Assembly (NCBI GenBank): GCA_947461705.1
Contig: CANHMF010000005.1
Span: 1-44,777, forward strand
Direction: 5' to 3'
Origin: Synechococcaceae cyanobacterium
Lineage (GTDB): Bacteria; Cyanobacteriota; Cyanobacteriia; PCC-6307; Cyanobiaceae
Length of the DNA: 44,777 nt
A program made the position numbers and the translations under genes. The notes under the pieces are model-generated. The model was not told the origin of the DNA. It saw only the letters and a list, made by a program, of their open reading frames with translations, and searched no databases. Position 1 is the first letter of the stretch; the number at the start of each line of letters is the position of its first letter. Shown one piece after another: positions 1-44,777 of this stretch.

Positions 1-188
1 TCCAGGGTGCTCACGGTGTCCAGGGTGTGCCCGAACCGCTCGCGCTGCACCGCCTCCACCTCCACCCGTGGCGGTGGAGGCGGTGGTGGGGCGGCACCAC
101 AGGCCGTGATCAGCCAGCTGCTGCCCAGGGCTGCGGCCAGCGCGCCGGGTGGGATCTGTGCCATGGCCGTGGAGTGCGCGCTAGCCAT
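1..188 (-). CDS. RND efflux periplasmic adaptor (membrane fusion protein), N-terminal part
   Basis: Only the first 62 codons lie in the window; the gene runs off the left edge. The start ATG overlaps the last codons of the upstream pump gene by 8 bases (ATGGCTAG), which is typical of translational coupling. The N-terminus has a hydrophobic stretch ending in L-I-T-A-C, a lipobox with the acceptor Cys at residue 30, followed by a proline run and a beta-type segment beginning [11 protein letters not shown]. This is how lipid-anchored adaptors of HlyD/AcrA type begin. Adaptors link the inner-membrane pump to an outer-membrane channel. A second in-frame ATG at 164 would give a shorter signal peptide; both starts lack a strongly basic n-region. 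The family call rests mostly on position after an RND pump gene. Confidence 0.72.
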
Positions 189-3100
189 GCTGTCGTGCCG
201 CGGCCCGTGCCAGCTCCCAGCCCTTGATCACCCGGTAGGAGGAGGGCACCACGAACAGGGTGAGGGCGGTGGCCACCAGCAGGCCGGAGAACACCACCGT
301 GCCGATGCTGATCCGGCTCATGGCGCTGGTGCCGCTGGCCAGCAGCAGCGGCAGGAAGCCCGCCAGGGAGGAGGCCGCCGTGAGCAGGATCGGCCGCAGG
401 CGGGCCGTGGCGGCCCCCCGCACGGCGCTGTCGAGGTCGATCCCCTCCTTCAGCCGCTGGTTGGCGAATTCCACGATCAGGATGCCGTTCTTGGCCGCCA
501 GGGCCACCAGCACCAACAGGCCCATCTGCCCATACACGTCGAGGGGCAGACCCCGCAGGGCCAGGCCCGCCACCGCCCCCAGCAGGGCCAGTGGCACGGT
601 GATCAGGATGATCAGCGGATCGATCAGGTTTTCGTAGAGGCCGGCCAGCACCAGCCCCATCACCAGCACCGCCAGCAGGAACACCCGCACGCTGCCGCTG
701 CCTGCCCGGCTCTCCTCCCGGGCCAGCCCCGCCCACTCCAGATCGGTGCTGCTGGAGCCCTGTTGCTGCTGCAGCTGCTCCAGCAGGGCCATGGCCTGGC
801 CGCTGCTCACCCCGTGGGCCGGCAGGGCGCGGATGCTGATCGAGCGCACCAGGCGGGTGTGGTTGATGGTGCTGGGGCCGGTGCCTTGCTCCAGGGTCAA
901 CACCTGGCTGAGGGGGATCAGCTGGCCGCTGCGGCTGCGCACCTGCAGGGCCAGCACGTCGGCACCATCGCGGCGGCCCTGGCCATCGAGCTGCACGATC
1001 ACCCGCCGCACCTGGTCGCCTTCGAAGCTGTCGTTCACGTAGCTGCTGCCGAAGCTGGCCCCCAGGGTGGACACCACCGCATCGAGGTCCACCCCCAGGG
1101 CCGCCATCTGCAGGCGGTCGGGTTCGAGCCGCAGCAGCGGGCCATCGGCGCTGAAGCGGGTGGAAACCCGCTCAAAGCGACCGCTGGCCATGGCGGCGCG
1201 GATCAGGGCCTGGGCCTGCTGCTCGAACTGCTGAATGCTGAGCTGGCCATTGCTGGTGTCCAGCAGCTCCAGCTCGAGCCCCCCCTCGCTGCTGAAGCCG
1301 CGCACGCTCGGGGCTTCGCTCAGTTGCACCGCGCCGCTGCGGATCTCCCGCCGCAGGTTGCGGTTGAGCCGCTCCGCCACTGCCCTTGTGCTGTTGGCGC
1401 CACCGCCCCGTTCGGCGAAGGGTTTGAGCCGCAGAAAGAAGCTGCCCTTGTTCGGGGTGCTGTCGCCGAAGGAGCGGCCGGCGTAGAAGTTGCCACTGGC
1501 CAGGGCCGGTTCACGGGCCACCACGGCCCGCACCTGCTCCACCACCGCCTGGGTGCGCTGCAGCGACACCCCCTCGGGCAGGATCACCACCCCCCGCAGT
1601 TGACCGTTGTCCTCCTGGGGGATGAAGGCCGTGGGCAACAGCGCCAGCCCCCCCAGGGTGAGCAGCAGGCCCAGCCCCAGGCCGATCAGCACCCTGCTGC
1701 GCTGTTGCAGGCTGCGATCCAGCCAGCGGCCATAGGGCTGCTCCAGGCCCTCCAGCCAGCGCCGCGTTGGATCGATCCAGCGCAGCAGCCAGGCCGGTTC
1801 CCGCTGTTCGGCGTGGAGGATCCGGCTGGCGGCCACCGGCGTGAAGCTGATGGCGTTGAAGGTGGACACGATGATCGCGGCCCCGATGGTGATCGCGATC
1901 GGGGCATAGAGGCGTCCGAGGCTGCCCTCCAGCCCCAGCACCGGCAGGAACACCACCACCAGCACCAGCGAGGTGGCCACCACGGCTCCCCCCAGTTCGG
2001 CCATGGCATCCCGCGCGGCCGCCAGGGGGGAAGCGCCCCGCTCCAGGCGCCGGCCGATGTCCTCACTCACCACGATGGCGTCGTCCACCACCAGGCCCGA
2101 GGCCAGCACCATGCCGAACAGGCTCAGGGTGTTGATCGAGGTGCCCGTGAGTTTCAGCAGGGTGATCGCCCCCACCAGGGACACCGGCACCGCCAGGGCG
2201 CTGATCAGGGCCAGCCGGCTGTTGCCGAGCCCCAGCAGCAACACCACAAACACCAGCACCACGGCGTCCCGCAGGCTGCCGGCTGCCTCGCCGATGCTGT
2301 CGCGCACCGTGTCGGCTTCATTCACGATCAATTGCAGCGCAATGCCCGGCGGGAAGCTGGGCTCCAGGTCCGCCAGGGCCTGCTCCAGGGCCTTGCTCAC
2401 CGCCAGGGCGTTGCTGCCATCGCGCTGGTACACGGCCAGAGCCACCGTGGGTTGGCCCTCCAGGTTGGTGGCGATGGTGTCGTAGGTCTCGCTGCCGAGG
2501 CTCACCCGGCCGACGTCCCGCAGCAGCACCACGCCGCCATCGGGCCCCTTGCCCACCACCAGTTGGTTGAGCTCGGCGGGGGTGCGCAGGCGCCCCTCCA
2601 TCTGCAGGGGCAGGGTGGTGGGTTGCCCCGCCGGCATGGGTGCTTCGCCGGTCTGTCCCAGGGCCGCCAGTACGTTCTGCGCTTCCAGGGAACGGCGCAC
2701 GTCGTCGATGGTGAGGGCGCGCTCCAGCAGGGCACCGGGATCCAGCCAGAGGCGGAAGGCCAGGGGGCTGCCGCCGAACAGCGACACACTGCCCACCCCC
2801 TCCACCCGCTGCAGGCGCTCCTTCACCACCTGGTTCACCCAGCCGCTGAGGAACAGGTCGTCGTAGCGGCCTGCGGTGGCACTGAAGCTCAGCACCATCA
2901 GCAGGTCGTCGGAGCTACGGCGCACCTGCACCCCCAGCCGCGCCACCGCTGCCGGCAGTTGGCGCAGCACCTGGCTGGCCTCGTTCTGGGCGTTGATCTG
3001 GTTGAGCTCGGGGTCGCCTCCCAGGAAGCTGAGGGTGAGGTTGCTGCCGTTGGCGGAGCTGCTGGAGCGGATGCTCTCCAGGCGCTCCAAACCGTTGAGC

Positions 3101-3330
3101 TGTTTCTCCAGCAGGGCGGTCACGCCCTGCTCCACCACCTCCGGTCCGCCGCCGGGATAGCTGGCCCGCACCGTGACGCGGCCGGGGGCGATCGGGGGCA
3201 GGTTCTCCACCTGCAGCCCCACCAGGCTGGTGAAGCCCAGCAGCAACAGCAGCAGGGTGAGCACCAGGCTGAACACCGGGCGGCGCAGGAACAGATCCGA
3301 GATCGTTCGCCGGGGGGGATGGCTGCTCAT
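181..3330 (-). CDS. RND family efflux pump, HAE1/AcrB type
   Basis: Predicted 1049-residue inner-membrane proton-driven exporter, full length for the AcrB/HAE1 family (about 1030-1050). The order is as expected: a first membrane helix after the N-terminal [16 protein letters not shown], a large periplasmic half, the TM4 segment [14 protein letters not shown] with the Asp pair that relays protons in AcrB, then a second periplasmic half and a C-terminal membrane bundle with [14 protein letters not shown]. The start at 3330 is chosen because its ATG shares one base with the stop of the metallopeptidase gene (TGATG) and the protein then begins right before the first helix; an upstream in-frame start would run 45 bases into that gene. 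The downstream adaptor gene overlaps its 3' end. Substrate cannot be told from sequence. Confidence 0.96.
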
Positions 3331-3989
3331 CAGGGCTGGCCGTTGCCCCCGAGGGCCGGTTGTTGGTGCAGCCATTCCAGCGTGGCCCGATCCCGCGGGC
3401 TCAACTGCAGCACCGGCTTGGGGCCGGGTCGGCTAGCCATGGCATCGGCGGGCTGATCGCTGTGCCCCCACAGGCCAAAGGCGTGGCCCAGTTCGTGCAG
3501 GGCCGTGGCCTGGATGGCGGGCTGGGCCTGGCCTGGGCTGATCAACACCTGCACCCGCGGCTCCAGCCGCCACTGGCCGCTGCGCTGCACCTCCAGCAGC
3601 TGCAACAGGGCCCGGCCATGGCTGGCCCGCCCATTGAGAATCGGTGGCCGCCGCCGCTCCACCAGCACCTGGGCTTCGCTGGGATCGGCCACCAGCGTGA
3701 GCGGCAGATGCTGCTGCCAGGTGGCCAGGGCGGCCATCACGGCCTGCTGCCAACGCTGCTGCCACACCCCTGTGGGGCCCGTGTCCAGGCTCGGTTCCAC
3801 CCACACGCACCAGTGCCGGCGATGGGGCCAGCCGGCGGGGCTCGGCTTGAGGGCCTGGCGATAGTCCAGGCCCGCTGAATCAGCCGGCGGCGGCGTGGTG
3901 ATCAAGCTGGGGCTGGTTGCGGCCGCAGGGGCCCAGGCCCGCACCTGCTGGACCGGGGCACAGGTGAGATCAGCAGGCAACGGCAGCAT
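3330..3989 (-). CDS. Zinc-dependent metallopeptidase (matrixin-like fold)
   Basis: A 219-residue protein whose C-terminal half contains [13 protein letters not shown], the HExxHxxGxxH zinc motif of metzincin-type peptidases, with the catalytic Glu after the first His. The N-terminal half carries the WP-rich segment and a stretch ([20 protein letters not shown]) resembling the helix before the active site in cyanobacterial peptidases of this kind. The chosen start at 3989 lies 5 bases after the stop of the DUF2214 gene; the longer reading frame upstream is antisense-free overlap with that gene and is rejected. No clear signal peptide is visible, though the first 20 residues are hydrophobic. 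It sits between a membrane protein and an RND pump in one operon, so a role in envelope maintenance is possible but only inferred. Confidence 0.85.
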
Positions 3990-3994
3990 CGGGC

Positions 3995-4483
3995 TCAGCC
4001 CGGCAGGCCAACACCCCGGGCCATGAGGGTGGCCAGCAGCGGCACGGCGGCAAAGCCCACCAGCTCGATGTTGAGGATCCAGCCCAGCCGTTTGGCCAGG
4101 GCCTCGCTCACCTGGGGGAGTTCGCCCTTGCGCAGGGGGATGGCCCAGAGGATGTAGGTGACGGTGGGATAGAGCGACAGTCCGCCCACCGAGAGGTAGA
4201 GGCCCACCTTCCACCAGAACAGGGGATTCTGGGTGTAGAACTCGCTGCCCTGGCCGAAGTAGAGCACCCGCAGGATGCCGCTCACCAGCAGGGCGAGAGC
4301 GGCCAAGCCATACACCACATCGGTGATCACCATCAAGGTGGCGTCCTGCTTGCTGGGGTTGGGCTTGATCAGCCGCCGCTCCAGCACCAGGGCCCCGAAG
4401 CAGAGCATGAAGCTCAGGTAGTGCACGTAGGCCACGCCCGCCCTGGAGAGCACATCGGGGGGGATCGCCGCAAACCCGGCCAT
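3995..4483 (-). CDS. DUF2214 family membrane protein
   Basis: A 162-residue integral membrane protein with about four hydrophobic helices: residues 15-35, 50-72, 90-112 and 138-160. The pattern AYVHYLSFMLCFGALVLERRLIK near the N-terminus, the DVVYGLAALALLVSGILRVLYFGQG segment and the FWWKVGLYLSVGGLSLYPT segment match the DUF2214 family common in cyanobacteria and proteobacteria. Conserved His and Arg residues inside or next to the helices could bind a cofactor such as heme, but this is not shown by the sequence. It is the first gene of the minus-strand efflux operon and is followed after 5 bases by the metallopeptidase gene. Function unknown. Confidence 0.86.
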   Translation of the reverse strand: MAGFAAIPPDVLSRAGVAYVHYLSFMLCFGALVLERRLIKPNPSKQDATLMVITDVVYGLAALALLVSGILRVLYFGQGSEFYTQNPLFWWKVGLYLSVGGLSLYPTVTYILWAIPLRKGELPQVSEALAKRLGWILNIELVGFAAVPLLATLMARGVGLPG

Positions 4484-4743
4484 GGAACTGGAGCTTCAGA
4501 AGGCCACGACCGTAGCCACCAGCTTCCACAGCTGTGTGCCTCGCCGCCGGCTCCGCCAGCGAGGCGCTCAAAAGCGATGAAATTCCGCAGTAATTAAGTG
4601 TTCTTTCTGGAGTTCAGTTGTGAATCTGTAGTTGCGAAGAAAACCAGCACTTGTGAAGCAATTGGGAGAGTCGGAAGCCTTTTGGTGGCTTTCATTTCTT
4701 CCTGAAAAAGCTTCTAGGTTCAATTGAGTGGATCGGAAGGATC
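4484..4743. promoter_or_regulatory. Divergent intergenic region between the efflux operon and the sigma factor gene
   Basis: This 260-base gap separates divergent genes and must hold both promoters. The part nearest the sigma gene (about 4570-4740) is clearly more AT-rich than the rest of the window. A GC-rich inverted repeat with 7-bp arms (4538-4544 and 4559-4565, GCCTCGC/GCGAGGC) lies on the efflux side and would form a hairpin in that leader. A GGAAGG sequence just before the sigma start is a good ribosome-binding site. I could not assign -35/-10 boxes with confidence. Confidence 0.5.
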
Positions 4744-5667
4744 ATGGCCAGCTCCCTGAGCGCTTTCCTTGGAGAAATCGGCCGCCATCAGCTGTTGACT
4801 CCCGAGCAGGAATTGATGCTCGGCCGCAAGGTGCAGGCCATGGTGGCCCTGCATGAACGCTGCGCTATGGCAGGCGGTGAGGGGGAAGCCTGCTCCTATG
4901 ACGACGGTGAGAAGCGCACGATGCGGGTGGGCGAACGGGCTAAGGATCAAATGATCACGGCCAACCTGCGGCTCGTGGTGAACCTGGCCAAGCGCTACCA
5001 GGGCAAGGGTCTCGACCTGCTGGATCTGATCCAGGAAGGCACGCTGGGCCTCACCCGTGCTGTGGAGAAATACGATCCCACCCGCGGGCACCGTTTCAGT
5101 ACGTATGCCTATTGGTGGATTCGCCAGGGCCTGAACCGAGCCCTCTCCACCCAGAGCCGCACCATTCGCATTCCTGTGAATGTGAATGAAAAGCTCACCC
5201 GTCTGCGGGCCGCCAAGGCACGGCTGCTTCAGGCCAATGGCCTGCTGCCCAACGCCAAGCAGCTCGCCCAGACGATGGACCTGCCCCTTGAGGAGGTGGA
5301 AGACCTGCTGGGTTGCGAACTGCGCAGCGTCACGGTGAGCCTCCAGGGCGTGGTGAAGTCGAAGTCGGATCCCACCGAGTTGGTGGATGTGTTGCCCAGT
5401 GAGGAGATGGCGCCGATGGAGCGTTGTGAGCTGGCGGAGCGCAATGCGGCGGTGTGGAAGCTGCTGGATCAGTCGAATCTCACCCCCAAGGAGCGCACGG
5501 TGGTGATGCTGCGCTTCGGCCTCGATGGTGGCAATGAGTGGCGCACCCTCGCGGAAGTGGCGCGTCAGCTGGGGTGCAGCCGCGAGTACTGCCGCCAGGT
5601 GGTGCAACGCGCCCTGCGCAAGCTGCGCAAGGCCGGCATTCAGAGTGGGCTGGTGGAGGCCGATTGA
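4744..5667 (+). CDS. RNA polymerase sigma-70 factor, RpoD/SigF-like group 2/3
   Basis: A 307-residue sigma factor. Region 1.2 is at the N-terminus (LTPEQELMLGRKVQ), core-binding region 2.1-2.2 around residues 72-105 (NLRLVVNLAKRY, LDLIQEGTLGL), and the -10 recognition helix 2.3-2.4 at about 115-135 (RFSTYAYWWIRQ). Region 3 follows (VNVNEKLTRL), and region 4.2 forms the C-terminal helix-turn-helix (LAEVARQLGCSREYCRQVVQRAL). It lacks the long N-terminal extension of the principal sigma factor, and region 4.2 differs from the housekeeping consensus, so this is an alternative factor of the multi-copy cyanobacterial RpoD-like family. A stretch with two small Cys and acidic residues between regions 1.2 and 2.1 (residues 36-60) looks lineage-specific. 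Regulon unknown. Confidence 0.95.
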   Translation: MASSLSAFLGEIGRHQLLTPEQELMLGRKVQAMVALHERCAMAGGEGEACSYDDGEKRTMRVGERAKDQMITANLRLVVNLAKRYQGKGLDLLDLIQEGTLGLTRAVEKYDPTRGHRFSTYAYWWIRQGLNRALSTQSRTIRIPVNVNEKLTRLRAAKARLLQANGLLPNAKQLAQTMDLPLEEVEDLLGCELRSVTVSLQGVVKSKSDPTELVDVLPSEEMAPMERCELAERNAAVWKLLDQSNLTPKERTVVMLRFGLDGGNEWRTLAEVARQLGCSREYCRQVVQRALRKLRKAGIQSGLVEAD

Positions 5668-5695
5668 GCCTCCGGTTCCCAGGCGGTAAACCGCC
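5655..5695 (+). terminator. Tandem short hairpins at the end of the sigma factor gene
   Basis: Two adjacent inverted repeats flank the stop codon: GGAGGC/GCCTCC (5655-5660 and 5668-5673, 7-base loop) and GGCGG/CCGCC (5682-5686 and 5691-5695, TAAA loop). Neither is followed by a T tract, so an intrinsic terminator is not convincing; they may stabilise the transcript end. Confidence 0.3.
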
Positions 5696-5779
5696 GTGCA
5701 GGGCCGTGGCGACCGCCCTGGTGCCCTGGCGCGATCAACGCACAATGGGCTCGTTGTTCCTCTTCGGGAACCCTCCGCC

Positions 5780-6151
5780 ATGGCCACATCAAACCCCGTG
5801 AATGGCGATCCCCTGGATGCCCAGGTGCTCGACAGCACTGAGGTCGATGAGGGCGCTCTGCGCCGTTTGCTGCGCCGTGCGGGTCGCACCCTGGCCCGTC
5901 CTGCCCTCGAATGTCTGGAGCTGCTGCTAGACGGCAAGACGCCGCCGCAGGTGCGCATCACGATGGTGGCGGCCCTCACCTACCTGCTGGTGCCGATGGA
6001 TCTGATCCCGGATTTCATCCCCGCGGCTGGCTTCAGTGATGACCTAGTGGCCCTGACGGCTCTCTTGGGCCTGTGCACCACCCACCTCAACGACGAGATC
6101 CGTCTGCGGGCACAGCGCAAACTGGATCGCTGGTTCCCCCACGGGCGCTAA
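5780..6151 (+). CDS. DUF1232 (YkvA-like) membrane-associated protein
   Basis: A 123-residue protein. The segment AALTYLLVPMDLIPDFIPAAGFSDDLVALTALL near residues 70-105 is the DUF1232 signature, a hydrophobic hairpin with the invariant P-x-D-x-x-P-D pattern. The N-terminal half is charged and helical. I chose the ATG at 5780, preceded by a GAACCCTCC sequence, over an upstream in-frame start at 5696 that would add a low-quality extension. Its TAA stop shares a base with the start of the next gene (TAATG), so the two are probably translated together. Function of DUF1232 is not established; membrane association is expected. Confidence 0.85.
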   Translation: MATSNPVNGDPLDAQVLDSTEVDEGALRRLLRRAGRTLARPALECLELLLDGKTPPQVRITMVAALTYLLVPMDLIPDFIPAAGFSDDLVALTALLGLCTTHLNDEIRLRAQRKLDRWFPHGR

Positions 6152-6483
6152 TGGCCACGCTCACTGCCGACCAGCTCGACGATCTTCAGTCCTTTCTCAA
6201 GGACTGGTTGCGCCATGCGGGTCGCACCCAGGCCGACCTGCGCCGGGCCCTGCGGGCCAGTTCCATCCGCATGCCGGTGCTGCTGGAGGAGCTAGCCAGG
6301 ATCCACGGCCGCGATGGTCTGGTTGGTCTGGCCGAGCGGCTCTGTGAGATCGAATCTCTCTGGCAAGGCGAGGAAGGTCTCGCCGACGATGACGAGAGCC
6401 CCCTGCCCCTGGCCCTGGAGGATTCCTTGGGCCAGCTCGACCTGTTGCTTCAGGAAATCCGGCTGGATGCGGGTGAATCCTGA
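6151..6483 (+). CDS. Small helical conserved protein, possible helix-turn-helix
   Basis: A 110-residue acidic protein coupled to the DUF1232 gene by a one-base stop/start overlap. Residues 15-65 (DWLRHAGRTQADLRRALRAS, then MPVLLEELARIHGRDGLVGL) have the spacing of a XRE-like helix-turn-helix, with the T-Q-A-D-L start typical of helix 2, but the recognition helix is not basic enough to be sure of DNA binding. The rest is an acidic tail (DDDESPLPLALEDS). No named family recognised with certainty; likely a picocyanobacterial conserved protein. Confidence 0.75.
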   Translation: MATLTADQLDDLQSFLKDWLRHAGRTQADLRRALRASSIRMPVLLEELARIHGRDGLVGLAERLCEIESLWQGEEGLADDDESPLPLALEDSLGQLDLLLQEIRLDAGES

Positions 6484-6531
6484 CCCGCGGCCAGTGGGCG
6501 CGTCAGACTGAGCGCCGTACGGGCAGGTGCC

Positions 6532-6771
6532 ATGGTGTCGAAGGCAGTGGGTGTGGTGTCGGGGTTCGCGCTGCTACTGGCAGCCACTCCCGCCCTGGCC
6601 CAGGTGGAGAGCTTCCTGCTCGGCCCGGGCAGCAACGTGGGGCCCGCCACCAAGGTGGAGCCCATCAACTGCGTGACAGCTGCGGATGGCTCGATCACCT
6701 GTGGCACCAAGATCGTGAACCCGGAAGGTGATACGCCCGCCAAGCCGCAGTACAACCCCTTCAACCGCTGA
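6532..6771 (+). CDS. Small secreted protein, 79 residues
   Basis: The first 23 residues form a clean Sec signal peptide with an A-L-A cleavage site before QVESFLLGPG, so the mature protein would be about 56 residues in the periplasm or outside. The mature part has two Cys (in INCVTAADGSITCGTKI) spaced to form a disulfide, and ends in YNPFNR. No known family recognised. The start ATG follows GGGCAGGTGCC. It is followed after only 4 bases by the PsiE-type gene, suggesting co-transcription. Confidence 0.72.
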   Translation: MVSKAVGVVSGFALLLAATPALAQVESFLLGPGSNVGPATKVEPINCVTAADGSITCGTKIVNPEGDTPAKPQYNPFNR

Positions 6772-6775
6772 GCCC

Positions 6776-7246
6776 GTGGCGGACAATGGATTTCTGAGGG
6801 TCGTTTACGGGTTCGAGCGGCAGCTGGCCAAGATGCTCGCCATCATCCTGGCGGCTGTGATTGTGGTGGCCAGCCTGCAGCTGGTGCTGTTCCTCGGCGG
6901 TGATCTGCTGGATCTGAGGGTGAACTGGACTGGGGAAGGCCTGATTGGCCTGCTCGACCAGATCCTCGTGATCCTGATCGCCCTGGAGGTGCTCCAGAAC
7001 CTCACGGCCTATCTGCGCGAGCACGTGGTGCAGATTGAGCTGGTGTTGATCACAGCCCTCACGGCCCTCTCCCGCAAGGTGATCGTGATGCCCCCAGGTA
7101 GCCAGAAGGATGGCTCCCTGTTGATCGGTCTGTCGGTTGGGGTGCTCTCGCTGGCGGTGGCCTATTGGCTGGTGCGCCAATCGCACATCATGCGGATGCC
7201 CTCCAGAAGAGAGCCAGCCAAAGGGTTCCCGGAGCAGGATCCGTAG
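6776..7246 (+). CDS. PsiE-family phosphate-starvation-type membrane protein
   Basis: About 156 residues with four hydrophobic helices (AIILAAVIVVASLQLVLFL, LLDQILVILIALEVLQNL, ELVLITALTALSRKVIV and LLIGLSVGVLSLAVAYWLV). The combination L-E-V-L-Q-N-L-T-A-Y, then V-Q-I-E-L-V-L-I-T-A-L-T-A-L-S-R-K, is characteristic of the PsiE family. Role in phosphate stress is inherited from E. coli PsiE naming and not shown here. The start is uncertain: the GTG at 6776 lies 4 bases after the previous stop and gives a sensible N-terminus; an ATG at 6833 is an alternative. Its last 59 bases overlap the 3' end of the convergent Nif11-cupin gene. Confidence 0.82.
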   Translation: MADNGFLRVVYGFERQLAKMLAIILAAVIVVASLQLVLFLGGDLLDLRVNWTGEGLIGLLDQILVILIALEVLQNLTAYLREHVVQIELVLITALTALSRKVIVMPPGSQKDGSLLIGLSVGVLSLAVAYWLVRQSHIMRMPSRREPAKGFPEQDP

Positions 7247-7739
7247 CCACCACGCGATGGCGGCGGTGGGCCTCGATCAGCACACTGTCGCCCACGCAGA
7301 GATCCCTCGGTTCCGCTTCATCGGCGAATTCGATGGTGGCGCTGCCCCGTAGCACCAGGATCCATTCATTGTCCTCCTGGTCATACCAGAACCCCGGTGG
7401 GCTGCTGGATCCACAGGAGTGGATGCGTTCCAGTCTCCAGGCCGGCGTCTGAACGAGCACCTCCACCCGTTCCTCACCGGCAGCCGGGGCGTTGCCTTCC
7501 AGCAGGTTGCGCTGATCAGGATGGTGGGCGCTGGGGTGCGTCGTGCTGAGCCCCTCAGTCCTGTCCCCCCAGCGCCGGCCGATGTCAAACCCCCACTGGG
7601 CTGCCAGGGTCACCACATCGTGATGGCTGTCGCAGTCCCGCAGGGCGTTCCGCACGGCGGGGTTCGCCTCACTCAGGGCCACAAGGGCATTGAGCTGGCG
7701 GATCTTCTCGAGAAATTGCTGGAGCTGGGCTTCGGCCAT
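7188..7739 (-). CDS. Nif11-domain and cupin fusion protein
   Basis: A 183-residue protein with two parts. Residues 1-52 (FLEKIRQLNALVALSEAN near the start and AAQWGFDIG at the end) match the Nif11 domain used as RiPP leader in cyanobacteria and in stand-alone proteins. Residues 85-183 form a cupin barrel with the IHSCGSSSPPGFWYDQ and NEWILVLRGSATIEF strands and a VGDSVLIEAHRRHRV second motif. The usual metal-binding His cluster of motif 1 is replaced by PGFWYD, as in the small cupins annotated near nucleotide-metabolism proteins, so metal binding is doubtful. Its start overlaps the stop of the upstream GNAT gene by one base (TGATG), so the pair is coupled. Function unknown. Confidence 0.82.
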   Translation of the reverse strand: MAEAQLQQFLEKIRQLNALVALSEANPAVRNALRDCDSHHDVVTLAAQWGFDIGRRWGDRTEGLSTTHPSAHHPDQRNLLEGNAPAAGEERVEVLVQTPAWRLERIHSCGSSSPPGFWYDQEDNEWILVLRGSATIEFADEAEPRDLCVGDSVLIEAHRRHRVVATDPAPGTLWLALFWRASA

Positions 7740-8293
7740 CAGCTCAGTATCAACGCCCCCTCGGTCTGGTTCAGGGGTTTGGCCATGCGGAAGCGGCGGA
7801 ATAACACCCCGTTGATCAGCAGTTCCTCCTGCCAGCTCACCTGCCAGCCCTGGTTGAGGAACAGCGGTTGCGAGATCAAGCTGGCCTCCGTGCGTAGCCG
7901 CTGGATCCCACGCCGGCGTGCTTCCTGCTCCAGGGCCCGCAGCAGTGCACCGCCACGGCCTGCACGGCAGGAGCGGCCCCGGCAATAAAGCAGGGCCACG
8001 CGATCCTCGGGGTCCAGGAGTGCAAAGGCCTCGGCCTCGCCATCCGCTGAACGACTCACGAGCCCCCAGCCCCGCTGCAGGGAGTTCCGTAACGGTGTAA
8101 TGCCAGATCCCGATCTTGCCTGCTGTGTCCAGGCCTTCACCTGTCCCGGGCTGTACTGCGGCGGGGCGACAGTCTCCACCGCATCGCGATAGATCTGCAG
8201 GACGGCATCGTGATCCTGGGCTGCAAGGGGAGTTATCGCGTTCATTTCCGTGGCGTATTGCCGATTTGGCTGGGTTGATTCTTCCGTGCTCAT
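7739..8293 (-). CDS. GNAT-family N-acetyltransferase
   Basis: About 184 residues with the GNAT architecture: an N-terminal strand-helix (AQDHDAVLQIYRDAVETVAPPQYSP), a central strand with VALLYCRGRSCRAGRGGALLRAL (acetyl-CoA-binding motif, R-x-x-G-x-G/A), then ARRRGIQRLRTEASLISQPLFLNQGW. The motif order and the F-L-N-Q-G-W element match the YafP/PhnO-like N-acetyltransferases. Substrate unknown. Start choice is uncertain: ATG at 8293 gives an 184-residue protein, ATG at 8245 a 168-residue one; neither has a strong ribosome-binding site. Divergent from the cyAbrB gene with about 70 bases between them. Confidence 0.83.
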   Translation of the reverse strand: MSTEESTQPNRQYATEMNAITPLAAQDHDAVLQIYRDAVETVAPPQYSPGQVKAWTQQARSGSGITPLRNSLQRGWGLVSRSADGEAEAFALLDPEDRVALLYCRGRSCRAGRGGALLRALEQEARRRGIQRLRTEASLISQPLFLNQGWQVSWQEELLINGVLFRRFRMAKPLNQTEGALILS

Positions 8294-8364
8294 CGGCGAG
8301 TCGTGGCATGCATCGTGGGCATGTTGTAAGTTGTGGAGGCTGAATTGATGACCCCACGAAATCA

Positions 8365-8730
8365 ATGCTCACCGGATCCGAACTGCTGGCCAAGGTCAAG
8401 GAACTGGGCGATGTGGGTAAGTCCGAGATCGTCCGCTCCTGCGGCTATGTCTCCACCAAGAAGGATGGCGGCGAGCGCCTGAACTTCACGGCCTTCTACG
8501 AGGCCCTGCTAGAAGCCAAGGGTGTTGAACTCGGCGTCAGCGGCAAGGTTGGTAAGGGTGGCCGCAAGCTCAGCTATGTGGCCACCGTTCAAGGCAACGG
8601 CAATCTGCTGATTGGCAAGGCCTATACCGCCATGCTCGATCTCAAGCCCGGCGACGAGTTTGAAATCAAGCTGGGTCGTAAGCAGATCCGCCTGATCCCC
8701 GCTGGCTCCACCGAAGAAGAGGAAGAGTGA
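8365..8730 (+). CDS. cyAbrB-type transcriptional regulator
   Basis: A 121-residue protein with the arrangement typical of cyanobacterial AbrB regulators: an N-terminal helical part (LTGSELLAKVKELGDVGKSEIVRSCGY), a central stretch rich in Gly and Lys, and a C-terminal AbrB-like swapped-hairpin part with the LLIGKAYTAMLDLKPGDEFEIKLGRKQIRLIP segment. In this group the AbrB-like domain is at the C-terminus, the reverse of Bacillus AbrB. Such regulators affect carbon and nitrogen metabolism in other cyanobacteria. The acidic tail EEEEE is ordinary for the family. The gene is monocistronic, with only the GNAT gene divergent upstream. Confidence 0.93.
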   Translation: MLTGSELLAKVKELGDVGKSEIVRSCGYVSTKKDGGERLNFTAFYEALLEAKGVELGVSGKVGKGGRKLSYVATVQGNGNLLIGKAYTAMLDLKPGDEFEIKLGRKQIRLIPAGSTEEEEE

Positions 8731-8783
8731 GTCCTGCGGTTCAGCACTCCTGAGGCCCTGGCTGTTACCCCAGCTTTCCGCTC

Positions 8784-11576
8784 TCAACCCAGCTGAACCC
8801 ACGCCACCTCGTTTGGCAGGTCACCCTGCGGTTCGCCCCCGTTGATGCGTTCACCGGGGGCTTTCTGTTGGCTGCCGGCAGTATCCAGGTCGCGGTAGTC
8901 CTGCGGATGACAGGAGAGCAGCAGGATCTGGATGCCCTGCTCCATGCCACGCCGCAGCATGCGTTTGAGCCCGATCAGGCGGTCGCGGTCGCTGTTGGTG
9001 AAGGCATCGTCGAACACCAGGGGTAGGCAATGGTCGTAGGCGGGGTGCAGCACCTCCGCCAGGGCCAGGCGCAGGGCGGCGGCCAGCTGCTCGCGCATGC
9101 CGCCACTGAGACGATCGAAGCTATAGGCCTCGCTCCCCTGGCGCAGCTGCAGATCCTGAAAGCCCTGCTGGGGATCGAAGGCCAAGAGGGGCTGCAGTGG
9201 CGTGGTGGCCAGGGTCGCCAGGTAGGGCCCGATCGCCTCCCGCAGGGGTTCGCTGTAGTGGTTGGCCAGCCGGCTCTGGGCCTCGTGAAAGCGGCTCTGC
9301 AGCAGGGTGAGGGCCTGGGCCTGCCGCTCCAGGCTCGCCCGTTCCTCGGCCGCGGCCTCCCAGGCGGCCTGCCGTTGTTCCAGCTCGGCGGCGGGATCGT
9401 TGGCGCCCAGGCTGGCGCAGCGCTGTTCGGCCTGGCCGCGGCTGGTGAGCAGGCTGTCCTTCTCGGCCTCGAGCTGTTGCAGAGCTGTGGCGATCGCCTC
9501 CGCGCCGTTGGGATTCGCTGCGCCAGCCAGGCTGGTGTGTTCGGCCTCCAGCCTGTCCTGCAGGGCTTGGCGGTGCCGCAGGTTTGCCTCCAGCTCCTGC
9601 AGTTGGCTGGCCAGCACCTCGGCTGGGCCGCTCTGCTGCTCGGCTTCGGCCAGCCGCGCGGCCAACCCCTGGAGTGAGCCGGCCAGTTGATCCAGCTGGC
9701 CACGGCTGGCGGTGAGCTGCTGCTGCAGCGCGCGCTCGCGCGCTGCACTCTGTTGCTGGCTGGTCGCCAGCTGCTCCAGCTGGCGGTTCAGGCTGGTGCT
9801 GGAGCTGCGCAGGTTCTGCAGCGCCAACTCCAGGCCGGCACGATCCAGCCGCAGCAGATCGGACGCTTCAGGATCAACGGCCAGGTTGGCTGCGGAGGCC
9901 AGGGCCTCGTCGAGGCGCTGGCGCCGTGGCAGCAGCGCCGCAATCCGCTCCTGCAGGCCCGCCCAGGGAATGGCGGCCGCTGCCTTGCGCAGGGTGGTGA
10001 GCTCCGCGTCCAGATCGCGGCGTTGGCGTTCGATTGTTTCAGCGGCATCGCTGGTGGCCACGCCGAGCTCGGCTTTGAGGCTGCTGAGGCGCTCCCGGCT
10101 GCGCAGCTGTTCAGCCTGGGCCTGGGGTAGAGCCTGGCCCCCTCCTGGGCTCAGCCGCACCACCACCCCCGGACCCACCTGCAGGTTCACCTCGGCCGTG
10201 AGCTGGTAACGCTCGCCGGGCTGCAGCGGGGTGCCGCCGTCCAGGCGGATGGGCTGGTCGGCGTGGAGCACCTCCAGGCTGGCCGCCATGGCCTGGCAGC
10301 GGGCTTCGGCCTGGGCCAGGGCCTGTTCGGCCTGGCGCAGCTGACGCACTTGCTCCGTGGCCATGGCCGGCAGGGCCGCCAGTTGGCGCTTGAGGCCCTC
10401 GGCTTCGCCCTGAAGTGCCTGGAGCTGCTGCTGGTGTTCGTGGAGTTGCCGCTCCTCCGCCTGGAGTTGGTGTTGATCCAGCCGCAGCTGGGCCAGCTCC
10501 TGGCGCTGCTGCTGCTGTTGGCGCTGGGTGTCCAGCCGCTGCCGCTGTTGGCGTTGCTCCTCCAGGCTGGCCTGCAGGGCCGCCTGCTCAGCCAGCAGTT
10601 GCTCCAGTTGCTGGCTCTGGCGCTGTTGCTCAGTCAGCTGCAGGGTCTGTTGCTGCTGCCAGTCCTGCCGCTGCCGCTGGGCTAGGCGCAGGCCTTCGGC
10701 GCGCTGGAGCAGGGGTTGGCACTCCGCTAGGGCGAGCTGCCGCTGATTCTGCAGCTGCAGACGGCGTTGTTCCCCCTGGGCCAGGGCGGTCTGCCGCTGC
10801 AGCAGTGCCGGCCGTTCGTTGCTTTCGATGCACTGCAGCCGTTCGCCGATCTGGCGCAGTTGCTCCATCGCCGAGTTGAGCTCGCTGAGGCGCTGCTGGG
10901 CCTGGCCGAGCTGCTCAAGGCAGGTTTGCTCGCGCTGCTGGGCCTCCGCCAGGGGGGAGCCGGCCTTCACCCGGCCTGTGGCGGTGAACAGCTGCGCCAC
11001 CCGCTCCTGTAGCTGCTCGAGCACGGCGCGGTCGAGCGCCGACTCGATGGCGCCGCTGCCGCCCCGTTGCTGCAGTTGATCCACCAGACGGGCGAAGTCG
11101 TAGCGGTTCTGCTGGCCGGCGATCGGGTTGCTGCTGGCCTCGCCCTGCCGCACCCAGAGATGGGCCCAGCGCTCCGGGAGTTGGGCGATACGCCGGCCCT
11201 CCACGGGGCCGTCCACCCCGAGCAGTTGGGCGAGGTGCTCCTCGGCCGCGGCGCCATGGAGGGCCACGCCCGTGCCGTTGCTCAGTTGGCAGGTGCCGCT
11301 GGAGCCGGCAAAGCGCTTGCGCAGGTGCCAGGTTTGGCCCGCGGCCTCAAAGCTGATCTCCACTTCCGGTAGGCCGGCGTGGAGCCGAGAGCGCAGCTCT
11401 TCCACCCCGCGGCCGGTGGCGGTGGAGCGCAGGAACAGCCCCTTGTGCAGCGCCTCCACCACGGTGCTTTTGCCAACCTCGTTGGGTCCGCCGATCAGGG
11501 TGAAGCGCCGCCCGAACTGCAGCTCCAGGTCGCGGTGCAGTCGCACCTGGCGCAGCCGGCAGGAGAGCAATCGCAT
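8784..11576 (-). CDS. SbcC/Rad50-like coiled-coil ATPase without a zinc hook
   Basis: A 930-residue SMC-like ATPase. The N-terminal Walker A GGPNEVGKST is at about residue 33; the C-terminal signature LSGGMREQL and the Walker B LPLVFDDAFTN follow near residues 830-870, then the D-loop region and CHPQD. Between them lie two long Gln-rich coiled-coil arms. At the arm apex (around residues 440-480) the CxxC zinc hook of Rad50/SbcC is absent; a beta-rich segment with V-N-L-Q-V-G-P-G-V-V-V-R-L-S-P-G occupies the same place. This resembles the YhaN-type branch. Its partner nuclease gene is 3 bases upstream, so together they form an ATP-gated nuclease that probably processes DNA ends. Confidence 0.88.
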   Translation of the reverse strand: MRLLSCRLRQVRLHRDLELQFGRRFTLIGGPNEVGKSTVVEALHKGLFLRSTATGRGVEELRSRLHAGLPEVEISFEAAGQTWHLRKRFAGSSGTCQLSNGTGVALHGAAAEEHLAQLLGVDGPVEGRRIAQLPERWAHLWVRQGEASSNPIAGQQNRYDFARLVDQLQQRGGSGAIESALDRAVLEQLQERVAQLFTATGRVKAGSPLAEAQQREQTCLEQLGQAQQRLSELNSAMEQLRQIGERLQCIESNERPALLQRQTALAQGEQRRLQLQNQRQLALAECQPLLQRAEGLRLAQRQRQDWQQQQTLQLTEQQRQSQQLEQLLAEQAALQASLEEQRQQRQRLDTQRQQQQQRQELAQLRLDQHQLQAEERQLHEHQQQLQALQGEAEGLKRQLAALPAMATEQVRQLRQAEQALAQAEARCQAMAASLEVLHADQPIRLDGGTPLQPGERYQLTAEVNLQVGPGVVVRLSPGGGQALPQAQAEQLRSRERLSSLKAELGVATSDAAETIERQRRDLDAELTTLRKAAAAIPWAGLQERIAALLPRRQRLDEALASAANLAVDPEASDLLRLDRAGLELALQNLRSSSTSLNRQLEQLATSQQQSAARERALQQQLTASRGQLDQLAGSLQGLAARLAEAEQQSGPAEVLASQLQELEANLRHRQALQDRLEAEHTSLAGAANPNGAEAIATALQQLEAEKDSLLTSRGQAEQRCASLGANDPAAELEQRQAAWEAAAEERASLERQAQALTLLQSRFHEAQSRLANHYSEPLREAIGPYLATLATTPLQPLLAFDPQQGFQDLQLRQGSEAYSFDRLSGGMREQLAAALRLALAEVLHPAYDHCLPLVFDDAFTNSDRDRLIGLKRMLRRGMEQGIQILLLSCHPQDYRDLDTAGSQQKAPGERINGGEPQGDLPNEVAWVQLG

Positions 11577-11579
11577 CGC

Positions 11580-12770
11580 TCAGTTCCCCAGGCGCACGCA
11601 GCGGTGCAGCTCGCTGAGGGCCAGCCGCAACACCTCGGCGGTGTCCGCGCTGCCGGTGCTGTTGGCCTCCTCCAGGGCGCTGTGCAGGTCTGCCGCCACC
11701 CGGGCGATCAGGGGGTCGCCGGGGCGACCGGTGAGCTCGGCCAACTCGTCGGCCCCTGGCTCCTGCTGGCAGCGGCCCCGGCGTTTGAGCCGCAGCAGTT
11801 GGGCTTCCAGGCGTTCGATCAGCGCCTCGTAGTGGCGATGGCCCTCGAGGCTCAGGCTGCCGCTCTCCTCCAGCAGCAGCAGGTGCTGGCCTGGCTCCTG
11901 ACCCAGCAACTCATCCAGTTGTTGCTCCAGGCGCGGCAGGTCGGCATCGCCATTGAAGTGGAAGCGCAGGGGGTGCCAGGCCAGCTGGCCGGTGGCGAGG
12001 GGCTCCACGTTGGGCTGGCCGCCCCGCACCAGCTGCACCCCCAGCACCTGGCTGCCGCGGTAGTCGGGGGTGCGGGGGAAACGATCGGGTTCCGGTGTGC
12101 CGCTGTACCAGGTTTTGGGGTTCACGGCCTTCATGCCGTGCCAGTCGCCGAGGGCCACGTAGTCCAGTTCCTGCAGCAGCGCGTCATCGAGCTGCAGCCG
12201 ATTGCTGGCGGCTGCCGGATTCTCCTCGTCGGCATCGAGATCCGCGCCGCCGAAGCCGTGCACGGAGCCATGGGCCAGCACGAGCCGCGGCTTGCTCTTG
12301 GGCAGATCAGACCAGGTGATCTGCCGCAGCCAGGCACAGGGGTCGTCGCTATCGCTGCGGCGCAGCAGCGGGCAGGGCAGCACGACGGCGTGCTCCAACT
12401 CCAGAACCTGGCGGTTCAGCAGCACCTGCAGGTTCGGGGCCCGCCGTTGCTGTTCACTGCGGAAGAAGCTGCTGTGCCACACACTGCCGGGGGCGCCGTG
12501 GTCGTGGTTGCCAGGGATCACCAGCACCGGGAAGCCCAGGTTGCCGATGGCCTGGCATACGGCGCTCACGTCGCTGCCGCTGGGGGTGGGCGAGTCGAAT
12601 AGATCACCGGCCACCACGAGAAAAGCCGCCTGGCGGTCCTGGGCGTGGCGGCCGATGCCCGCGATGACCTCCAGCCGCACCTGGCGCAAGCGGGCCCGCT
12701 TATCGGGGTCCTTCACCCGGGCGTAGGGCTTGCCGATCTGCCAGTCGGCACTGTGCAGAAACGACAGCAT
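11580..12770 (-). CDS. SbcD/Mre11-like metallophosphoesterase nuclease
   Basis: A 396-residue calcineurin-like phosphoesterase, partner of the downstream SbcC-like ATPase. Motifs in order: HSADWQIG at the start, GDLFDSP, GNHDHG, HGSVHGF, and ALGDWHG, which together supply the two-metal site. In the first motif the usual second His (D-x-H) is Gln (D-W-Q), which may be a family trait. I prefer the ATG at 12770 because it puts the first motif 4 residues from the start, as in relatives; an ATG at 12794 adds 8 residues. The 3-base gap to the next gene fits an operon. In the SbcCD/Mre11-Rad50 family this subunit cuts hairpins and double-strand ends; the substrate here is inferred. Confidence 0.9.
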   Translation of the reverse strand: MLSFLHSADWQIGKPYARVKDPDKRARLRQVRLEVIAGIGRHAQDRQAAFLVVAGDLFDSPTPSGSDVSAVCQAIGNLGFPVLVIPGNHDHGAPGSVWHSSFFRSEQQRRAPNLQVLLNRQVLELEHAVVLPCPLLRRSDSDDPCAWLRQITWSDLPKSKPRLVLAHGSVHGFGGADLDADEENPAAASNRLQLDDALLQELDYVALGDWHGMKAVNPKTWYSGTPEPDRFPRTPDYRGSQVLGVQLVRGGQPNVEPLATGQLAWHPLRFHFNGDADLPRLEQQLDELLGQEPGQHLLLLEESGSLSLEGHRHYEALIERLEAQLLRLKRRGRCQQEPGADELAELTGRPGDPLIARVAADLHSALEEANSTGSADTAEVLRLALSELHRCVRLGN

Positions 12771-12860
12771 GCAGGTGGGTGAAGACGCGTCCATTCCAGC
12801 GCGTCGGCGCAGGCCTGGCGAGCATCAGACTTCCCCCCACAATCCTGTGCCGCTGTTCCC

Positions 12861-13256
12861 ATGGCCATCAGCCTCAAGCCCTGGTGTGAGGCGCACCCCC
12901 TGGCCATGGGCCTGGTTCGCGGGCTGCTGCTGTTGGCCGCTTTGCTGCTGCTGGTCTGGCCGCGGCCGGCCTGGGCCGTGGCCGACGCTGCCGACCTGGG
13001 CCGTGGTGCTCAGCTGTTCGAGAATCACTGCGCCGGGTGCCATGTGAACGGCGGCAATATCATTCGCCGCGGTAAAACGCTGCAGCTCAAGGCATTGGAG
13101 CGGCAGGGGCTGGCCTCCCAGGAGGCGATCGCCGCCATTGCGGCGGCTGGCCGCGGCCAGATGAGCGGCTATGGCTCCGTTCTGGGAGACGACGGCGTTG
13201 GCGATGTGGCGGCCTGGGTGTGGCAGCAGGCCTTGGCTGATTGGCCGACACCGTAA
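12861..13256 (+). CDS. Cytochrome c6-like protein, low-potential (c6B/c6C) subtype features
   Basis: A 131-residue precursor. A membrane-spanning signal peptide (residues 17-40) ends in A-W-A-V-A. The mature part has the heme motif CAGCH (Cys57, Cys60, His61), the D-L-G-R-G-A-Q-L-F start of class I cytochrome c6, and Met101 in GRGQMSGYG as probable axial ligand. Aligning back from that Met, the Gln that flanks the heme in standard c6 (Q in YQVTNGKNAM) is Ile93. In cyanobacterial c6B/c6C variants a Val or Ile at this site lowers the redox potential. Likely a periplasmic/lumenal electron carrier, but probably not the main plastocyanin substitute. I avoid the symbol petJ for that reason. Confidence 0.87.
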   Translation: MAISLKPWCEAHPLAMGLVRGLLLLAALLLLVWPRPAWAVADAADLGRGAQLFENHCAGCHVNGGNIIRRGKTLQLKALERQGLASQEAIAAIAAAGRGQMSGYGSVLGDDGVGDVAAWVWQQALADWPTP

Positions 13257-13348
13257 AGCGGTGCAGTGGTCAGGATTTTTTTTGGACCCCCTGCCCGCTC
13301 CAGGCTCGAGCGAGCTGCGTACAAGGGGGCCAGGAACTCCTACCCGAT

Positions 13349-14188
13349 ATGAAACGCACCCTCTTCGCGGCTCTGCTGCTTGGCGCTGGCACCGCATTCG
13401 GCGCTGCTCCTGCTCTGGCTGCTGATCCGCAACTCGCCCAGACCTACGTTCCGGAGCCGGTTCGCTATGAACAGGGCACCGGGTTCTACGGCACCATAGG
13501 CCTGGGTGCGCAGTGGCCGTCAGGCAACAGCTTCAACCGCGATGTCAACAACTTCAGGAACTTCGATGATTTCGAGGTCGATGGCCGTGTTGGCTACGGC
13601 GGCGGCTTCTCGGGTGATATCGGTATTGGCTACGACTTCGGGGCCTGGCGCGCTGAGCTCACCTATGGCTACAGCCGCGCCAGCGTGAATGATGTGAACG
13701 ATGTCGACGTTGACTTCAATGGTGGTCGGATTCGCAACGTGAATCTCGATGCCAGTGGCATTGTGAACAAGAATGATGTGCTGGTGAGTGCCTACTGGGA
13801 TATCCCCACCGGCAGCGCCTGGGTTCCCTATGTGGGAGGGGGCATCGGCTGGACCAACCTCGGCACCCCTAACATCAACGTGGCAGGTGAGAACATCGGT
13901 GGCGGTAACCAAAGTGCCTTCGGCTGGCAGGCCAAGTTGGGTGTCAGCTACGTGGTGAGTCGTTCCACCGATGTGTTCGTGGAGGGCGTCTACCAGGGTG
14001 CCTCCTCCGTCACCACCGACAACGTTGAATTCGGCGCCTTCAACAGTTGGGGCGCCAAGGTGGGTGCCCGTTTCCGCTTCGGCGCCGATCCGGCTCCTGT
14101 GGCCGTTGTTGAACCCACCCCCGCTCCTGAACCTGCCCCCGAGCCTGCTCCTGCCCCGGCTCCCGAGCCCATCCGCGGCCTCTGGTGA
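13349..14188 (+). CDS. Outer membrane beta-barrel protein, OmpA-like barrel with Pro-rich tail
   Basis: A 279-residue precursor with a Sec signal peptide (about 24 residues, A-L-A site). The mature part alternates polar and aromatic residues with repeated Gly turns (YGTIGLGAQW, GGGFSGDIGIGYDF, WRAELTYGYSRA, WVPYVGGGIGW, GWQAKLGVSYVV, VFVEGVYQGAS, WGAKVGARFRFG), fitting an 8-stranded barrel with loops rich in Asp and Asn. The last strand, KVGARFRFG, is followed by a 30-residue tail rich in Pro, Ala and Glu (APEPAP repeats) that probably lies in the periplasm. I chose ATG 13349 because it begins the signal peptide; an upstream frame has no features. A strong terminator follows. Exact role unknown. 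Confidence 0.85.
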   Translation: MKRTLFAALLLGAGTAFGAAPALAADPQLAQTYVPEPVRYEQGTGFYGTIGLGAQWPSGNSFNRDVNNFRNFDDFEVDGRVGYGGGFSGDIGIGYDFGAWRAELTYGYSRASVNDVNDVDVDFNGGRIRNVNLDASGIVNKNDVLVSAYWDIPTGSAWVPYVGGGIGWTNLGTPNINVAGENIGGGNQSAFGWQAKLGVSYVVSRSTDVFVEGVYQGASSVTTDNVEFGAFNSWGAKVGARFRFGADPAPVAVVEPTPAPEPAPEPAPAPAPEPIRGLW

Positions 14189-14213
14189 ACACCTTGGTTA
14201 GCTGAACCAGCAC

Positions 14214-14241
14214 AGAGCGGGAACACCCCCCGCTCTTTTTT
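14214..14241 (+). terminator. Rho-independent terminator after the outer membrane protein gene
   Basis: Inverted repeat AGAGCGGG (14214-14221) with CCCGCTCT (14229-14236), 7-base loop AACACCC, directly followed by a run of T residues (14236-14241). This GC-rich 8-bp stem and T tract are a textbook intrinsic terminator. It also lies just downstream of the convergent YciI gene's 3' end but the T tract faces the plus-strand gene. Confidence 0.88.
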
Positions 14242-14257
14242 GTTGGTCTGGTGTGCC

Positions 14258-14524
14258 TCAGAAGGCCTGGATCCAGGGGTATACCTGGATCTCCGTCCAG
14301 ATGCCGTTGCGCCAGTACACGTCGGCCTTGAGCAGTGTTTCCACCTGCTGTTGGCTCTCGGCCTCGTAGATGCCGAACACGTGGGTGCTGCCCTCCGTGG
14401 GACCGAGGGTCACAAGCGTGCCTGCATCCTTCTGTTGCTGTAGACCGGCCAGGTGCTCCTCTCGGTAGGGAGTGCGCTTCTCGAGGGCGTTGTCGCAGTA
14501 GGTGCCCCAGAGCACGAAACGCAT
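14258..14524 (-). CDS. YciI-like small protein
   Basis: An 88-residue protein with the ferredoxin-like alpha+beta fold of YciI: an N-terminal strand FVLWGTYC, helix REEHLAGLQQQ, a G-T-L-V-T-L-G-P strand, HVFGIYEAE strand, a helix and a C-terminal strand TEIQVYPWIQ. The conserved R-x-x-H (REEH, residues 21-24) present in many YciI proteins is kept. Function in cyanobacteria unknown. Convergent to the outer membrane protein gene. Confidence 0.85.
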   Translation of the reverse strand: MRFVLWGTYCDNALEKRTPYREEHLAGLQQQKDAGTLVTLGPTEGSTHVFGIYEAESQQQVETLLKADVYWRNGIWTEIQVYPWIQAF

Positions 14525-14561
14525 GGCTGTGTCAGCGCAGATCGCGGCTCAACCTACTGGC

Positions 14562-14876
14562 TCAGAGCGAGAACAGCGGCAGGGCAATGCGGCTGGGAAA
14601 CAGGATCGGACGCTGGGTGGGTTGGGCGCCCGGTCTGTCGCTCCAGCGCACTTGGCAGCTGAAGCTGGTGATGCCTTGGCGGGTGGCTGTGCCCAGTTGA
14701 AAGCCCTGCAGCACAGCGCCAGCCGGCATCAGGTACTGCGCCTGATTGCAGGCATCCACCTCAGAGACGCCGGAGGTGTAGCGGGAGCTGCCGGCGAGGC
14801 CAGCGGAGGGCAGCAGGGCGGAGAGGCCCGTAACGCCGATGGCAACGGAGACAACCGCCTTCAGGGCACTGGCCAT
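14562..14876 (-). CDS. Secreted hypothetical protein
   Basis: A 104-residue protein with a signal peptide (MASALKAVVSVAIGVTGLSALLPSAGLAG) and a cleavage site near residue 29. The mature part has two Cys (EVDACNQAQ and SFSCQVRW) that could form a disulfide. The rest, SSRYTSGVSEVDACNQAQYLMPAGAVLQGFQ, has no recognised motif. Such small secreted proteins are common in picocyanobacteria. The start is chosen so that the signal peptide begins the protein; an upstream extension looks unrelated. Confidence 0.7.
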   Translation of the reverse strand: MASALKAVVSVAIGVTGLSALLPSAGLAGSSRYTSGVSEVDACNQAQYLMPAGAVLQGFQLGTATRQGITSFSCQVRWSDRPGAQPTQRPILFPSRIALPLFSL

Positions 14877-14975
14877 GGCCGGGATGGGTGTGGTGAACCC
14901 AGTCTTAGCGCCGGGTGCCTGCCAACGGTGTGGGCCCTGATCAAGATCGTGATGCTGCGTCCAGAAGGCCTGTCC

Positions 14976-15401
14976 ATGGCAACGGCTCATCAGCACCTCA
15001 GGCGGTTGCAGGTTCTCTGGCTGGCCTGGTTCCTGGCGATGCTGTTTCACACGGATCTGGGCTTGATGCCGCTGTTCCACGGGCTCTCTCCCGAAATTGA
15101 GAGCCATGTGGCGGTGGAGCGTCTACCGCTGGTGTTCTGGGCGATGTTGCTCTATTTCATGATCCCCCTGGTGGCCATGGTGTTGAACGCCTACGCCGAC
15201 ACCAGTGCGAGCGGTTGGCGGGGCTGGCGTCGGTTCCACCTGGGCCTGGGCATCGTCTATTCCCTCACCAATGTGGCCCACATGGTGGTGGACATCCTGA
15301 TTCCCGATTCCCGGGCCGATCAGGTGGTCTTGATGGCGGCGATGGTGCTGATCGGGTTGTTGATCAACCGCGAGAGTTGGGGCTGGTGCCGTCACCGCTG
15401 A
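14976..15401 (+). CDS. Integral membrane protein, unknown function
   Basis: A 141-residue protein with four helices (about residues 14-30, 48-68, 88-105 and 114-132). His residues and the conserved-looking AMLFHTDLGLMPLFHG segment sit near helix ends, which might indicate a metal or heme site but is only a hint. I chose ATG 14976 because AGAAGG stands 7 bases before it; ATG 14952 is possible. Its stop lies 4 bases before the convergent methyltransferase end. No family could be named. Confidence 0.72.
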   Translation: MATAHQHLRRLQVLWLAWFLAMLFHTDLGLMPLFHGLSPEIESHVAVERLPLVFWAMLLYFMIPLVAMVLNAYADTSASGWRGWRRFHLGLGIVYSLTNVAHMVVDILIPDSRADQVVLMAAMVLIGLLINRESWGWCRHR

Positions 15402-15405
15402 GCCG

Positions 15406-16167
15406 TCAGGGAGCCACCAGTCCCCAGCGTCCCATGAAGGGCCAGCGCACCAGCACGGTGTCGGCGTCGCCCCCGGGCCAGAGCGGCTCCAGCTCTGCGG
15501 CCAGGCTTGCCAGCGGATCCACGCCGGTTTCCCGCGCCGCCTGCACGGCCGACCAGGTGCTCAGGTAACCCAGCAAGGCAGGCAGGGTCCATTGGCGTTC
15601 AATGACCAGGTTGGCAGGGAACGGCCATTCCTCGCCGGGGAAGGGCAGTCCGGCGTAGGACTGGTCCACCCAGCGGCGCTGGCGAGGCCACCAGGCCGCG
15701 AGATCAACGCTGTAGAAGCGATCCACAACCGCCTGCAGGTTTGGCTCCGCCAGCTGCAGGGGTAGGTAGCCGATCCAGGCCATGGCAGCCCCGGGCCTGG
15801 CCACGCGCCGCACCTCGGCATTGAAGCCCTCCCCGGCAAACCAGTGCACGGCCGCTGCCACCAGCACCCCATCCACGCTGGCGTCCTCCAGTCCGCTGGC
15901 TTCAGCAGGTGCGCAGCGGTAGCTGACCCGTGGGTGCTGGAAGGCTTCCTCCAGCTGTGGAGCACTGGCATCGGTGGCGATCACCCGGGCGAAGTGCTCG
16001 GCCAGGGCCAGGGAGGCCTGGCCGTTGCCGCAGCCGCAATCCCACACCAGCTCACGGCCACCACAGCGCTCGGCGAAGGCGGCGAAGAAGGCAGGGGGGT
16101 AGGTGAGCCGATGGCTGGCGTAGTTGCGGGCTACGGCTCCAAACAGCTGCTCAGGCGTCGAGGGCAT
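15406..16167 (-). CDS. Class I SAM-dependent methyltransferase
   Basis: A 253-residue protein with the Methyltransf_11/25 pattern: motif [17 protein letters not shown] (residues 37-52), acidic motif [14 protein letters not shown], a [17 protein letters not shown] motif III segment and the VHWF motif after it (typical of small-molecule methyltransferases of the bll/ yeast TMT1-like type). The C-terminal half is a helical cap ([17 protein letters not shown]). The start overlaps the end of trpA by 17 bases, so translation is coupled with trpA. Substrate unknown; the position beside trpA does not itself imply tryptophan metabolism. Confidence 0.86.
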
Positions 16168-16969
16168 GGCGCAGTTCGCTGCAGAACTGGCCGGCAGCGG
16201 CGGCCACATCCCCATCCTGGCCGTGAGCTTCCGCCATCACCTTCACCAAGGCACTGCCCACGATGGCCCCGTCGGCGCCCCAGTCGCGCACCTGCCGGGC
16301 CTGATCGGGGCCGGAGATGCCGAAGCCCACGGCCACGGGCGTGGGCCCCATGCCCTTGAGCTGTTGCACCAGGCCGCCCACACGGTTTTCGATGGTGGTG
16401 CGCACGCCTGTCACCCCGGTGACACTCACCAGATAGGTGAAGCCGCGACTGGCCGCAGCGATACGCCCCATGCGCTCGGCCGGCGTGGTGGGGGCCACCA
16501 GCAGCACCAGGTCGATGCCGTGGGCGGCGGCGATAGCGGAGAGCTTCTCCGCTTCTTCCAGGGGCAGATCCGGCACCACCAGGCCTGCAGCTCCCGCGGC
16601 AGCGGCTGCGCGGCAGAAGGCCTCCATGCCGCGGTTGAGCAGCGGGTTGCTGTAGGTGAACAGAATCACCGGAATGCCCAGTTCCCCCTTCAGGCTGCTG
16701 AGCATCTCCAGCACCTTGCCGGGAGTGGTGGCGGCTGCCAGGGCCCGGCTGGCGGCCGCCTGAATCACGGGACCGTCGGCCAGGGGGTCGCTGTAGGGGA
16801 TCCCCAGCTCGATCAGGTCCGCTCCGGCGGCTTCCAGGGCCAGCAGGGTGGAACGGGTGTGCTGCAGATCGGGATCCCCCGCCATCAGGAAGGGCATCAG
16901 GGCGCAACGCCCCTGGGCCTGGAGGTGCTCGAAGCGCTGCTGGATCGGGGTGGTCACGGCAGCGGTCAT
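16151..16969 (-). CDS. trpA: Tryptophan synthase alpha subunit
   Basis: A 272-residue TIM-barrel enzyme that converts indole-3-glycerol phosphate to indole and glyceraldehyde-3-phosphate before the beta subunit makes tryptophan. The signature [16 protein letters not shown] carries Glu54 and Asp65, equivalent to the two catalytic acids of the Salmonella enzyme. Other conserved pieces are the phosphate-binding GFGIS loop and the LVSVTGVTG loop. It is full length. Gene order ndhL, DUF3007, trpA is the usual picocyanobacterial arrangement. The 3' end overlaps the methyltransferase gene. No trpB lies within the window. Confidence 0.97.
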
Positions 16970-17029
16970 CGGGCCGACGGGGCTTGCAGTTGGACGAGCC
17001 TATGGGGTCGCTGGACGTCGGCAGAGGCC

Positions 17030-17398
17030 TCAGCCCTGGGGGGTGTCATCCAGTTGGCCCAGCTCCCGCAGCAGCTTTTCCTGCTCGGCAGGGGGCAGGG
17101 CCTCGAACCGCCGCTGCAGTTCCTCCTCCGTCGCGGAGTCGTAGGCATCGCGGTAGCGGCGACGCTGCTGCATGTAGGTCATGTTGCCGGTCACCACGCG
17201 GAACAGGTAGGAGCCGGTCCAGCCCAGAACAATCAGCACCAACAAGGCCTGGGCAGCGATGCCGGCCGAAAAGCCCTCCAGTCCCGCGGCCGCAAAGGCC
17301 CAGTAGCCCAGACCTCCCACCGCAAAGATGGCCACGCCCACGATCAGGGCCTTGGCCCGGGTGATACCGGAGCCACCAGTGCCTGTGTCTGCCGCCAT
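17030..17398 (-). CDS. DUF3007 membrane protein
   Basis: A 122-residue protein with two hydrophobic helices (residues about 16-38 and 44-68) and a charged C-terminal tail (RRRYRDAYDSATEEELQRRF) with a helical appearance. It shares one base with the ndhL stop codon (TAATG), so the two are translationally coupled. DUF3007 genes lie next to ndhL in many cyanobacteria, which suggests a link with the NDH-1 complex, but the role is not proven. Confidence 0.85.
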   Translation of the reverse strand: MAADTGTGGSGITRAKALIVGVAIFAVGGLGYWAFAAAGLEGFSAGIAAQALLVLIVLGWTGSYLFRVVTGNMTYMQQRRRYRDAYDSATEEELQRRFEALPPAEQEKLLRELGQLDDTPQG

Positions 17399-17649
17399 TA
17401 ACCCTGGCCCTGCCCGGCCATGCGCAGGTTGATGAAGGGAGCGAAGAGGATCAGGCCGGGAAAAAACAGAAACACCAGCCCGTACACCCCTGTGCGTTCG
17501 ATCTTGCCCATGGTGGTCCAGCGCTTCGTCATCCAGGCCATCAGGGCCAGGGGCACCACCACCAGGTAGGCAAAGCCCAGGGCCGCGTAGGCCCCCAGCA
17601 CCAACAGCATGTCCAGGGAGATGGAGCTGAGAAAACCTGGCAGGGGCAC
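17398..17649 (-). CDS. ndhL: NAD(P)H-quinone oxidoreductase subunit L
   Basis: An 83-residue thylakoid-membrane protein, a small subunit specific to the photosynthetic NDH-1 complex. Two membrane segments ([26 protein letters not shown] and [19 protein letters not shown]) and the [15 protein letters not shown] connecting loop are typical of NdhL. It is preceded in the opposite direction by a tRNA-Leu gene and heads an apparent ndhL-DUF3007-trpA-methyltransferase run. Confidence 0.93.
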
Positions 17650-17722
17650 GGTGCCGGATCGGATCGTGCTCCAAATCTAGGATGGGCACCTGGAAGGCTG
17701 GGAAACCGTGCCTCCAGCGCCT

Positions 17723-17806
17723 GGGAGCATGGCGGAATTGGTAGACGCAGCGGACTTAAAATCCGCAGACGGCAACGTTGTGGGGGTTCAAGTCCCCCTG
17801 CTCCCA
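17723..17806 (+). tRNA. tRNA-Leu (UAA), no intron
   Basis: An 84-base class II tRNA. The acceptor stem pairs GGGAGCA (17723-17729) with TGCTCCC (17799-17805), discriminator A at 17806, CCA not encoded. The anticodon stem GCGGA/TCCGC (17750-17754, 17762-17766) encloses the loop CTTAAAA, so the anticodon is TAA, reading UUA codons. The GGCGGAATTGGTAGACGC D-arm and GGTTCAAGTCC T-loop are intact. The variable arm is of the long leucine type. The group I intron often present in the cyanobacterial gene is absent. Confidence 0.97.
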
Positions 17807-17934
17807 TCGAGGCCCGCCACGGCAATGGCCAGGCTCGGGCAAGGGACCACTTGTGCTGATTGGCAATTCATGACAGCTGCCTGACGCAGCCCGTGGGCGT
17901 GCGCAGTGTGGGTTGATTCAGCACGGGTTTTCCC

Positions 17935-18432
17935 ATGCTTGAGCTGCTGCCGCCGCTCAACGACCACAACCTGCCCTGGATGGACACGATCCATCCGATC
18001 GTCGTTCACTTTGTGATCGCGATGGCCCTGATCGCCTTCGTGTTCGATCTGGCGGGGGTTGTGCTGCGCAAGCCGGCTCTCTACGAGGTGAGCTTTTGGA
18101 ACCTGCTCTTCGCCACTGGAGCAATCTTCGTGGCGATCATCTTTGGCCAGGTGGAGGCGGGGCTTGCCTCGCCCTATGGGGCCGCCCGCAACATCCTCGA
18201 CATTCACACGACCATCGGCTGGTCACTGGCGGGGATCCTGTCGCTGCTCACCGGCTGGCGCTATGTGCTGCGTAACCGCGACCCCGAAAGCCTCCCCCTT
18301 CCCTTTCTGGGGGCCGGTGGCCTGGTGAGTGCCCTTGTGCTGGTGCAAGTTGTTCTCGGCGACAAGTTGATCTGGACCTATGGCCTCCACACCGTGAAGG
18401 TGGTGGCGGCGATGCGGGAGGGCTTGATCTGA
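17935..18432 (+). CDS. DUF2231 membrane protein (first copy)
   Basis: A 165-residue protein with four membrane helices. It begins with the DUF2231 pattern DTIHPIVVHFVIAMALIAFVFDL, where the H-P-x-x-V-H-F His residues could ligate a metal or heme. HTTIGW and TYGLHTVKV carry further His residues near helix ends. It stands first in the oxidase operon, shares one base with the next gene (TGATG), and the neighbours suggest a role in the assembly or function of the alternative terminal oxidase. No other evidence for function. Confidence 0.88.
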   Translation: MLELLPPLNDHNLPWMDTIHPIVVHFVIAMALIAFVFDLAGVVLRKPALYEVSFWNLLFATGAIFVAIIFGQVEAGLASPYGAARNILDIHTTIGWSLAGILSLLTGWRYVLRNRDPESLPLPFLGAGGLVSALVLVQVVLGDKLIWTYGLHTVKVVAAMREGLI

Positions 18433-19076
18433 TGGCTGCTCTTCCGCTGCTGATGGCGCTGGCTTATAGCCCAGCAGAGGCATCGATCGATCAGATTGCC
18501 TCCACGTTGGGAGCCAATGGCCTCCCTTACTCGCTGCCGATTCACCCAAACCTGGTGCACCTCACCATCGGGTTGTTTGTGATCGCCATCGCCTTCGACG
18601 TGGTGGGCGCGCTCTATCCCCTGGAGAAGCGGGTGTTCCGCTTCCTGGCTCTGCCCATCACCCGGGGTGGCTTCCACGATGTGGGTTGGTACAACCTGCT
18701 GGTGTGCTGCCTGGTGACCTTCTTCACCGTGGCGGCCGGCTTCTACGAAATGCTCACCGCGGTGCCTTTGCCGGGGGTCACCAGCACCTTCGGCGTCGGC
18801 AGCATGACCACCATGCTCTGGCATGGGGTTGGCGGTGTGCTGCTGCTGCTGATCATCACCGGGATGACGGTGTGGCGCGGCTTCCAACGCTTCGTGTGGC
18901 GCCGCGACATGGGCCGCCAGGTGCAGTGGCTCTACCTGGGTGTGGGGCTGGTGATGTTTGCGTTGCTCGGTCTGCACGGCACCCTCGGTGCCCAGTTGGC
19001 CGCTGAGTTCGGAGTGCATATCGCCGCTGATCAGCTGCTCCAGGCCGGGGCTGATCTGCACACCGCCCTGCCCTGA
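18432..19076 (+). CDS. DUF2231 membrane protein (second copy)
   Basis: A 214-residue protein of the same family: the segment LPIHPNLVHLTIGLFVIAIAFDVVGALYP gives the H-P-x-x-V-H pattern again, and HGVGGVLLLLIITGMTVWRG and ALLGLHGTLGAQLAAE lie in later helices. It has a short N-terminal extension (about 35 residues) that could be a weak signal. It stands 14 bases before ctaC, whose GAGGAG ribosome site is within the gap. Two paralogous DUF2231 genes next to an oxidase gene cluster is a recurring layout for the alternative oxidase of cyanobacteria, so I infer a linked role. Confidence 0.88.
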   Translation: MAALPLLMALAYSPAEASIDQIASTLGANGLPYSLPIHPNLVHLTIGLFVIAIAFDVVGALYPLEKRVFRFLALPITRGGFHDVGWYNLLVCCLVTFFTVAAGFYEMLTAVPLPGVTSTFGVGSMTTMLWHGVGGVLLLLIITGMTVWRGFQRFVWRRDMGRQVQWLYLGVGLVMFALLGLHGTLGAQLAAEFGVHIAADQLLQAGADLHTALP

Positions 19077-19090
19077 GGAGATCCTTAACC

Positions 19091-20029
19091 ATGACAAGCT
19101 CCTCGCCTCGACCCATCAACCGCCCGGCGGTGCTGGGCGTGTCCGCCTGGGTGGGCGTGTTGGTGCTGCTCAGCCATTGGATGGGCCAACAGGCCTACCA
19201 CTGGCTTCCGGTGCAGGCTTCCAATGCCGCCCCACTGGTGGATGGCCTGTTCAGCTTCGAAACCGCCCTCGGCACGTTTGTGTTTGCCGCTGTGGTGTCG
19301 GTGATGCTCTGGGTGATGGTGTTCAACCGCGCCGATAAATACGACGCAAGCGATGCCGTTCCGATCGAGGGCAACACCAAGCTCGAAGTGATCTGGACCG
19401 CCATTCCCTTCGTGCTGGTGATGGGAATTGCCGTGTATGCGATGCGGGTGAACCACACGCTGGGGGTGCTGGGCCCGATGGAGCACATTCACGCCCACAA
19501 CACCACGGAGATGCAGGGCGGCTACCCAGGTGATCGCCTGCCTGCAGAGCAGGTGGAAGTGATTGCCAGGCAATGGTCCTGGGAGTTTCGCTATCCGGGC
19601 AGCAACGTGTCGTCCACGGAGCTGCATCTGGCGGTGGACCAACCGGTGACCTTCCGGCTCACCTCAGACGACGTGCTGCATGGCTTTTACATCCCCGCCT
19701 TCCGGTTGAAGCAGGATGTGATTCCCGGTAGGGCCATTGATTTCAGCCTCACGCCCACCCGTGAAGGTCGCTACCGCCTGCGGGATTCGCAGTTCAGTGG
19801 CACCTGGTTCGCCGCCAACCAGGCCGATGTGGTGGTGCAGAGCCAGGACGACTATGCCCATTGGTTGCAGCAGGCCGCCGGTCAACCTCTGCAAGCGGGC
19901 TTGAGCCTGGCTTCCCAGGAATTCAGCGAGCGTCAGCAGCAGAAAAACCCCGGCTGGGCCACGGTGCCACCGGCGCCGCCCCCCCAGGTGAACGTTCCCG
20001 GATCCTCTTCACTCCCCCACGACGGCTGA
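19091..20029 (+). CDS. ctaC: Cytochrome oxidase subunit II lacking CuA ligands (ARTO type)
   Basis: A 312-residue subunit II with two N-terminal membrane helices and a cupredoxin domain in the periplasm or lumen. The substrate-side Trp is in QWSWEF and the first CuA His in DDVLHGF (His197). In the loop that normally reads C-x-E-x-C-x-x-x-H-x-x-M the residues are Asp232, Gln234, Ser236, Phe240 and Asn243, so the dinuclear copper site cannot form. This is the hallmark of the cyanobacterial alternative respiratory terminal oxidase, thought to take electrons from quinol rather than cytochrome c. The C-terminus has a Pro-rich tail. Confidence 0.94.
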   Translation: MTSSSPRPINRPAVLGVSAWVGVLVLLSHWMGQQAYHWLPVQASNAAPLVDGLFSFETALGTFVFAAVVSVMLWVMVFNRADKYDASDAVPIEGNTKLEVIWTAIPFVLVMGIAVYAMRVNHTLGVLGPMEHIHAHNTTEMQGGYPGDRLPAEQVEVIARQWSWEFRYPGSNVSSTELHLAVDQPVTFRLTSDDVLHGFYIPAFRLKQDVIPGRAIDFSLTPTREGRYRLRDSQFSGTWFAANQADVVVQSQDDYAHWLQQAAGQPLQAGLSLASQEFSERQQQKNPGWATVPPAPPPQVNVPGSSSLPHDG

Positions 20030-20033
20030 AGCC

Positions 20034-21710
20034 ATGACCAGCGCCACCTTCCCCGCCGATCCCAAGCCGCCCGCTGGTTGGACCCGTTATTTCGGCTTCA
20101 GCACCGATGCCAAGGTGATTGGTATCCAGTACATCGTGCTGGCGTTTTTCTTCTTCCTGGTGGGTGGCTTTCTGGCCATGATCATCCGGGGTGAATTGAT
20201 CACGCCGGCCTCGGATCTGGTGGATCGCACGGTTTACAACGGCATCTACACGATGCACGGAACCATCATGTTGTTCCTGTTCATCTTTCCGGTGCTGAAC
20301 GGGCTGAACAACCTGTTGATCCCCACCATGATCGGCGCCCCCGACATGGCCTTCCCCAGGCTCAACACGGCGGCCTTCTGGCTGGTGCCCGTGTTCTCCC
20401 TGCTGCTGGTGTCCAGTTTCTTTGTGCCGGGCGGCCCGGCGGCGGCCGGGTGGTGGTCCTATCCACCGGTGAGCATTCAGAACCCCCTCGGCCACTTCAT
20501 CAACGGCCAGTTCCTCTGGATCCTCGCGGTGGCTCTCTCCGGCATCTCCTCGATCATGGGGGCGGTGAATTTCGTGACCACCATCCTGCGGATGCGCGCA
20601 CCGGGCATGACCCTGTTCCGTATGCCGGTGTTCTGCTGGACGGCCTTGGCGGCACAAAGTCTGCAGTTGATCGGTCTGCCTGCCCTCACCGGTGGCGCCA
20701 TCATGTTGCTGATGGATCTCAGTTTCGGCACCAGCTTCTACCGGGCTGAAGGTGGTGGCGATCCGGTGCTGTATCAGCACTTCTTCTGGTTCTATTCTCA
20801 TCCGGCCGTGTATGTGATCATCCTGCCGGTGTTCGGAATCTTCTCCGAGATCTTCCCCGTTTATAGCCGTAAGCCACTGTTTGGCTACGTGTATGTGGCC
20901 GTGGCCTCCTTCATCATTGTGGGTCTGGGATTGGTGGTGTGGGTGCACCACATGTTCCCCAGTGGCGTATCCCAATGGATGCGTGATCTGTTCATGGGAA
21001 CCACCATGCTGATCGCCGTTCCTACCGGTGTGAAGGTGTTTGCCTGGCTGGGGACGATCTGGGGAGGCAAGCTTCGGCTCACCACCCCCATGCTGTTCTG
21101 CCTGGGGGGCTTGTTCAATTTCGTGTTTGCCGGCATCACCGGCATCATGCTGGCCACGGTGCCAGTGGATATTCACGTGTCCAACACTTATTTTGTGGTG
21201 GGCCATTTCCACTATGTGATCTATGGCGCTGCGGTGATGGGCATCTTTGCGGCCATCTACCACTGGTTCCCCAAGTTTACGGGTCGGATGCCCTACGAGG
21301 GCCTTGGCAAACTGCATTGTCTGCTCACTTTCGTGGGGGCGAACCTCAACTTCCTGCCCATGCATCCCCTCGGCCTGATGGGGATGCCCCGCCGGGTGTC
21401 GAGTTACGACCCTGAATTCACCTTCTGGAACGTGATCGCCAGTCTCGGGGCGTTCCTGCTGGGGGTGTCCATCATTCCCTTTCTGCTCAACATGTTGAGC
21501 TCCTGGATTCGTGGACCCAAGGCCGGCCACAACCCTTGGAATGCCATTGGCCTGGAGTGGTTGCTGCCCTCTCCCCCACCGGTGGAGAACTTCGAGGATG
21601 AGGTCCCCACCGTGATCAGCCGGCCGTATGGCTATGGCACTGGTGAACCGCTCGTGGAACACCAGGCGGAGATTGAACGGCGGCTGGAGCTGCAGGAGGC
21701 CACGGCATGA
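20034..21710 (+). CDS. ctaD: Heme-copper oxidase subunit I, type A2
   Basis: A 558-residue subunit I with 12 helices. Catalytic and heme-binding His residues are in YTMHGTIM (low-spin heme), FYSHPAVY (CuB ligand and cross-linked Tyr260), WVHHMF (two CuB ligands) and GHFHYVIYG (high-spin and low-spin heme). The D-channel Glu of A1 oxidases (GHPEVY) is Ala258 in YSHPAVY, which defines the A2 subfamily. The gene starts 4 bases after ctaC, so the two are in one operon. It reduces oxygen to water and pumps protons. The partner subunit II lacks CuA, so the electron donor is probably quinol. Confidence 0.97.
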   Translation: MTSATFPADPKPPAGWTRYFGFSTDAKVIGIQYIVLAFFFFLVGGFLAMIIRGELITPASDLVDRTVYNGIYTMHGTIMLFLFIFPVLNGLNNLLIPTMIGAPDMAFPRLNTAAFWLVPVFSLLLVSSFFVPGGPAAAGWWSYPPVSIQNPLGHFINGQFLWILAVALSGISSIMGAVNFVTTILRMRAPGMTLFRMPVFCWTALAAQSLQLIGLPALTGGAIMLLMDLSFGTSFYRAEGGGDPVLYQHFFWFYSHPAVYVIILPVFGIFSEIFPVYSRKPLFGYVYVAVASFIIVGLGLVVWVHHMFPSGVSQWMRDLFMGTTMLIAVPTGVKVFAWLGTIWGGKLRLTTPMLFCLGGLFNFVFAGITGIMLATVPVDIHVSNTYFVVGHFHYVIYGAAVMGIFAAIYHWFPKFTGRMPYEGLGKLHCLLTFVGANLNFLPMHPLGLMGMPRRVSSYDPEFTFWNVIASLGAFLLGVSIIPFLLNMLSSWIRGPKAGHNPWNAIGLEWLLPSPPPVENFEDEVPTVISRPYGYGTGEPLVEHQAEIERRLELQEATA

Positions 21711-22300
21711 CCAGCGCGATCCCTACGCCTGCTCCAGCCCACGGGCATGCTGAGCACCCCAAGCATAATCTCACCGGCTTCATCATCTTTCTGTGCTCTG
21801 AGAGCGTCATCTTTCTGGCGTTCTTCAGTGGCTACGCCATCCTCAAAACCTCAGCTCTCAACTGGTTGCCGGCCGGTGTGGATGGCCTCGAGTGGCGCAC
21901 CCCCTTGCTCAACACCGTGGTGCTGCTCTCCAGTTCCGGCGCCATCGTGGTGGCCGAGCACTTCAAGGCCAAGGACAAGCTCTGGCTGTTCCGGGGTTTC
22001 TGGCTGCTCACCATGGCCATGGGGGCCTATTTCCTCTATGGCCAGGCGGTGGAGTGGAGCGGCCTGAAGTTCGGGTTCACCTCAGGCACTTTCGGAGGAA
22101 CCTTCTATCTGCTCACCGGCTTCCATGGCCTGCATGTGGCCACGGGCATCCTGCTGATGGGGATCATGCTGATCAAATCGTTCATCCCTGGCAACTACGA
22201 CGGCGGCGAACAGGGTGTTCAGGCCACCTCCCTGTTCTGGCACTTCGTGGATGTGATCTGGGTGGTGCTGTTTCTCCTTCTCTACGTGTGGCAGGCCTGA
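21707..22300 (+). CDS. ctaE: Heme-copper oxidase subunit III
   Basis: A 197-residue subunit III with five membrane helices (GFIIFLCSESVIFLAFFSGYAIL, TVVLLSSSGAIVVAEHF, GFWLLTMAMGAYFLYGQ, FYLLTGFHGLHVATGILLMGIMLI, SLFWHFVDVIWVVLFLLLYV). The conserved E-x-x-H in WHFVDVIW and GFHGLHV motifs identify it. It overlaps ctaD by 4 bases (ATGA), so expression is coupled. It stabilises subunit I. The 16-base gap after it leads directly into the GMC oxidoreductase gene, so the operon may continue through the sugar enzymes. Confidence 0.94.
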   Translation: MTSAIPTPAPAHGHAEHPKHNLTGFIIFLCSESVIFLAFFSGYAILKTSALNWLPAGVDGLEWRTPLLNTVVLLSSSGAIVVAEHFKAKDKLWLFRGFWLLTMAMGAYFLYGQAVEWSGLKFGFTSGTFGGTFYLLTGFHGLHVATGILLMGIMLIKSFIPGNYDGGEQGVQATSLFWHFVDVIWVVLFLLLYVWQA

Positions 22301-22316
22301 TGTCAGGAGCTCAACC

Positions 22317-23831
22317 ATGATCATCGACGACAACCATTACGACGTGATTGTGATCGGCAGCGGTGCTGCCGGTGGCACTCTTGCCGGGCAGTTGGCGGCC
22401 TCCGGCAAGACCGTGCTGCTGTTGGAGCGTGGCGGTGCCATGCCCTTGGCCGATCAGAACGTGGCCGATGTGGATCTGTTCCGCAAAGACCGTTATCACC
22501 CCGGTGAGCAGTGGTTTGGCACGGATGGCGATCCCTTCTCTCCGCAGACGATCTATGCCCTCGGTGGCAACACCAAGATCTGGGGGGGCGTGCTGGAGCG
22601 CATGCGTGAACAGGAGTTCGCCGGTGTGCAGCTGCAGGACGGCACCACCCCCAGCTGGGAGATCAGCTACGCCGACCTGGCGCCCTATTACGAACGGGCT
22701 GAACAGCTCTACCGCGTTCATGGTGTGGCCGGCGTGGATCCCACGGAGCCTCCCCGCAGCGGCGATTACCCAGCCCGACCGCGGCCGGTGGAGCCGTTCA
22801 TGCAGGAGTTGCGCGTTGCCCTCGAGCGCCACGGCAGCCATCCCTACGACTTGCCCCTGAGCTGGTCGGAATCCCACCTGGACCCCACCGGTGATGCCGA
22901 ACTGTTCGGTGTTGATCTGGCCCGCAAGGCCAGCACAGTGACCGTGCGGGAGCGGGCCAAGGTGCGGCGGATGCACGTGAATCCCAGCGGCACCGAAGTG
23001 CGGGCCGTGGAGGTGGAGATCGATGGCCATGCCTGGCTGTTCAGTGCCCATGTGGTGGTGCTGGCCGCCGGTGCCGTGAACAGCGCTGAGATCCTGCTGC
23101 GCTCCGCCACGGACCACCACGCCCGTGGTCTGTCGAATGGTTCGGATCAGGTGGGCCGCAACCTGATGAAGCCCCAGCTCACCTCGATCATCCAGCTGGC
23201 CGCCGCCCCCAATTCCGGCCGCTACGGCCGCAGCTTCGGCATCACCGACTACTACTGGGGCGACCAGAACGTGAGCTTCCCGTTGGGCTCGATTCACAGC
23301 GGTGGCGGCGTCCTTCAGGACGCGCTGTTTGCTGAATCCCCGCCGGTGTTGTCGCTGGTGACCAAGCTGATGCCCAATTTCGGGCTGGAGCAGCTGGCCT
23401 CCCGTTCCGTGGCCTGGTGGGCGATGAGTGCCATGCGGCCTGATCCTCACAACCGGGTGGCCCTGCGGGGCAACCACCTGGAGATTCACTTTGTGGCCAA
23501 CAACCGTGAGGCCCACGACCGCCTGGTGTATCGCTGGATTGACACCCTCAAGCAGGTGGAGGCGGACCCCCTCACCCATGTGGTGAAACCGGCCCCCACC
23601 CATCCCCGCGGCGAGGCGCCCCTGACGGTGCTGGGCAGTGTGTGCGGCACCTGCCGCATGGGCTCCAATCCCGCCACCTCAGTGGTGGATCTCCAGGGCC
23701 AGAGCCATGAGCTGGTCAACCTCTACATCGCTGATGCCAGCCTGTTCCCGAGTTGTCCAGGTGTTGGCATTGGCCTCACGGTGATCGCCAACGCCCTGCG
23801 CATCGGCGAGCGCATCCTGGAGGCCCTGTGA
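22317..23831 (+). CDS. GMC-family flavoprotein, catalytic His and Asn replaced
   Basis: A 504-residue FAD-dependent oxidoreductase of the glucose-methanol-choline family. The FAD-binding motif VIGSGAAGGTLAGQLA near the start, YALGGNTKIWGGVLERM and the C-terminal NLYIADASLFPS are typical. Compared with the paralog three genes downstream, the Cys-rich segment is missing, the His before GTCR is Ser441 (LGSVCGTCRMG), and the Asn of VNPSLT is Gly484 (VGIGLT). The GMC active-site His-Asn pair is therefore absent, and normal substrate oxidation is doubtful. It may have a changed chemistry or act with the second copy. It follows ctaE by 16 bases and overlaps the next gene by 4 bases (GTGA). Confidence 0.9.
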   Translation: MIIDDNHYDVIVIGSGAAGGTLAGQLAASGKTVLLLERGGAMPLADQNVADVDLFRKDRYHPGEQWFGTDGDPFSPQTIYALGGNTKIWGGVLERMREQEFAGVQLQDGTTPSWEISYADLAPYYERAEQLYRVHGVAGVDPTEPPRSGDYPARPRPVEPFMQELRVALERHGSHPYDLPLSWSESHLDPTGDAELFGVDLARKASTVTVRERAKVRRMHVNPSGTEVRAVEVEIDGHAWLFSAHVVVLAAGAVNSAEILLRSATDHHARGLSNGSDQVGRNLMKPQLTSIIQLAAAPNSGRYGRSFGITDYYWGDQNVSFPLGSIHSGGGVLQDALFAESPPVLSLVTKLMPNFGLEQLASRSVAWWAMSAMRPDPHNRVALRGNHLEIHFVANNREAHDRLVYRWIDTLKQVEADPLTHVVKPAPTHPRGEAPLTVLGSVCGTCRMGSNPATSVVDLQGQSHELVNLYIADASLFPSCPGVGIGLTVIANALRIGERILEAL

Positions 23832-26491
23832 CGGACGCGATGGGTTCTGAACTCCGCCGTATGGCGGAGCGTGACCACGAACAGGTGCCGTGGGATCTGT
23901 GGGGCAGCTATCTGCCCGATCGCCAGTGGGGCACGGTGCGGGAGGACTATTCCGCCGACGGCAATGCCTGGGTGTCCTTCCCCCACGACCATGCCCGTTC
24001 CCGGGTGTACCGCTGGGGTGAAGACGGGCTGCTCGGCATCTGCGACAACCAGTGCCGCCTGTGTTTTTCGGTGGCGCTCTGGAATGGTGTGGATCCGATC
24101 CTGAAGGAGCGACCGTACGGGCTCGGTAACCCCGAGGGCAACCACGGCGAGGACATCAAGGACTACTACTTCCACATCGCCAATACCCCCACCCATAGCT
24201 TCATGCGGGGGCTCTACAAGTACCCCCAGCAGCGCTTTCCCTACGAGCAGCTGATTGCTGAAAATGCACGCCGTGGTCGCGATCAGCCCGAGTATGAGCT
24301 GGTGGATACGGGCATCTTTGACGACAGCCGCTACTTCGATGTGTTCATCGAGTACGCCAAGGCCTCCCCTGAGGACATCGCCATTCGGATTCGGGTGCTG
24401 AACCGTGGCCCCGAAGCGGCCCCGCTCACCCTGTTACCCACCCTCTGGCTGCGCAACACCTGGGGCTGGGGCTACCCCGATGAGCAGGAGCGACCCCTGC
24501 AGCTTGAAGGCGATGCGGTGCTCGCCCATCCCGGCGGTGGGATCGGTGCCTATCGGTTGGCCTGCCGCGACCAGGGCGACTGGCTCTTCACCGATAACGA
24601 GACCAATACCGAGCGGTTGTTTGGCGAGCCCAATGCGAAGCCCTTCCAGAAGGATGGGTTTCACCGGTTTCTGATCGACGGAGAGCAGGATGCCATCAAC
24701 CCCCAGCGCTGCGGCACCAAGGCCGCGCGCCTGCTGAGGCGCACCCTGGCCGCAGGTGAGGAGTGGACCGTGGAGTTACGGCTCACCGGCTCAGCCTCAG
24801 AGGGTTCTGCCCAGGCCTTTGGTGAGGAGTTTGATCAGCTTTTCACGACCCGCGAGCAGCAGTGGCGCGACTTCTTTGAGTCGCGGGTGCCCAACCTCTT
24901 CGAGGATGATCGGCTGCTGCACAGCTCTGGGGCCGCAGGGCTGTTGTGGTGCAAGAAGTATTACGGCTGGAGTGTGCAGCGCTGGCTGACGGGGGATCCC
25001 ACCACACCGCCTCCACCGCATCAGCGCTGGCTCACGGAGAACGCCCAGTGGCAGCGGCTGCATGCCCATGATGTGATCTCGATGCCCGATGCCTGGGAGT
25101 ATCCCTACTTCTGCCAGTGGGACCTGATGTTCCACTCCGTGGCTTTTGCGGTGTTCGATCCGGCCACAGCAAAGGAGCAGTGCATGTTGCTGCGCTCCCC
25201 TCACTACACGGCCCCCAACGCCCAGACCCCTGCCTACGAGTGGGCCCTGTCCGACCCCAATCCCCCCATCGGGGCCTGGGCTGCCATGCGCATCTTCCAG
25301 ATCGATCGCAAGACCTGCGAAGAGCCTGATCTGGTCTTCCTGCGCGCGGCCCTGCGCAAGCTGATCCTGGAATACGGCTGGTGGGCCAACCGCAACGATC
25401 GCTCCGGCGACAACGTGTTTGAGGGTGGATTCCTCGGCCTCGACAACATTGCCGTGTTTGATCGGCGCTATCCCCTCGCTGATGGCAGTCATATCGAGCA
25501 GTGCGATGGCACCTCCTGGATGGCCTCCCTCAGCCTCAATCTCCTCAATATCAGTGTGGAGCTTAGCCGGGAAGAGCCGGAATATGCGGATCTCTCTGAG
25601 CGTTTTGTCTTCGACTTTGTGCAATTAGCTCTTACCCTTAACACCCCTGGTAGCCGCGGTTATGTGAACTGGGATGAACAGGATGGTTTCTATTATGATG
25701 TGATCAAGCGCCCTGATGGCAGCGCGGAATATCTGCGGAGTCGTTCAGTTTCCGGCTTGATTCCCTTGCTGGCGGTGGCCAGCTTTGATGTGGATACGGT
25801 GAAGCGCCTGCCCTGCTTGGACGTGCGCCAGAGCCTGGCCTGGTTTCTGCATGAGCGCACCAGTCCTGGTTGGTTGGTGGAGCATCTCGGCGAATGGCGG
25901 AATGACCGCTTGCTGTTTTCGCTGGTGCCGGAACCCCGGCTCAAGCGCATCTGTGAGCGGCTGTTTGATGAAGATGAGTTCCTCTCTCCCTATGGCATTC
26001 GGGCCCTCTCCAAGGTGTATGAGGACAATCCCTACACCTTCACGGAAGGTGCCCAGACCCAAACCCTCGCCTATAGCCCAGCGGATAGTCCGGTGGCCAT
26101 GTTTGGCGGCAACTCCAACTGGCGTGGCCCTGTGTGGATGCCGATCAACTTCCTGTTGATCGAATCCCTGCAGAAGTTTGGCCACTACTACGGCGATAGC
26201 TTCATGGTGGAGTTTCCCACCCGCTCAGGGCAATGGATGACCCTCTGGGATGCCTCCCTGCAGCTGGAGCAGCGGCTCGTGAATCTCTTCCGTCGCAACG
26301 GCGCCGGACAGCGACCCTTCAACGGCGATGTGGAGTTGTTCCAATCGGATCCCCATTGGCGTGATCTGATTCAGTTCAACGAATATTTTCATGGTGATAA
26401 TGGCCGCGGTGTGGGCGCCAGCCATCAGACGGGCTGGAGCGCCATGGTTTGCAAAATGATCAATCAGTTGAGTCGCTATCCCACTACCTGA
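23828..26491 (+). CDS. MGH1-like / GH63-related glycoside hydrolase
   Basis: An 887-residue (alpha/alpha)6-barrel glycosidase of the large bacterial glucosidase family (MGH1-like, related to GH63). Landmarks: the start RQWGTVREDYSADGNAWVSFPHDHARSR, LWNGVDPILKERPYGLGNPEGNHGEDIKD, DTGIFDDSRYFDVFIEYAKA, and the C-terminal GGNSNWRGPVWMPINFL. No signal peptide is visible, so it is likely cytoplasmic. It overlaps the first GMC gene (GTG start at 23828, stop of GMC ends 23831); ATG 23840 is an alternative. By family it releases glucose or related sugars from glucosides, but substrate is not fixed by the sequence. Between two GMC genes, it may supply sugar substrate to them. Confidence 0.9.
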   Translation: MTDAMGSELRRMAERDHEQVPWDLWGSYLPDRQWGTVREDYSADGNAWVSFPHDHARSRVYRWGEDGLLGICDNQCRLCFSVALWNGVDPILKERPYGLGNPEGNHGEDIKDYYFHIANTPTHSFMRGLYKYPQQRFPYEQLIAENARRGRDQPEYELVDTGIFDDSRYFDVFIEYAKASPEDIAIRIRVLNRGPEAAPLTLLPTLWLRNTWGWGYPDEQERPLQLEGDAVLAHPGGGIGAYRLACRDQGDWLFTDNETNTERLFGEPNAKPFQKDGFHRFLIDGEQDAINPQRCGTKAARLLRRTLAAGEEWTVELRLTGSASEGSAQAFGEEFDQLFTTREQQWRDFFESRVPNLFEDDRLLHSSGAAGLLWCKKYYGWSVQRWLTGDPTTPPPPHQRWLTENAQWQRLHAHDVISMPDAWEYPYFCQWDLMFHSVAFAVFDPATAKEQCMLLRSPHYTAPNAQTPAYEWALSDPNPPIGAWAAMRIFQIDRKTCEEPDLVFLRAALRKLILEYGWWANRNDRSGDNVFEGGFLGLDNIAVFDRRYPLADGSHIEQCDGTSWMASLSLNLLNISVELSREEPEYADLSERFVFDFVQLALTLNTPGSRGYVNWDEQDGFYYDVIKRPDGSAEYLRSRSVSGLIPLLAVASFDVDTVKRLPCLDVRQSLAWFLHERTSPGWLVEHLGEWRNDRLLFSLVPEPRLKRICERLFDEDEFLSPYGIRALSKVYEDNPYTFTEGAQTQTLAYSPADSPVAMFGGNSNWRGPVWMPINFLLIESLQKFGHYYGDSFMVEFPTRSGQWMTLWDASLQLEQRLVNLFRRNGAGQRPFNGDVELFQSDPHWRDLIQFNEYFHGDNGRGVGASHQTGWSAMVCKMINQLSRYPTT

Positions 26492-26553
26492 GGCAGCCAA
26501 AACCTTCAACGCTGTCTAGCTTGTGGGCAACGTGTCGGCCTCTGGCTGAGCCC

Positions 26554-28149
26554 ATGGTTGCCTCTCTTCCGTCCCTTGAGCAGCTGCAGGTTCCTGCGCA
26601 GACTCACTTTGATATGTTGATCATCGGCAGCGGGGCTGGGGGTGGCAGCCTGGCCCATCAGTTGGCCCCTTCTGGTCTGAAGATCCTCGTGTTGGAGCGG
26701 GGCGATTGGTTGCCCCGTGAGCGGGAGAACTGGGATGCCGATGCGGTGATGCAGCAGGGTCGCTATGTGTCGAAGGACACCTGGTTCGACCGGCATGGCA
26801 AGCCGTTCCAGCCCGGTAGCCATTACTTCGTGGGTGGTGCCACCAAGATGTACGGCGCGGCCCATTTCCGCCTGCGTCAGCGGGATTTTGAAGAGCTGCA
26901 CCATCACGACGGCATCTCGCCGGCCTGGCCCCTGCGCTACAGCGATTTCGAGCCCTATTACCAGCGGGCTGAGCAACTCTTCCATGTGCATGGTCTGCGG
27001 GGGGAAGATCCCACCGATCCCCCCAGCTCGGCACCCTTCCCCTATCCGCCGGTGTCCCATGAACCGCGGATGCAGAAACTGGTGGACGATCTGCGCGCCA
27101 TTGGTCTGCATCCCAGCCATGCGCCTTGCGGCGTGATGCTCGATGAAATCAATCCAGCCTTCAGCCGCTGCATTCGCTGCAACCGCTGCGATGGTTTCCC
27201 CTGTCTGGTGCATGCCAAAGGTGATGCGGAGGTGTGCTCGATGCGCCCCGCCTTGCAGGCGTCCAACGTGTCCCTGCTCACCCGCGCCCAGGTGAAGCGG
27301 TTGATCACCGATGCCTCCGGCCGCACGGTTACGGCGGTGGAGCTAGAGCGCGATGGTGAGCCGCTGCGGTACTCGGCTGACATCGTGGTGGTGAGCTGTG
27401 GCGCTGCCAACAGTGCCCGGCTGCTGTTGATGTCGGCCAACGACAAGCATCCCCGTGGCCTGGCCAACAGTTCGGATCAGGTGGGGCGGAACTATATGTT
27501 CCATAACAGCAAAGCCATGGTGGCCCTGGCCCATGAGCCCAACACCACCGTGTTTCAGAAAACGGTGTGCATTAACGACTGGTATTTCGGCTCGGAAGAC
27601 TTTGACTATCCGATGGGGAATATCCAGATGACGGGCAAAACGGATGGCTCGATCATGAAGGGCTATGTGCCCCAGGAAACCTTCTTCATGCCCACCTGGA
27701 GCATGGATAAGATCGCTGAGCATGCCCTGGATTTCTGGGTGTCAAGTGAGGATCTGCCGGACCCCAACAACCGCGTCACCATCAATGCGGAGGGTCAGAT
27801 TCATTTGAGCTACACCCCGAACAACCAGATGGCTGCCACGAAGCTCAACAACAAGCTCGTGTCCGTGTTGGATCACCTCTACCTCAAGAACCATCTGGTG
27901 GAGCGCCAGATCTATTTCAAGAGCACCATGGGAATCGCTGCCGTGGGGCACCAGGCCGGCACCTGCCGTTTTGGCACGGATCCAGCCAGTTCGGTGCTGG
28001 ACATTCACTGCAAGGCCCACGACCTCGACAATCTCTACGTGGTGGACACCAGCTTCTTCCCCAGCATTGGAGCGGTGAACCCCTCACTCACAGCCATCGC
28101 CAATGCCATTCGCGTTGGCGAGCATCTGGTGGAGCGCTTGGGCCGTTAA
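26554..28149 (+). CDS. GMC-family FAD oxidoreductase with Cys cluster
   Basis: A 531-residue protein. The FAD motif IIGSGAGGGSLA (residues 23-34) and the substrate-domain residues are intact: His466 in GHQAGTCRFG and Asn509 in GAVNPSLT, the GMC active-site pair. The region Cys206, Cys209, Cys212, Cys217 and Cys228 (SRCIRCNRCDGFPC then EVCSM) forms a Cys cluster that resembles the 3Fe-4S or disulfide region of GMC dehydrogenases related to fructose and gluconate dehydrogenase. No signal peptide is seen. A sugar- or alcohol-type dehydrogenase role is expected. It is convergent to the DoxX operon, with 15 bases between the ends. The ATG at 26554 follows a 62-base gap after the hydrolase; an upstream frame reaching back into the hydrolase is rejected. 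Confidence 0.9.
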   Translation: MVASLPSLEQLQVPAQTHFDMLIIGSGAGGGSLAHQLAPSGLKILVLERGDWLPRERENWDADAVMQQGRYVSKDTWFDRHGKPFQPGSHYFVGGATKMYGAAHFRLRQRDFEELHHHDGISPAWPLRYSDFEPYYQRAEQLFHVHGLRGEDPTDPPSSAPFPYPPVSHEPRMQKLVDDLRAIGLHPSHAPCGVMLDEINPAFSRCIRCNRCDGFPCLVHAKGDAEVCSMRPALQASNVSLLTRAQVKRLITDASGRTVTAVELERDGEPLRYSADIVVVSCGAANSARLLLMSANDKHPRGLANSSDQVGRNYMFHNSKAMVALAHEPNTTVFQKTVCINDWYFGSEDFDYPMGNIQMTGKTDGSIMKGYVPQETFFMPTWSMDKIAEHALDFWVSSEDLPDPNNRVTINAEGQIHLSYTPNNQMAATKLNNKLVSVLDHLYLKNHLVERQIYFKSTMGIAAVGHQAGTCRFGTDPASSVLDIHCKAHDLDNLYVVDTSFFPSIGAVNPSLTAIANAIRVGEHLVERLGR

Positions 28150-28164
28150 GCGGCCGCCGCCCCA

Positions 28165-28662
28165 TCAATTCAGGGCCAGCCTGAGCAGGTCTGCAATCAG
28201 GAGGTTGTCGAGGGAGAACAGGCCGCCGCCGCAGAACATGGTGACCAGGCACATCACCACGTACATGGCGGCCTTCTCCCAGCTCGGCGGCTCACCGATT
28301 CCCATGGGGCCCACGTAGTCGCCCTCCGGAATCTGGTAGGGATCCGGTGCAAACCAGGGGAAGCCCGCCTTGATCTCGATCACCATGGCGTACGCCATGG
28401 AGACGAGGATCGCCAGGGCGGCCAGGGGCGTGAGCAGTCCGGGAATCAGGGCAATGCCGGCCCCCCACATGGAGGCCGCGGAGAGAAAACACAGCCATTG
28501 CGGCGTGTTCATCGCCGTGGCCCAGGTTTTCAGGTTGCGCAGTTTGGGCCAGCCGTGGCGAATGAAGGCGATGCCCAGGAACAGGCGCAGCACCAACAGC
28601 GAGGCCTGGGCCAGGGTTGAAGGCGCCTCTGGCACCAGCAGTTCCACCACGGTGATCTCCAT
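28165..28662 (-). CDS. DoxX-family membrane protein
   Basis: A 165-residue protein with four membrane segments. The segment LLVLRLFLGIAFIRHGWPKLRN and GAGIALIPGLLTPLAALAILVSMAYAMVIEIK are typical of the DoxX/DoxD-like family, which includes subunits of thiosulfate:quinone oxidoreductases and many membrane proteins of redox stress. It is the last gene of a minus-strand run of seven genes. The start at 28662 is chosen because the protein then starts right before the first helix; the gap to the previous stop is 61 bases. Confidence 0.86.
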   Translation of the reverse strand: MEITVVELLVPEAPSTLAQASLLVLRLFLGIAFIRHGWPKLRNLKTWATAMNTPQWLCFLSAASMWGAGIALIPGLLTPLAALAILVSMAYAMVIEIKAGFPWFAPDPYQIPEGDYVGPMGIGEPPSWEKAAMYVVMCLVTMFCGGGLFSLDNLLIADLLRLALN

Positions 28663-28723
28663 TGCGAGGCCTCTTGCTGGGCGCAAGGTAGAGACGTTTG
28701 GTTGGGCTTGCACACCCCTGTGA

Positions 28724-29707
28724 TCAGGGGCTCACCAGTTGCAGTTGGTGGCCATCGGGATCGCGCACCTGAAGGCCACGGCCGAAGCCCAGCAGCTCCG
28801 CCTGGGCTGGCTCGAGCTGCACGATGCCGGGGCTCACCCTGCTGCCGCCATGGCTCTCCAGCTGGGCGTCGATCGAATCGAGATCACTCACCTCGAGGCG
28901 TATCTGCCAGTGGGCAAGATCCGCGGCGTGCTGATCGGCTGGTATGGGGCGGCCCCCCTGGGGCTGTTGGTAGTTCAGGCATTCCACCCCAGCTCCTTCG
29001 CCGCAGCGATGGGATGTGATCTGCACCTGGGTGTTGTCCAGGCCATCGAGCTGGTCTTGTTCCGGGCCGCTGTTGATGCCGTTGCCCCCCAGCCGCAGCC
29101 CCAGCAGCCCTTCGTAGAACCGGCAGCTCCGTGGGGTGTCGGCATTGGCGATGGCGCTGTGGTCGATGCCGAGGAAGGGTGAGGTCGCCGAGCCGGCCGC
29201 CTGATGCCAGCGGGCGTCGCCTTTGTCCGGTGGGAACTGCAGCAGCTCCAGGCAGTGGCCTTCCGGGTCATGCACTTTGTAAGCCTGAATGCCGGCAGCG
29301 GCGGCGTTCCAGCTCGGCAGGGTCTGAGGTGCCGTGGAGATGGCCGCCAGCGCTCCTGCCGCAACGCTGGCCTGGAGCGGCGCTGCAGCCTCGGCCATGG
29401 TGGCCACCACAATGCAGATGTGCTGGAACCACAGATCGCAGCTGCGGGAATCGCCTGGCACGGGCCGGCCGGGCCGCAGGCCGGGGCCCAGGGTCAGCAC
29501 CTCGGTGAGCTCCAGCTGTTCCTGGCCTAGTTGCAGTTGCAGCAGCTGCAACCGTGAACCGGGCAGCCCGATCAGTTCCGCGTAGTTGCCGCCCTCGATG
29601 ACCAGGCTCCGGCCTGGCTGACACCCCAGGTTCGCGCCATAGAAGTGCGCCAGTTGCTCGGCATGGGCCGTGGTGAAGCCAAGGCTGCGGATGTGGGGGA
29701 GGTTCAT
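28724..29707 (-). CDS. Double-domain VOC/glyoxalase-fold protein
   Basis: A 327-residue protein with two glyoxalase/bleomycin-resistance-like (VOC) units: residues 4-160 (LGFTTAHAEQLAHFYGANLGCQPG; ending KVHDPEGHCLELLQFP) and residues 177-326 (GIDHSAIANADTPRSCRFYEGLLGL; ending QVRDPDGHQLQLV). Each ends in the D-P-x-G-H-x-x-x-L motif with metal-binding positions. Such tandem-domain proteins may be dioxygenases, isomerases or fosfomycin-type enzymes, so the reaction is uncertain. Its start overlaps the stop of the upstream gene by 4 bases (ATGA), confirming the operon. Confidence 0.84.
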   Translation of the reverse strand: MNLPHIRSLGFTTAHAEQLAHFYGANLGCQPGRSLVIEGGNYAELIGLPGSRLQLLQLQLGQEQLELTEVLTLGPGLRPGRPVPGDSRSCDLWFQHICIVVATMAEAAAPLQASVAAGALAAISTAPQTLPSWNAAAAGIQAYKVHDPEGHCLELLQFPPDKGDARWHQAAGSATSPFLGIDHSAIANADTPRSCRFYEGLLGLRLGGNGINSGPEQDQLDGLDNTQVQITSHRCGEGAGVECLNYQQPQGGRPIPADQHAADLAHWQIRLEVSDLDSIDAQLESHGGSRVSPGIVQLEPAQAELLGFGRGLQVRDPDGHQLQLVSP

Positions 29708-30129
29708 GGTTGGCTTTGCAGGGCCTGCAGGCCTGCACTGGCGATGGCGGCATCCAGGTCCGGAGTCATCCCGGAGACGCCGATGGCTCCGATGCAGCTG
29801 GAGCCGATCAGGAAGGGGAGCCCGCCCGCCATGGCAGCGGACGGTTGCTGCAGCAGCCCTGCCAGCTGCAGCAGGCCTGGCCGGGACCCATTGATGCTCG
29901 CTTCCATCTCCGCGGTGGGCTTGCCACAGAGGGCGGCCATGCGTGCCTTGGCGATCGCGGTTTCACCACTGGAAATGCTGGCACCGTCCAGGCGTTGGAA
30001 GGCCAGCAGATGGCCGCCACCATCCACCACCGCAACGCTCACCAGCCCCTGGTGGCTGTCGGCATGGGCGCGGCTGGCCTGCAGGGCCAGTGCGGCGTCG
30101 TTTAGATCGAGGGTTTGTTGGGGATGCAT
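29704..30129 (-). CDS. GlcG/HbpS-like (DUF336) heme-binding-type protein
   Basis: A 141-residue protein of the GlcG/HbpS family. Signatures are VSVAVVDGGGHLLAFQRLDGA near residue 30-50 and the SAAMAGGLPFLIGSSCIGAIGVSGM segment near 95-120, where the family packs an octameric scaffold. HbpS members bind heme or respond to redox; GlcG stands next to glycolate oxidation genes. The presence beside a lactonase and glyoxalase is in line with GlcG-type operons. It overlaps the next gene by 4 bases. Confidence 0.85.
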   Translation of the reverse strand: MHPQQTLDLNDAALALQASRAHADSHQGLVSVAVVDGGGHLLAFQRLDGASISSGETAIAKARMAALCGKPTAEMEASINGSRPGLLQLAGLLQQPSAAMAGGLPFLIGSSCIGAIGVSGMTPDLDAAIASAGLQALQSQP

Positions 30130-30142
30130 CGGGACTGGCTCC

Positions 30143-30400
30143 TCAACCCCAGACGATCTTCATCAGCCAGAGGTGACCCTCCAGCTCCACGCCGGCGGCG
30201 GCGGCCTCCAGGTCGGCCTGGCTGAGCCGCAGGGTGGCCTCCGCCTGGTGTGTCACCAGATCGACTCCCGTGAACACATAGCCCAGTTCCGCCCCGAGCT
30301 GGGCGATGGCATTGAGATGGGGGCAGGCGCTGAAGCGAGACAACAGATCGGCATCGGCCTTCACGCGCTGGAGAAAGGCTTCGAGTTGGGGGTTGGCCAT
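30143..30400 (-). CDS. Nif11-like leader peptide protein
   Basis: An 85-residue protein. The start NPQLEAFLQRVKADADLLSR and AIAQLGAELGYVF are the Nif11 domain pattern. Near the end LSQADLEAAAAG (residues 59-70) resembles the LSDEELEAVAGG cleavage signal of Nif11 precursor peptides, with the Gly pair weakened to Ala-Gly. The 15-residue tail that follows, VELEGHLWLMKIVWG, has no Cys, Ser or Thr, so classic lanthionine formation is not possible. It could be a degenerate RiPP precursor or a Nif11 protein with another role. It lies 6 bases after the SMP-30 gene and is in the same operon. Confidence 0.85.
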   Translation of the reverse strand: MANPQLEAFLQRVKADADLLSRFSACPHLNAIAQLGAELGYVFTGVDLVTHQAEATLRLSQADLEAAAAGVELEGHLWLMKIVWG

Positions 30401-30406
30401 GGGGAT

Positions 30407-31330
30407 TCAGGGCGTTTGGGCGCCGCGGGTGTTGGTGAACAGGCTGTAGAGCGCCGTGGAGGCGCACAGAAAGATGCGGCTGTGGTGGCGGTCGCCGAAG
30501 CAGAGGTTCGACACTCGCCTGGGCACCAGCACCTTGCCCAGCAGGGTGCCGTCGGGGGCAACCACGTGGACGCCATCGCCAGCGCCGCACCAGAGGTTGC
30601 CGTGTTCATCCACGCGGAAGCCATCGGCCCAGCCGCAGCTGATCTTGTGGAACAGCTCGCCACCGCTGAGGCTGCGGCCATCGGCGCTCACCTGGAAGCG
30701 TCGGATGTACTGGCGCGGGTTGGCCACGCCGGCGCTCCCGGATTCCGCCACATAGAGCACGCTCTCGTCGGGGGAGAAGGCCAGGCCGTTGGGGCCGTCG
30801 AAGTCGGTGGCCATCGCCTGCACAGCCCCGGACTCGGGCTCAAGGCGGTAAAGCGCAGGGGGCTGCTCGGAGTGCTGGCGCCCGCCCTCGTAGTCATTGA
30901 GCAGGCCGTAGAGGGGATCGCTGAACCAGATCGAGCCATCCCGTTTCACCACCACGTCGTTGGGGGCGTTGAGCCGATGCCCCCCGGCCTGGCTCACCAG
31001 GGTGGTGCTGCTGCCGTCGTGCTCCAGACGGCTGAGGCAGCGGCTCTGGTGGTGGCACTGAATCAGCCGCCCCTGTGGGTCGCGGGTTTGGCCGTTGGCG
31101 TACTGCGAGGACTCGTGGAACACGCTCACCCCATGCTGTTCGCTCCAGCGCAGGGTGCGGTTGTTGGGGATGTCGTTGAACAGCAGACACTGGTGGTCGC
31201 CGAACCACACCGGCCCCTCCAGCCAGCGGAAGCCCTCGGCGAGCAGCTCCAGCTCGGCGTTGAACAGCACCAGCTGCTCAAAGCGCGGGTCGTAGCTCTC
31301 GGTGCAGGGGGAGGGGTGGGTGCTCGCCAT
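30407..31330 (-). CDS. SMP-30/gluconolactonase-family lactonase
   Basis: A 307-residue six-bladed beta-propeller. Metal-site residues are visible: Glu in WLEGPVWF, Asn in NAPNDVVV, Asn in DGPNGLAFS and Asp in WADGFRVD, matching Glu, Asn and Asp ligands of SMP-30. No signal peptide, so it is probably cytoplasmic. Family members hydrolyse gluconolactone or other sugar lactones. With two GMC oxidoreductases, a glycosidase and a glucose-dehydrogenase-like SDR nearby, lactone hydrolysis in a sugar oxidation pathway is a natural reading, although it is an inference. Confidence 0.9.
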   Translation of the reverse strand: MASTHPSPCTESYDPRFEQLVLFNAELELLAEGFRWLEGPVWFGDHQCLLFNDIPNNRTLRWSEQHGVSVFHESSQYANGQTRDPQGRLIQCHHQSRCLSRLEHDGSSTTLVSQAGGHRLNAPNDVVVKRDGSIWFSDPLYGLLNDYEGGRQHSEQPPALYRLEPESGAVQAMATDFDGPNGLAFSPDESVLYVAESGSAGVANPRQYIRRFQVSADGRSLSGGELFHKISCGWADGFRVDEHGNLWCGAGDGVHVVAPDGTLLGKVLVPRRVSNLCFGDRHHSRIFLCASTALYSLFTNTRGAQTP

Positions 31331-31350
31331 CGCTGTGGGGTTGGTGGTGG

Positions 31351-31812
31351 TCAGGAGAAGAACCCCGGCCGTGCCCGCCGCCAGGCCTGGTCGTTGCGCT
31401 GAATGATCAGCTGCACGCAGGGTTCATCCCCCACCTGGGCGGAGAGATGGCCCCGCTGTCCCGCGGGTGTGGCGATGCAGTCCTGGTCGCCCCCGAAGGA
31501 ATACTCGCCGGCCCGCATGATCACCTTGCGGCCATCCATGCTTTCCACCGACCAGGCCCCGCGCAGCACGTAGATCCATTTGGGGATGTGGTTCTCATGC
31601 CAGTCGGCCGTCCAGCCCACGGGCAGGTAGGTCACGAAGGCATTGCCCTGATCGAACAGGGGGCGGGAGAACTGCGGGGAATCACCGGGGCCCAGTTGGC
31701 CGAGCTCGAAGGAGCTGATCGTGCACTGCTCCTGCCGACTGAGGCCCTGGTCGTCGGTCCAGAGATGCCAATAGGGCTCCGGTGCCGGAGCCAGGCTGAA
31801 GGGGTCAGGCAT
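31351..31812 (-). CDS. Cupin-domain protein
   Basis: A 153-residue single-domain cupin. Motif 1 is WTADWHENHIPKWIYVLRGAWSVE (His in WHENH) and motif 2 is AGEYSFGGDQDCIATPAGQRGHLS. His of both motifs could bind a metal, but the usual Glu of motif 1 is Lys-Trp. Cupins beside RidA and SMP-30 genes are often dioxygenases or isomerases in small-molecule catabolism. It lies 12 bases after RidA and 20 before SMP-30, so one transcript is likely. Confidence 0.85.
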   Translation of the reverse strand: MPDPFSLAPAPEPYWHLWTDDQGLSRQEQCTISSFELGQLGPGDSPQFSRPLFDQGNAFVTYLPVGWTADWHENHIPKWIYVLRGAWSVESMDGRKVIMRAGEYSFGGDQDCIATPAGQRGHLSAQVGDEPCVQLIIQRNDQAWRRARPGFFS

Positions 31813-31824
31813 GGTTGAAGGGGA

Positions 31825-32229
31825 TCAGTCTTTGATGGCGATGGCGGAAATCTCCAGCTGGATGCCCAGCACCAGGGCCGCCACCTGCACCACGGCCCGG
31901 GAGGGATAGCCCTGGCTGTCGGGGAAGTACTCCTGCCACACCAGATCAAAGGTGTCGAGCTTGTCGATGTCAGTGAGATACACGGTGGCACTCACGACGT
32001 GTTCAAAACCAAAGCCTGCCTCCTCGAGCACCGCCCGCATGTTCTCCATCACCTGACGCGATTCCACGGTGATGTCGCCGTCGCCCACCTTGAGGTTGGT
32101 GACGGGGTCGACCGGTAGCTGCCCGGTGATGAACAGTGTGTTGTTGTGCTGAAAACCCTGGCTGTAAGAGGCAACGGGCTTGGGGAAGCGGTCGCTGTGG
32201 ATGGCGCGACGGATCACAGCTGTGCTCAT
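31825..32229 (-). CDS. RidA-family enamine/imine deaminase
   Basis: A 134-residue protein of the RidA (YjgF) family. The residues SRAVVQVAAL with the Arg that binds the substrate carboxylate and the EISAIAI end are kept, as are TGQLPVDPVTN and ATVYLTDIDKLDTFDLVWQEYF. It hydrolyses reactive enamines and imines made by PLP enzymes and oxidases. The start at 32229 is preferred to a longer in-frame version; the MSTAVIRRAIHSDRFPKP beginning is typical. It is the first gene of a seven-gene minus-strand operon and lies 11 bases after the inverted repeat. Confidence 0.91.
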   Translation of the reverse strand: MSTAVIRRAIHSDRFPKPVASYSQGFQHNNTLFITGQLPVDPVTNLKVGDGDITVESRQVMENMRAVLEEAGFGFEHVVSATVYLTDIDKLDTFDLVWQEYFPDSQGYPSRAVVQVAALVLGIQLEISAIAIKD

Positions 32230-32240
32230 CGGCGTATCGG

Positions 32241-32264
32241 CGTTGCAGAGATCTCTCTGCAACG
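32241..32264. promoter_or_regulatory. Perfect inverted repeat with 11-bp arms in the ridA/SDR divergent region
   Basis: Arms CGTTGCAGAGA and TCTCTGCAACG are exact reverse complements separated by TC. The repeat lies 11 bases before the RidA start codon and inside the 195-base region between the RidA operon and the SDR gene. Perfect repeats of this length are typical of operators bound by TetR-, LacI- or GntR-type dimers. A half-site GTTGCAGA recurs near the SDR start at 32353. A hairpin in the RidA leader is the other reading. No regulator gene is in the window. Confidence 0.6.
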
Positions 32265-32424
32265 TAGGGATCTCCTGGCAGATGTCAGCGCCCTGTCATG
32301 GGTCGAAGGCCGGATCACCTGCCGCTGGCGTGAGCGTCTCCCATTCACAGGTGTTGCAGATGGCGGCATGGCTTGCAGGTGCCCACTAGCGTGCGCGCAA
32401 CATGCTCCCTCGCCTGGCTGCGCC

Positions 32425-33231
32425 ATGACCACAATCAATCCCTACGCGCTTGAAACCCTTTCCAACTTTCTTAAGGGCAAGGTGATCATCGTGACTGGTG
32501 GCAACAGCGGCATCGGGAAGGCGATTGTGGAAACCATTGGCCGGCTGGGCGCCAAGGTGGTGATCGACTACCGCTCCCATCCCGAAGCCACCGAGGCGAT
32601 CGAGGAGGAGATTGGCGAATTGGGGGGCACTTGTATCGGCGTGCAGGCCGACGTGGGCAAGCTCGAGGATCTGCAGCGGCTGATCAACGAGGCCGTGAGC
32701 CGTTACGGCCGCCTCGATGTGATGGTGAACAACGCCGGCATTGAAACGCGCACCTCCATCCTCGACACCACACCCGACGATTTCGACAAGGTGTTGAACG
32801 TGAACCTGCGGGGCGTGTTCTTCGCCACCCAGTACGCGGCCAAGCAGATGATCGCCCAGGGAGGCGGTGGTCGGGTGATCAATATCTCGTCGGTGCATGA
32901 GGACTGGCCCATGCCCAATAACACTCCCTACTGCGTGGCGAAGGGGGGCGTGCGCATGCTCACCCGCACCGCCGGTGTGGAGCTCGCTCCCCATGGCGTG
33001 TCGATCGTGAATGTGGGCCCTGGTGCGGTGGCCACCCCCATCAACGACTCCACGATGAACAACCCTGAGCTGCTGGCCAAGCTCAACGCCGCGATCCCCA
33101 TGGGACGCATGGCCCAGCCCGAGGAGATCGCCAAGCTGGTGGCCTTCCTGGCGAGTGACTCTGCCAGTTACATCACGGCCACCACCATCTTTGCGGATGG
33201 CGGCATCATGCAGAGCAGCCCGGGCCTCTGA
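32425..33231 (+). CDS. SDR-family oxidoreductase, glucose 1-dehydrogenase-like
   Basis: A 268-residue classical short-chain dehydrogenase. TGGNSGIG (NAD(P)-binding, residues 27-34), NNAGIE, the ISSVHEDW Ser, and YCVAKGG with Tyr and Lys are all in place. The N-terminal and central segments (KVVIDYRSHPEATEAI, YGRLDVMVNNAG) and the C-terminal FLASDSASYITATTIFADGGI match glucose 1-dehydrogenase-type SDRs. The reading frame extends upstream but ATG 32425 gives the normal length. It is divergent from the RidA operon and next to an inverted repeat. A role in glucose oxidation is probable but not proven. Confidence 0.9.
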   Translation: MTTINPYALETLSNFLKGKVIIVTGGNSGIGKAIVETIGRLGAKVVIDYRSHPEATEAIEEEIGELGGTCIGVQADVGKLEDLQRLINEAVSRYGRLDVMVNNAGIETRTSILDTTPDDFDKVLNVNLRGVFFATQYAAKQMIAQGGGGRVINISSVHEDWPMPNNTPYCVAKGGVRMLTRTAGVELAPHGVSIVNVGPGAVATPINDSTMNNPELLAKLNAAIPMGRMAQPEEIAKLVAFLASDSASYITATTIFADGGIMQSSPGL

Positions 33232-33244
33232 GCTCTCGCGGTTC

Positions 33245-33958
33245 GTGAAATTCAGCCGTGCCCAGCTCCAACAGCTGCGTCACCGTCATCGCGGCTATCG
33301 CATCAGCCTCTGCTCTGAGGTGTTGTTGTTGTTGTTGCTGCCCCTGGCCCATCAGATGCCCTGGTTGCTCTCGGGGCTGTTGATCGGCCTGGCGGTGGAA
33401 CTGGTGGTGTTCGTGAGCCGCTTTTCCTCGCTCAAGACGGGGCGCCCCCTGATCATTGGCCTCGGCTGTCTGGCGGTGCTGTTGGAGGTGCTGTGGCATG
33501 GCTGCCTGCGTTTCGCTCCCGCCCTCGGCCAGCAAATGACCGTTCCCCATGTGGTGGTGTGGACGCTGTTTCTGTTGTTGGCGGTGGTTCGCATCGTGAA
33601 ATCCCTGATTCGCGAGCCCTACGTAACCGTGGCGGTGGTGCTCGGAGCCGCCTCTGGCTATCTCTTGGTGGGGATCGCTGGTGGGGTTCTGCTCACGGCG
33701 CTGTGGGTGATGCATCCCGCTGCATTTGAGCCTTCCGCCTTGCCTCCGCTTGCTGTGACCCTCGGCAACCCTTTGCCGATGGCCCCGGCGCTGATGGCGG
33801 CTTCCTTTGGCCTACTCACCACGGTGGGTACCGGAGTGCTGTCTCCTGCGGATGTCTCTGGTCAGGTGGCGGCCGCGGTGATCACTATCGCCGGCCAGCT
33901 GTATGTGGCGATCTTGATTGCGTTGATTCTCGGTCGCTTTCACCGCCGTTCCCTCTAA
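33245..33958 (+). CDS. Ion-channel-like membrane protein with altered selectivity filter
   Basis: A 237-residue membrane protein with about five or six hydrophobic helices. Residues 187-230 read like the pore half of two-helix potassium channels: FGLLTTVGTG (192-197 being T-T-V-G-T-G) followed by VLSPADVSGQVAAAVITIAGQLYVAILIALILG. In potassium channels the filter is T-V-G-Y-G-D; here Tyr is Thr and the following Asp is Val. It is probably a channel-like protein with altered ion preference, or a non-conducting homolog. The start is the GTG at 33245, 13 bases after the SDR stop; this is inferred from gene spacing. Confidence 0.78.
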   Translation: MKFSRAQLQQLRHRHRGYRISLCSEVLLLLLLPLAHQMPWLLSGLLIGLAVELVVFVSRFSSLKTGRPLIIGLGCLAVLLEVLWHGCLRFAPALGQQMTVPHVVVWTLFLLLAVVRIVKSLIREPYVTVAVVLGAASGYLLVGIAGGVLLTALWVMHPAAFEPSALPPLAVTLGNPLPMAPALMAASFGLLTTVGTGVLSPADVSGQVAAAVITIAGQLYVAILIALILGRFHRRSL

Positions 33959-34017
33959 TTCAGGTGTTTTGGCGTGATTGGTGGGCATCATGAGAGCCGA
34001 AACGGCTGTGAACGGCA

Positions 34018-35301
34018 GTGCTGCGTCCACGAACACTCCTGAAGCAGTTGCTCCAGTTGGCCGTTTTGGGCCTGCTGGTGGGTCTGGCCTGCTGGCCTTT
34101 CAATCTGTTCGACCAGTGGCAGGACGCCCTGCTTCGCCGCCTTCCCGCCTTCACGGGCCAGCGTTGGTCGGCCCAGGCCGTGGCCTTGGCCTGCTCGCCG
34201 CTGCTGGCGACTCCGCTGGTGTTGTGGCTGCAGACGGGCCCCTGGCAGCGCGGTGCCGGCTCAGGCATCCCCCAGACCATGGCCAGCATCGAGGAGCCTG
34301 ACCAGGCTCGCCGCTTGCTGGGTCCGCTGCCCACGCTGCAGCGGCTCGGCCTCTGGGGCATCGCCACCCTGGCCCTGATGCCGATGGGCCGGGAGGGCCC
34401 GGTGGTGCAGGTGGGTGCTTCGGTGGCTGAGGGGTTGCGCCGTCGCTTCCCCGCCCTGCTGCCCGAGCTCCACCAGGGGCAGTTGTTGGCGGTGGCCGCC
34501 GGCGCTGGCCTGGCGGGTGGGTTCAACACCCCCTTGATGGGGGCGGTGTTTGTCGCCGAGGAGCTCACCAGCTCCTTTCAGGCCTCGTTGGTGTGGCCTG
34601 CGTTGGTGGTGTGTGGGGTGGCTGCAGCCTTCAGCAACCTGGCCGGTCAGCCGGAATTTGCCCTCGGCATCCTGGGCGTGGAGCCGATCGAGCTGATCCA
34701 GGTGCTTTGGGCGGTGCCGATCGGTGTGGCCGGTGGCTTGTTGGGGGCTCTGTTCGGCCGGCTGCTGCTGGCGATGACCGCACGCCTCAAGCCCCAGGTG
34801 CGCCGTTATCCCCTGCGGATCGGCCTGGCCTTGGGTGGATTGCTCAGTTTGTTTGCGGTGCTGAGCCGTGGCACCAGCACCGGCGATGGTGAGGCGCTGA
34901 TGACCCACATCCTGGCCGGCGATGGCCTCGATGGGGTGGGTTCGAGCCTGCTCACCCTGGTGGTGCGGGTGATTGGCCCGGTATTGGCCCTCGGCGCGGG
35001 GATCCCCGGGGGTTTGATCGATCCGTCCCTCGCTTTCGGGGCTGTGTTCGGCCGCGGGCTTGGGGATCTGGCCGGCCTGGGCCCCTTGGGCATGGCCCTG
35101 GGGATGGCGGCGGGTCTGGCCGGTGCCACCCAGCTGCCGGTGATGACCGTGGTCTTCGCCCTGCGCCTGGCGGGGGATCAGCAGTTGCTGCCAGGGGTCC
35201 TGGTGTCGGCGGCCCTGGCGGCCTATGTGAGCCGGCTGCTGCTGGCCAAGCCCATCTACCACTCGCTGCGGGAGCTGTTTGCCGCCCCTACCGCTCCGTG
35301 A
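34018..35301 (+). CDS. CLC-family chloride channel/antiporter
   Basis: A 427-residue membrane protein. The CLC signatures are visible: GSGIPQ (Ser107-type), GREGPVVQVG with the gating Glu, FVAEELTSSF with the internal proton Glu pair, and GAGIPGGLIDPSLAFGA. Both glutamates are kept, so a chloride/proton exchanger is more likely than a passive channel. The start is the GTG at 34018. There is no CBS domain. The 3' end overlaps the convergent NADH dehydrogenase gene by 14 bases. Confidence 0.9.
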   Translation: MLRPRTLLKQLLQLAVLGLLVGLACWPFNLFDQWQDALLRRLPAFTGQRWSAQAVALACSPLLATPLVLWLQTGPWQRGAGSGIPQTMASIEEPDQARRLLGPLPTLQRLGLWGIATLALMPMGREGPVVQVGASVAEGLRRRFPALLPELHQGQLLAVAAGAGLAGGFNTPLMGAVFVAEELTSSFQASLVWPALVVCGVAAAFSNLAGQPEFALGILGVEPIELIQVLWAVPIGVAGGLLGALFGRLLLAMTARLKPQVRRYPLRIGLALGGLLSLFAVLSRGTSTGDGEALMTHILAGDGLDGVGSSLLTLVVRVIGPVLALGAGIPGGLIDPSLAFGAVFGRGLGDLAGLGPLGMALGMAAGLAGATQLPVMTVVFALRLAGDQQLLPGVLVSAALAAYVSRLLLAKPIYHSLRELFAAPTAP

Positions 35302-36604
35302 TCAACAGGGCCGGGCGCTCGCGGGTGGCAATCATCCAGAGCCACTTGGTGAGCAAGGTGATCCGGTTTTCGCTGGCGGGGATGAACGCCAGGTGAGCCA
35401 CGCCCCACAGCAGCCAGCCCAGGGGGCCCCACACCTTGAAGCCCCGCAGATCGGCCACCGCAAACAGGGGGCCCACCACGGCCATGCTGCCGAAATTGGT
35501 GAAGCTGAACGGGCTGTGGGCCCGCTCCTGAAGGTTGGCCAGGATGTCTGCCGCCACCCAGCTGCCCATCTGCACAGCTGGGGCGGCCATGCCCGGCAGG
35601 GGTTTGCCGTCGTTGGTGTGGCTGTAGCTGCAGAGATCTCCCACCACGCGGATCTCGAGATGGCCTGGGATGGAGAAGTCGGGCTCCACCACCACGCGGC
35701 CACCGCGATCGATGCTGCAGCCGGTGCGCTGCGCCAGCAGTTTGCCCAGGGGTGAGGGCGCCACGCCGGCGGTCCAGCAGATGGTGCTGGCCTCCAGGGT
35801 TCTCTCCCCCTCGCTGGTGGTTACCACCACAGTGTTGGCTTCGATGGTTTTCACCCGCCCGCCCAACAGGAGTTCCACGCCGTTGCGCTGGAGGTGATCG
35901 CCAGCCGCCTTGGAGAGTTGGGGATCCATGGCTCGCAGCACCCGGTCGCCGGGATCCACCAAGGTGACGCGGCATTGGCTGGGATCCACCTGCTTGAACT
36001 CGCGCGCCACGATGTGGTGCATCAAATCGTTCAGCGAAGCCGCCAGTTCGCAACCGGTGGGGCCACCGCCGATCACCACCACCGATTGCAGCAGCCGACG
36101 GCGCTCCGGATCAGGGGTTTGTTCCGCTTCCTCGAGGGCACTGATGATCTTGTGGCGGATCACCTGGGCGTCCTCCAGGGTTTTCATCGGCGGCGCCAGG
36201 TCCTGCCAGTCGTCGTGGCCGAAATAGCTGCTGCCCGACCCTGCCGCCAGGATCAGGTGGTCGTAGCGGTAGCGGCGGTTGTTGAACACCACCTCCTGGT
36301 TGGTGGGGTCGATGTCGTCCACCTCTCCCAGCAGGATCTGCAGGTTCGAGGCCTGCCCCACCATCTGGCGCAGGGGGGTGGCCACATCGGTCTGGGCCAC
36401 AAGCCCTGTGGCCACCTGATAGAGCAGGGGCTGGAACAGGTTGAAATTGCGTCGGTCGATCAGGGTGACGCGTACGGCTTTTCCGGCCAGGGCATGGGCC
36501 GCCTGGAGGCCGGCGAACCCCCCACCCACGATCACCACATGGGGGGCTTCTCGCAACAGCTCAGAAGGGGGTGTGAGCTCGAGAAAGAACCGCTCCGGAG
36601 CCAT
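35288..36604 (-). CDS. Type II NAD(P)H dehydrogenase
   Basis: A 438-residue flavoprotein that passes electrons from NAD(P)H to quinone without pumping protons. HVVIVGGGFAGLQAAHAL (FAD motif, residues 23-40), LLYQVATGLV, VVVIGGGPTGCELAASL (NAD(P)H motif near 176) and AAPAVQMGSWVAADI are typical. A C-terminal segment (LLWGVAHLAFIP, then TLLTKWLWMIATRERPALLI) gives membrane attachment. It supplies quinol, the likely electron donor for the oxidase of this window. The GTG at 36607 and the ATG at 36604 are both possible starts; the ATG is preferred. Convergent with the CLC gene with a 14-base overlap. Confidence 0.94.
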   Translation of the reverse strand: MAPERFFLELTPPSELLREAPHVVIVGGGFAGLQAAHALAGKAVRVTLIDRRNFNLFQPLLYQVATGLVAQTDVATPLRQMVGQASNLQILLGEVDDIDPTNQEVVFNNRRYRYDHLILAAGSGSSYFGHDDWQDLAPPMKTLEDAQVIRHKIISALEEAEQTPDPERRRLLQSVVVIGGGPTGCELAASLNDLMHHIVAREFKQVDPSQCRVTLVDPGDRVLRAMDPQLSKAAGDHLQRNGVELLLGGRVKTIEANTVVVTTSEGERTLEASTICWTAGVAPSPLGKLLAQRTGCSIDRGGRVVVEPDFSIPGHLEIRVVGDLCSYSHTNDGKPLPGMAAPAVQMGSWVAADILANLQERAHSPFSFTNFGSMAVVGPLFAVADLRGFKVWGPLGWLLWGVAHLAFIPASENRITLLTKWLWMIATRERPALLITER

Positions 36605-36655
36605 CACAGACCACTGACTAGCCCAACGCTATCGGGATTTGCGTGGACGTCTGCC

Positions 36656-36680
36656 CCCCGGTGTGGGCGAGCCCACGGGG
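36656..36680 (-). other. GC-rich hairpin downstream of the small ORF
   Basis: Arms GTGGG/CCCAC (36663-36667, 36672-36676; loop CGAG) extended by CCCC/GGGG (36656-36659, 36677-36680) across a 3-base bulge. It lies just beyond the stop codon of the 44-codon frame and upstream of the NADH dehydrogenase gene. It lacks a T tract in either direction, so it may be an mRNA processing or attenuation element rather than a terminator. Confidence 0.4.
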
Positions 36681-36683
36681 CGC

Positions 36684-36818
36684 TCAGCGCTGACCCAGGA
36701 GTTCCTCCCAGGTGGGCTGAGGCGTGGCTGGGGGTGCGGCCTGGTGGCTGCGCAGGTTGGTGGGGCTGATCTGGCCGCTGTTGGGCTTGGGGCGCTTGGA
36801 GGCGATGTGTCGTTGCAT
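36684..36818 (-). CDS. Possible small protein, 44 residues
   Basis: A short frame from ATG 36818 ending in P-T-W-E-E-L-L-G-Q-R, with a basic, Pro-rich N-terminal half and no hydrophobic stretch. The end resembles tails of small picocyanobacterial proteins, but there is no family evidence. If it is not a gene, the stretch 36605-37071 (467 bases) contains no CDS, only the GC hairpin and the promoter of the lipase-like gene. I see no other structure in 36819-37071. Confidence 0.4.
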   Translation of the reverse strand: MQRHIASKRPKPNSGQISPTNLRSHQAAPPATPQPTWEELLGQR

Positions 36819-37071
36819 GGTTTCTGCTCGGATGGAATATGGATCGGGCACCGCAGCAACGCCGTTGCTGTCGATCAAATCGGGACTGGTTCTGTGGCCT
36901 TCCCTGGTGGGATCACGCTGGCCTGAACCCGAAGAGGGCCGTGCCTGTGGATTCCGAATCGGGACCGTATCGGCTGCAGTCCCTGGTGCTGACTCCGGCA
37001 GAGGCTGTTGGTTGCCGCTGCTTCTACCGGTAACCACCACCATAGACCTGAATGCCCCCTCTGACCGAACC

Positions 37072-37749
37072 ATGGCCGCCCAACCGATCGTGATCCTGGG
37101 TGGGTTTTTGATCACGCCCGAGGCCTACGAGCCCATGCGCCGCTGGCTTGCAGCGCAGGTGCAGCAGCCCGTGGTGGTGGTGCCGGCCAGTCGGCTGGAT
37201 TGGCTGCTCACGGTGAGCGGCTGGGGTTGGGCGCGGTTGCTGGATCGCACCGCCGCCCTGCTGCAGCAGCAGGCGGCCCTCTCGCCCACCGGCAAGGTGA
37301 CCCTGATCGGCCACAGCTCAGGAGGGGTGATGTTGCGGTTGCTGTTGGCGGATCAACCGTTTCAAGGCCGCTGCTACGACGGCAAGGCCCTGGCCGATCG
37401 CCTGGTGATGCTGGGCAGTCCTCATACGGCATTGAAGGCCACCCCCCTGCGGCAGTGGGTGGATCGGCGCTACCCCGGAGCCTGCTTCGCCGAGCAGGTG
37501 CACTACCTCTCAGTGGCCGGCGACCTGCCGCTGGCCGATGGCACCGCCACGGCCCGTCGCCTTGCCCCCAGCAGCTACCGCAACATCAGTGGTGATGAGG
37601 CCGCACCTGGCGATGGCCTGGTGCCGGTGGCCTCAGCCTGCCTGCAGGGATCGGAGTGTCTGGTGCTGCCCGGTGTGGCCCATGGCGGTGCCTTTGGTGC
37701 GCGCTGGTATGGAACACCGGAGGTGGTGGCCCAGTGGTGGCGCACTTGA
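37072..37749 (+). CDS. Lipase-like alpha/beta hydrolase
   Basis: A 225-residue serine hydrolase. GHSSGG (nucleophile elbow, around residue 83) is followed by the Asp in APGDGLVPV and the His in GVAHGG, giving a full catalytic triad. The start pattern PIVILGGFLITPEAYEPMRRWLA is that of small lipase-like or triacylglycerol-lipase-type hydrolases of cyanobacteria. It has no signal peptide and no membrane segment. The start at 37072 is chosen as it begins right at the first beta strand. Substrate unknown. Confidence 0.87.
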   Translation: MAAQPIVILGGFLITPEAYEPMRRWLAAQVQQPVVVVPASRLDWLLTVSGWGWARLLDRTAALLQQQAALSPTGKVTLIGHSSGGVMLRLLLADQPFQGRCYDGKALADRLVMLGSPHTALKATPLRQWVDRRYPGACFAEQVHYLSVAGDLPLADGTATARRLAPSSYRNISGDEAAPGDGLVPVASACLQGSECLVLPGVAHGGAFGARWYGTPEVVAQWWRT

Positions 37750-37839
37750 CGGCAAGCTGAAGCGCATCTCCAGCAGCCCCACGGCATCCACCCACGCTGG
37801 CGCGTCGGCTCTGGATGGTCGCCATAGCGTCCGGGCACC

Positions 37840-38613
37840 ATGCCCTTCAACGCTGCCATGAAGCGCCAGCACCTACGCACGTTGCAGGCCCTGTTTGCCC
37901 ACCCGCTGCAGCACGGGGTACGCACCTCCCAGGTGGAGGCCCTGATGCACAGCCTTGGCGCCGAGGTGACGCCCCTCGATCGCCATCGGTTGCGGATCCG
38001 CTGGCCCAGCGGCGAAGAAACCTGGTTGCATGCCGCCAGTGGCACGCGCCTTGCCGATCTCGATGGCGAGGCGATGCTGCGCTGTCGCCATCTGCTGCAG
38101 CAGGTGGGCATCACGCCGGATCACCCCGAGCCGGAGAAGCCCGGGCCTCACGGCGATATCGGCCGCTGCCTGGTGTTGCACCTGAACCACCGCTGCACCG
38201 AGGCTTATCGACTGGAGGGCGATGCGGTGGAGCACGCCCAACTGCGGCCCCATGGGATGTGGGGCACTGAGCAGAACCTCACCCATCGCCACGACCGCGA
38301 CATGGCGGGTCAGCGGGCCCCGCTGGATCACGACTACCTGTCGCGGATCACCGAGGCCATGGCGAGTGCCGATGCGGTGCTGCTGGTGGGTCATGGCACC
38401 GGCGAGAGCGACATGCGCCAGGTGCTCCTGCACCATCTCCAACACCACCATCCGGAGTTGCTGGAGCGGCTGGTAGGAGTGGTGGGTGGTGACGACACGG
38501 CCCTGGGGGAGGCGGCACTGCTGGCCCTGGCCCGCGAGCATTTCGGCCATCAACCCCATCGCCGCCTGCTGGTGATTCCTGGCCAGGAGGTGAAAGAGGC
38601 TGGCTCCAGCTGA
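37840..38613 (+). CDS. HicA-like domain fused to eRF1-domain-3-like domain
   Basis: A 257-residue protein. Residues 7-92 (KRQHLRTLQALFAHP, VEALMHSLGAEV and WPSGEETWLHAASG with His64) resemble the HicA/YcfA-type small RNA-binding fold seen in proteins beginning KSKHRKTLEAIFARP. Residues 106-235 (GRCLVLHLNHRCTEAYRLEG, ADAVLLVGHGTGESDMRQVL, HHPELLERLVGVV and LALAREHF) match the bacterial eRF1-domain-3 ('translational machinery protein') family. A linker rich in Pro, Glu and Gly joins them. Both domains relate to RNA or ribosomes, so a role in translation control is conceivable. ATG 37858 is an alternative start. Domain calls are made by eye. Confidence 0.72.
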   Translation: MPFNAAMKRQHLRTLQALFAHPLQHGVRTSQVEALMHSLGAEVTPLDRHRLRIRWPSGEETWLHAASGTRLADLDGEAMLRCRHLLQQVGITPDHPEPEKPGPHGDIGRCLVLHLNHRCTEAYRLEGDAVEHAQLRPHGMWGTEQNLTHRHDRDMAGQRAPLDHDYLSRITEAMASADAVLLVGHGTGESDMRQVLLHHLQHHHPELLERLVGVVGGDDTALGEAALLALAREHFGHQPHRRLLVIPGQEVKEAGSS

Positions 38614-38669
38614 GCCCATCGCCTGGGGCAGCTGCGCCAAGCTGGAGGCGCTGTTGGAGATCTCGAGTT

Positions 38670-39545
38670 TTGCGGCGCCGCCTCTTGCTCCGGCTGTTGC
38701 CAGCGGCCCTTGCCGCTGCGGCGGCCTCGGTTCGGGCGCAGCCCCAGCCCTTGCTTCCGCCGCAGCTCCCTGGCTCGGGCCGCGGTGTCACCCGTTTTCT
38801 GGCGGTGGCCGATACGGGCAGCGGTGATGGCAACCAACGGGCCCTGGGGGGGCAGATGGCTGCGGTGCATCGCCGCCGTCCGGTGGACCTGGTGGTGCTG
38901 GGGGGCGACAACATCTACCCCTCGGGCGACATGGCCCTGATTGAGGCCACCTTCCGCAAGCCCTATGCCGAGCTGCTGGCTGCGGGGGTTCCCTTTCATG
39001 CGGTGCTCGGCAACCACGACATCCGCACGGCCAATGGCAACCCCCAGGTGGCCTACAAGCCCTTTGGCATGAAGGGGCGCTATTACACCCTGCGCCGCGG
39101 TGATGTGGCGTTCTTCATGCTCGACACCAACGGCAATGCCGATTGGCAGCGGCAGCTCAGCTGGCTGCGCACTTCCCTGGCCACCAGCACCGCCCCCTGG
39201 AAGGTGGTGGTGGGTCACCACCCCATCTACTCCTCTGGCCTGTACGGCAACGACCCCGGCCTGAAGGCCAAGTTGAGTGCGTTGATGCGGCAGCACGGTG
39301 TGCAGCTCTACATCAATGGCCACGAGCACAACTACGAGCGCAGCAAACCCATCGATGGCATCACCTATCTGGTGGTGGGTGGCGGCGGCGCCAGCTTGCG
39401 GCCGGTGATTGCCACGGCCCAGACGGCCAAGGCGGCCAGTGTGTTCAGCTTTGCCGAGATTGAGGCCGGTCCGCGTCAGCTGAGTGTGGTGGCTTGGGAC
39501 AAGAACGGCCGCGAGATCGATCGGGCGGTGATTGCCAGCCGTTAG
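38670..39545 (+). CDS. Secreted purple-acid-phosphatase-like metallophosphoesterase
   Basis: A 291-residue protein with a signal peptide (RRRLLLRLLPAALAAAAASVRA). Metallophosphoesterase motifs: VADTGSGDG, GGDNIYPSG, GNHDI, GHHPIYSSG and GHEHNYER. The pattern GHEHNYER is that of purple-acid-phosphatase-type enzymes. It is probably periplasmic or exported and releases phosphate from organic esters. The start is a TTG at 38670 with GGAG 10 bases upstream, because no ATG is in frame before the signal peptide. It is convergent with the rhodanese gene, the stops being 6 bases apart. Confidence 0.87.
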   Translation: MRRRLLLRLLPAALAAAAASVRAQPQPLLPPQLPGSGRGVTRFLAVADTGSGDGNQRALGGQMAAVHRRRPVDLVVLGGDNIYPSGDMALIEATFRKPYAELLAAGVPFHAVLGNHDIRTANGNPQVAYKPFGMKGRYYTLRRGDVAFFMLDTNGNADWQRQLSWLRTSLATSTAPWKVVVGHHPIYSSGLYGNDPGLKAKLSALMRQHGVQLYINGHEHNYERSKPIDGITYLVVGGGGASLRPVIATAQTAKAASVFSFAEIEAGPRQLSVVAWDKNGREIDRAVIASR

Positions 39546-39551
39546 GGCAAA

Positions 39552-40073
39552 TCAGATGGTCACCTTGTTCCAAGGCATCGCCGCCAGCAGTCCTGCCATG
39601 CCGCAGAAGCCGGAGATGCCTGCAAAGGTGAGGCCAGCGCCCACAAAGCCGCTCAGCCAGATCCAGCCGGGAGCCACTGTCTGGCTGAGGATCACGCCCA
39701 GCAACACCAGGCTGCCGGCCACGATCTGCACCTGGCGCATTAGAGGCAGCGGTGCATGGCTGAGCTTGCGGACAGGGAAGCCGGCGTTCTGCCAGGCGGG
39801 GATCCCACCCTCCAGGTCGGCCAGGGCGTGGGGGTACCCGTGTTGGAGCAACTGGCTCACGGCTTTGGAGCTGCGGTTGCCGCTCTGGCACACCAGCACC
39901 AGAGGCCCCCGCGGTAGATCCGCCTGGGTGATGCGGGAGAGGGGCACGTTCACACTGCCGGCGATGTGGCCGTAGGCGTATTCCATCGGTTCACGCACAT
40001 CGATCACGGTGACATCGCGGCTGCCGAGCTGGTCGGCCAGATCGTGGGCACAGATGCGGCTGGTGGTGGTCAT
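39552..40073 (-). CDS. Membrane-anchored rhodanese (YgaP-like)
   Basis: A 173-residue protein. The N-terminal rhodanese domain has VIDVREPMEYAYGHIAGSVNVP and the active Cys in VCQSGNRS (around residue 67). The C-terminal half has two membrane helices (VQIVAGSLVLLGVIL and IWLSGFVGAGLTFAGI) of the DUF2892 type. The layout equals that of YgaP, a sulfurtransferase with the active site facing the cytosol. The last gene of the sulfur operon, 43 bases after the persulfide dioxygenase stop. Start at 40073 is chosen because it lies right before the rhodanese domain. Confidence 0.91.
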   Translation of the reverse strand: MTTTSRICAHDLADQLGSRDVTVIDVREPMEYAYGHIAGSVNVPLSRITQADLPRGPLVLVCQSGNRSSKAVSQLLQHGYPHALADLEGGIPAWQNAGFPVRKLSHAPLPLMRQVQIVAGSLVLLGVILSQTVAPGWIWLSGFVGAGLTFAGISGFCGMAGLLAAMPWNKVTI

Positions 40074-40116
40074 GGCAGAAGAGGAAGGCATGGGTGGGTA
40101 GAGGTGTGAGCTGGCG

Positions 40117-41253
40117 CTAGTTGACGCCTTCCAGGGGGTAGCCCTCGGCACTCCAACGGCTCAGGCCGCCGTGGAGGTTGGCCACCTGGGGATGTCCGGC
40201 CTTGATCAGTTGTTGGGTGGCCAGGGCTGAACGGCTGCCGGAGTGACACAGCACCACCAGGGGCCGATCCCCGGGGATCTCGGCGGCGCGAGTCTCCAGC
40301 TCTGGCAGGGGGATCAACAGGCTGCCGCCGATGCGGCCATCCGGCCCGTTGTATTCCTCGGCTGAGCGCACATCCAGCAGGGTGAGTGCGCTGCGATGGG
40401 CTGCCACCCAGGCCGGGGCCAGTTCGGGCAGGCCCGCGTAGCTGCGGCTCAAGGGGGCCCAGGCCGGTGCGGCAATGGCTTGGCGGGGCTTGCCGGAGCG
40501 CATGTTGCCCGGCAGGGCCTCGGCGATCTTGTGGGGGTGGGGCAGCTTCATGTTGTTCATGTGACCCACGAAATCCCGCTCCGTGGCGGCGCCGCCGAGG
40601 CGGGCGTTGAAGGCTTTTTCCTCGGCCACCGAGGTCAACGTGCGACCGGTGTAGTCGTGGCCGGGGTAGAGCAGGCAGGAATCCGGCAGGGAAAAGATCT
40701 GCTCGGTGATCGAGCGCCAGAGGGTGTGGGCGTCGCCCTGTTGGAAGTCGCAGCGCCCGCAGCCGCGCACCAGCAGGGCATCCCCGGTGAAGGCCATGGT
40801 CTGGTCGTCGAGCACGAAACTGATGCAGCCATCGGTGTGCCCCGGGGTGCTGCGTACCTCCAGATGCCGCCCGCCAAAGATCACGTGGTCGCCGTGCTGG
40901 AGCGGCAGGGTCACGTTGGTGGCCCTGGCAGCGGCGGCCAGGCCGATGGCGCAACCGGTGGCTTCATGCATCAGCCAGCTGCCGGTCACATGGTCGGCAT
41001 GGGCGTGGGTGTCGATCGAGGCCACGAGCTCCACGCCCAGTTCGCGGATCAGGGAGAGATCGCGGGCGTGTTGTTCAAACACCGAATCGATCAGCACGCC
41101 CTTGCCACTGGGCACATCCACCAGCAGGTAGGTGAAGGTGCCGGTGTCGGCATCGAACAGCTGGCGCATCAGCAGGGAACCGCCGCCAGCGGCGGCGGCC
41201 AGGAACGCGGCGGGTGCAGAAGAGGCGGCAGCCATGGGCGAGAGTCCATGCAT
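40117..41253 (-). CDS. Persulfide-dioxygenase-type MBL protein fused to rhodanese
   Basis: A 378-residue fusion. The first part is a metallo-beta-lactamase fold of ETHE1/persulfide dioxygenase type with THAHADH (residues 82-88), STPGHTDG, FTGDALLVRGCGRCDFQ and YPGHDYTG. The second (about 275-378) is a rhodanese with LLDVRSAEEYNGPDGRIGGS and the active Cys in LCHSGSRS. Such fusions oxidise glutathione persulfide to sulfite and move sulfane sulfur. It stands after a P-type ATPase gene with 8 bases between and before a second rhodanese. Start at 41253 is preferred; ATG 41235 and 41169 are possible. Confidence 0.92.
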   Translation of the reverse strand: MHGLSPMAAASSAPAAFLAAAAGGGSLLMRQLFDADTGTFTYLLVDVPSGKGVLIDSVFEQHARDLSLIRELGVELVASIDTHAHADHVTGSWLMHEATGCAIGLAAAARATNVTLPLQHGDHVIFGGRHLEVRSTPGHTDGCISFVLDDQTMAFTGDALLVRGCGRCDFQQGDAHTLWRSITEQIFSLPDSCLLYPGHDYTGRTLTSVAEEKAFNARLGGAATERDFVGHMNNMKLPHPHKIAEALPGNMRSGKPRQAIAAPAWAPLSRSYAGLPELAPAWVAAHRSALTLLDVRSAEEYNGPDGRIGGSLLIPLPELETRAAEIPGDRPLVVLCHSGSRSALATQQLIKAGHPQVANLHGGLSRWSAEGYPLEGVN

Positions 41254-41261
41254 TGATATGA

Positions 41262-44009
41262 CTATACGCGCATAAAGGCTGCGGGCGAGGTTTCTCGGGT
41301 TCGCTCGGGGTGGTGCGGCACCAGGGCATCGAGCTGGTTCGCCGCCTGGGCCACCGGCATCATCAGCAGGATCGCCAGGGAGCACTGCCACCACTGCTCC
41401 AGACTCAGCGGCGCCGTGGTGAAGAAGGTGTTCATCGGCTCCCACTGGCTGAACAGCACCTGCAGGAGCAGGGCGGCCCCCAGGCCGAGCATCAGGGAGG
41501 GGGATCGCCAGAGGGCGGTTGCCAGCCGCCCCCAGGCCCAGGGGAGGTGTTGGCTCACCTCGCTGAGGCTGAGGAGGTAGGTGACCCGCGAGAGCACCAG
41601 GGCCTGGACGGCCATCGTGCGGGAGATGGAGCGATCGCCGTAGTGAGCTTCCGCCCAGAAGAAGGTGGCGAAGATCACCACCCAGCTGAAGGCCGACACG
41701 AGCAGCAGCCGCTGCACCAGCGGACGATTGAGCAGGGGCCGATCCGGCTGCTGTGGCGGCATGGCCATCAGCCCGGGAGCCTTCGGTTCAAAGGCCAGCG
41801 GCAGCGACATGGTGAGGGAGTTCACCATGTTCAGCCAGAGCACCTGCAAGGCCGTGATCGGTAGCTCCAGCCCCATCAGGGCGCTGATCAGGATGGTGAA
41901 GGATTCGCCCCCGTTCACCGGCAGACAGAAGGCCATGGCACGGTGCAGGTTGAGGGCAACGCCGCGCCCCTCTTCCACCGCCGCTGCGATGGCGGCGAAG
42001 TTGTCATCCGTGAGCACCATCGCGGCCGCTTCGCGTGCAACGGCCGTGCCACCGGCCCCCATGGCGATGCCGATGTCGGCTTGGCGCAGGGCGGGGGCAT
42101 CGTTGACGCCATCGCCGGTCATGGCGACGATGTGACCGCTGCCCTGAAGGCTGCGCACCAGCTGTAGCTTCTGCGCCGGTGCCATCCGGGCAAACACGTC
42201 GGTGTCCAGCACGACGTCACTCAACGCATCGGCCGGCAGGGCCTCCAGGCCCCGGCCGTCGATGCAGACGGGCTCCGGCTGGTGCCCGATGCCCATCTGC
42301 CGAGCGATCGCTGTGGCCGTGCGGATGTGATCGCCGGTGATCATCTTCACGGCGATGCCGGCGGCTCGACAAGCCGCTACGGCCCGGGTGGCCTCCGGCC
42401 GGGGCGGATCGGCCATGCCCTGCAGGCCAAGGAAGGTGAGATTGCTCTCGATGTGGTCGTGAACCAGGGCCGACTGGTTGGGTTTGACCTGGCCCATGGC
42501 AAAGGCCAGCACCCGCTCCCCTTGGCCGGCCATCGTGTCCACAGCGGCCTGGATCGCTCCGGGATCGAGGGGGTCACGGTCACCATCGCTGCCGCACTGC
42601 CAGCGGCAGCGGGGCAGCACCGCCTCCAGCGAGCCTTTCACCACAATCCGTTCACTGCCATGCAAGGTGGCCATCACCTGCAGTTCCGCCTCAAAGGGCA
42701 GGGCGTCGCGGCGGGGATGCTGCCGGTGGGCTTCGGCATGGTCAAAGCCGGCCCGCTGTGCGGCCGCCAGCAGGGCGGTTTCGGTGGGATCCCCCACCAG
42801 GCCCTCGTGGCTGCTGGGCCGGGCATCACTGCACAGCAGGCCCGCCAGCAGCAGTTCGCGCAGGGCCCTGTTGCCCTGGAGCGGATCGGGAACGGAGCCG
42901 TGGGCTGCCTGGCCATCGGGCCACAACTCCTCCAGCCGCAGTTGCTGGCCGGCGGCATAGAGCTCCTGCACCGCCATGCGGTTCTGGGTGAGGGTGCCGG
43001 TCTTGTCGGAGCAGATCACCGTGGCGCTGCCCAGGGCTTCCACGGCGGGCAGCTTGCGGATGATCGCGTTGCGCTGGGCCATGCGGCGTACGCCGATGGC
43101 CAGGGTGATGGTCACGATGGCCGGCAATTCCTCCGGGATCGCACTCACCGCCAGGGCCACGGCGGCATCGAACATCTCCGCGCCACTGCGGCCTCGGGCC
43201 AGGCCCACCACGGCCGTGACAATCGACAGGGCCAACACCAGCCTCAGGATTGTGAGGCTGAAGCGGCTGAATTTGCGGGTGAGGGGGGTGCTGAGGCCAG
43301 CCCCCTGCTGCAGAGAGGAGGCCAGGTTGCCCAGTTCGGTGGCATCACCGGTGGCCACCACCACACCGCGCCCCTGCCCGGCAGACACGAAGCTGCCGGC
43401 ATGGGCCATGCCGTGGCGATCCGCCAACGGGGCCTCGGCCGGATCCGCATGGACGGTCTTGGCCACCGGCAGGGATTCGCCGGTGAGGCTCGATTCATCC
43501 AACTGGAGGTTGCGCACCTGCAGCAGGCGAAGGTCTGCCGGCACCCGATCCCCGCTGGAGAGGATCACCACATCGCCAGGCACCAGGCTCTGGGCATCCA
43601 GGCGCTGCAGTTGCCCATCGCGTAACACCTCAAGGTCGGAGCGGATGACCTGGGCCAGGGCTTCGATCGAGTGCTCAGCCCGGCTTTCCTGCACAAAGCC
43701 GATCACCGCATTGATCACCGTGACACTCCAGATCACCCCGGCTTCCCGCAGCGAGCCGGTGAGCGCCTTCACCATGCCGGTGATCAGCAGGGCGTAGAGG
43801 AGGGGGGTATGGAACTGGGCTAGAAACTGCAGCCAGAGGGGCCGCTCCTGGCGGGCCGTGAGGCGATTGGCCCCGCAGCGGTGCAGGCGCTCGAGGGCCT
43901 CGCCAGCGCTCAGGCCCCGCTCCAGGTTCACCGCCAGCTGCTCCTGCAGCGCCACCGCACTGAGGGCATGGGCACCGCTCAGTTGCAGTGGGCAAGGTTG
44001 CCGGCTCAT
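41262..44009 (-). CDS. P2-type cation-transporting ATPase
   Basis: A 915-residue P-type ATPase. The N-terminal cation-ATPase domain, TGES, DKTGTLT (Asp335 phosphorylated), KGSLEAVLP, TGDHIRT and GDGVNDAPAL are in order, with about ten membrane helices. In M4 IPEELP keeps the Glu, and in M5 VNGGES keeps Asn and Glu of the ion site. M6 reads NMVNSLTMSL, so the Asp of SERCA (Asp800) is Ser731. A classical Ca2+ pump is thus unlikely; Na+, K+ or another cation is possible. It stands between a sulfite-exporter-like gene and a persulfide dioxygenase gene. Confidence 0.92.
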   Translation of the reverse strand: MSRQPCPLQLSGAHALSAVALQEQLAVNLERGLSAGEALERLHRCGANRLTARQERPLWLQFLAQFHTPLLYALLITGMVKALTGSLREAGVIWSVTVINAVIGFVQESRAEHSIEALAQVIRSDLEVLRDGQLQRLDAQSLVPGDVVILSSGDRVPADLRLLQVRNLQLDESSLTGESLPVAKTVHADPAEAPLADRHGMAHAGSFVSAGQGRGVVVATGDATELGNLASSLQQGAGLSTPLTRKFSRFSLTILRLVLALSIVTAVVGLARGRSGAEMFDAAVALAVSAIPEELPAIVTITLAIGVRRMAQRNAIIRKLPAVEALGSATVICSDKTGTLTQNRMAVQELYAAGQQLRLEELWPDGQAAHGSVPDPLQGNRALRELLLAGLLCSDARPSSHEGLVGDPTETALLAAAQRAGFDHAEAHRQHPRRDALPFEAELQVMATLHGSERIVVKGSLEAVLPRCRWQCGSDGDRDPLDPGAIQAAVDTMAGQGERVLAFAMGQVKPNQSALVHDHIESNLTFLGLQGMADPPRPEATRAVAACRAAGIAVKMITGDHIRTATAIARQMGIGHQPEPVCIDGRGLEALPADALSDVVLDTDVFARMAPAQKLQLVRSLQGSGHIVAMTGDGVNDAPALRQADIGIAMGAGGTAVAREAAAMVLTDDNFAAIAAAVEEGRGVALNLHRAMAFCLPVNGGESFTILISALMGLELPITALQVLWLNMVNSLTMSLPLAFEPKAPGLMAMPPQQPDRPLLNRPLVQRLLLVSAFSWVVIFATFFWAEAHYGDRSISRTMAVQALVLSRVTYLLSLSEVSQHLPWAWGRLATALWRSPSLMLGLGAALLLQVLFSQWEPMNTFFTTAPLSLEQWWQCSLAILLMMPVAQAANQLDALVPHHPERTRETSPAAFMRV

Positions 44010-44157
44010 CGCGAGGGGGGTGGCGTGGCGGAGGTGGCGTAACGGAGTCGGCTACCGGGTCATAGTGAAAAGGGTCTGCTGAAGATCGGTGCTGCGGCTG
44101 GACTGGATCGCTTCGCCCTGGATTTGAGGCGTCTCCACACAGCAGCAACGTCAGGAA

Positions 44158-44777
44158 TCAGCGGCGTTGGGACTGGACAGCCGTGGCGGTTGAGGCCTGC
44201 TGCCGTTTCACGGCCTCAGCGCCGGTGAGCAGGGCTGAGCCGATCAGCAGGGCGGCAAAGCCCTGGCGTAGGCGCCGGTCGCTCAGGTGCGGCGCGAGGC
44301 GCTGACCCACCACGGCACCGGCGGCGCCACCGATCAGCAGGGGTGTCATCAGCGGCAGGCTGTTGCTGGGCCAGCTCCCCTGGGCCGCCAGGGCCACCAG
44401 GGCATTCACGGCAATCAACAGCAAGCTGGTGCCGCTCGCGAGCTGCATCGGCAACCCAGCCAGCAGCACCAGGGCCGGCACGATCGCAAAGCCGCCCCCC
44501 ACCCCCGCGATGCCGGTGAGCAGTCCAACCAGCACCCCCTGCATCGCCAGCCGCCACGCCACGCCCCGGCGTCCGGCTGTCTGCTGTGCTGTTCTCTGGC
44601 GGGTGAGGAGCCAGGAGGCCACCAGGGCGGCGACGGCGAACACCCCCAGCTGCACCGGTTCGGGGATGTAACCGGCCTTCACCCAGCTGCCACCGATCCA
44701 GCTGCCTGCCAGGGCTGGAACGCCAAGGATCACGGCGGCCCGCGGCGCGAATTGGCGCCGGTGCAGATAGGGCATCA
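44158..44777 (-). CDS. TauE/SafE (TSUP) family sulfite exporter-like permease, C-terminal part
   Basis: At least 205 residues lie in the window; the frame is open at the right edge and the usual N-terminal repeat of about 50-60 residues lies outside. Visible parts are VQLGVFAVAALVASWLL, the second-repeat signature VLVGLLTGIAGVGGGFAIVPALVLLAGLPMQLASGTSLLLIAVN, and a last helix. TSUP proteins export sulfite, sulfoacetate or related anions. Its presence before a persulfide dioxygenase gene fits export of the sulfite made by that enzyme. The ATG at 44775 is probably internal. Confidence 0.9.
   Translation of the reverse strand, partial: MPYLHRRQFAPRAAVILGVPALAGSWIGGSWVKAGYIPEPVQLGVFAVAALVASWLLTRQRTAQQTAGRRGVAWRLAMQGVLVGLLTGIAGVGGGFAIVPALVLLAGLPMQLASGTSLLLIAVNALVALAAQGSWPSNSLPLMTPLLIGGAAGAVVGQRLAPHLSDRRLRQGFAALLIGSALLTGAEAVKRQQASTATAVQSQRR

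Follow-up and report, generated by a model that had tools for sequence, protein, structure and literature searches.

The systems closest to the locus analyzed here are the alternative respiratory terminal oxidases (ARTO) of cyanobacteria. In Anabaena PCC 7120, the operon of the type-1 ARTO (Qox, formerly Cox3) is printed as alr2729-alr2730-coxB3-coxA3-coxC3 in a review (PMC6616624), which in its passage on cyanobacterial bo3-type quinol oxidases describes it as unclear whether these enzymes have more than three subunits. The Synechocystis ARTO (ctaD2/E2) has been implicated in Fe(III) reduction by Kranzler et al., as cited in excerpts of PMC7676907 and PMC10119275. Low-iron Prochlorococcus is further reported, in the relevant part of PMC10119275, to have ARTO as its adaptation, and Fe(III) reduction is credited to the oxidase there; Figure 7C of that paper depicts the Prochlorococcus ARTO region in one strain. 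The ARTO mutant work cited in the corresponding sections of these three papers concerns Synechocystis and Anabaena.

The window, a 44,777-nucleotide stretch of a Synechococcaceae cyanobacterium contig, had been described as containing one sugar-release and oxidation island tied to an alternative terminal oxidase. Every gene named in that preliminary description was found at its site and on its strand between positions 17,935 and 33,231, and the gene order holds, but the island is two modules side by side, not one unit. Module A, on the plus strand, comprises genes for two DUF2231 membrane proteins (Pfam PF09990), DUFa (17935..18432) and DUFb (18432..19076), followed by ctaC, encoding ARTO subunit II without the CuA cysteines (COX2 and COX2_TM; 19091..20029), ctaD, encoding subunit I (COX1; 20034..21710), ctaE, encoding subunit III (COX3; 21707..22300), and GMC1, encoding an FAD protein of the GMC family (GMC_oxred_N/C, PF00732 and PF05199, over cut-off; 22317..23831). 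The COX1, COX2 and COX3 domains in adjacent genes represent heme-copper subunits I-III in a single operon. For the alignments of conserved residues, 168 loci were searched and identity filters and 75% coverage were applied, leaving, with the window included, 139 rows for DUFa, 143 for DUFb and 147 for ctaC. In CtaC, Asp 232 and Ser 236 occupy the places of the two CuA cysteines in all 147 rows, the window among them, and the oxidase is therefore of the quinol type, as had been proposed.

A ctaD orthologue (at least 75% identity) is present in 80 of 150 genomes of the order. The six-gene series DUFa-DUFb-ctaC-ctaD-ctaE-GMC1 recurs, strand included, in each of the 79 ARTO regions taken from elsewhere in the order, which puts the arrangement beyond chance. 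At 51 of 80 named loci the matches are precisely these six genes, in order, and ctaE is immediately upstream at 73. Judged by its gene content, module A is the cyanobacterial type-1 ARTO operon in its full six-gene form, a widely conserved respiratory operon. GMC1 is present in all 80 genomes of the order that possess ARTO ctaD, directly behind ctaE in 78 of them, and in none of the 70 that lack it; four genera (g2, g5, g9, g10) mix ARTO-bearing and ARTO-lacking genomes, and GMC1 tracks ARTO in each. An intact DUFa is likewise present in these 80 genomes, and among the 70 others a trace was detected in G043 only, as a 62-residue remnant. Because most genomes without ARTO (54 of 70) are smaller than 2.0 Mb, genome reduction may account for much of the co-absence pattern, and since neighbors can be lost in a single deletion, co-absence by itself is no proof of joint function.

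Across the class, the counts of ARTO, GMC1 and the glycoside hydrolase gene (GH) refer to the matches listed and may be slightly low; ctaD rows below 64% identity were excluded from the ARTO count. Among the matches listed, GMC1 lies at most 2 kb downstream at 101 of 129 ARTO loci, and six further genomes carry it elsewhere, four of these confirmed by reading. Class-wide, the gene order is kept even where GMC1 sequences are only about 46-59% identical. GMC1 has been retained although moved off the operon in G370, G318, G278 and G270, and it is also retained by two Epithemia endosymbionts (L217, L228) with chromosomes near 3 Mb. Two draft genomes (G155, G204) contain GMC1 with no ARTO-type ctaD found among the matches listed. 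Conversely, GMC1 was not found among the matches listed in 18 of 124 ARTO genomes, so ARTO is able to work without it. Neither was GMC1 found in any of the 13 HetR-bearing f32 genomes, or in the three f31 genomes, which we take to be Synechocystis-like from the gene order in G343. GMC1 follows the oxidase across the class, contrary to the independent occurrence that would have refuted the suggested tie between the two. The most probable explanation, which we favor with some confidence, is that a six-gene ARTO operon with GMC1 and the DUF2231 proteins as dedicated partners is followed by an independent module for glucoside use.

To characterize the GMC proteins, 253 sequences were collected, of which 220 are distinct, including 51 GMC2-type rows. 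A tree with a GMC2 tip as its root places all 169 GMC1 tips in a single clade (support 0.943). The catalytic His and Asn/His pair is found in none of the 169 distinct GMC1 sequences (the window has Ser and Gly), and the Fe-S Cys motif is likewise found in none, whereas the FAD-binding GxGxxG motif is kept in 167, and away from the lost site long segments hardly vary, for example, NNxEAHDRLVYRW. Because the catalytic pair is missing throughout, GMC1 is unlikely to oxidize sugars by the GMC mechanism. It is probably a cytoplasmic FAD protein, and we infer that it is no sugar enzyme, although it could have some uncharacterized small-molecule activity. Close to the position of the lost His is a CGxC pair, which was considered as a redox-active site; it is conserved in only 152 of the 169 sequences. 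The AlphaFold model of GMC1 (mean pLDDT 50.6) was too poor and was not used.

Loss of the dyad in every sequence while the FAD motif persists, together with the near-invariant stretches elsewhere in the protein, would also fit a catalytically dead flavoprotein that belongs to ARTO solely as a subunit for structure or assembly. The kept flavin site, however, suggests redox use, and the CGxC pair, despite its absence from 17 sequences, hints at chemistry. We regard a dead GMC1 as unlikely.

The two DUF2231 proteins each contain four invariant histidines: His 20, 25, 91 and 152 of DUFa in 139 of 139 rows, and His 38, 43, 131 and 196 of DUFb in 143 of 143. Four long helices are predicted for DUFa (AlphaFold mean pLDDT 82.5), and from the predicted helices the four histidines of each protein may all be close to the same side of the membrane. 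A weak match to Ni_hydr_CYTB was obtained for 35 of 42 DUF2231 members (best E 0.0027). Foldseek with the DUFa model had no hit in the PDB at E ≤ 0.001, and a DUFa profile searched against PDB sequences gave nothing at E ≤ 1. Fold comparison of DUFa (VIA) gave Z of 13-14 to heme-copper oxidase subunit III and to designed bundles alike, a likeness that may represent only the common helical-bundle arrangement and from which no function was drawn. A di-heme cytochrome b561-like protein was considered but not adopted, since two of the four histidines are separated by only five residues. Beyond ARTO, the DUF2231 family is present in three of 14 control genomes, and each of the three f32 genomes searched has a third copy off the operon. 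In two of the three f31 genomes (L254, L255), no ctaC was detected next to the two DUF2231 genes.

A further and speculative possibility, to which we would give little more than an outside chance, is that ARTO in most cyanobacteria is a redox complex that extends beyond three subunits. The eight invariant histidines of the DUF2231 pair would bind hemes or metal toward the outside of the membrane, and GMC1, in which a pair of thiols might flank the flavin, would be a repurposed flavoprotein exchanging electrons with this assembly. Together they would serve as an entry point for electrons or as a branch for periplasmic Fe(III) reduction, an activity so far credited to ARTO itself.

Module B begins on the plus strand with GH, encoding an MGH1-like/GH63 glycoside hydrolase (PF22422, PF03200; from an ATG at 23840 or a GTG at 23828 to 26491), and GMC2, encoding a GMC dehydrogenase with an intact His/Asn pair and Cys motif (from an ATG at 26557 or a TTG at 26449 to 28149). 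On the minus strand are genes for a DoxX-family membrane protein (PF07681; 28165..28713) and a VOC/glyoxalase-fold protein (PF00903; 28724..29707), and then a variable part: an HbpS/GlcG-like protein (PF03928; 29704..30129), a small Nif11-domain protein (PF07862; 30143..30400), an SMP-30/gluconolactonase-like lactonase (PF08450; 30407..31330), a cupin (PF07883; 31351..31812) and RidA (PF01042 and TIGR00004 above cut-off; 31825..32262, with a probable ATG at ~32229). A glucose-dehydrogenase-like SDR gene (~32428..33231, plus strand) is divergent from RidA. The plus-strand genes had been said to be separated by at most 62 bases and mostly to overlap. To call most of them overlapping was generous: two of the seven junctions surely overlap, two more do so only with a GTG or TTG start, and at the others 4 to 16 bases lie between the genes. 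With the ATG as the start of GMC2, the widest gap reaches 65 bases. The tight spacing suggests that both modules are co-transcribed in the window's lineage. A promoter scan gave no promoter-like site (3.0 expected) and a terminator scan gave 18 terminator-like sites (9.5 expected), by their coordinates nearly all within genes; neither result was used.

The catalytic pair of GMC2 is present in all 42 complete rows, and the nine rows truncated at the Asn still show the His. These nine of the 51 GMC2-type rows stop where their loci end, and at least some of the genes concerned are also represented in full; GMC2 matches below 60% identity were kept in the catalytic-pair count and omitted from one earlier GMC alignment. 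With the short rows counted, CxxCxxCxxxxC is found in 48 of 51, and its cysteines stand at the site of the Fe-S cluster in GDH. SMP-30 was matched in 36 genomes of the order, five of them more weakly (G032, G052, G086, G126, G127) and left out; of the 31 with at least 47% identity, 26 hold GH, in 25 cases at most 15 kb away. DoxX accompanies GH-GMC2 in L256, L258, L259, L266 and L267, and the SDR gene stands between GMC2 and GH in some other cyanobacteria (L241, L242, L244, L245). The proposed release and oxidation of sugar is plausible for the set of GH, GMC2 with its pair and Fe-S cysteines intact, the SDR and SMP-30, and is unlikely for GMC1.

Coupling of sugar oxidation to the oxidase is supported only in part. 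In the version that was put forward, a single functional island, the glucosidase releases sugar, which both GMC enzymes and the SDR oxidize, SMP-30 acts on the lactone, and the electrons are drained by the quinol oxidase. Consistent with this, GMC2 is akin to membrane-linked FAD glucose and fructose dehydrogenases, and the 48 genomes of the order with a GH orthologue are all ARTO-bearing (48/80 with ARTO, 0/70 without), a genome with only a 51% GH paralogue (G116) having been left out. In 30 of the 48, GH adjoins GMC1 with 11 to 77 nt between them (the GMC1 of G113 is divided by a contig break, the larger piece lying 56 nt from GH); GH is 8-20 kb from module A in 14, and thus lies at most 20 kb from ARTO in 44. 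Against a single island, GMC1 is without the catalytic pair, the GH orthologue is missing from 32 of the 80 ARTO genomes of the order, its absence from the 70 others may reflect the genome reduction noted above, and GH is non-adjacent to ARTO in 18 of the 48: besides the 14 more distant cases, it is on another contig in three (G063, G120, G137), whose 19-kb regions contain GH-GMC2 and no oxidase gene, and in G083 its placement relative to ARTO is cut off by contig ends. In the class, five genomes (G158, G159, G178, G181, G290) possess GH and a GMC2-like gene, with no ARTO-type ctaD found among the matches listed. Among 11 class GH regions, hand-chosen for long flanks and so not random, seven contain a GMC2-like gene, five of them in genomes without a listed ARTO-type ctaD. 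The modules are separable, the tie of GH, GMC2 and the RidA operon to the oxidase largely gives way to independence, and a single island appears improbable. Module B is plausibly, from its distribution, an independent set for glucoside release and oxidation that is located elsewhere in some relatives. The link most worth reporting is that of the oxidase with GMC1 and the two DUF2231 proteins, rather than with a sugar pathway.

That GMC1 and ARTO are neighbors through inherited synteny only, with no joint function, is very improbable: adjacent genes do go together under deletion and most ARTO-lacking genomes of the order are small, but the order persists across the diverged class, and GMC1 was kept after leaving the operon and in the Epithemia endosymbionts.

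Gene order, co-occurrence, the lost residues and the invariant histidines are results of computation; under the two-module explanation, the roles, the sugar substrate and the electron flow that we infer are as follows. The CtaCDE heme-copper oxidase would pass electrons from plastoquinol to O2. GMC1, having lost the residues for sugar oxidation, and the two DUF2231 proteins, each of four helices, would be dedicated partners of the oxidase, most likely extra subunits or factors for assembly or electron input rather than a sugar dehydrogenase. The GH63-like hydrolase would release sugar, which GMC2, with its probable Fe-S cluster, and the SDR would oxidize; SMP-30 would open the lactone, and RidA and others would clear by-products. 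Electrons from GMC2 could reach the quinone pool drained by ARTO in the window's lineage.

The closest solved sequence relatives of GMC1 and GMC2 are the large subunits of FAD-dependent glucose dehydrogenase (6a2u) and fructose dehydrogenase (7w2j). GMC2 shares with them the His/Asn pair and the four-Cys motif, whereas GMC1 shares neither. Unlike those systems, GMC2 in the window has no small-subunit or cytochrome c subunit gene adjoining it, its neighbors being GH and DoxX. GH resembles GH63/mannosylglycerate hydrolase-like glycosidases in having PF22422 and PF03200 over cut-off, and it matches processing alpha-glucosidase I weakly and the profiles of solved GH63 enzymes too patchily for its catalytic acid and base to be placed; it differs in its size of ~880 residues, and its class relatives are mostly 46-52% identical. 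Among the papers searched, none connects a GMC oxidoreductase with the alternative respiratory terminal oxidase in cyanobacteria, and none mentions DUF2231 together with cyanobacteria; the Schmetterer 2016 chapter on these oxidases, or supplements, may note the GMC1 link. What is new, on the evidence of gene content, is GMC1 as a near-constant partner of ARTO that is missing in genomes resembling the usual model strains.

The Synechocystis ARTO, as presented in the excerpts cited above, is of the same oxidase type as that of the window; in the three f31 genomes, unlike the window, ctaD is apart from the DUF2231 pair. The Anabaena PCC 7120 operon, as printed, resembles the window in its three heme-copper subunits, a subunit II without CuA, and two upstream genes, alr2729-alr2730, whose counterparts, from their position and from the HetR-bearing f32 loci, would be the DUF2231 genes. 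It is printed without GMC1, whereas the window and most sampled ARTO-bearing cyanobacteria have GMC1 as the sixth gene. GMC1 is missing from the sampled genomes that resemble the strains of the cited mutant work, Synechocystis and Anabaena. Should this protein and the two DUF2231 proteins prove to be subunits of the oxidase or its partners in electron transfer, the form of ARTO present in most cyanobacteria, marine ones among them, would differ from the form studied in mutants.

The gene calls and family assignments of the preliminary description were upheld in the window, contig C5 of a draft genome (2.2 Mb, 89% complete) that, judged by its relatives, probably belongs to a picocyanobacterium. 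As described there, a plus-strand run (17935-28149) carries genes for two DUF2231 membrane proteins (DUFa and DUFb), ctaC, ctaD, ctaE, a GMC-family FAD protein (GMC1), an MGH1-like/GH63 glycosidase (GH) and a second GMC protein (GMC2). A minus-strand run (28165-32262) of DoxX, VOC, HbpS/GlcG-like, Nif11, SMP-30, cupin and RidA genes faces it, and an SDR gene (about 32428-33231, plus strand) is divergent from RidA. Asp and Ser stand at the two CuA cysteine positions of CtaC in all 147 rows compared, including that of the window, and the oxidase is therefore of the quinol type, an alternative terminal oxidase (ARTO). The genes had been proposed to form one sugar-release and oxidation island coupled to this oxidase. 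The neighbourhood is real, but a single system is unlikely: there is strong support for two separate modules joined here, one a six-gene operon (DUFa-DUFb-ctaC-ctaD-ctaE-GMC1) and the other the sugar set extending from GH to SDR.

Several further features lie in the window. A pyridine-nucleotide-disulphide oxidoreductase resembling type II NADH dehydrogenase (35288-36607, minus strand; PF07992), 2 kb beyond SDR, could be a further feeder of the quinone pool. The Nif11/cupin pairing occurs a second time at 7188-8399 (minus strand), where a frame of 403 residues combines a Nif11 domain with a cupin match slightly below the Pfam cut-off. An open frame of 1149 residues with no Pfam match (7-3456, plus strand) may be a genuine large protein or a mere open frame. 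A P-type cation ATPase (41262-44009, minus strand) and a TauE/SafE exporter (44158-44775, minus strand), beside rhodanese and metallo-beta-lactamase genes, perhaps form a sulfur-handling group with them.

Six proteins of the window were used to query 150 genomes of the order, with ARTO-type ctaD defined by at least 75% identity, the next-best rows reaching no more than 56%. ARTO-type ctaD was found in 80 of the 150 genomes, and GMC1 and intact DUFa are each present in exactly these 80. GMC1 starts 588-698 nt past ctaD in 78 of them, leaving space for ctaE alone; G093 and G066 have it at 3.0 and 4.8 kb, respectively, also downstream on the same strand. The order and strand DUF2231-DUF2231-ctaC-ctaD-ctaE-GMC1 are kept in all 79 regions fetched from other genomes of the order. 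Four genera (g2, g5, g9, and g10) are each mixed in ARTO carriage, and GMC1 tracks the oxidase in all four. The sole trace of DUFa among the 70 ARTO-lacking genomes is a 62-residue remnant in G043 (contig C20, 20340-20525). A block deletion would produce this pattern as well, and genomes smaller than 2.0 Mb make up 54 of the 70 that lack ARTO, so co-occurrence within the order is not by itself proof of joint work.

Among named genomes, 243 GMC1 relatives were confirmed, and neighbourhoods were taken for the best 80 of the 243. The record titles of these best 80 are all cyanobacterial, ctaE is immediately upstream of GMC1 in 73, and exactly the six operon genes are found in 51. Three of the seven loci without ctaE (L184, L196, L218) begin within 1.8 kb of a contig end, another (L225) has 3.4 kb upstream of GMC1, and the others (L162, L181, L206) have 7 kb. 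GMC1 is carried by, among others, Crocosphaera watsonii WH 8501, Leptolyngbya sp. PCC 7375, Lyngbya aestuarii, Planktothrix rubescens, Okeania, and two endosymbionts of Epithemia whose chromosomes measure 2.8 and 3.1 Mb. The Leptolyngbya genome has a second GMC1 (L206) distant from the ARTO operon, the operon copy being L150.

Across the 252 genomes surveyed in the class, at least 129 ARTO-type ctaD loci (at least 64% identity) were found in at least 124 genomes. Among the matches listed, 101 of the 129 loci, representing 100 genomes, have GMC1 on the same strand no more than 2 kb downstream of ctaD; six further genomes have it away from ctaD. This displacement was borne out by reading the loci of G370, G318, G278, and G270; the other two, G175 and G368, have contig ends close by. 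Three genomes have GMC1 without ARTO-type ctaD among the matches listed; reading the locus of one (G229, L108) revealed ctaD (74%) next to GMC1, and G155 and G204 remain as possible exceptions. No GMC1 was detected among the matches listed in 18 ARTO genomes, comprising all 13 of family f32, all three of family f31, G193, and G185. HetR is present in 13/13 f32 genomes, which are therefore probably heterocyst formers. The DUF2231 pair and ctaCDE are present in all seven regions read (six from f32 and that of G193), and GMC1 is absent from all seven. A distinct flavin-type protein of 686 residues is encoded about 1.2 kb past ctaE, the usual spot of GMC1, in the HetR-bearing genome G239 (L231, 10858-12918), and was not seen at that position among the remaining f32 loci listed. 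The DUF2231 pair and ctaD are far apart in each of the three f31 genomes; the pair is together with ctaC in G210, with no ctaC beside it in G343 and G354. Genes read as tyrA, ctaD and ctaE follow one another in G343, the order of Synechocystis PCC 6803. GMC1 is likely the lasting partner of the oxidase.

GH orthologues (at least 60% identity) occur in 48 of the 150 genomes of the order, all 48 with ARTO, and GMC2 (at least 68% identity) in 45, every one of which has GH, with GMC2 following it by 36-322 nt. GH is 11-77 nt after GMC1 in 30 of the 48 genomes, 8-20 kb from the operon in 14, and on a different contig in three (G063, G120, G137); in G083 it is near the opposite contig end, and a circular contig would bring it to about 3 kb from the operon. 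Detached GH-GMC2 pairs are accompanied by opposite-strand DoxX and VOC and by SDR (L256, L258, L259, L266, L267), and thus form a unit of their own, SMP-30, cupin, GlcG, Nif11, and RidA being the more variable portion. A GH paralogue alone (51% identity) is found in G116, outside the 48. Second members of the GH family, about 46-51% identical, were seen in G010:C2, G145:C9, G116:C59, G040:C14, G134:C2, G046:C170, G140:C27, G052:C6, and G063:C7 (in two pieces). Of the 252 class genomes, 136 contain GH relatives (E ≤ 1e-100), mostly at 46-52% identity. A GMC2-like gene is near GH in seven of the 11 class regions examined at length, four of them with the order GMC2-SDR-GH (L241, L242, L244, L245). 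Five of the seven are in genomes where no ARTO-type ctaD was found among the matches listed (G158, G159, G178, G181, G290). The sugar set, previously described as tied to the oxidase, is therefore independent of it, though genuine and recurrent. In the lineage of the window it may be co-transcribed with the oxidase.

GMC enzymes position a His plus an Asn or His at the flavin. A solved FAD glucose dehydrogenase aligns His and Asn at these catalytic positions, as does the window GMC2; Ser and Gly replace them in GMC1 of the window. In a tree of 220 distinct GMC proteins from the fetched loci, 169 GMC1 proteins form a single clade (support 0.943), none with the complete pair: His alone is present in nine, Asn alone in three, and never both. 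Both residues are found in all 42 of the 51 GMC2-type proteins that are complete at the site, the other nine being truncated there by the locus end. The motif CxxCxxCxxxxC is in 48 of the 51 GMC2-type rows versus 0 of 169 GMC1, and aligns with the Fe-S cluster cysteines of FAD glucose dehydrogenase. The sugar module may feed quinone, with electrons passing through GMC2. GMC1 retains the FAD motif in 167/169 proteins and has a CGxC pair close to the lost His in 152/169; it is unlikely to oxidize sugar by the GMC mechanism. Since its frame begins right at the flavin-binding fold, GMC1 is probably cytoplasmic.

Four histidines are invariant in DUFa (20, 25, 91, 152; 139/139 rows) and in DUFb (38, 43, 131, 196; 143/143 rows). 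The predicted model of DUFa has four long helices, and the helix positions of the histidines, together with the charged loops that follow helices 1 and 3, would gather them near the outer face of the membrane. Heme, a metal or quinone is a possible ligand; neither the weak matches to the cytochrome b561 family (35 of 42 DUF2231 members, best E 0.0027) nor those of the fold search discriminate among these. The family is broader than the ARTO operon, with matches in three of 14 control genomes and a third copy outside the operon in each of three f32 genomes searched. An enlarged ARTO complex with a flavin plus a heme or metal branch seems doubtful.

No publication connecting GMC proteins with ARTO was found among the matches listed from the open-access literature. 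A GMC oxidoreductase common to Prochlorococcus and marine Synechococcus, which may or may not be GMC1, is classed under carbohydrate metabolism in a comparative study (PMC4734447). In PMC10119275 and PMC7676907, Fe(III) reduction and low-iron Prochlorococcus have both been linked to ARTO, and the main text of the former mentions neither GMC nor DUF2231. An endosymbiont paper lists ARTO, with no GMC in its main text (PMC12903740). A review states that it is unclear whether ARTO has more than three subunits, and no function for the two upstream operon genes was found in it (PMC6616624). The same review sets out the Anabaena ARTO operon as alr2729-alr2730-coxB3-coxA3-coxC3, which makes both upstream genes known operon members already (PMC6616624).
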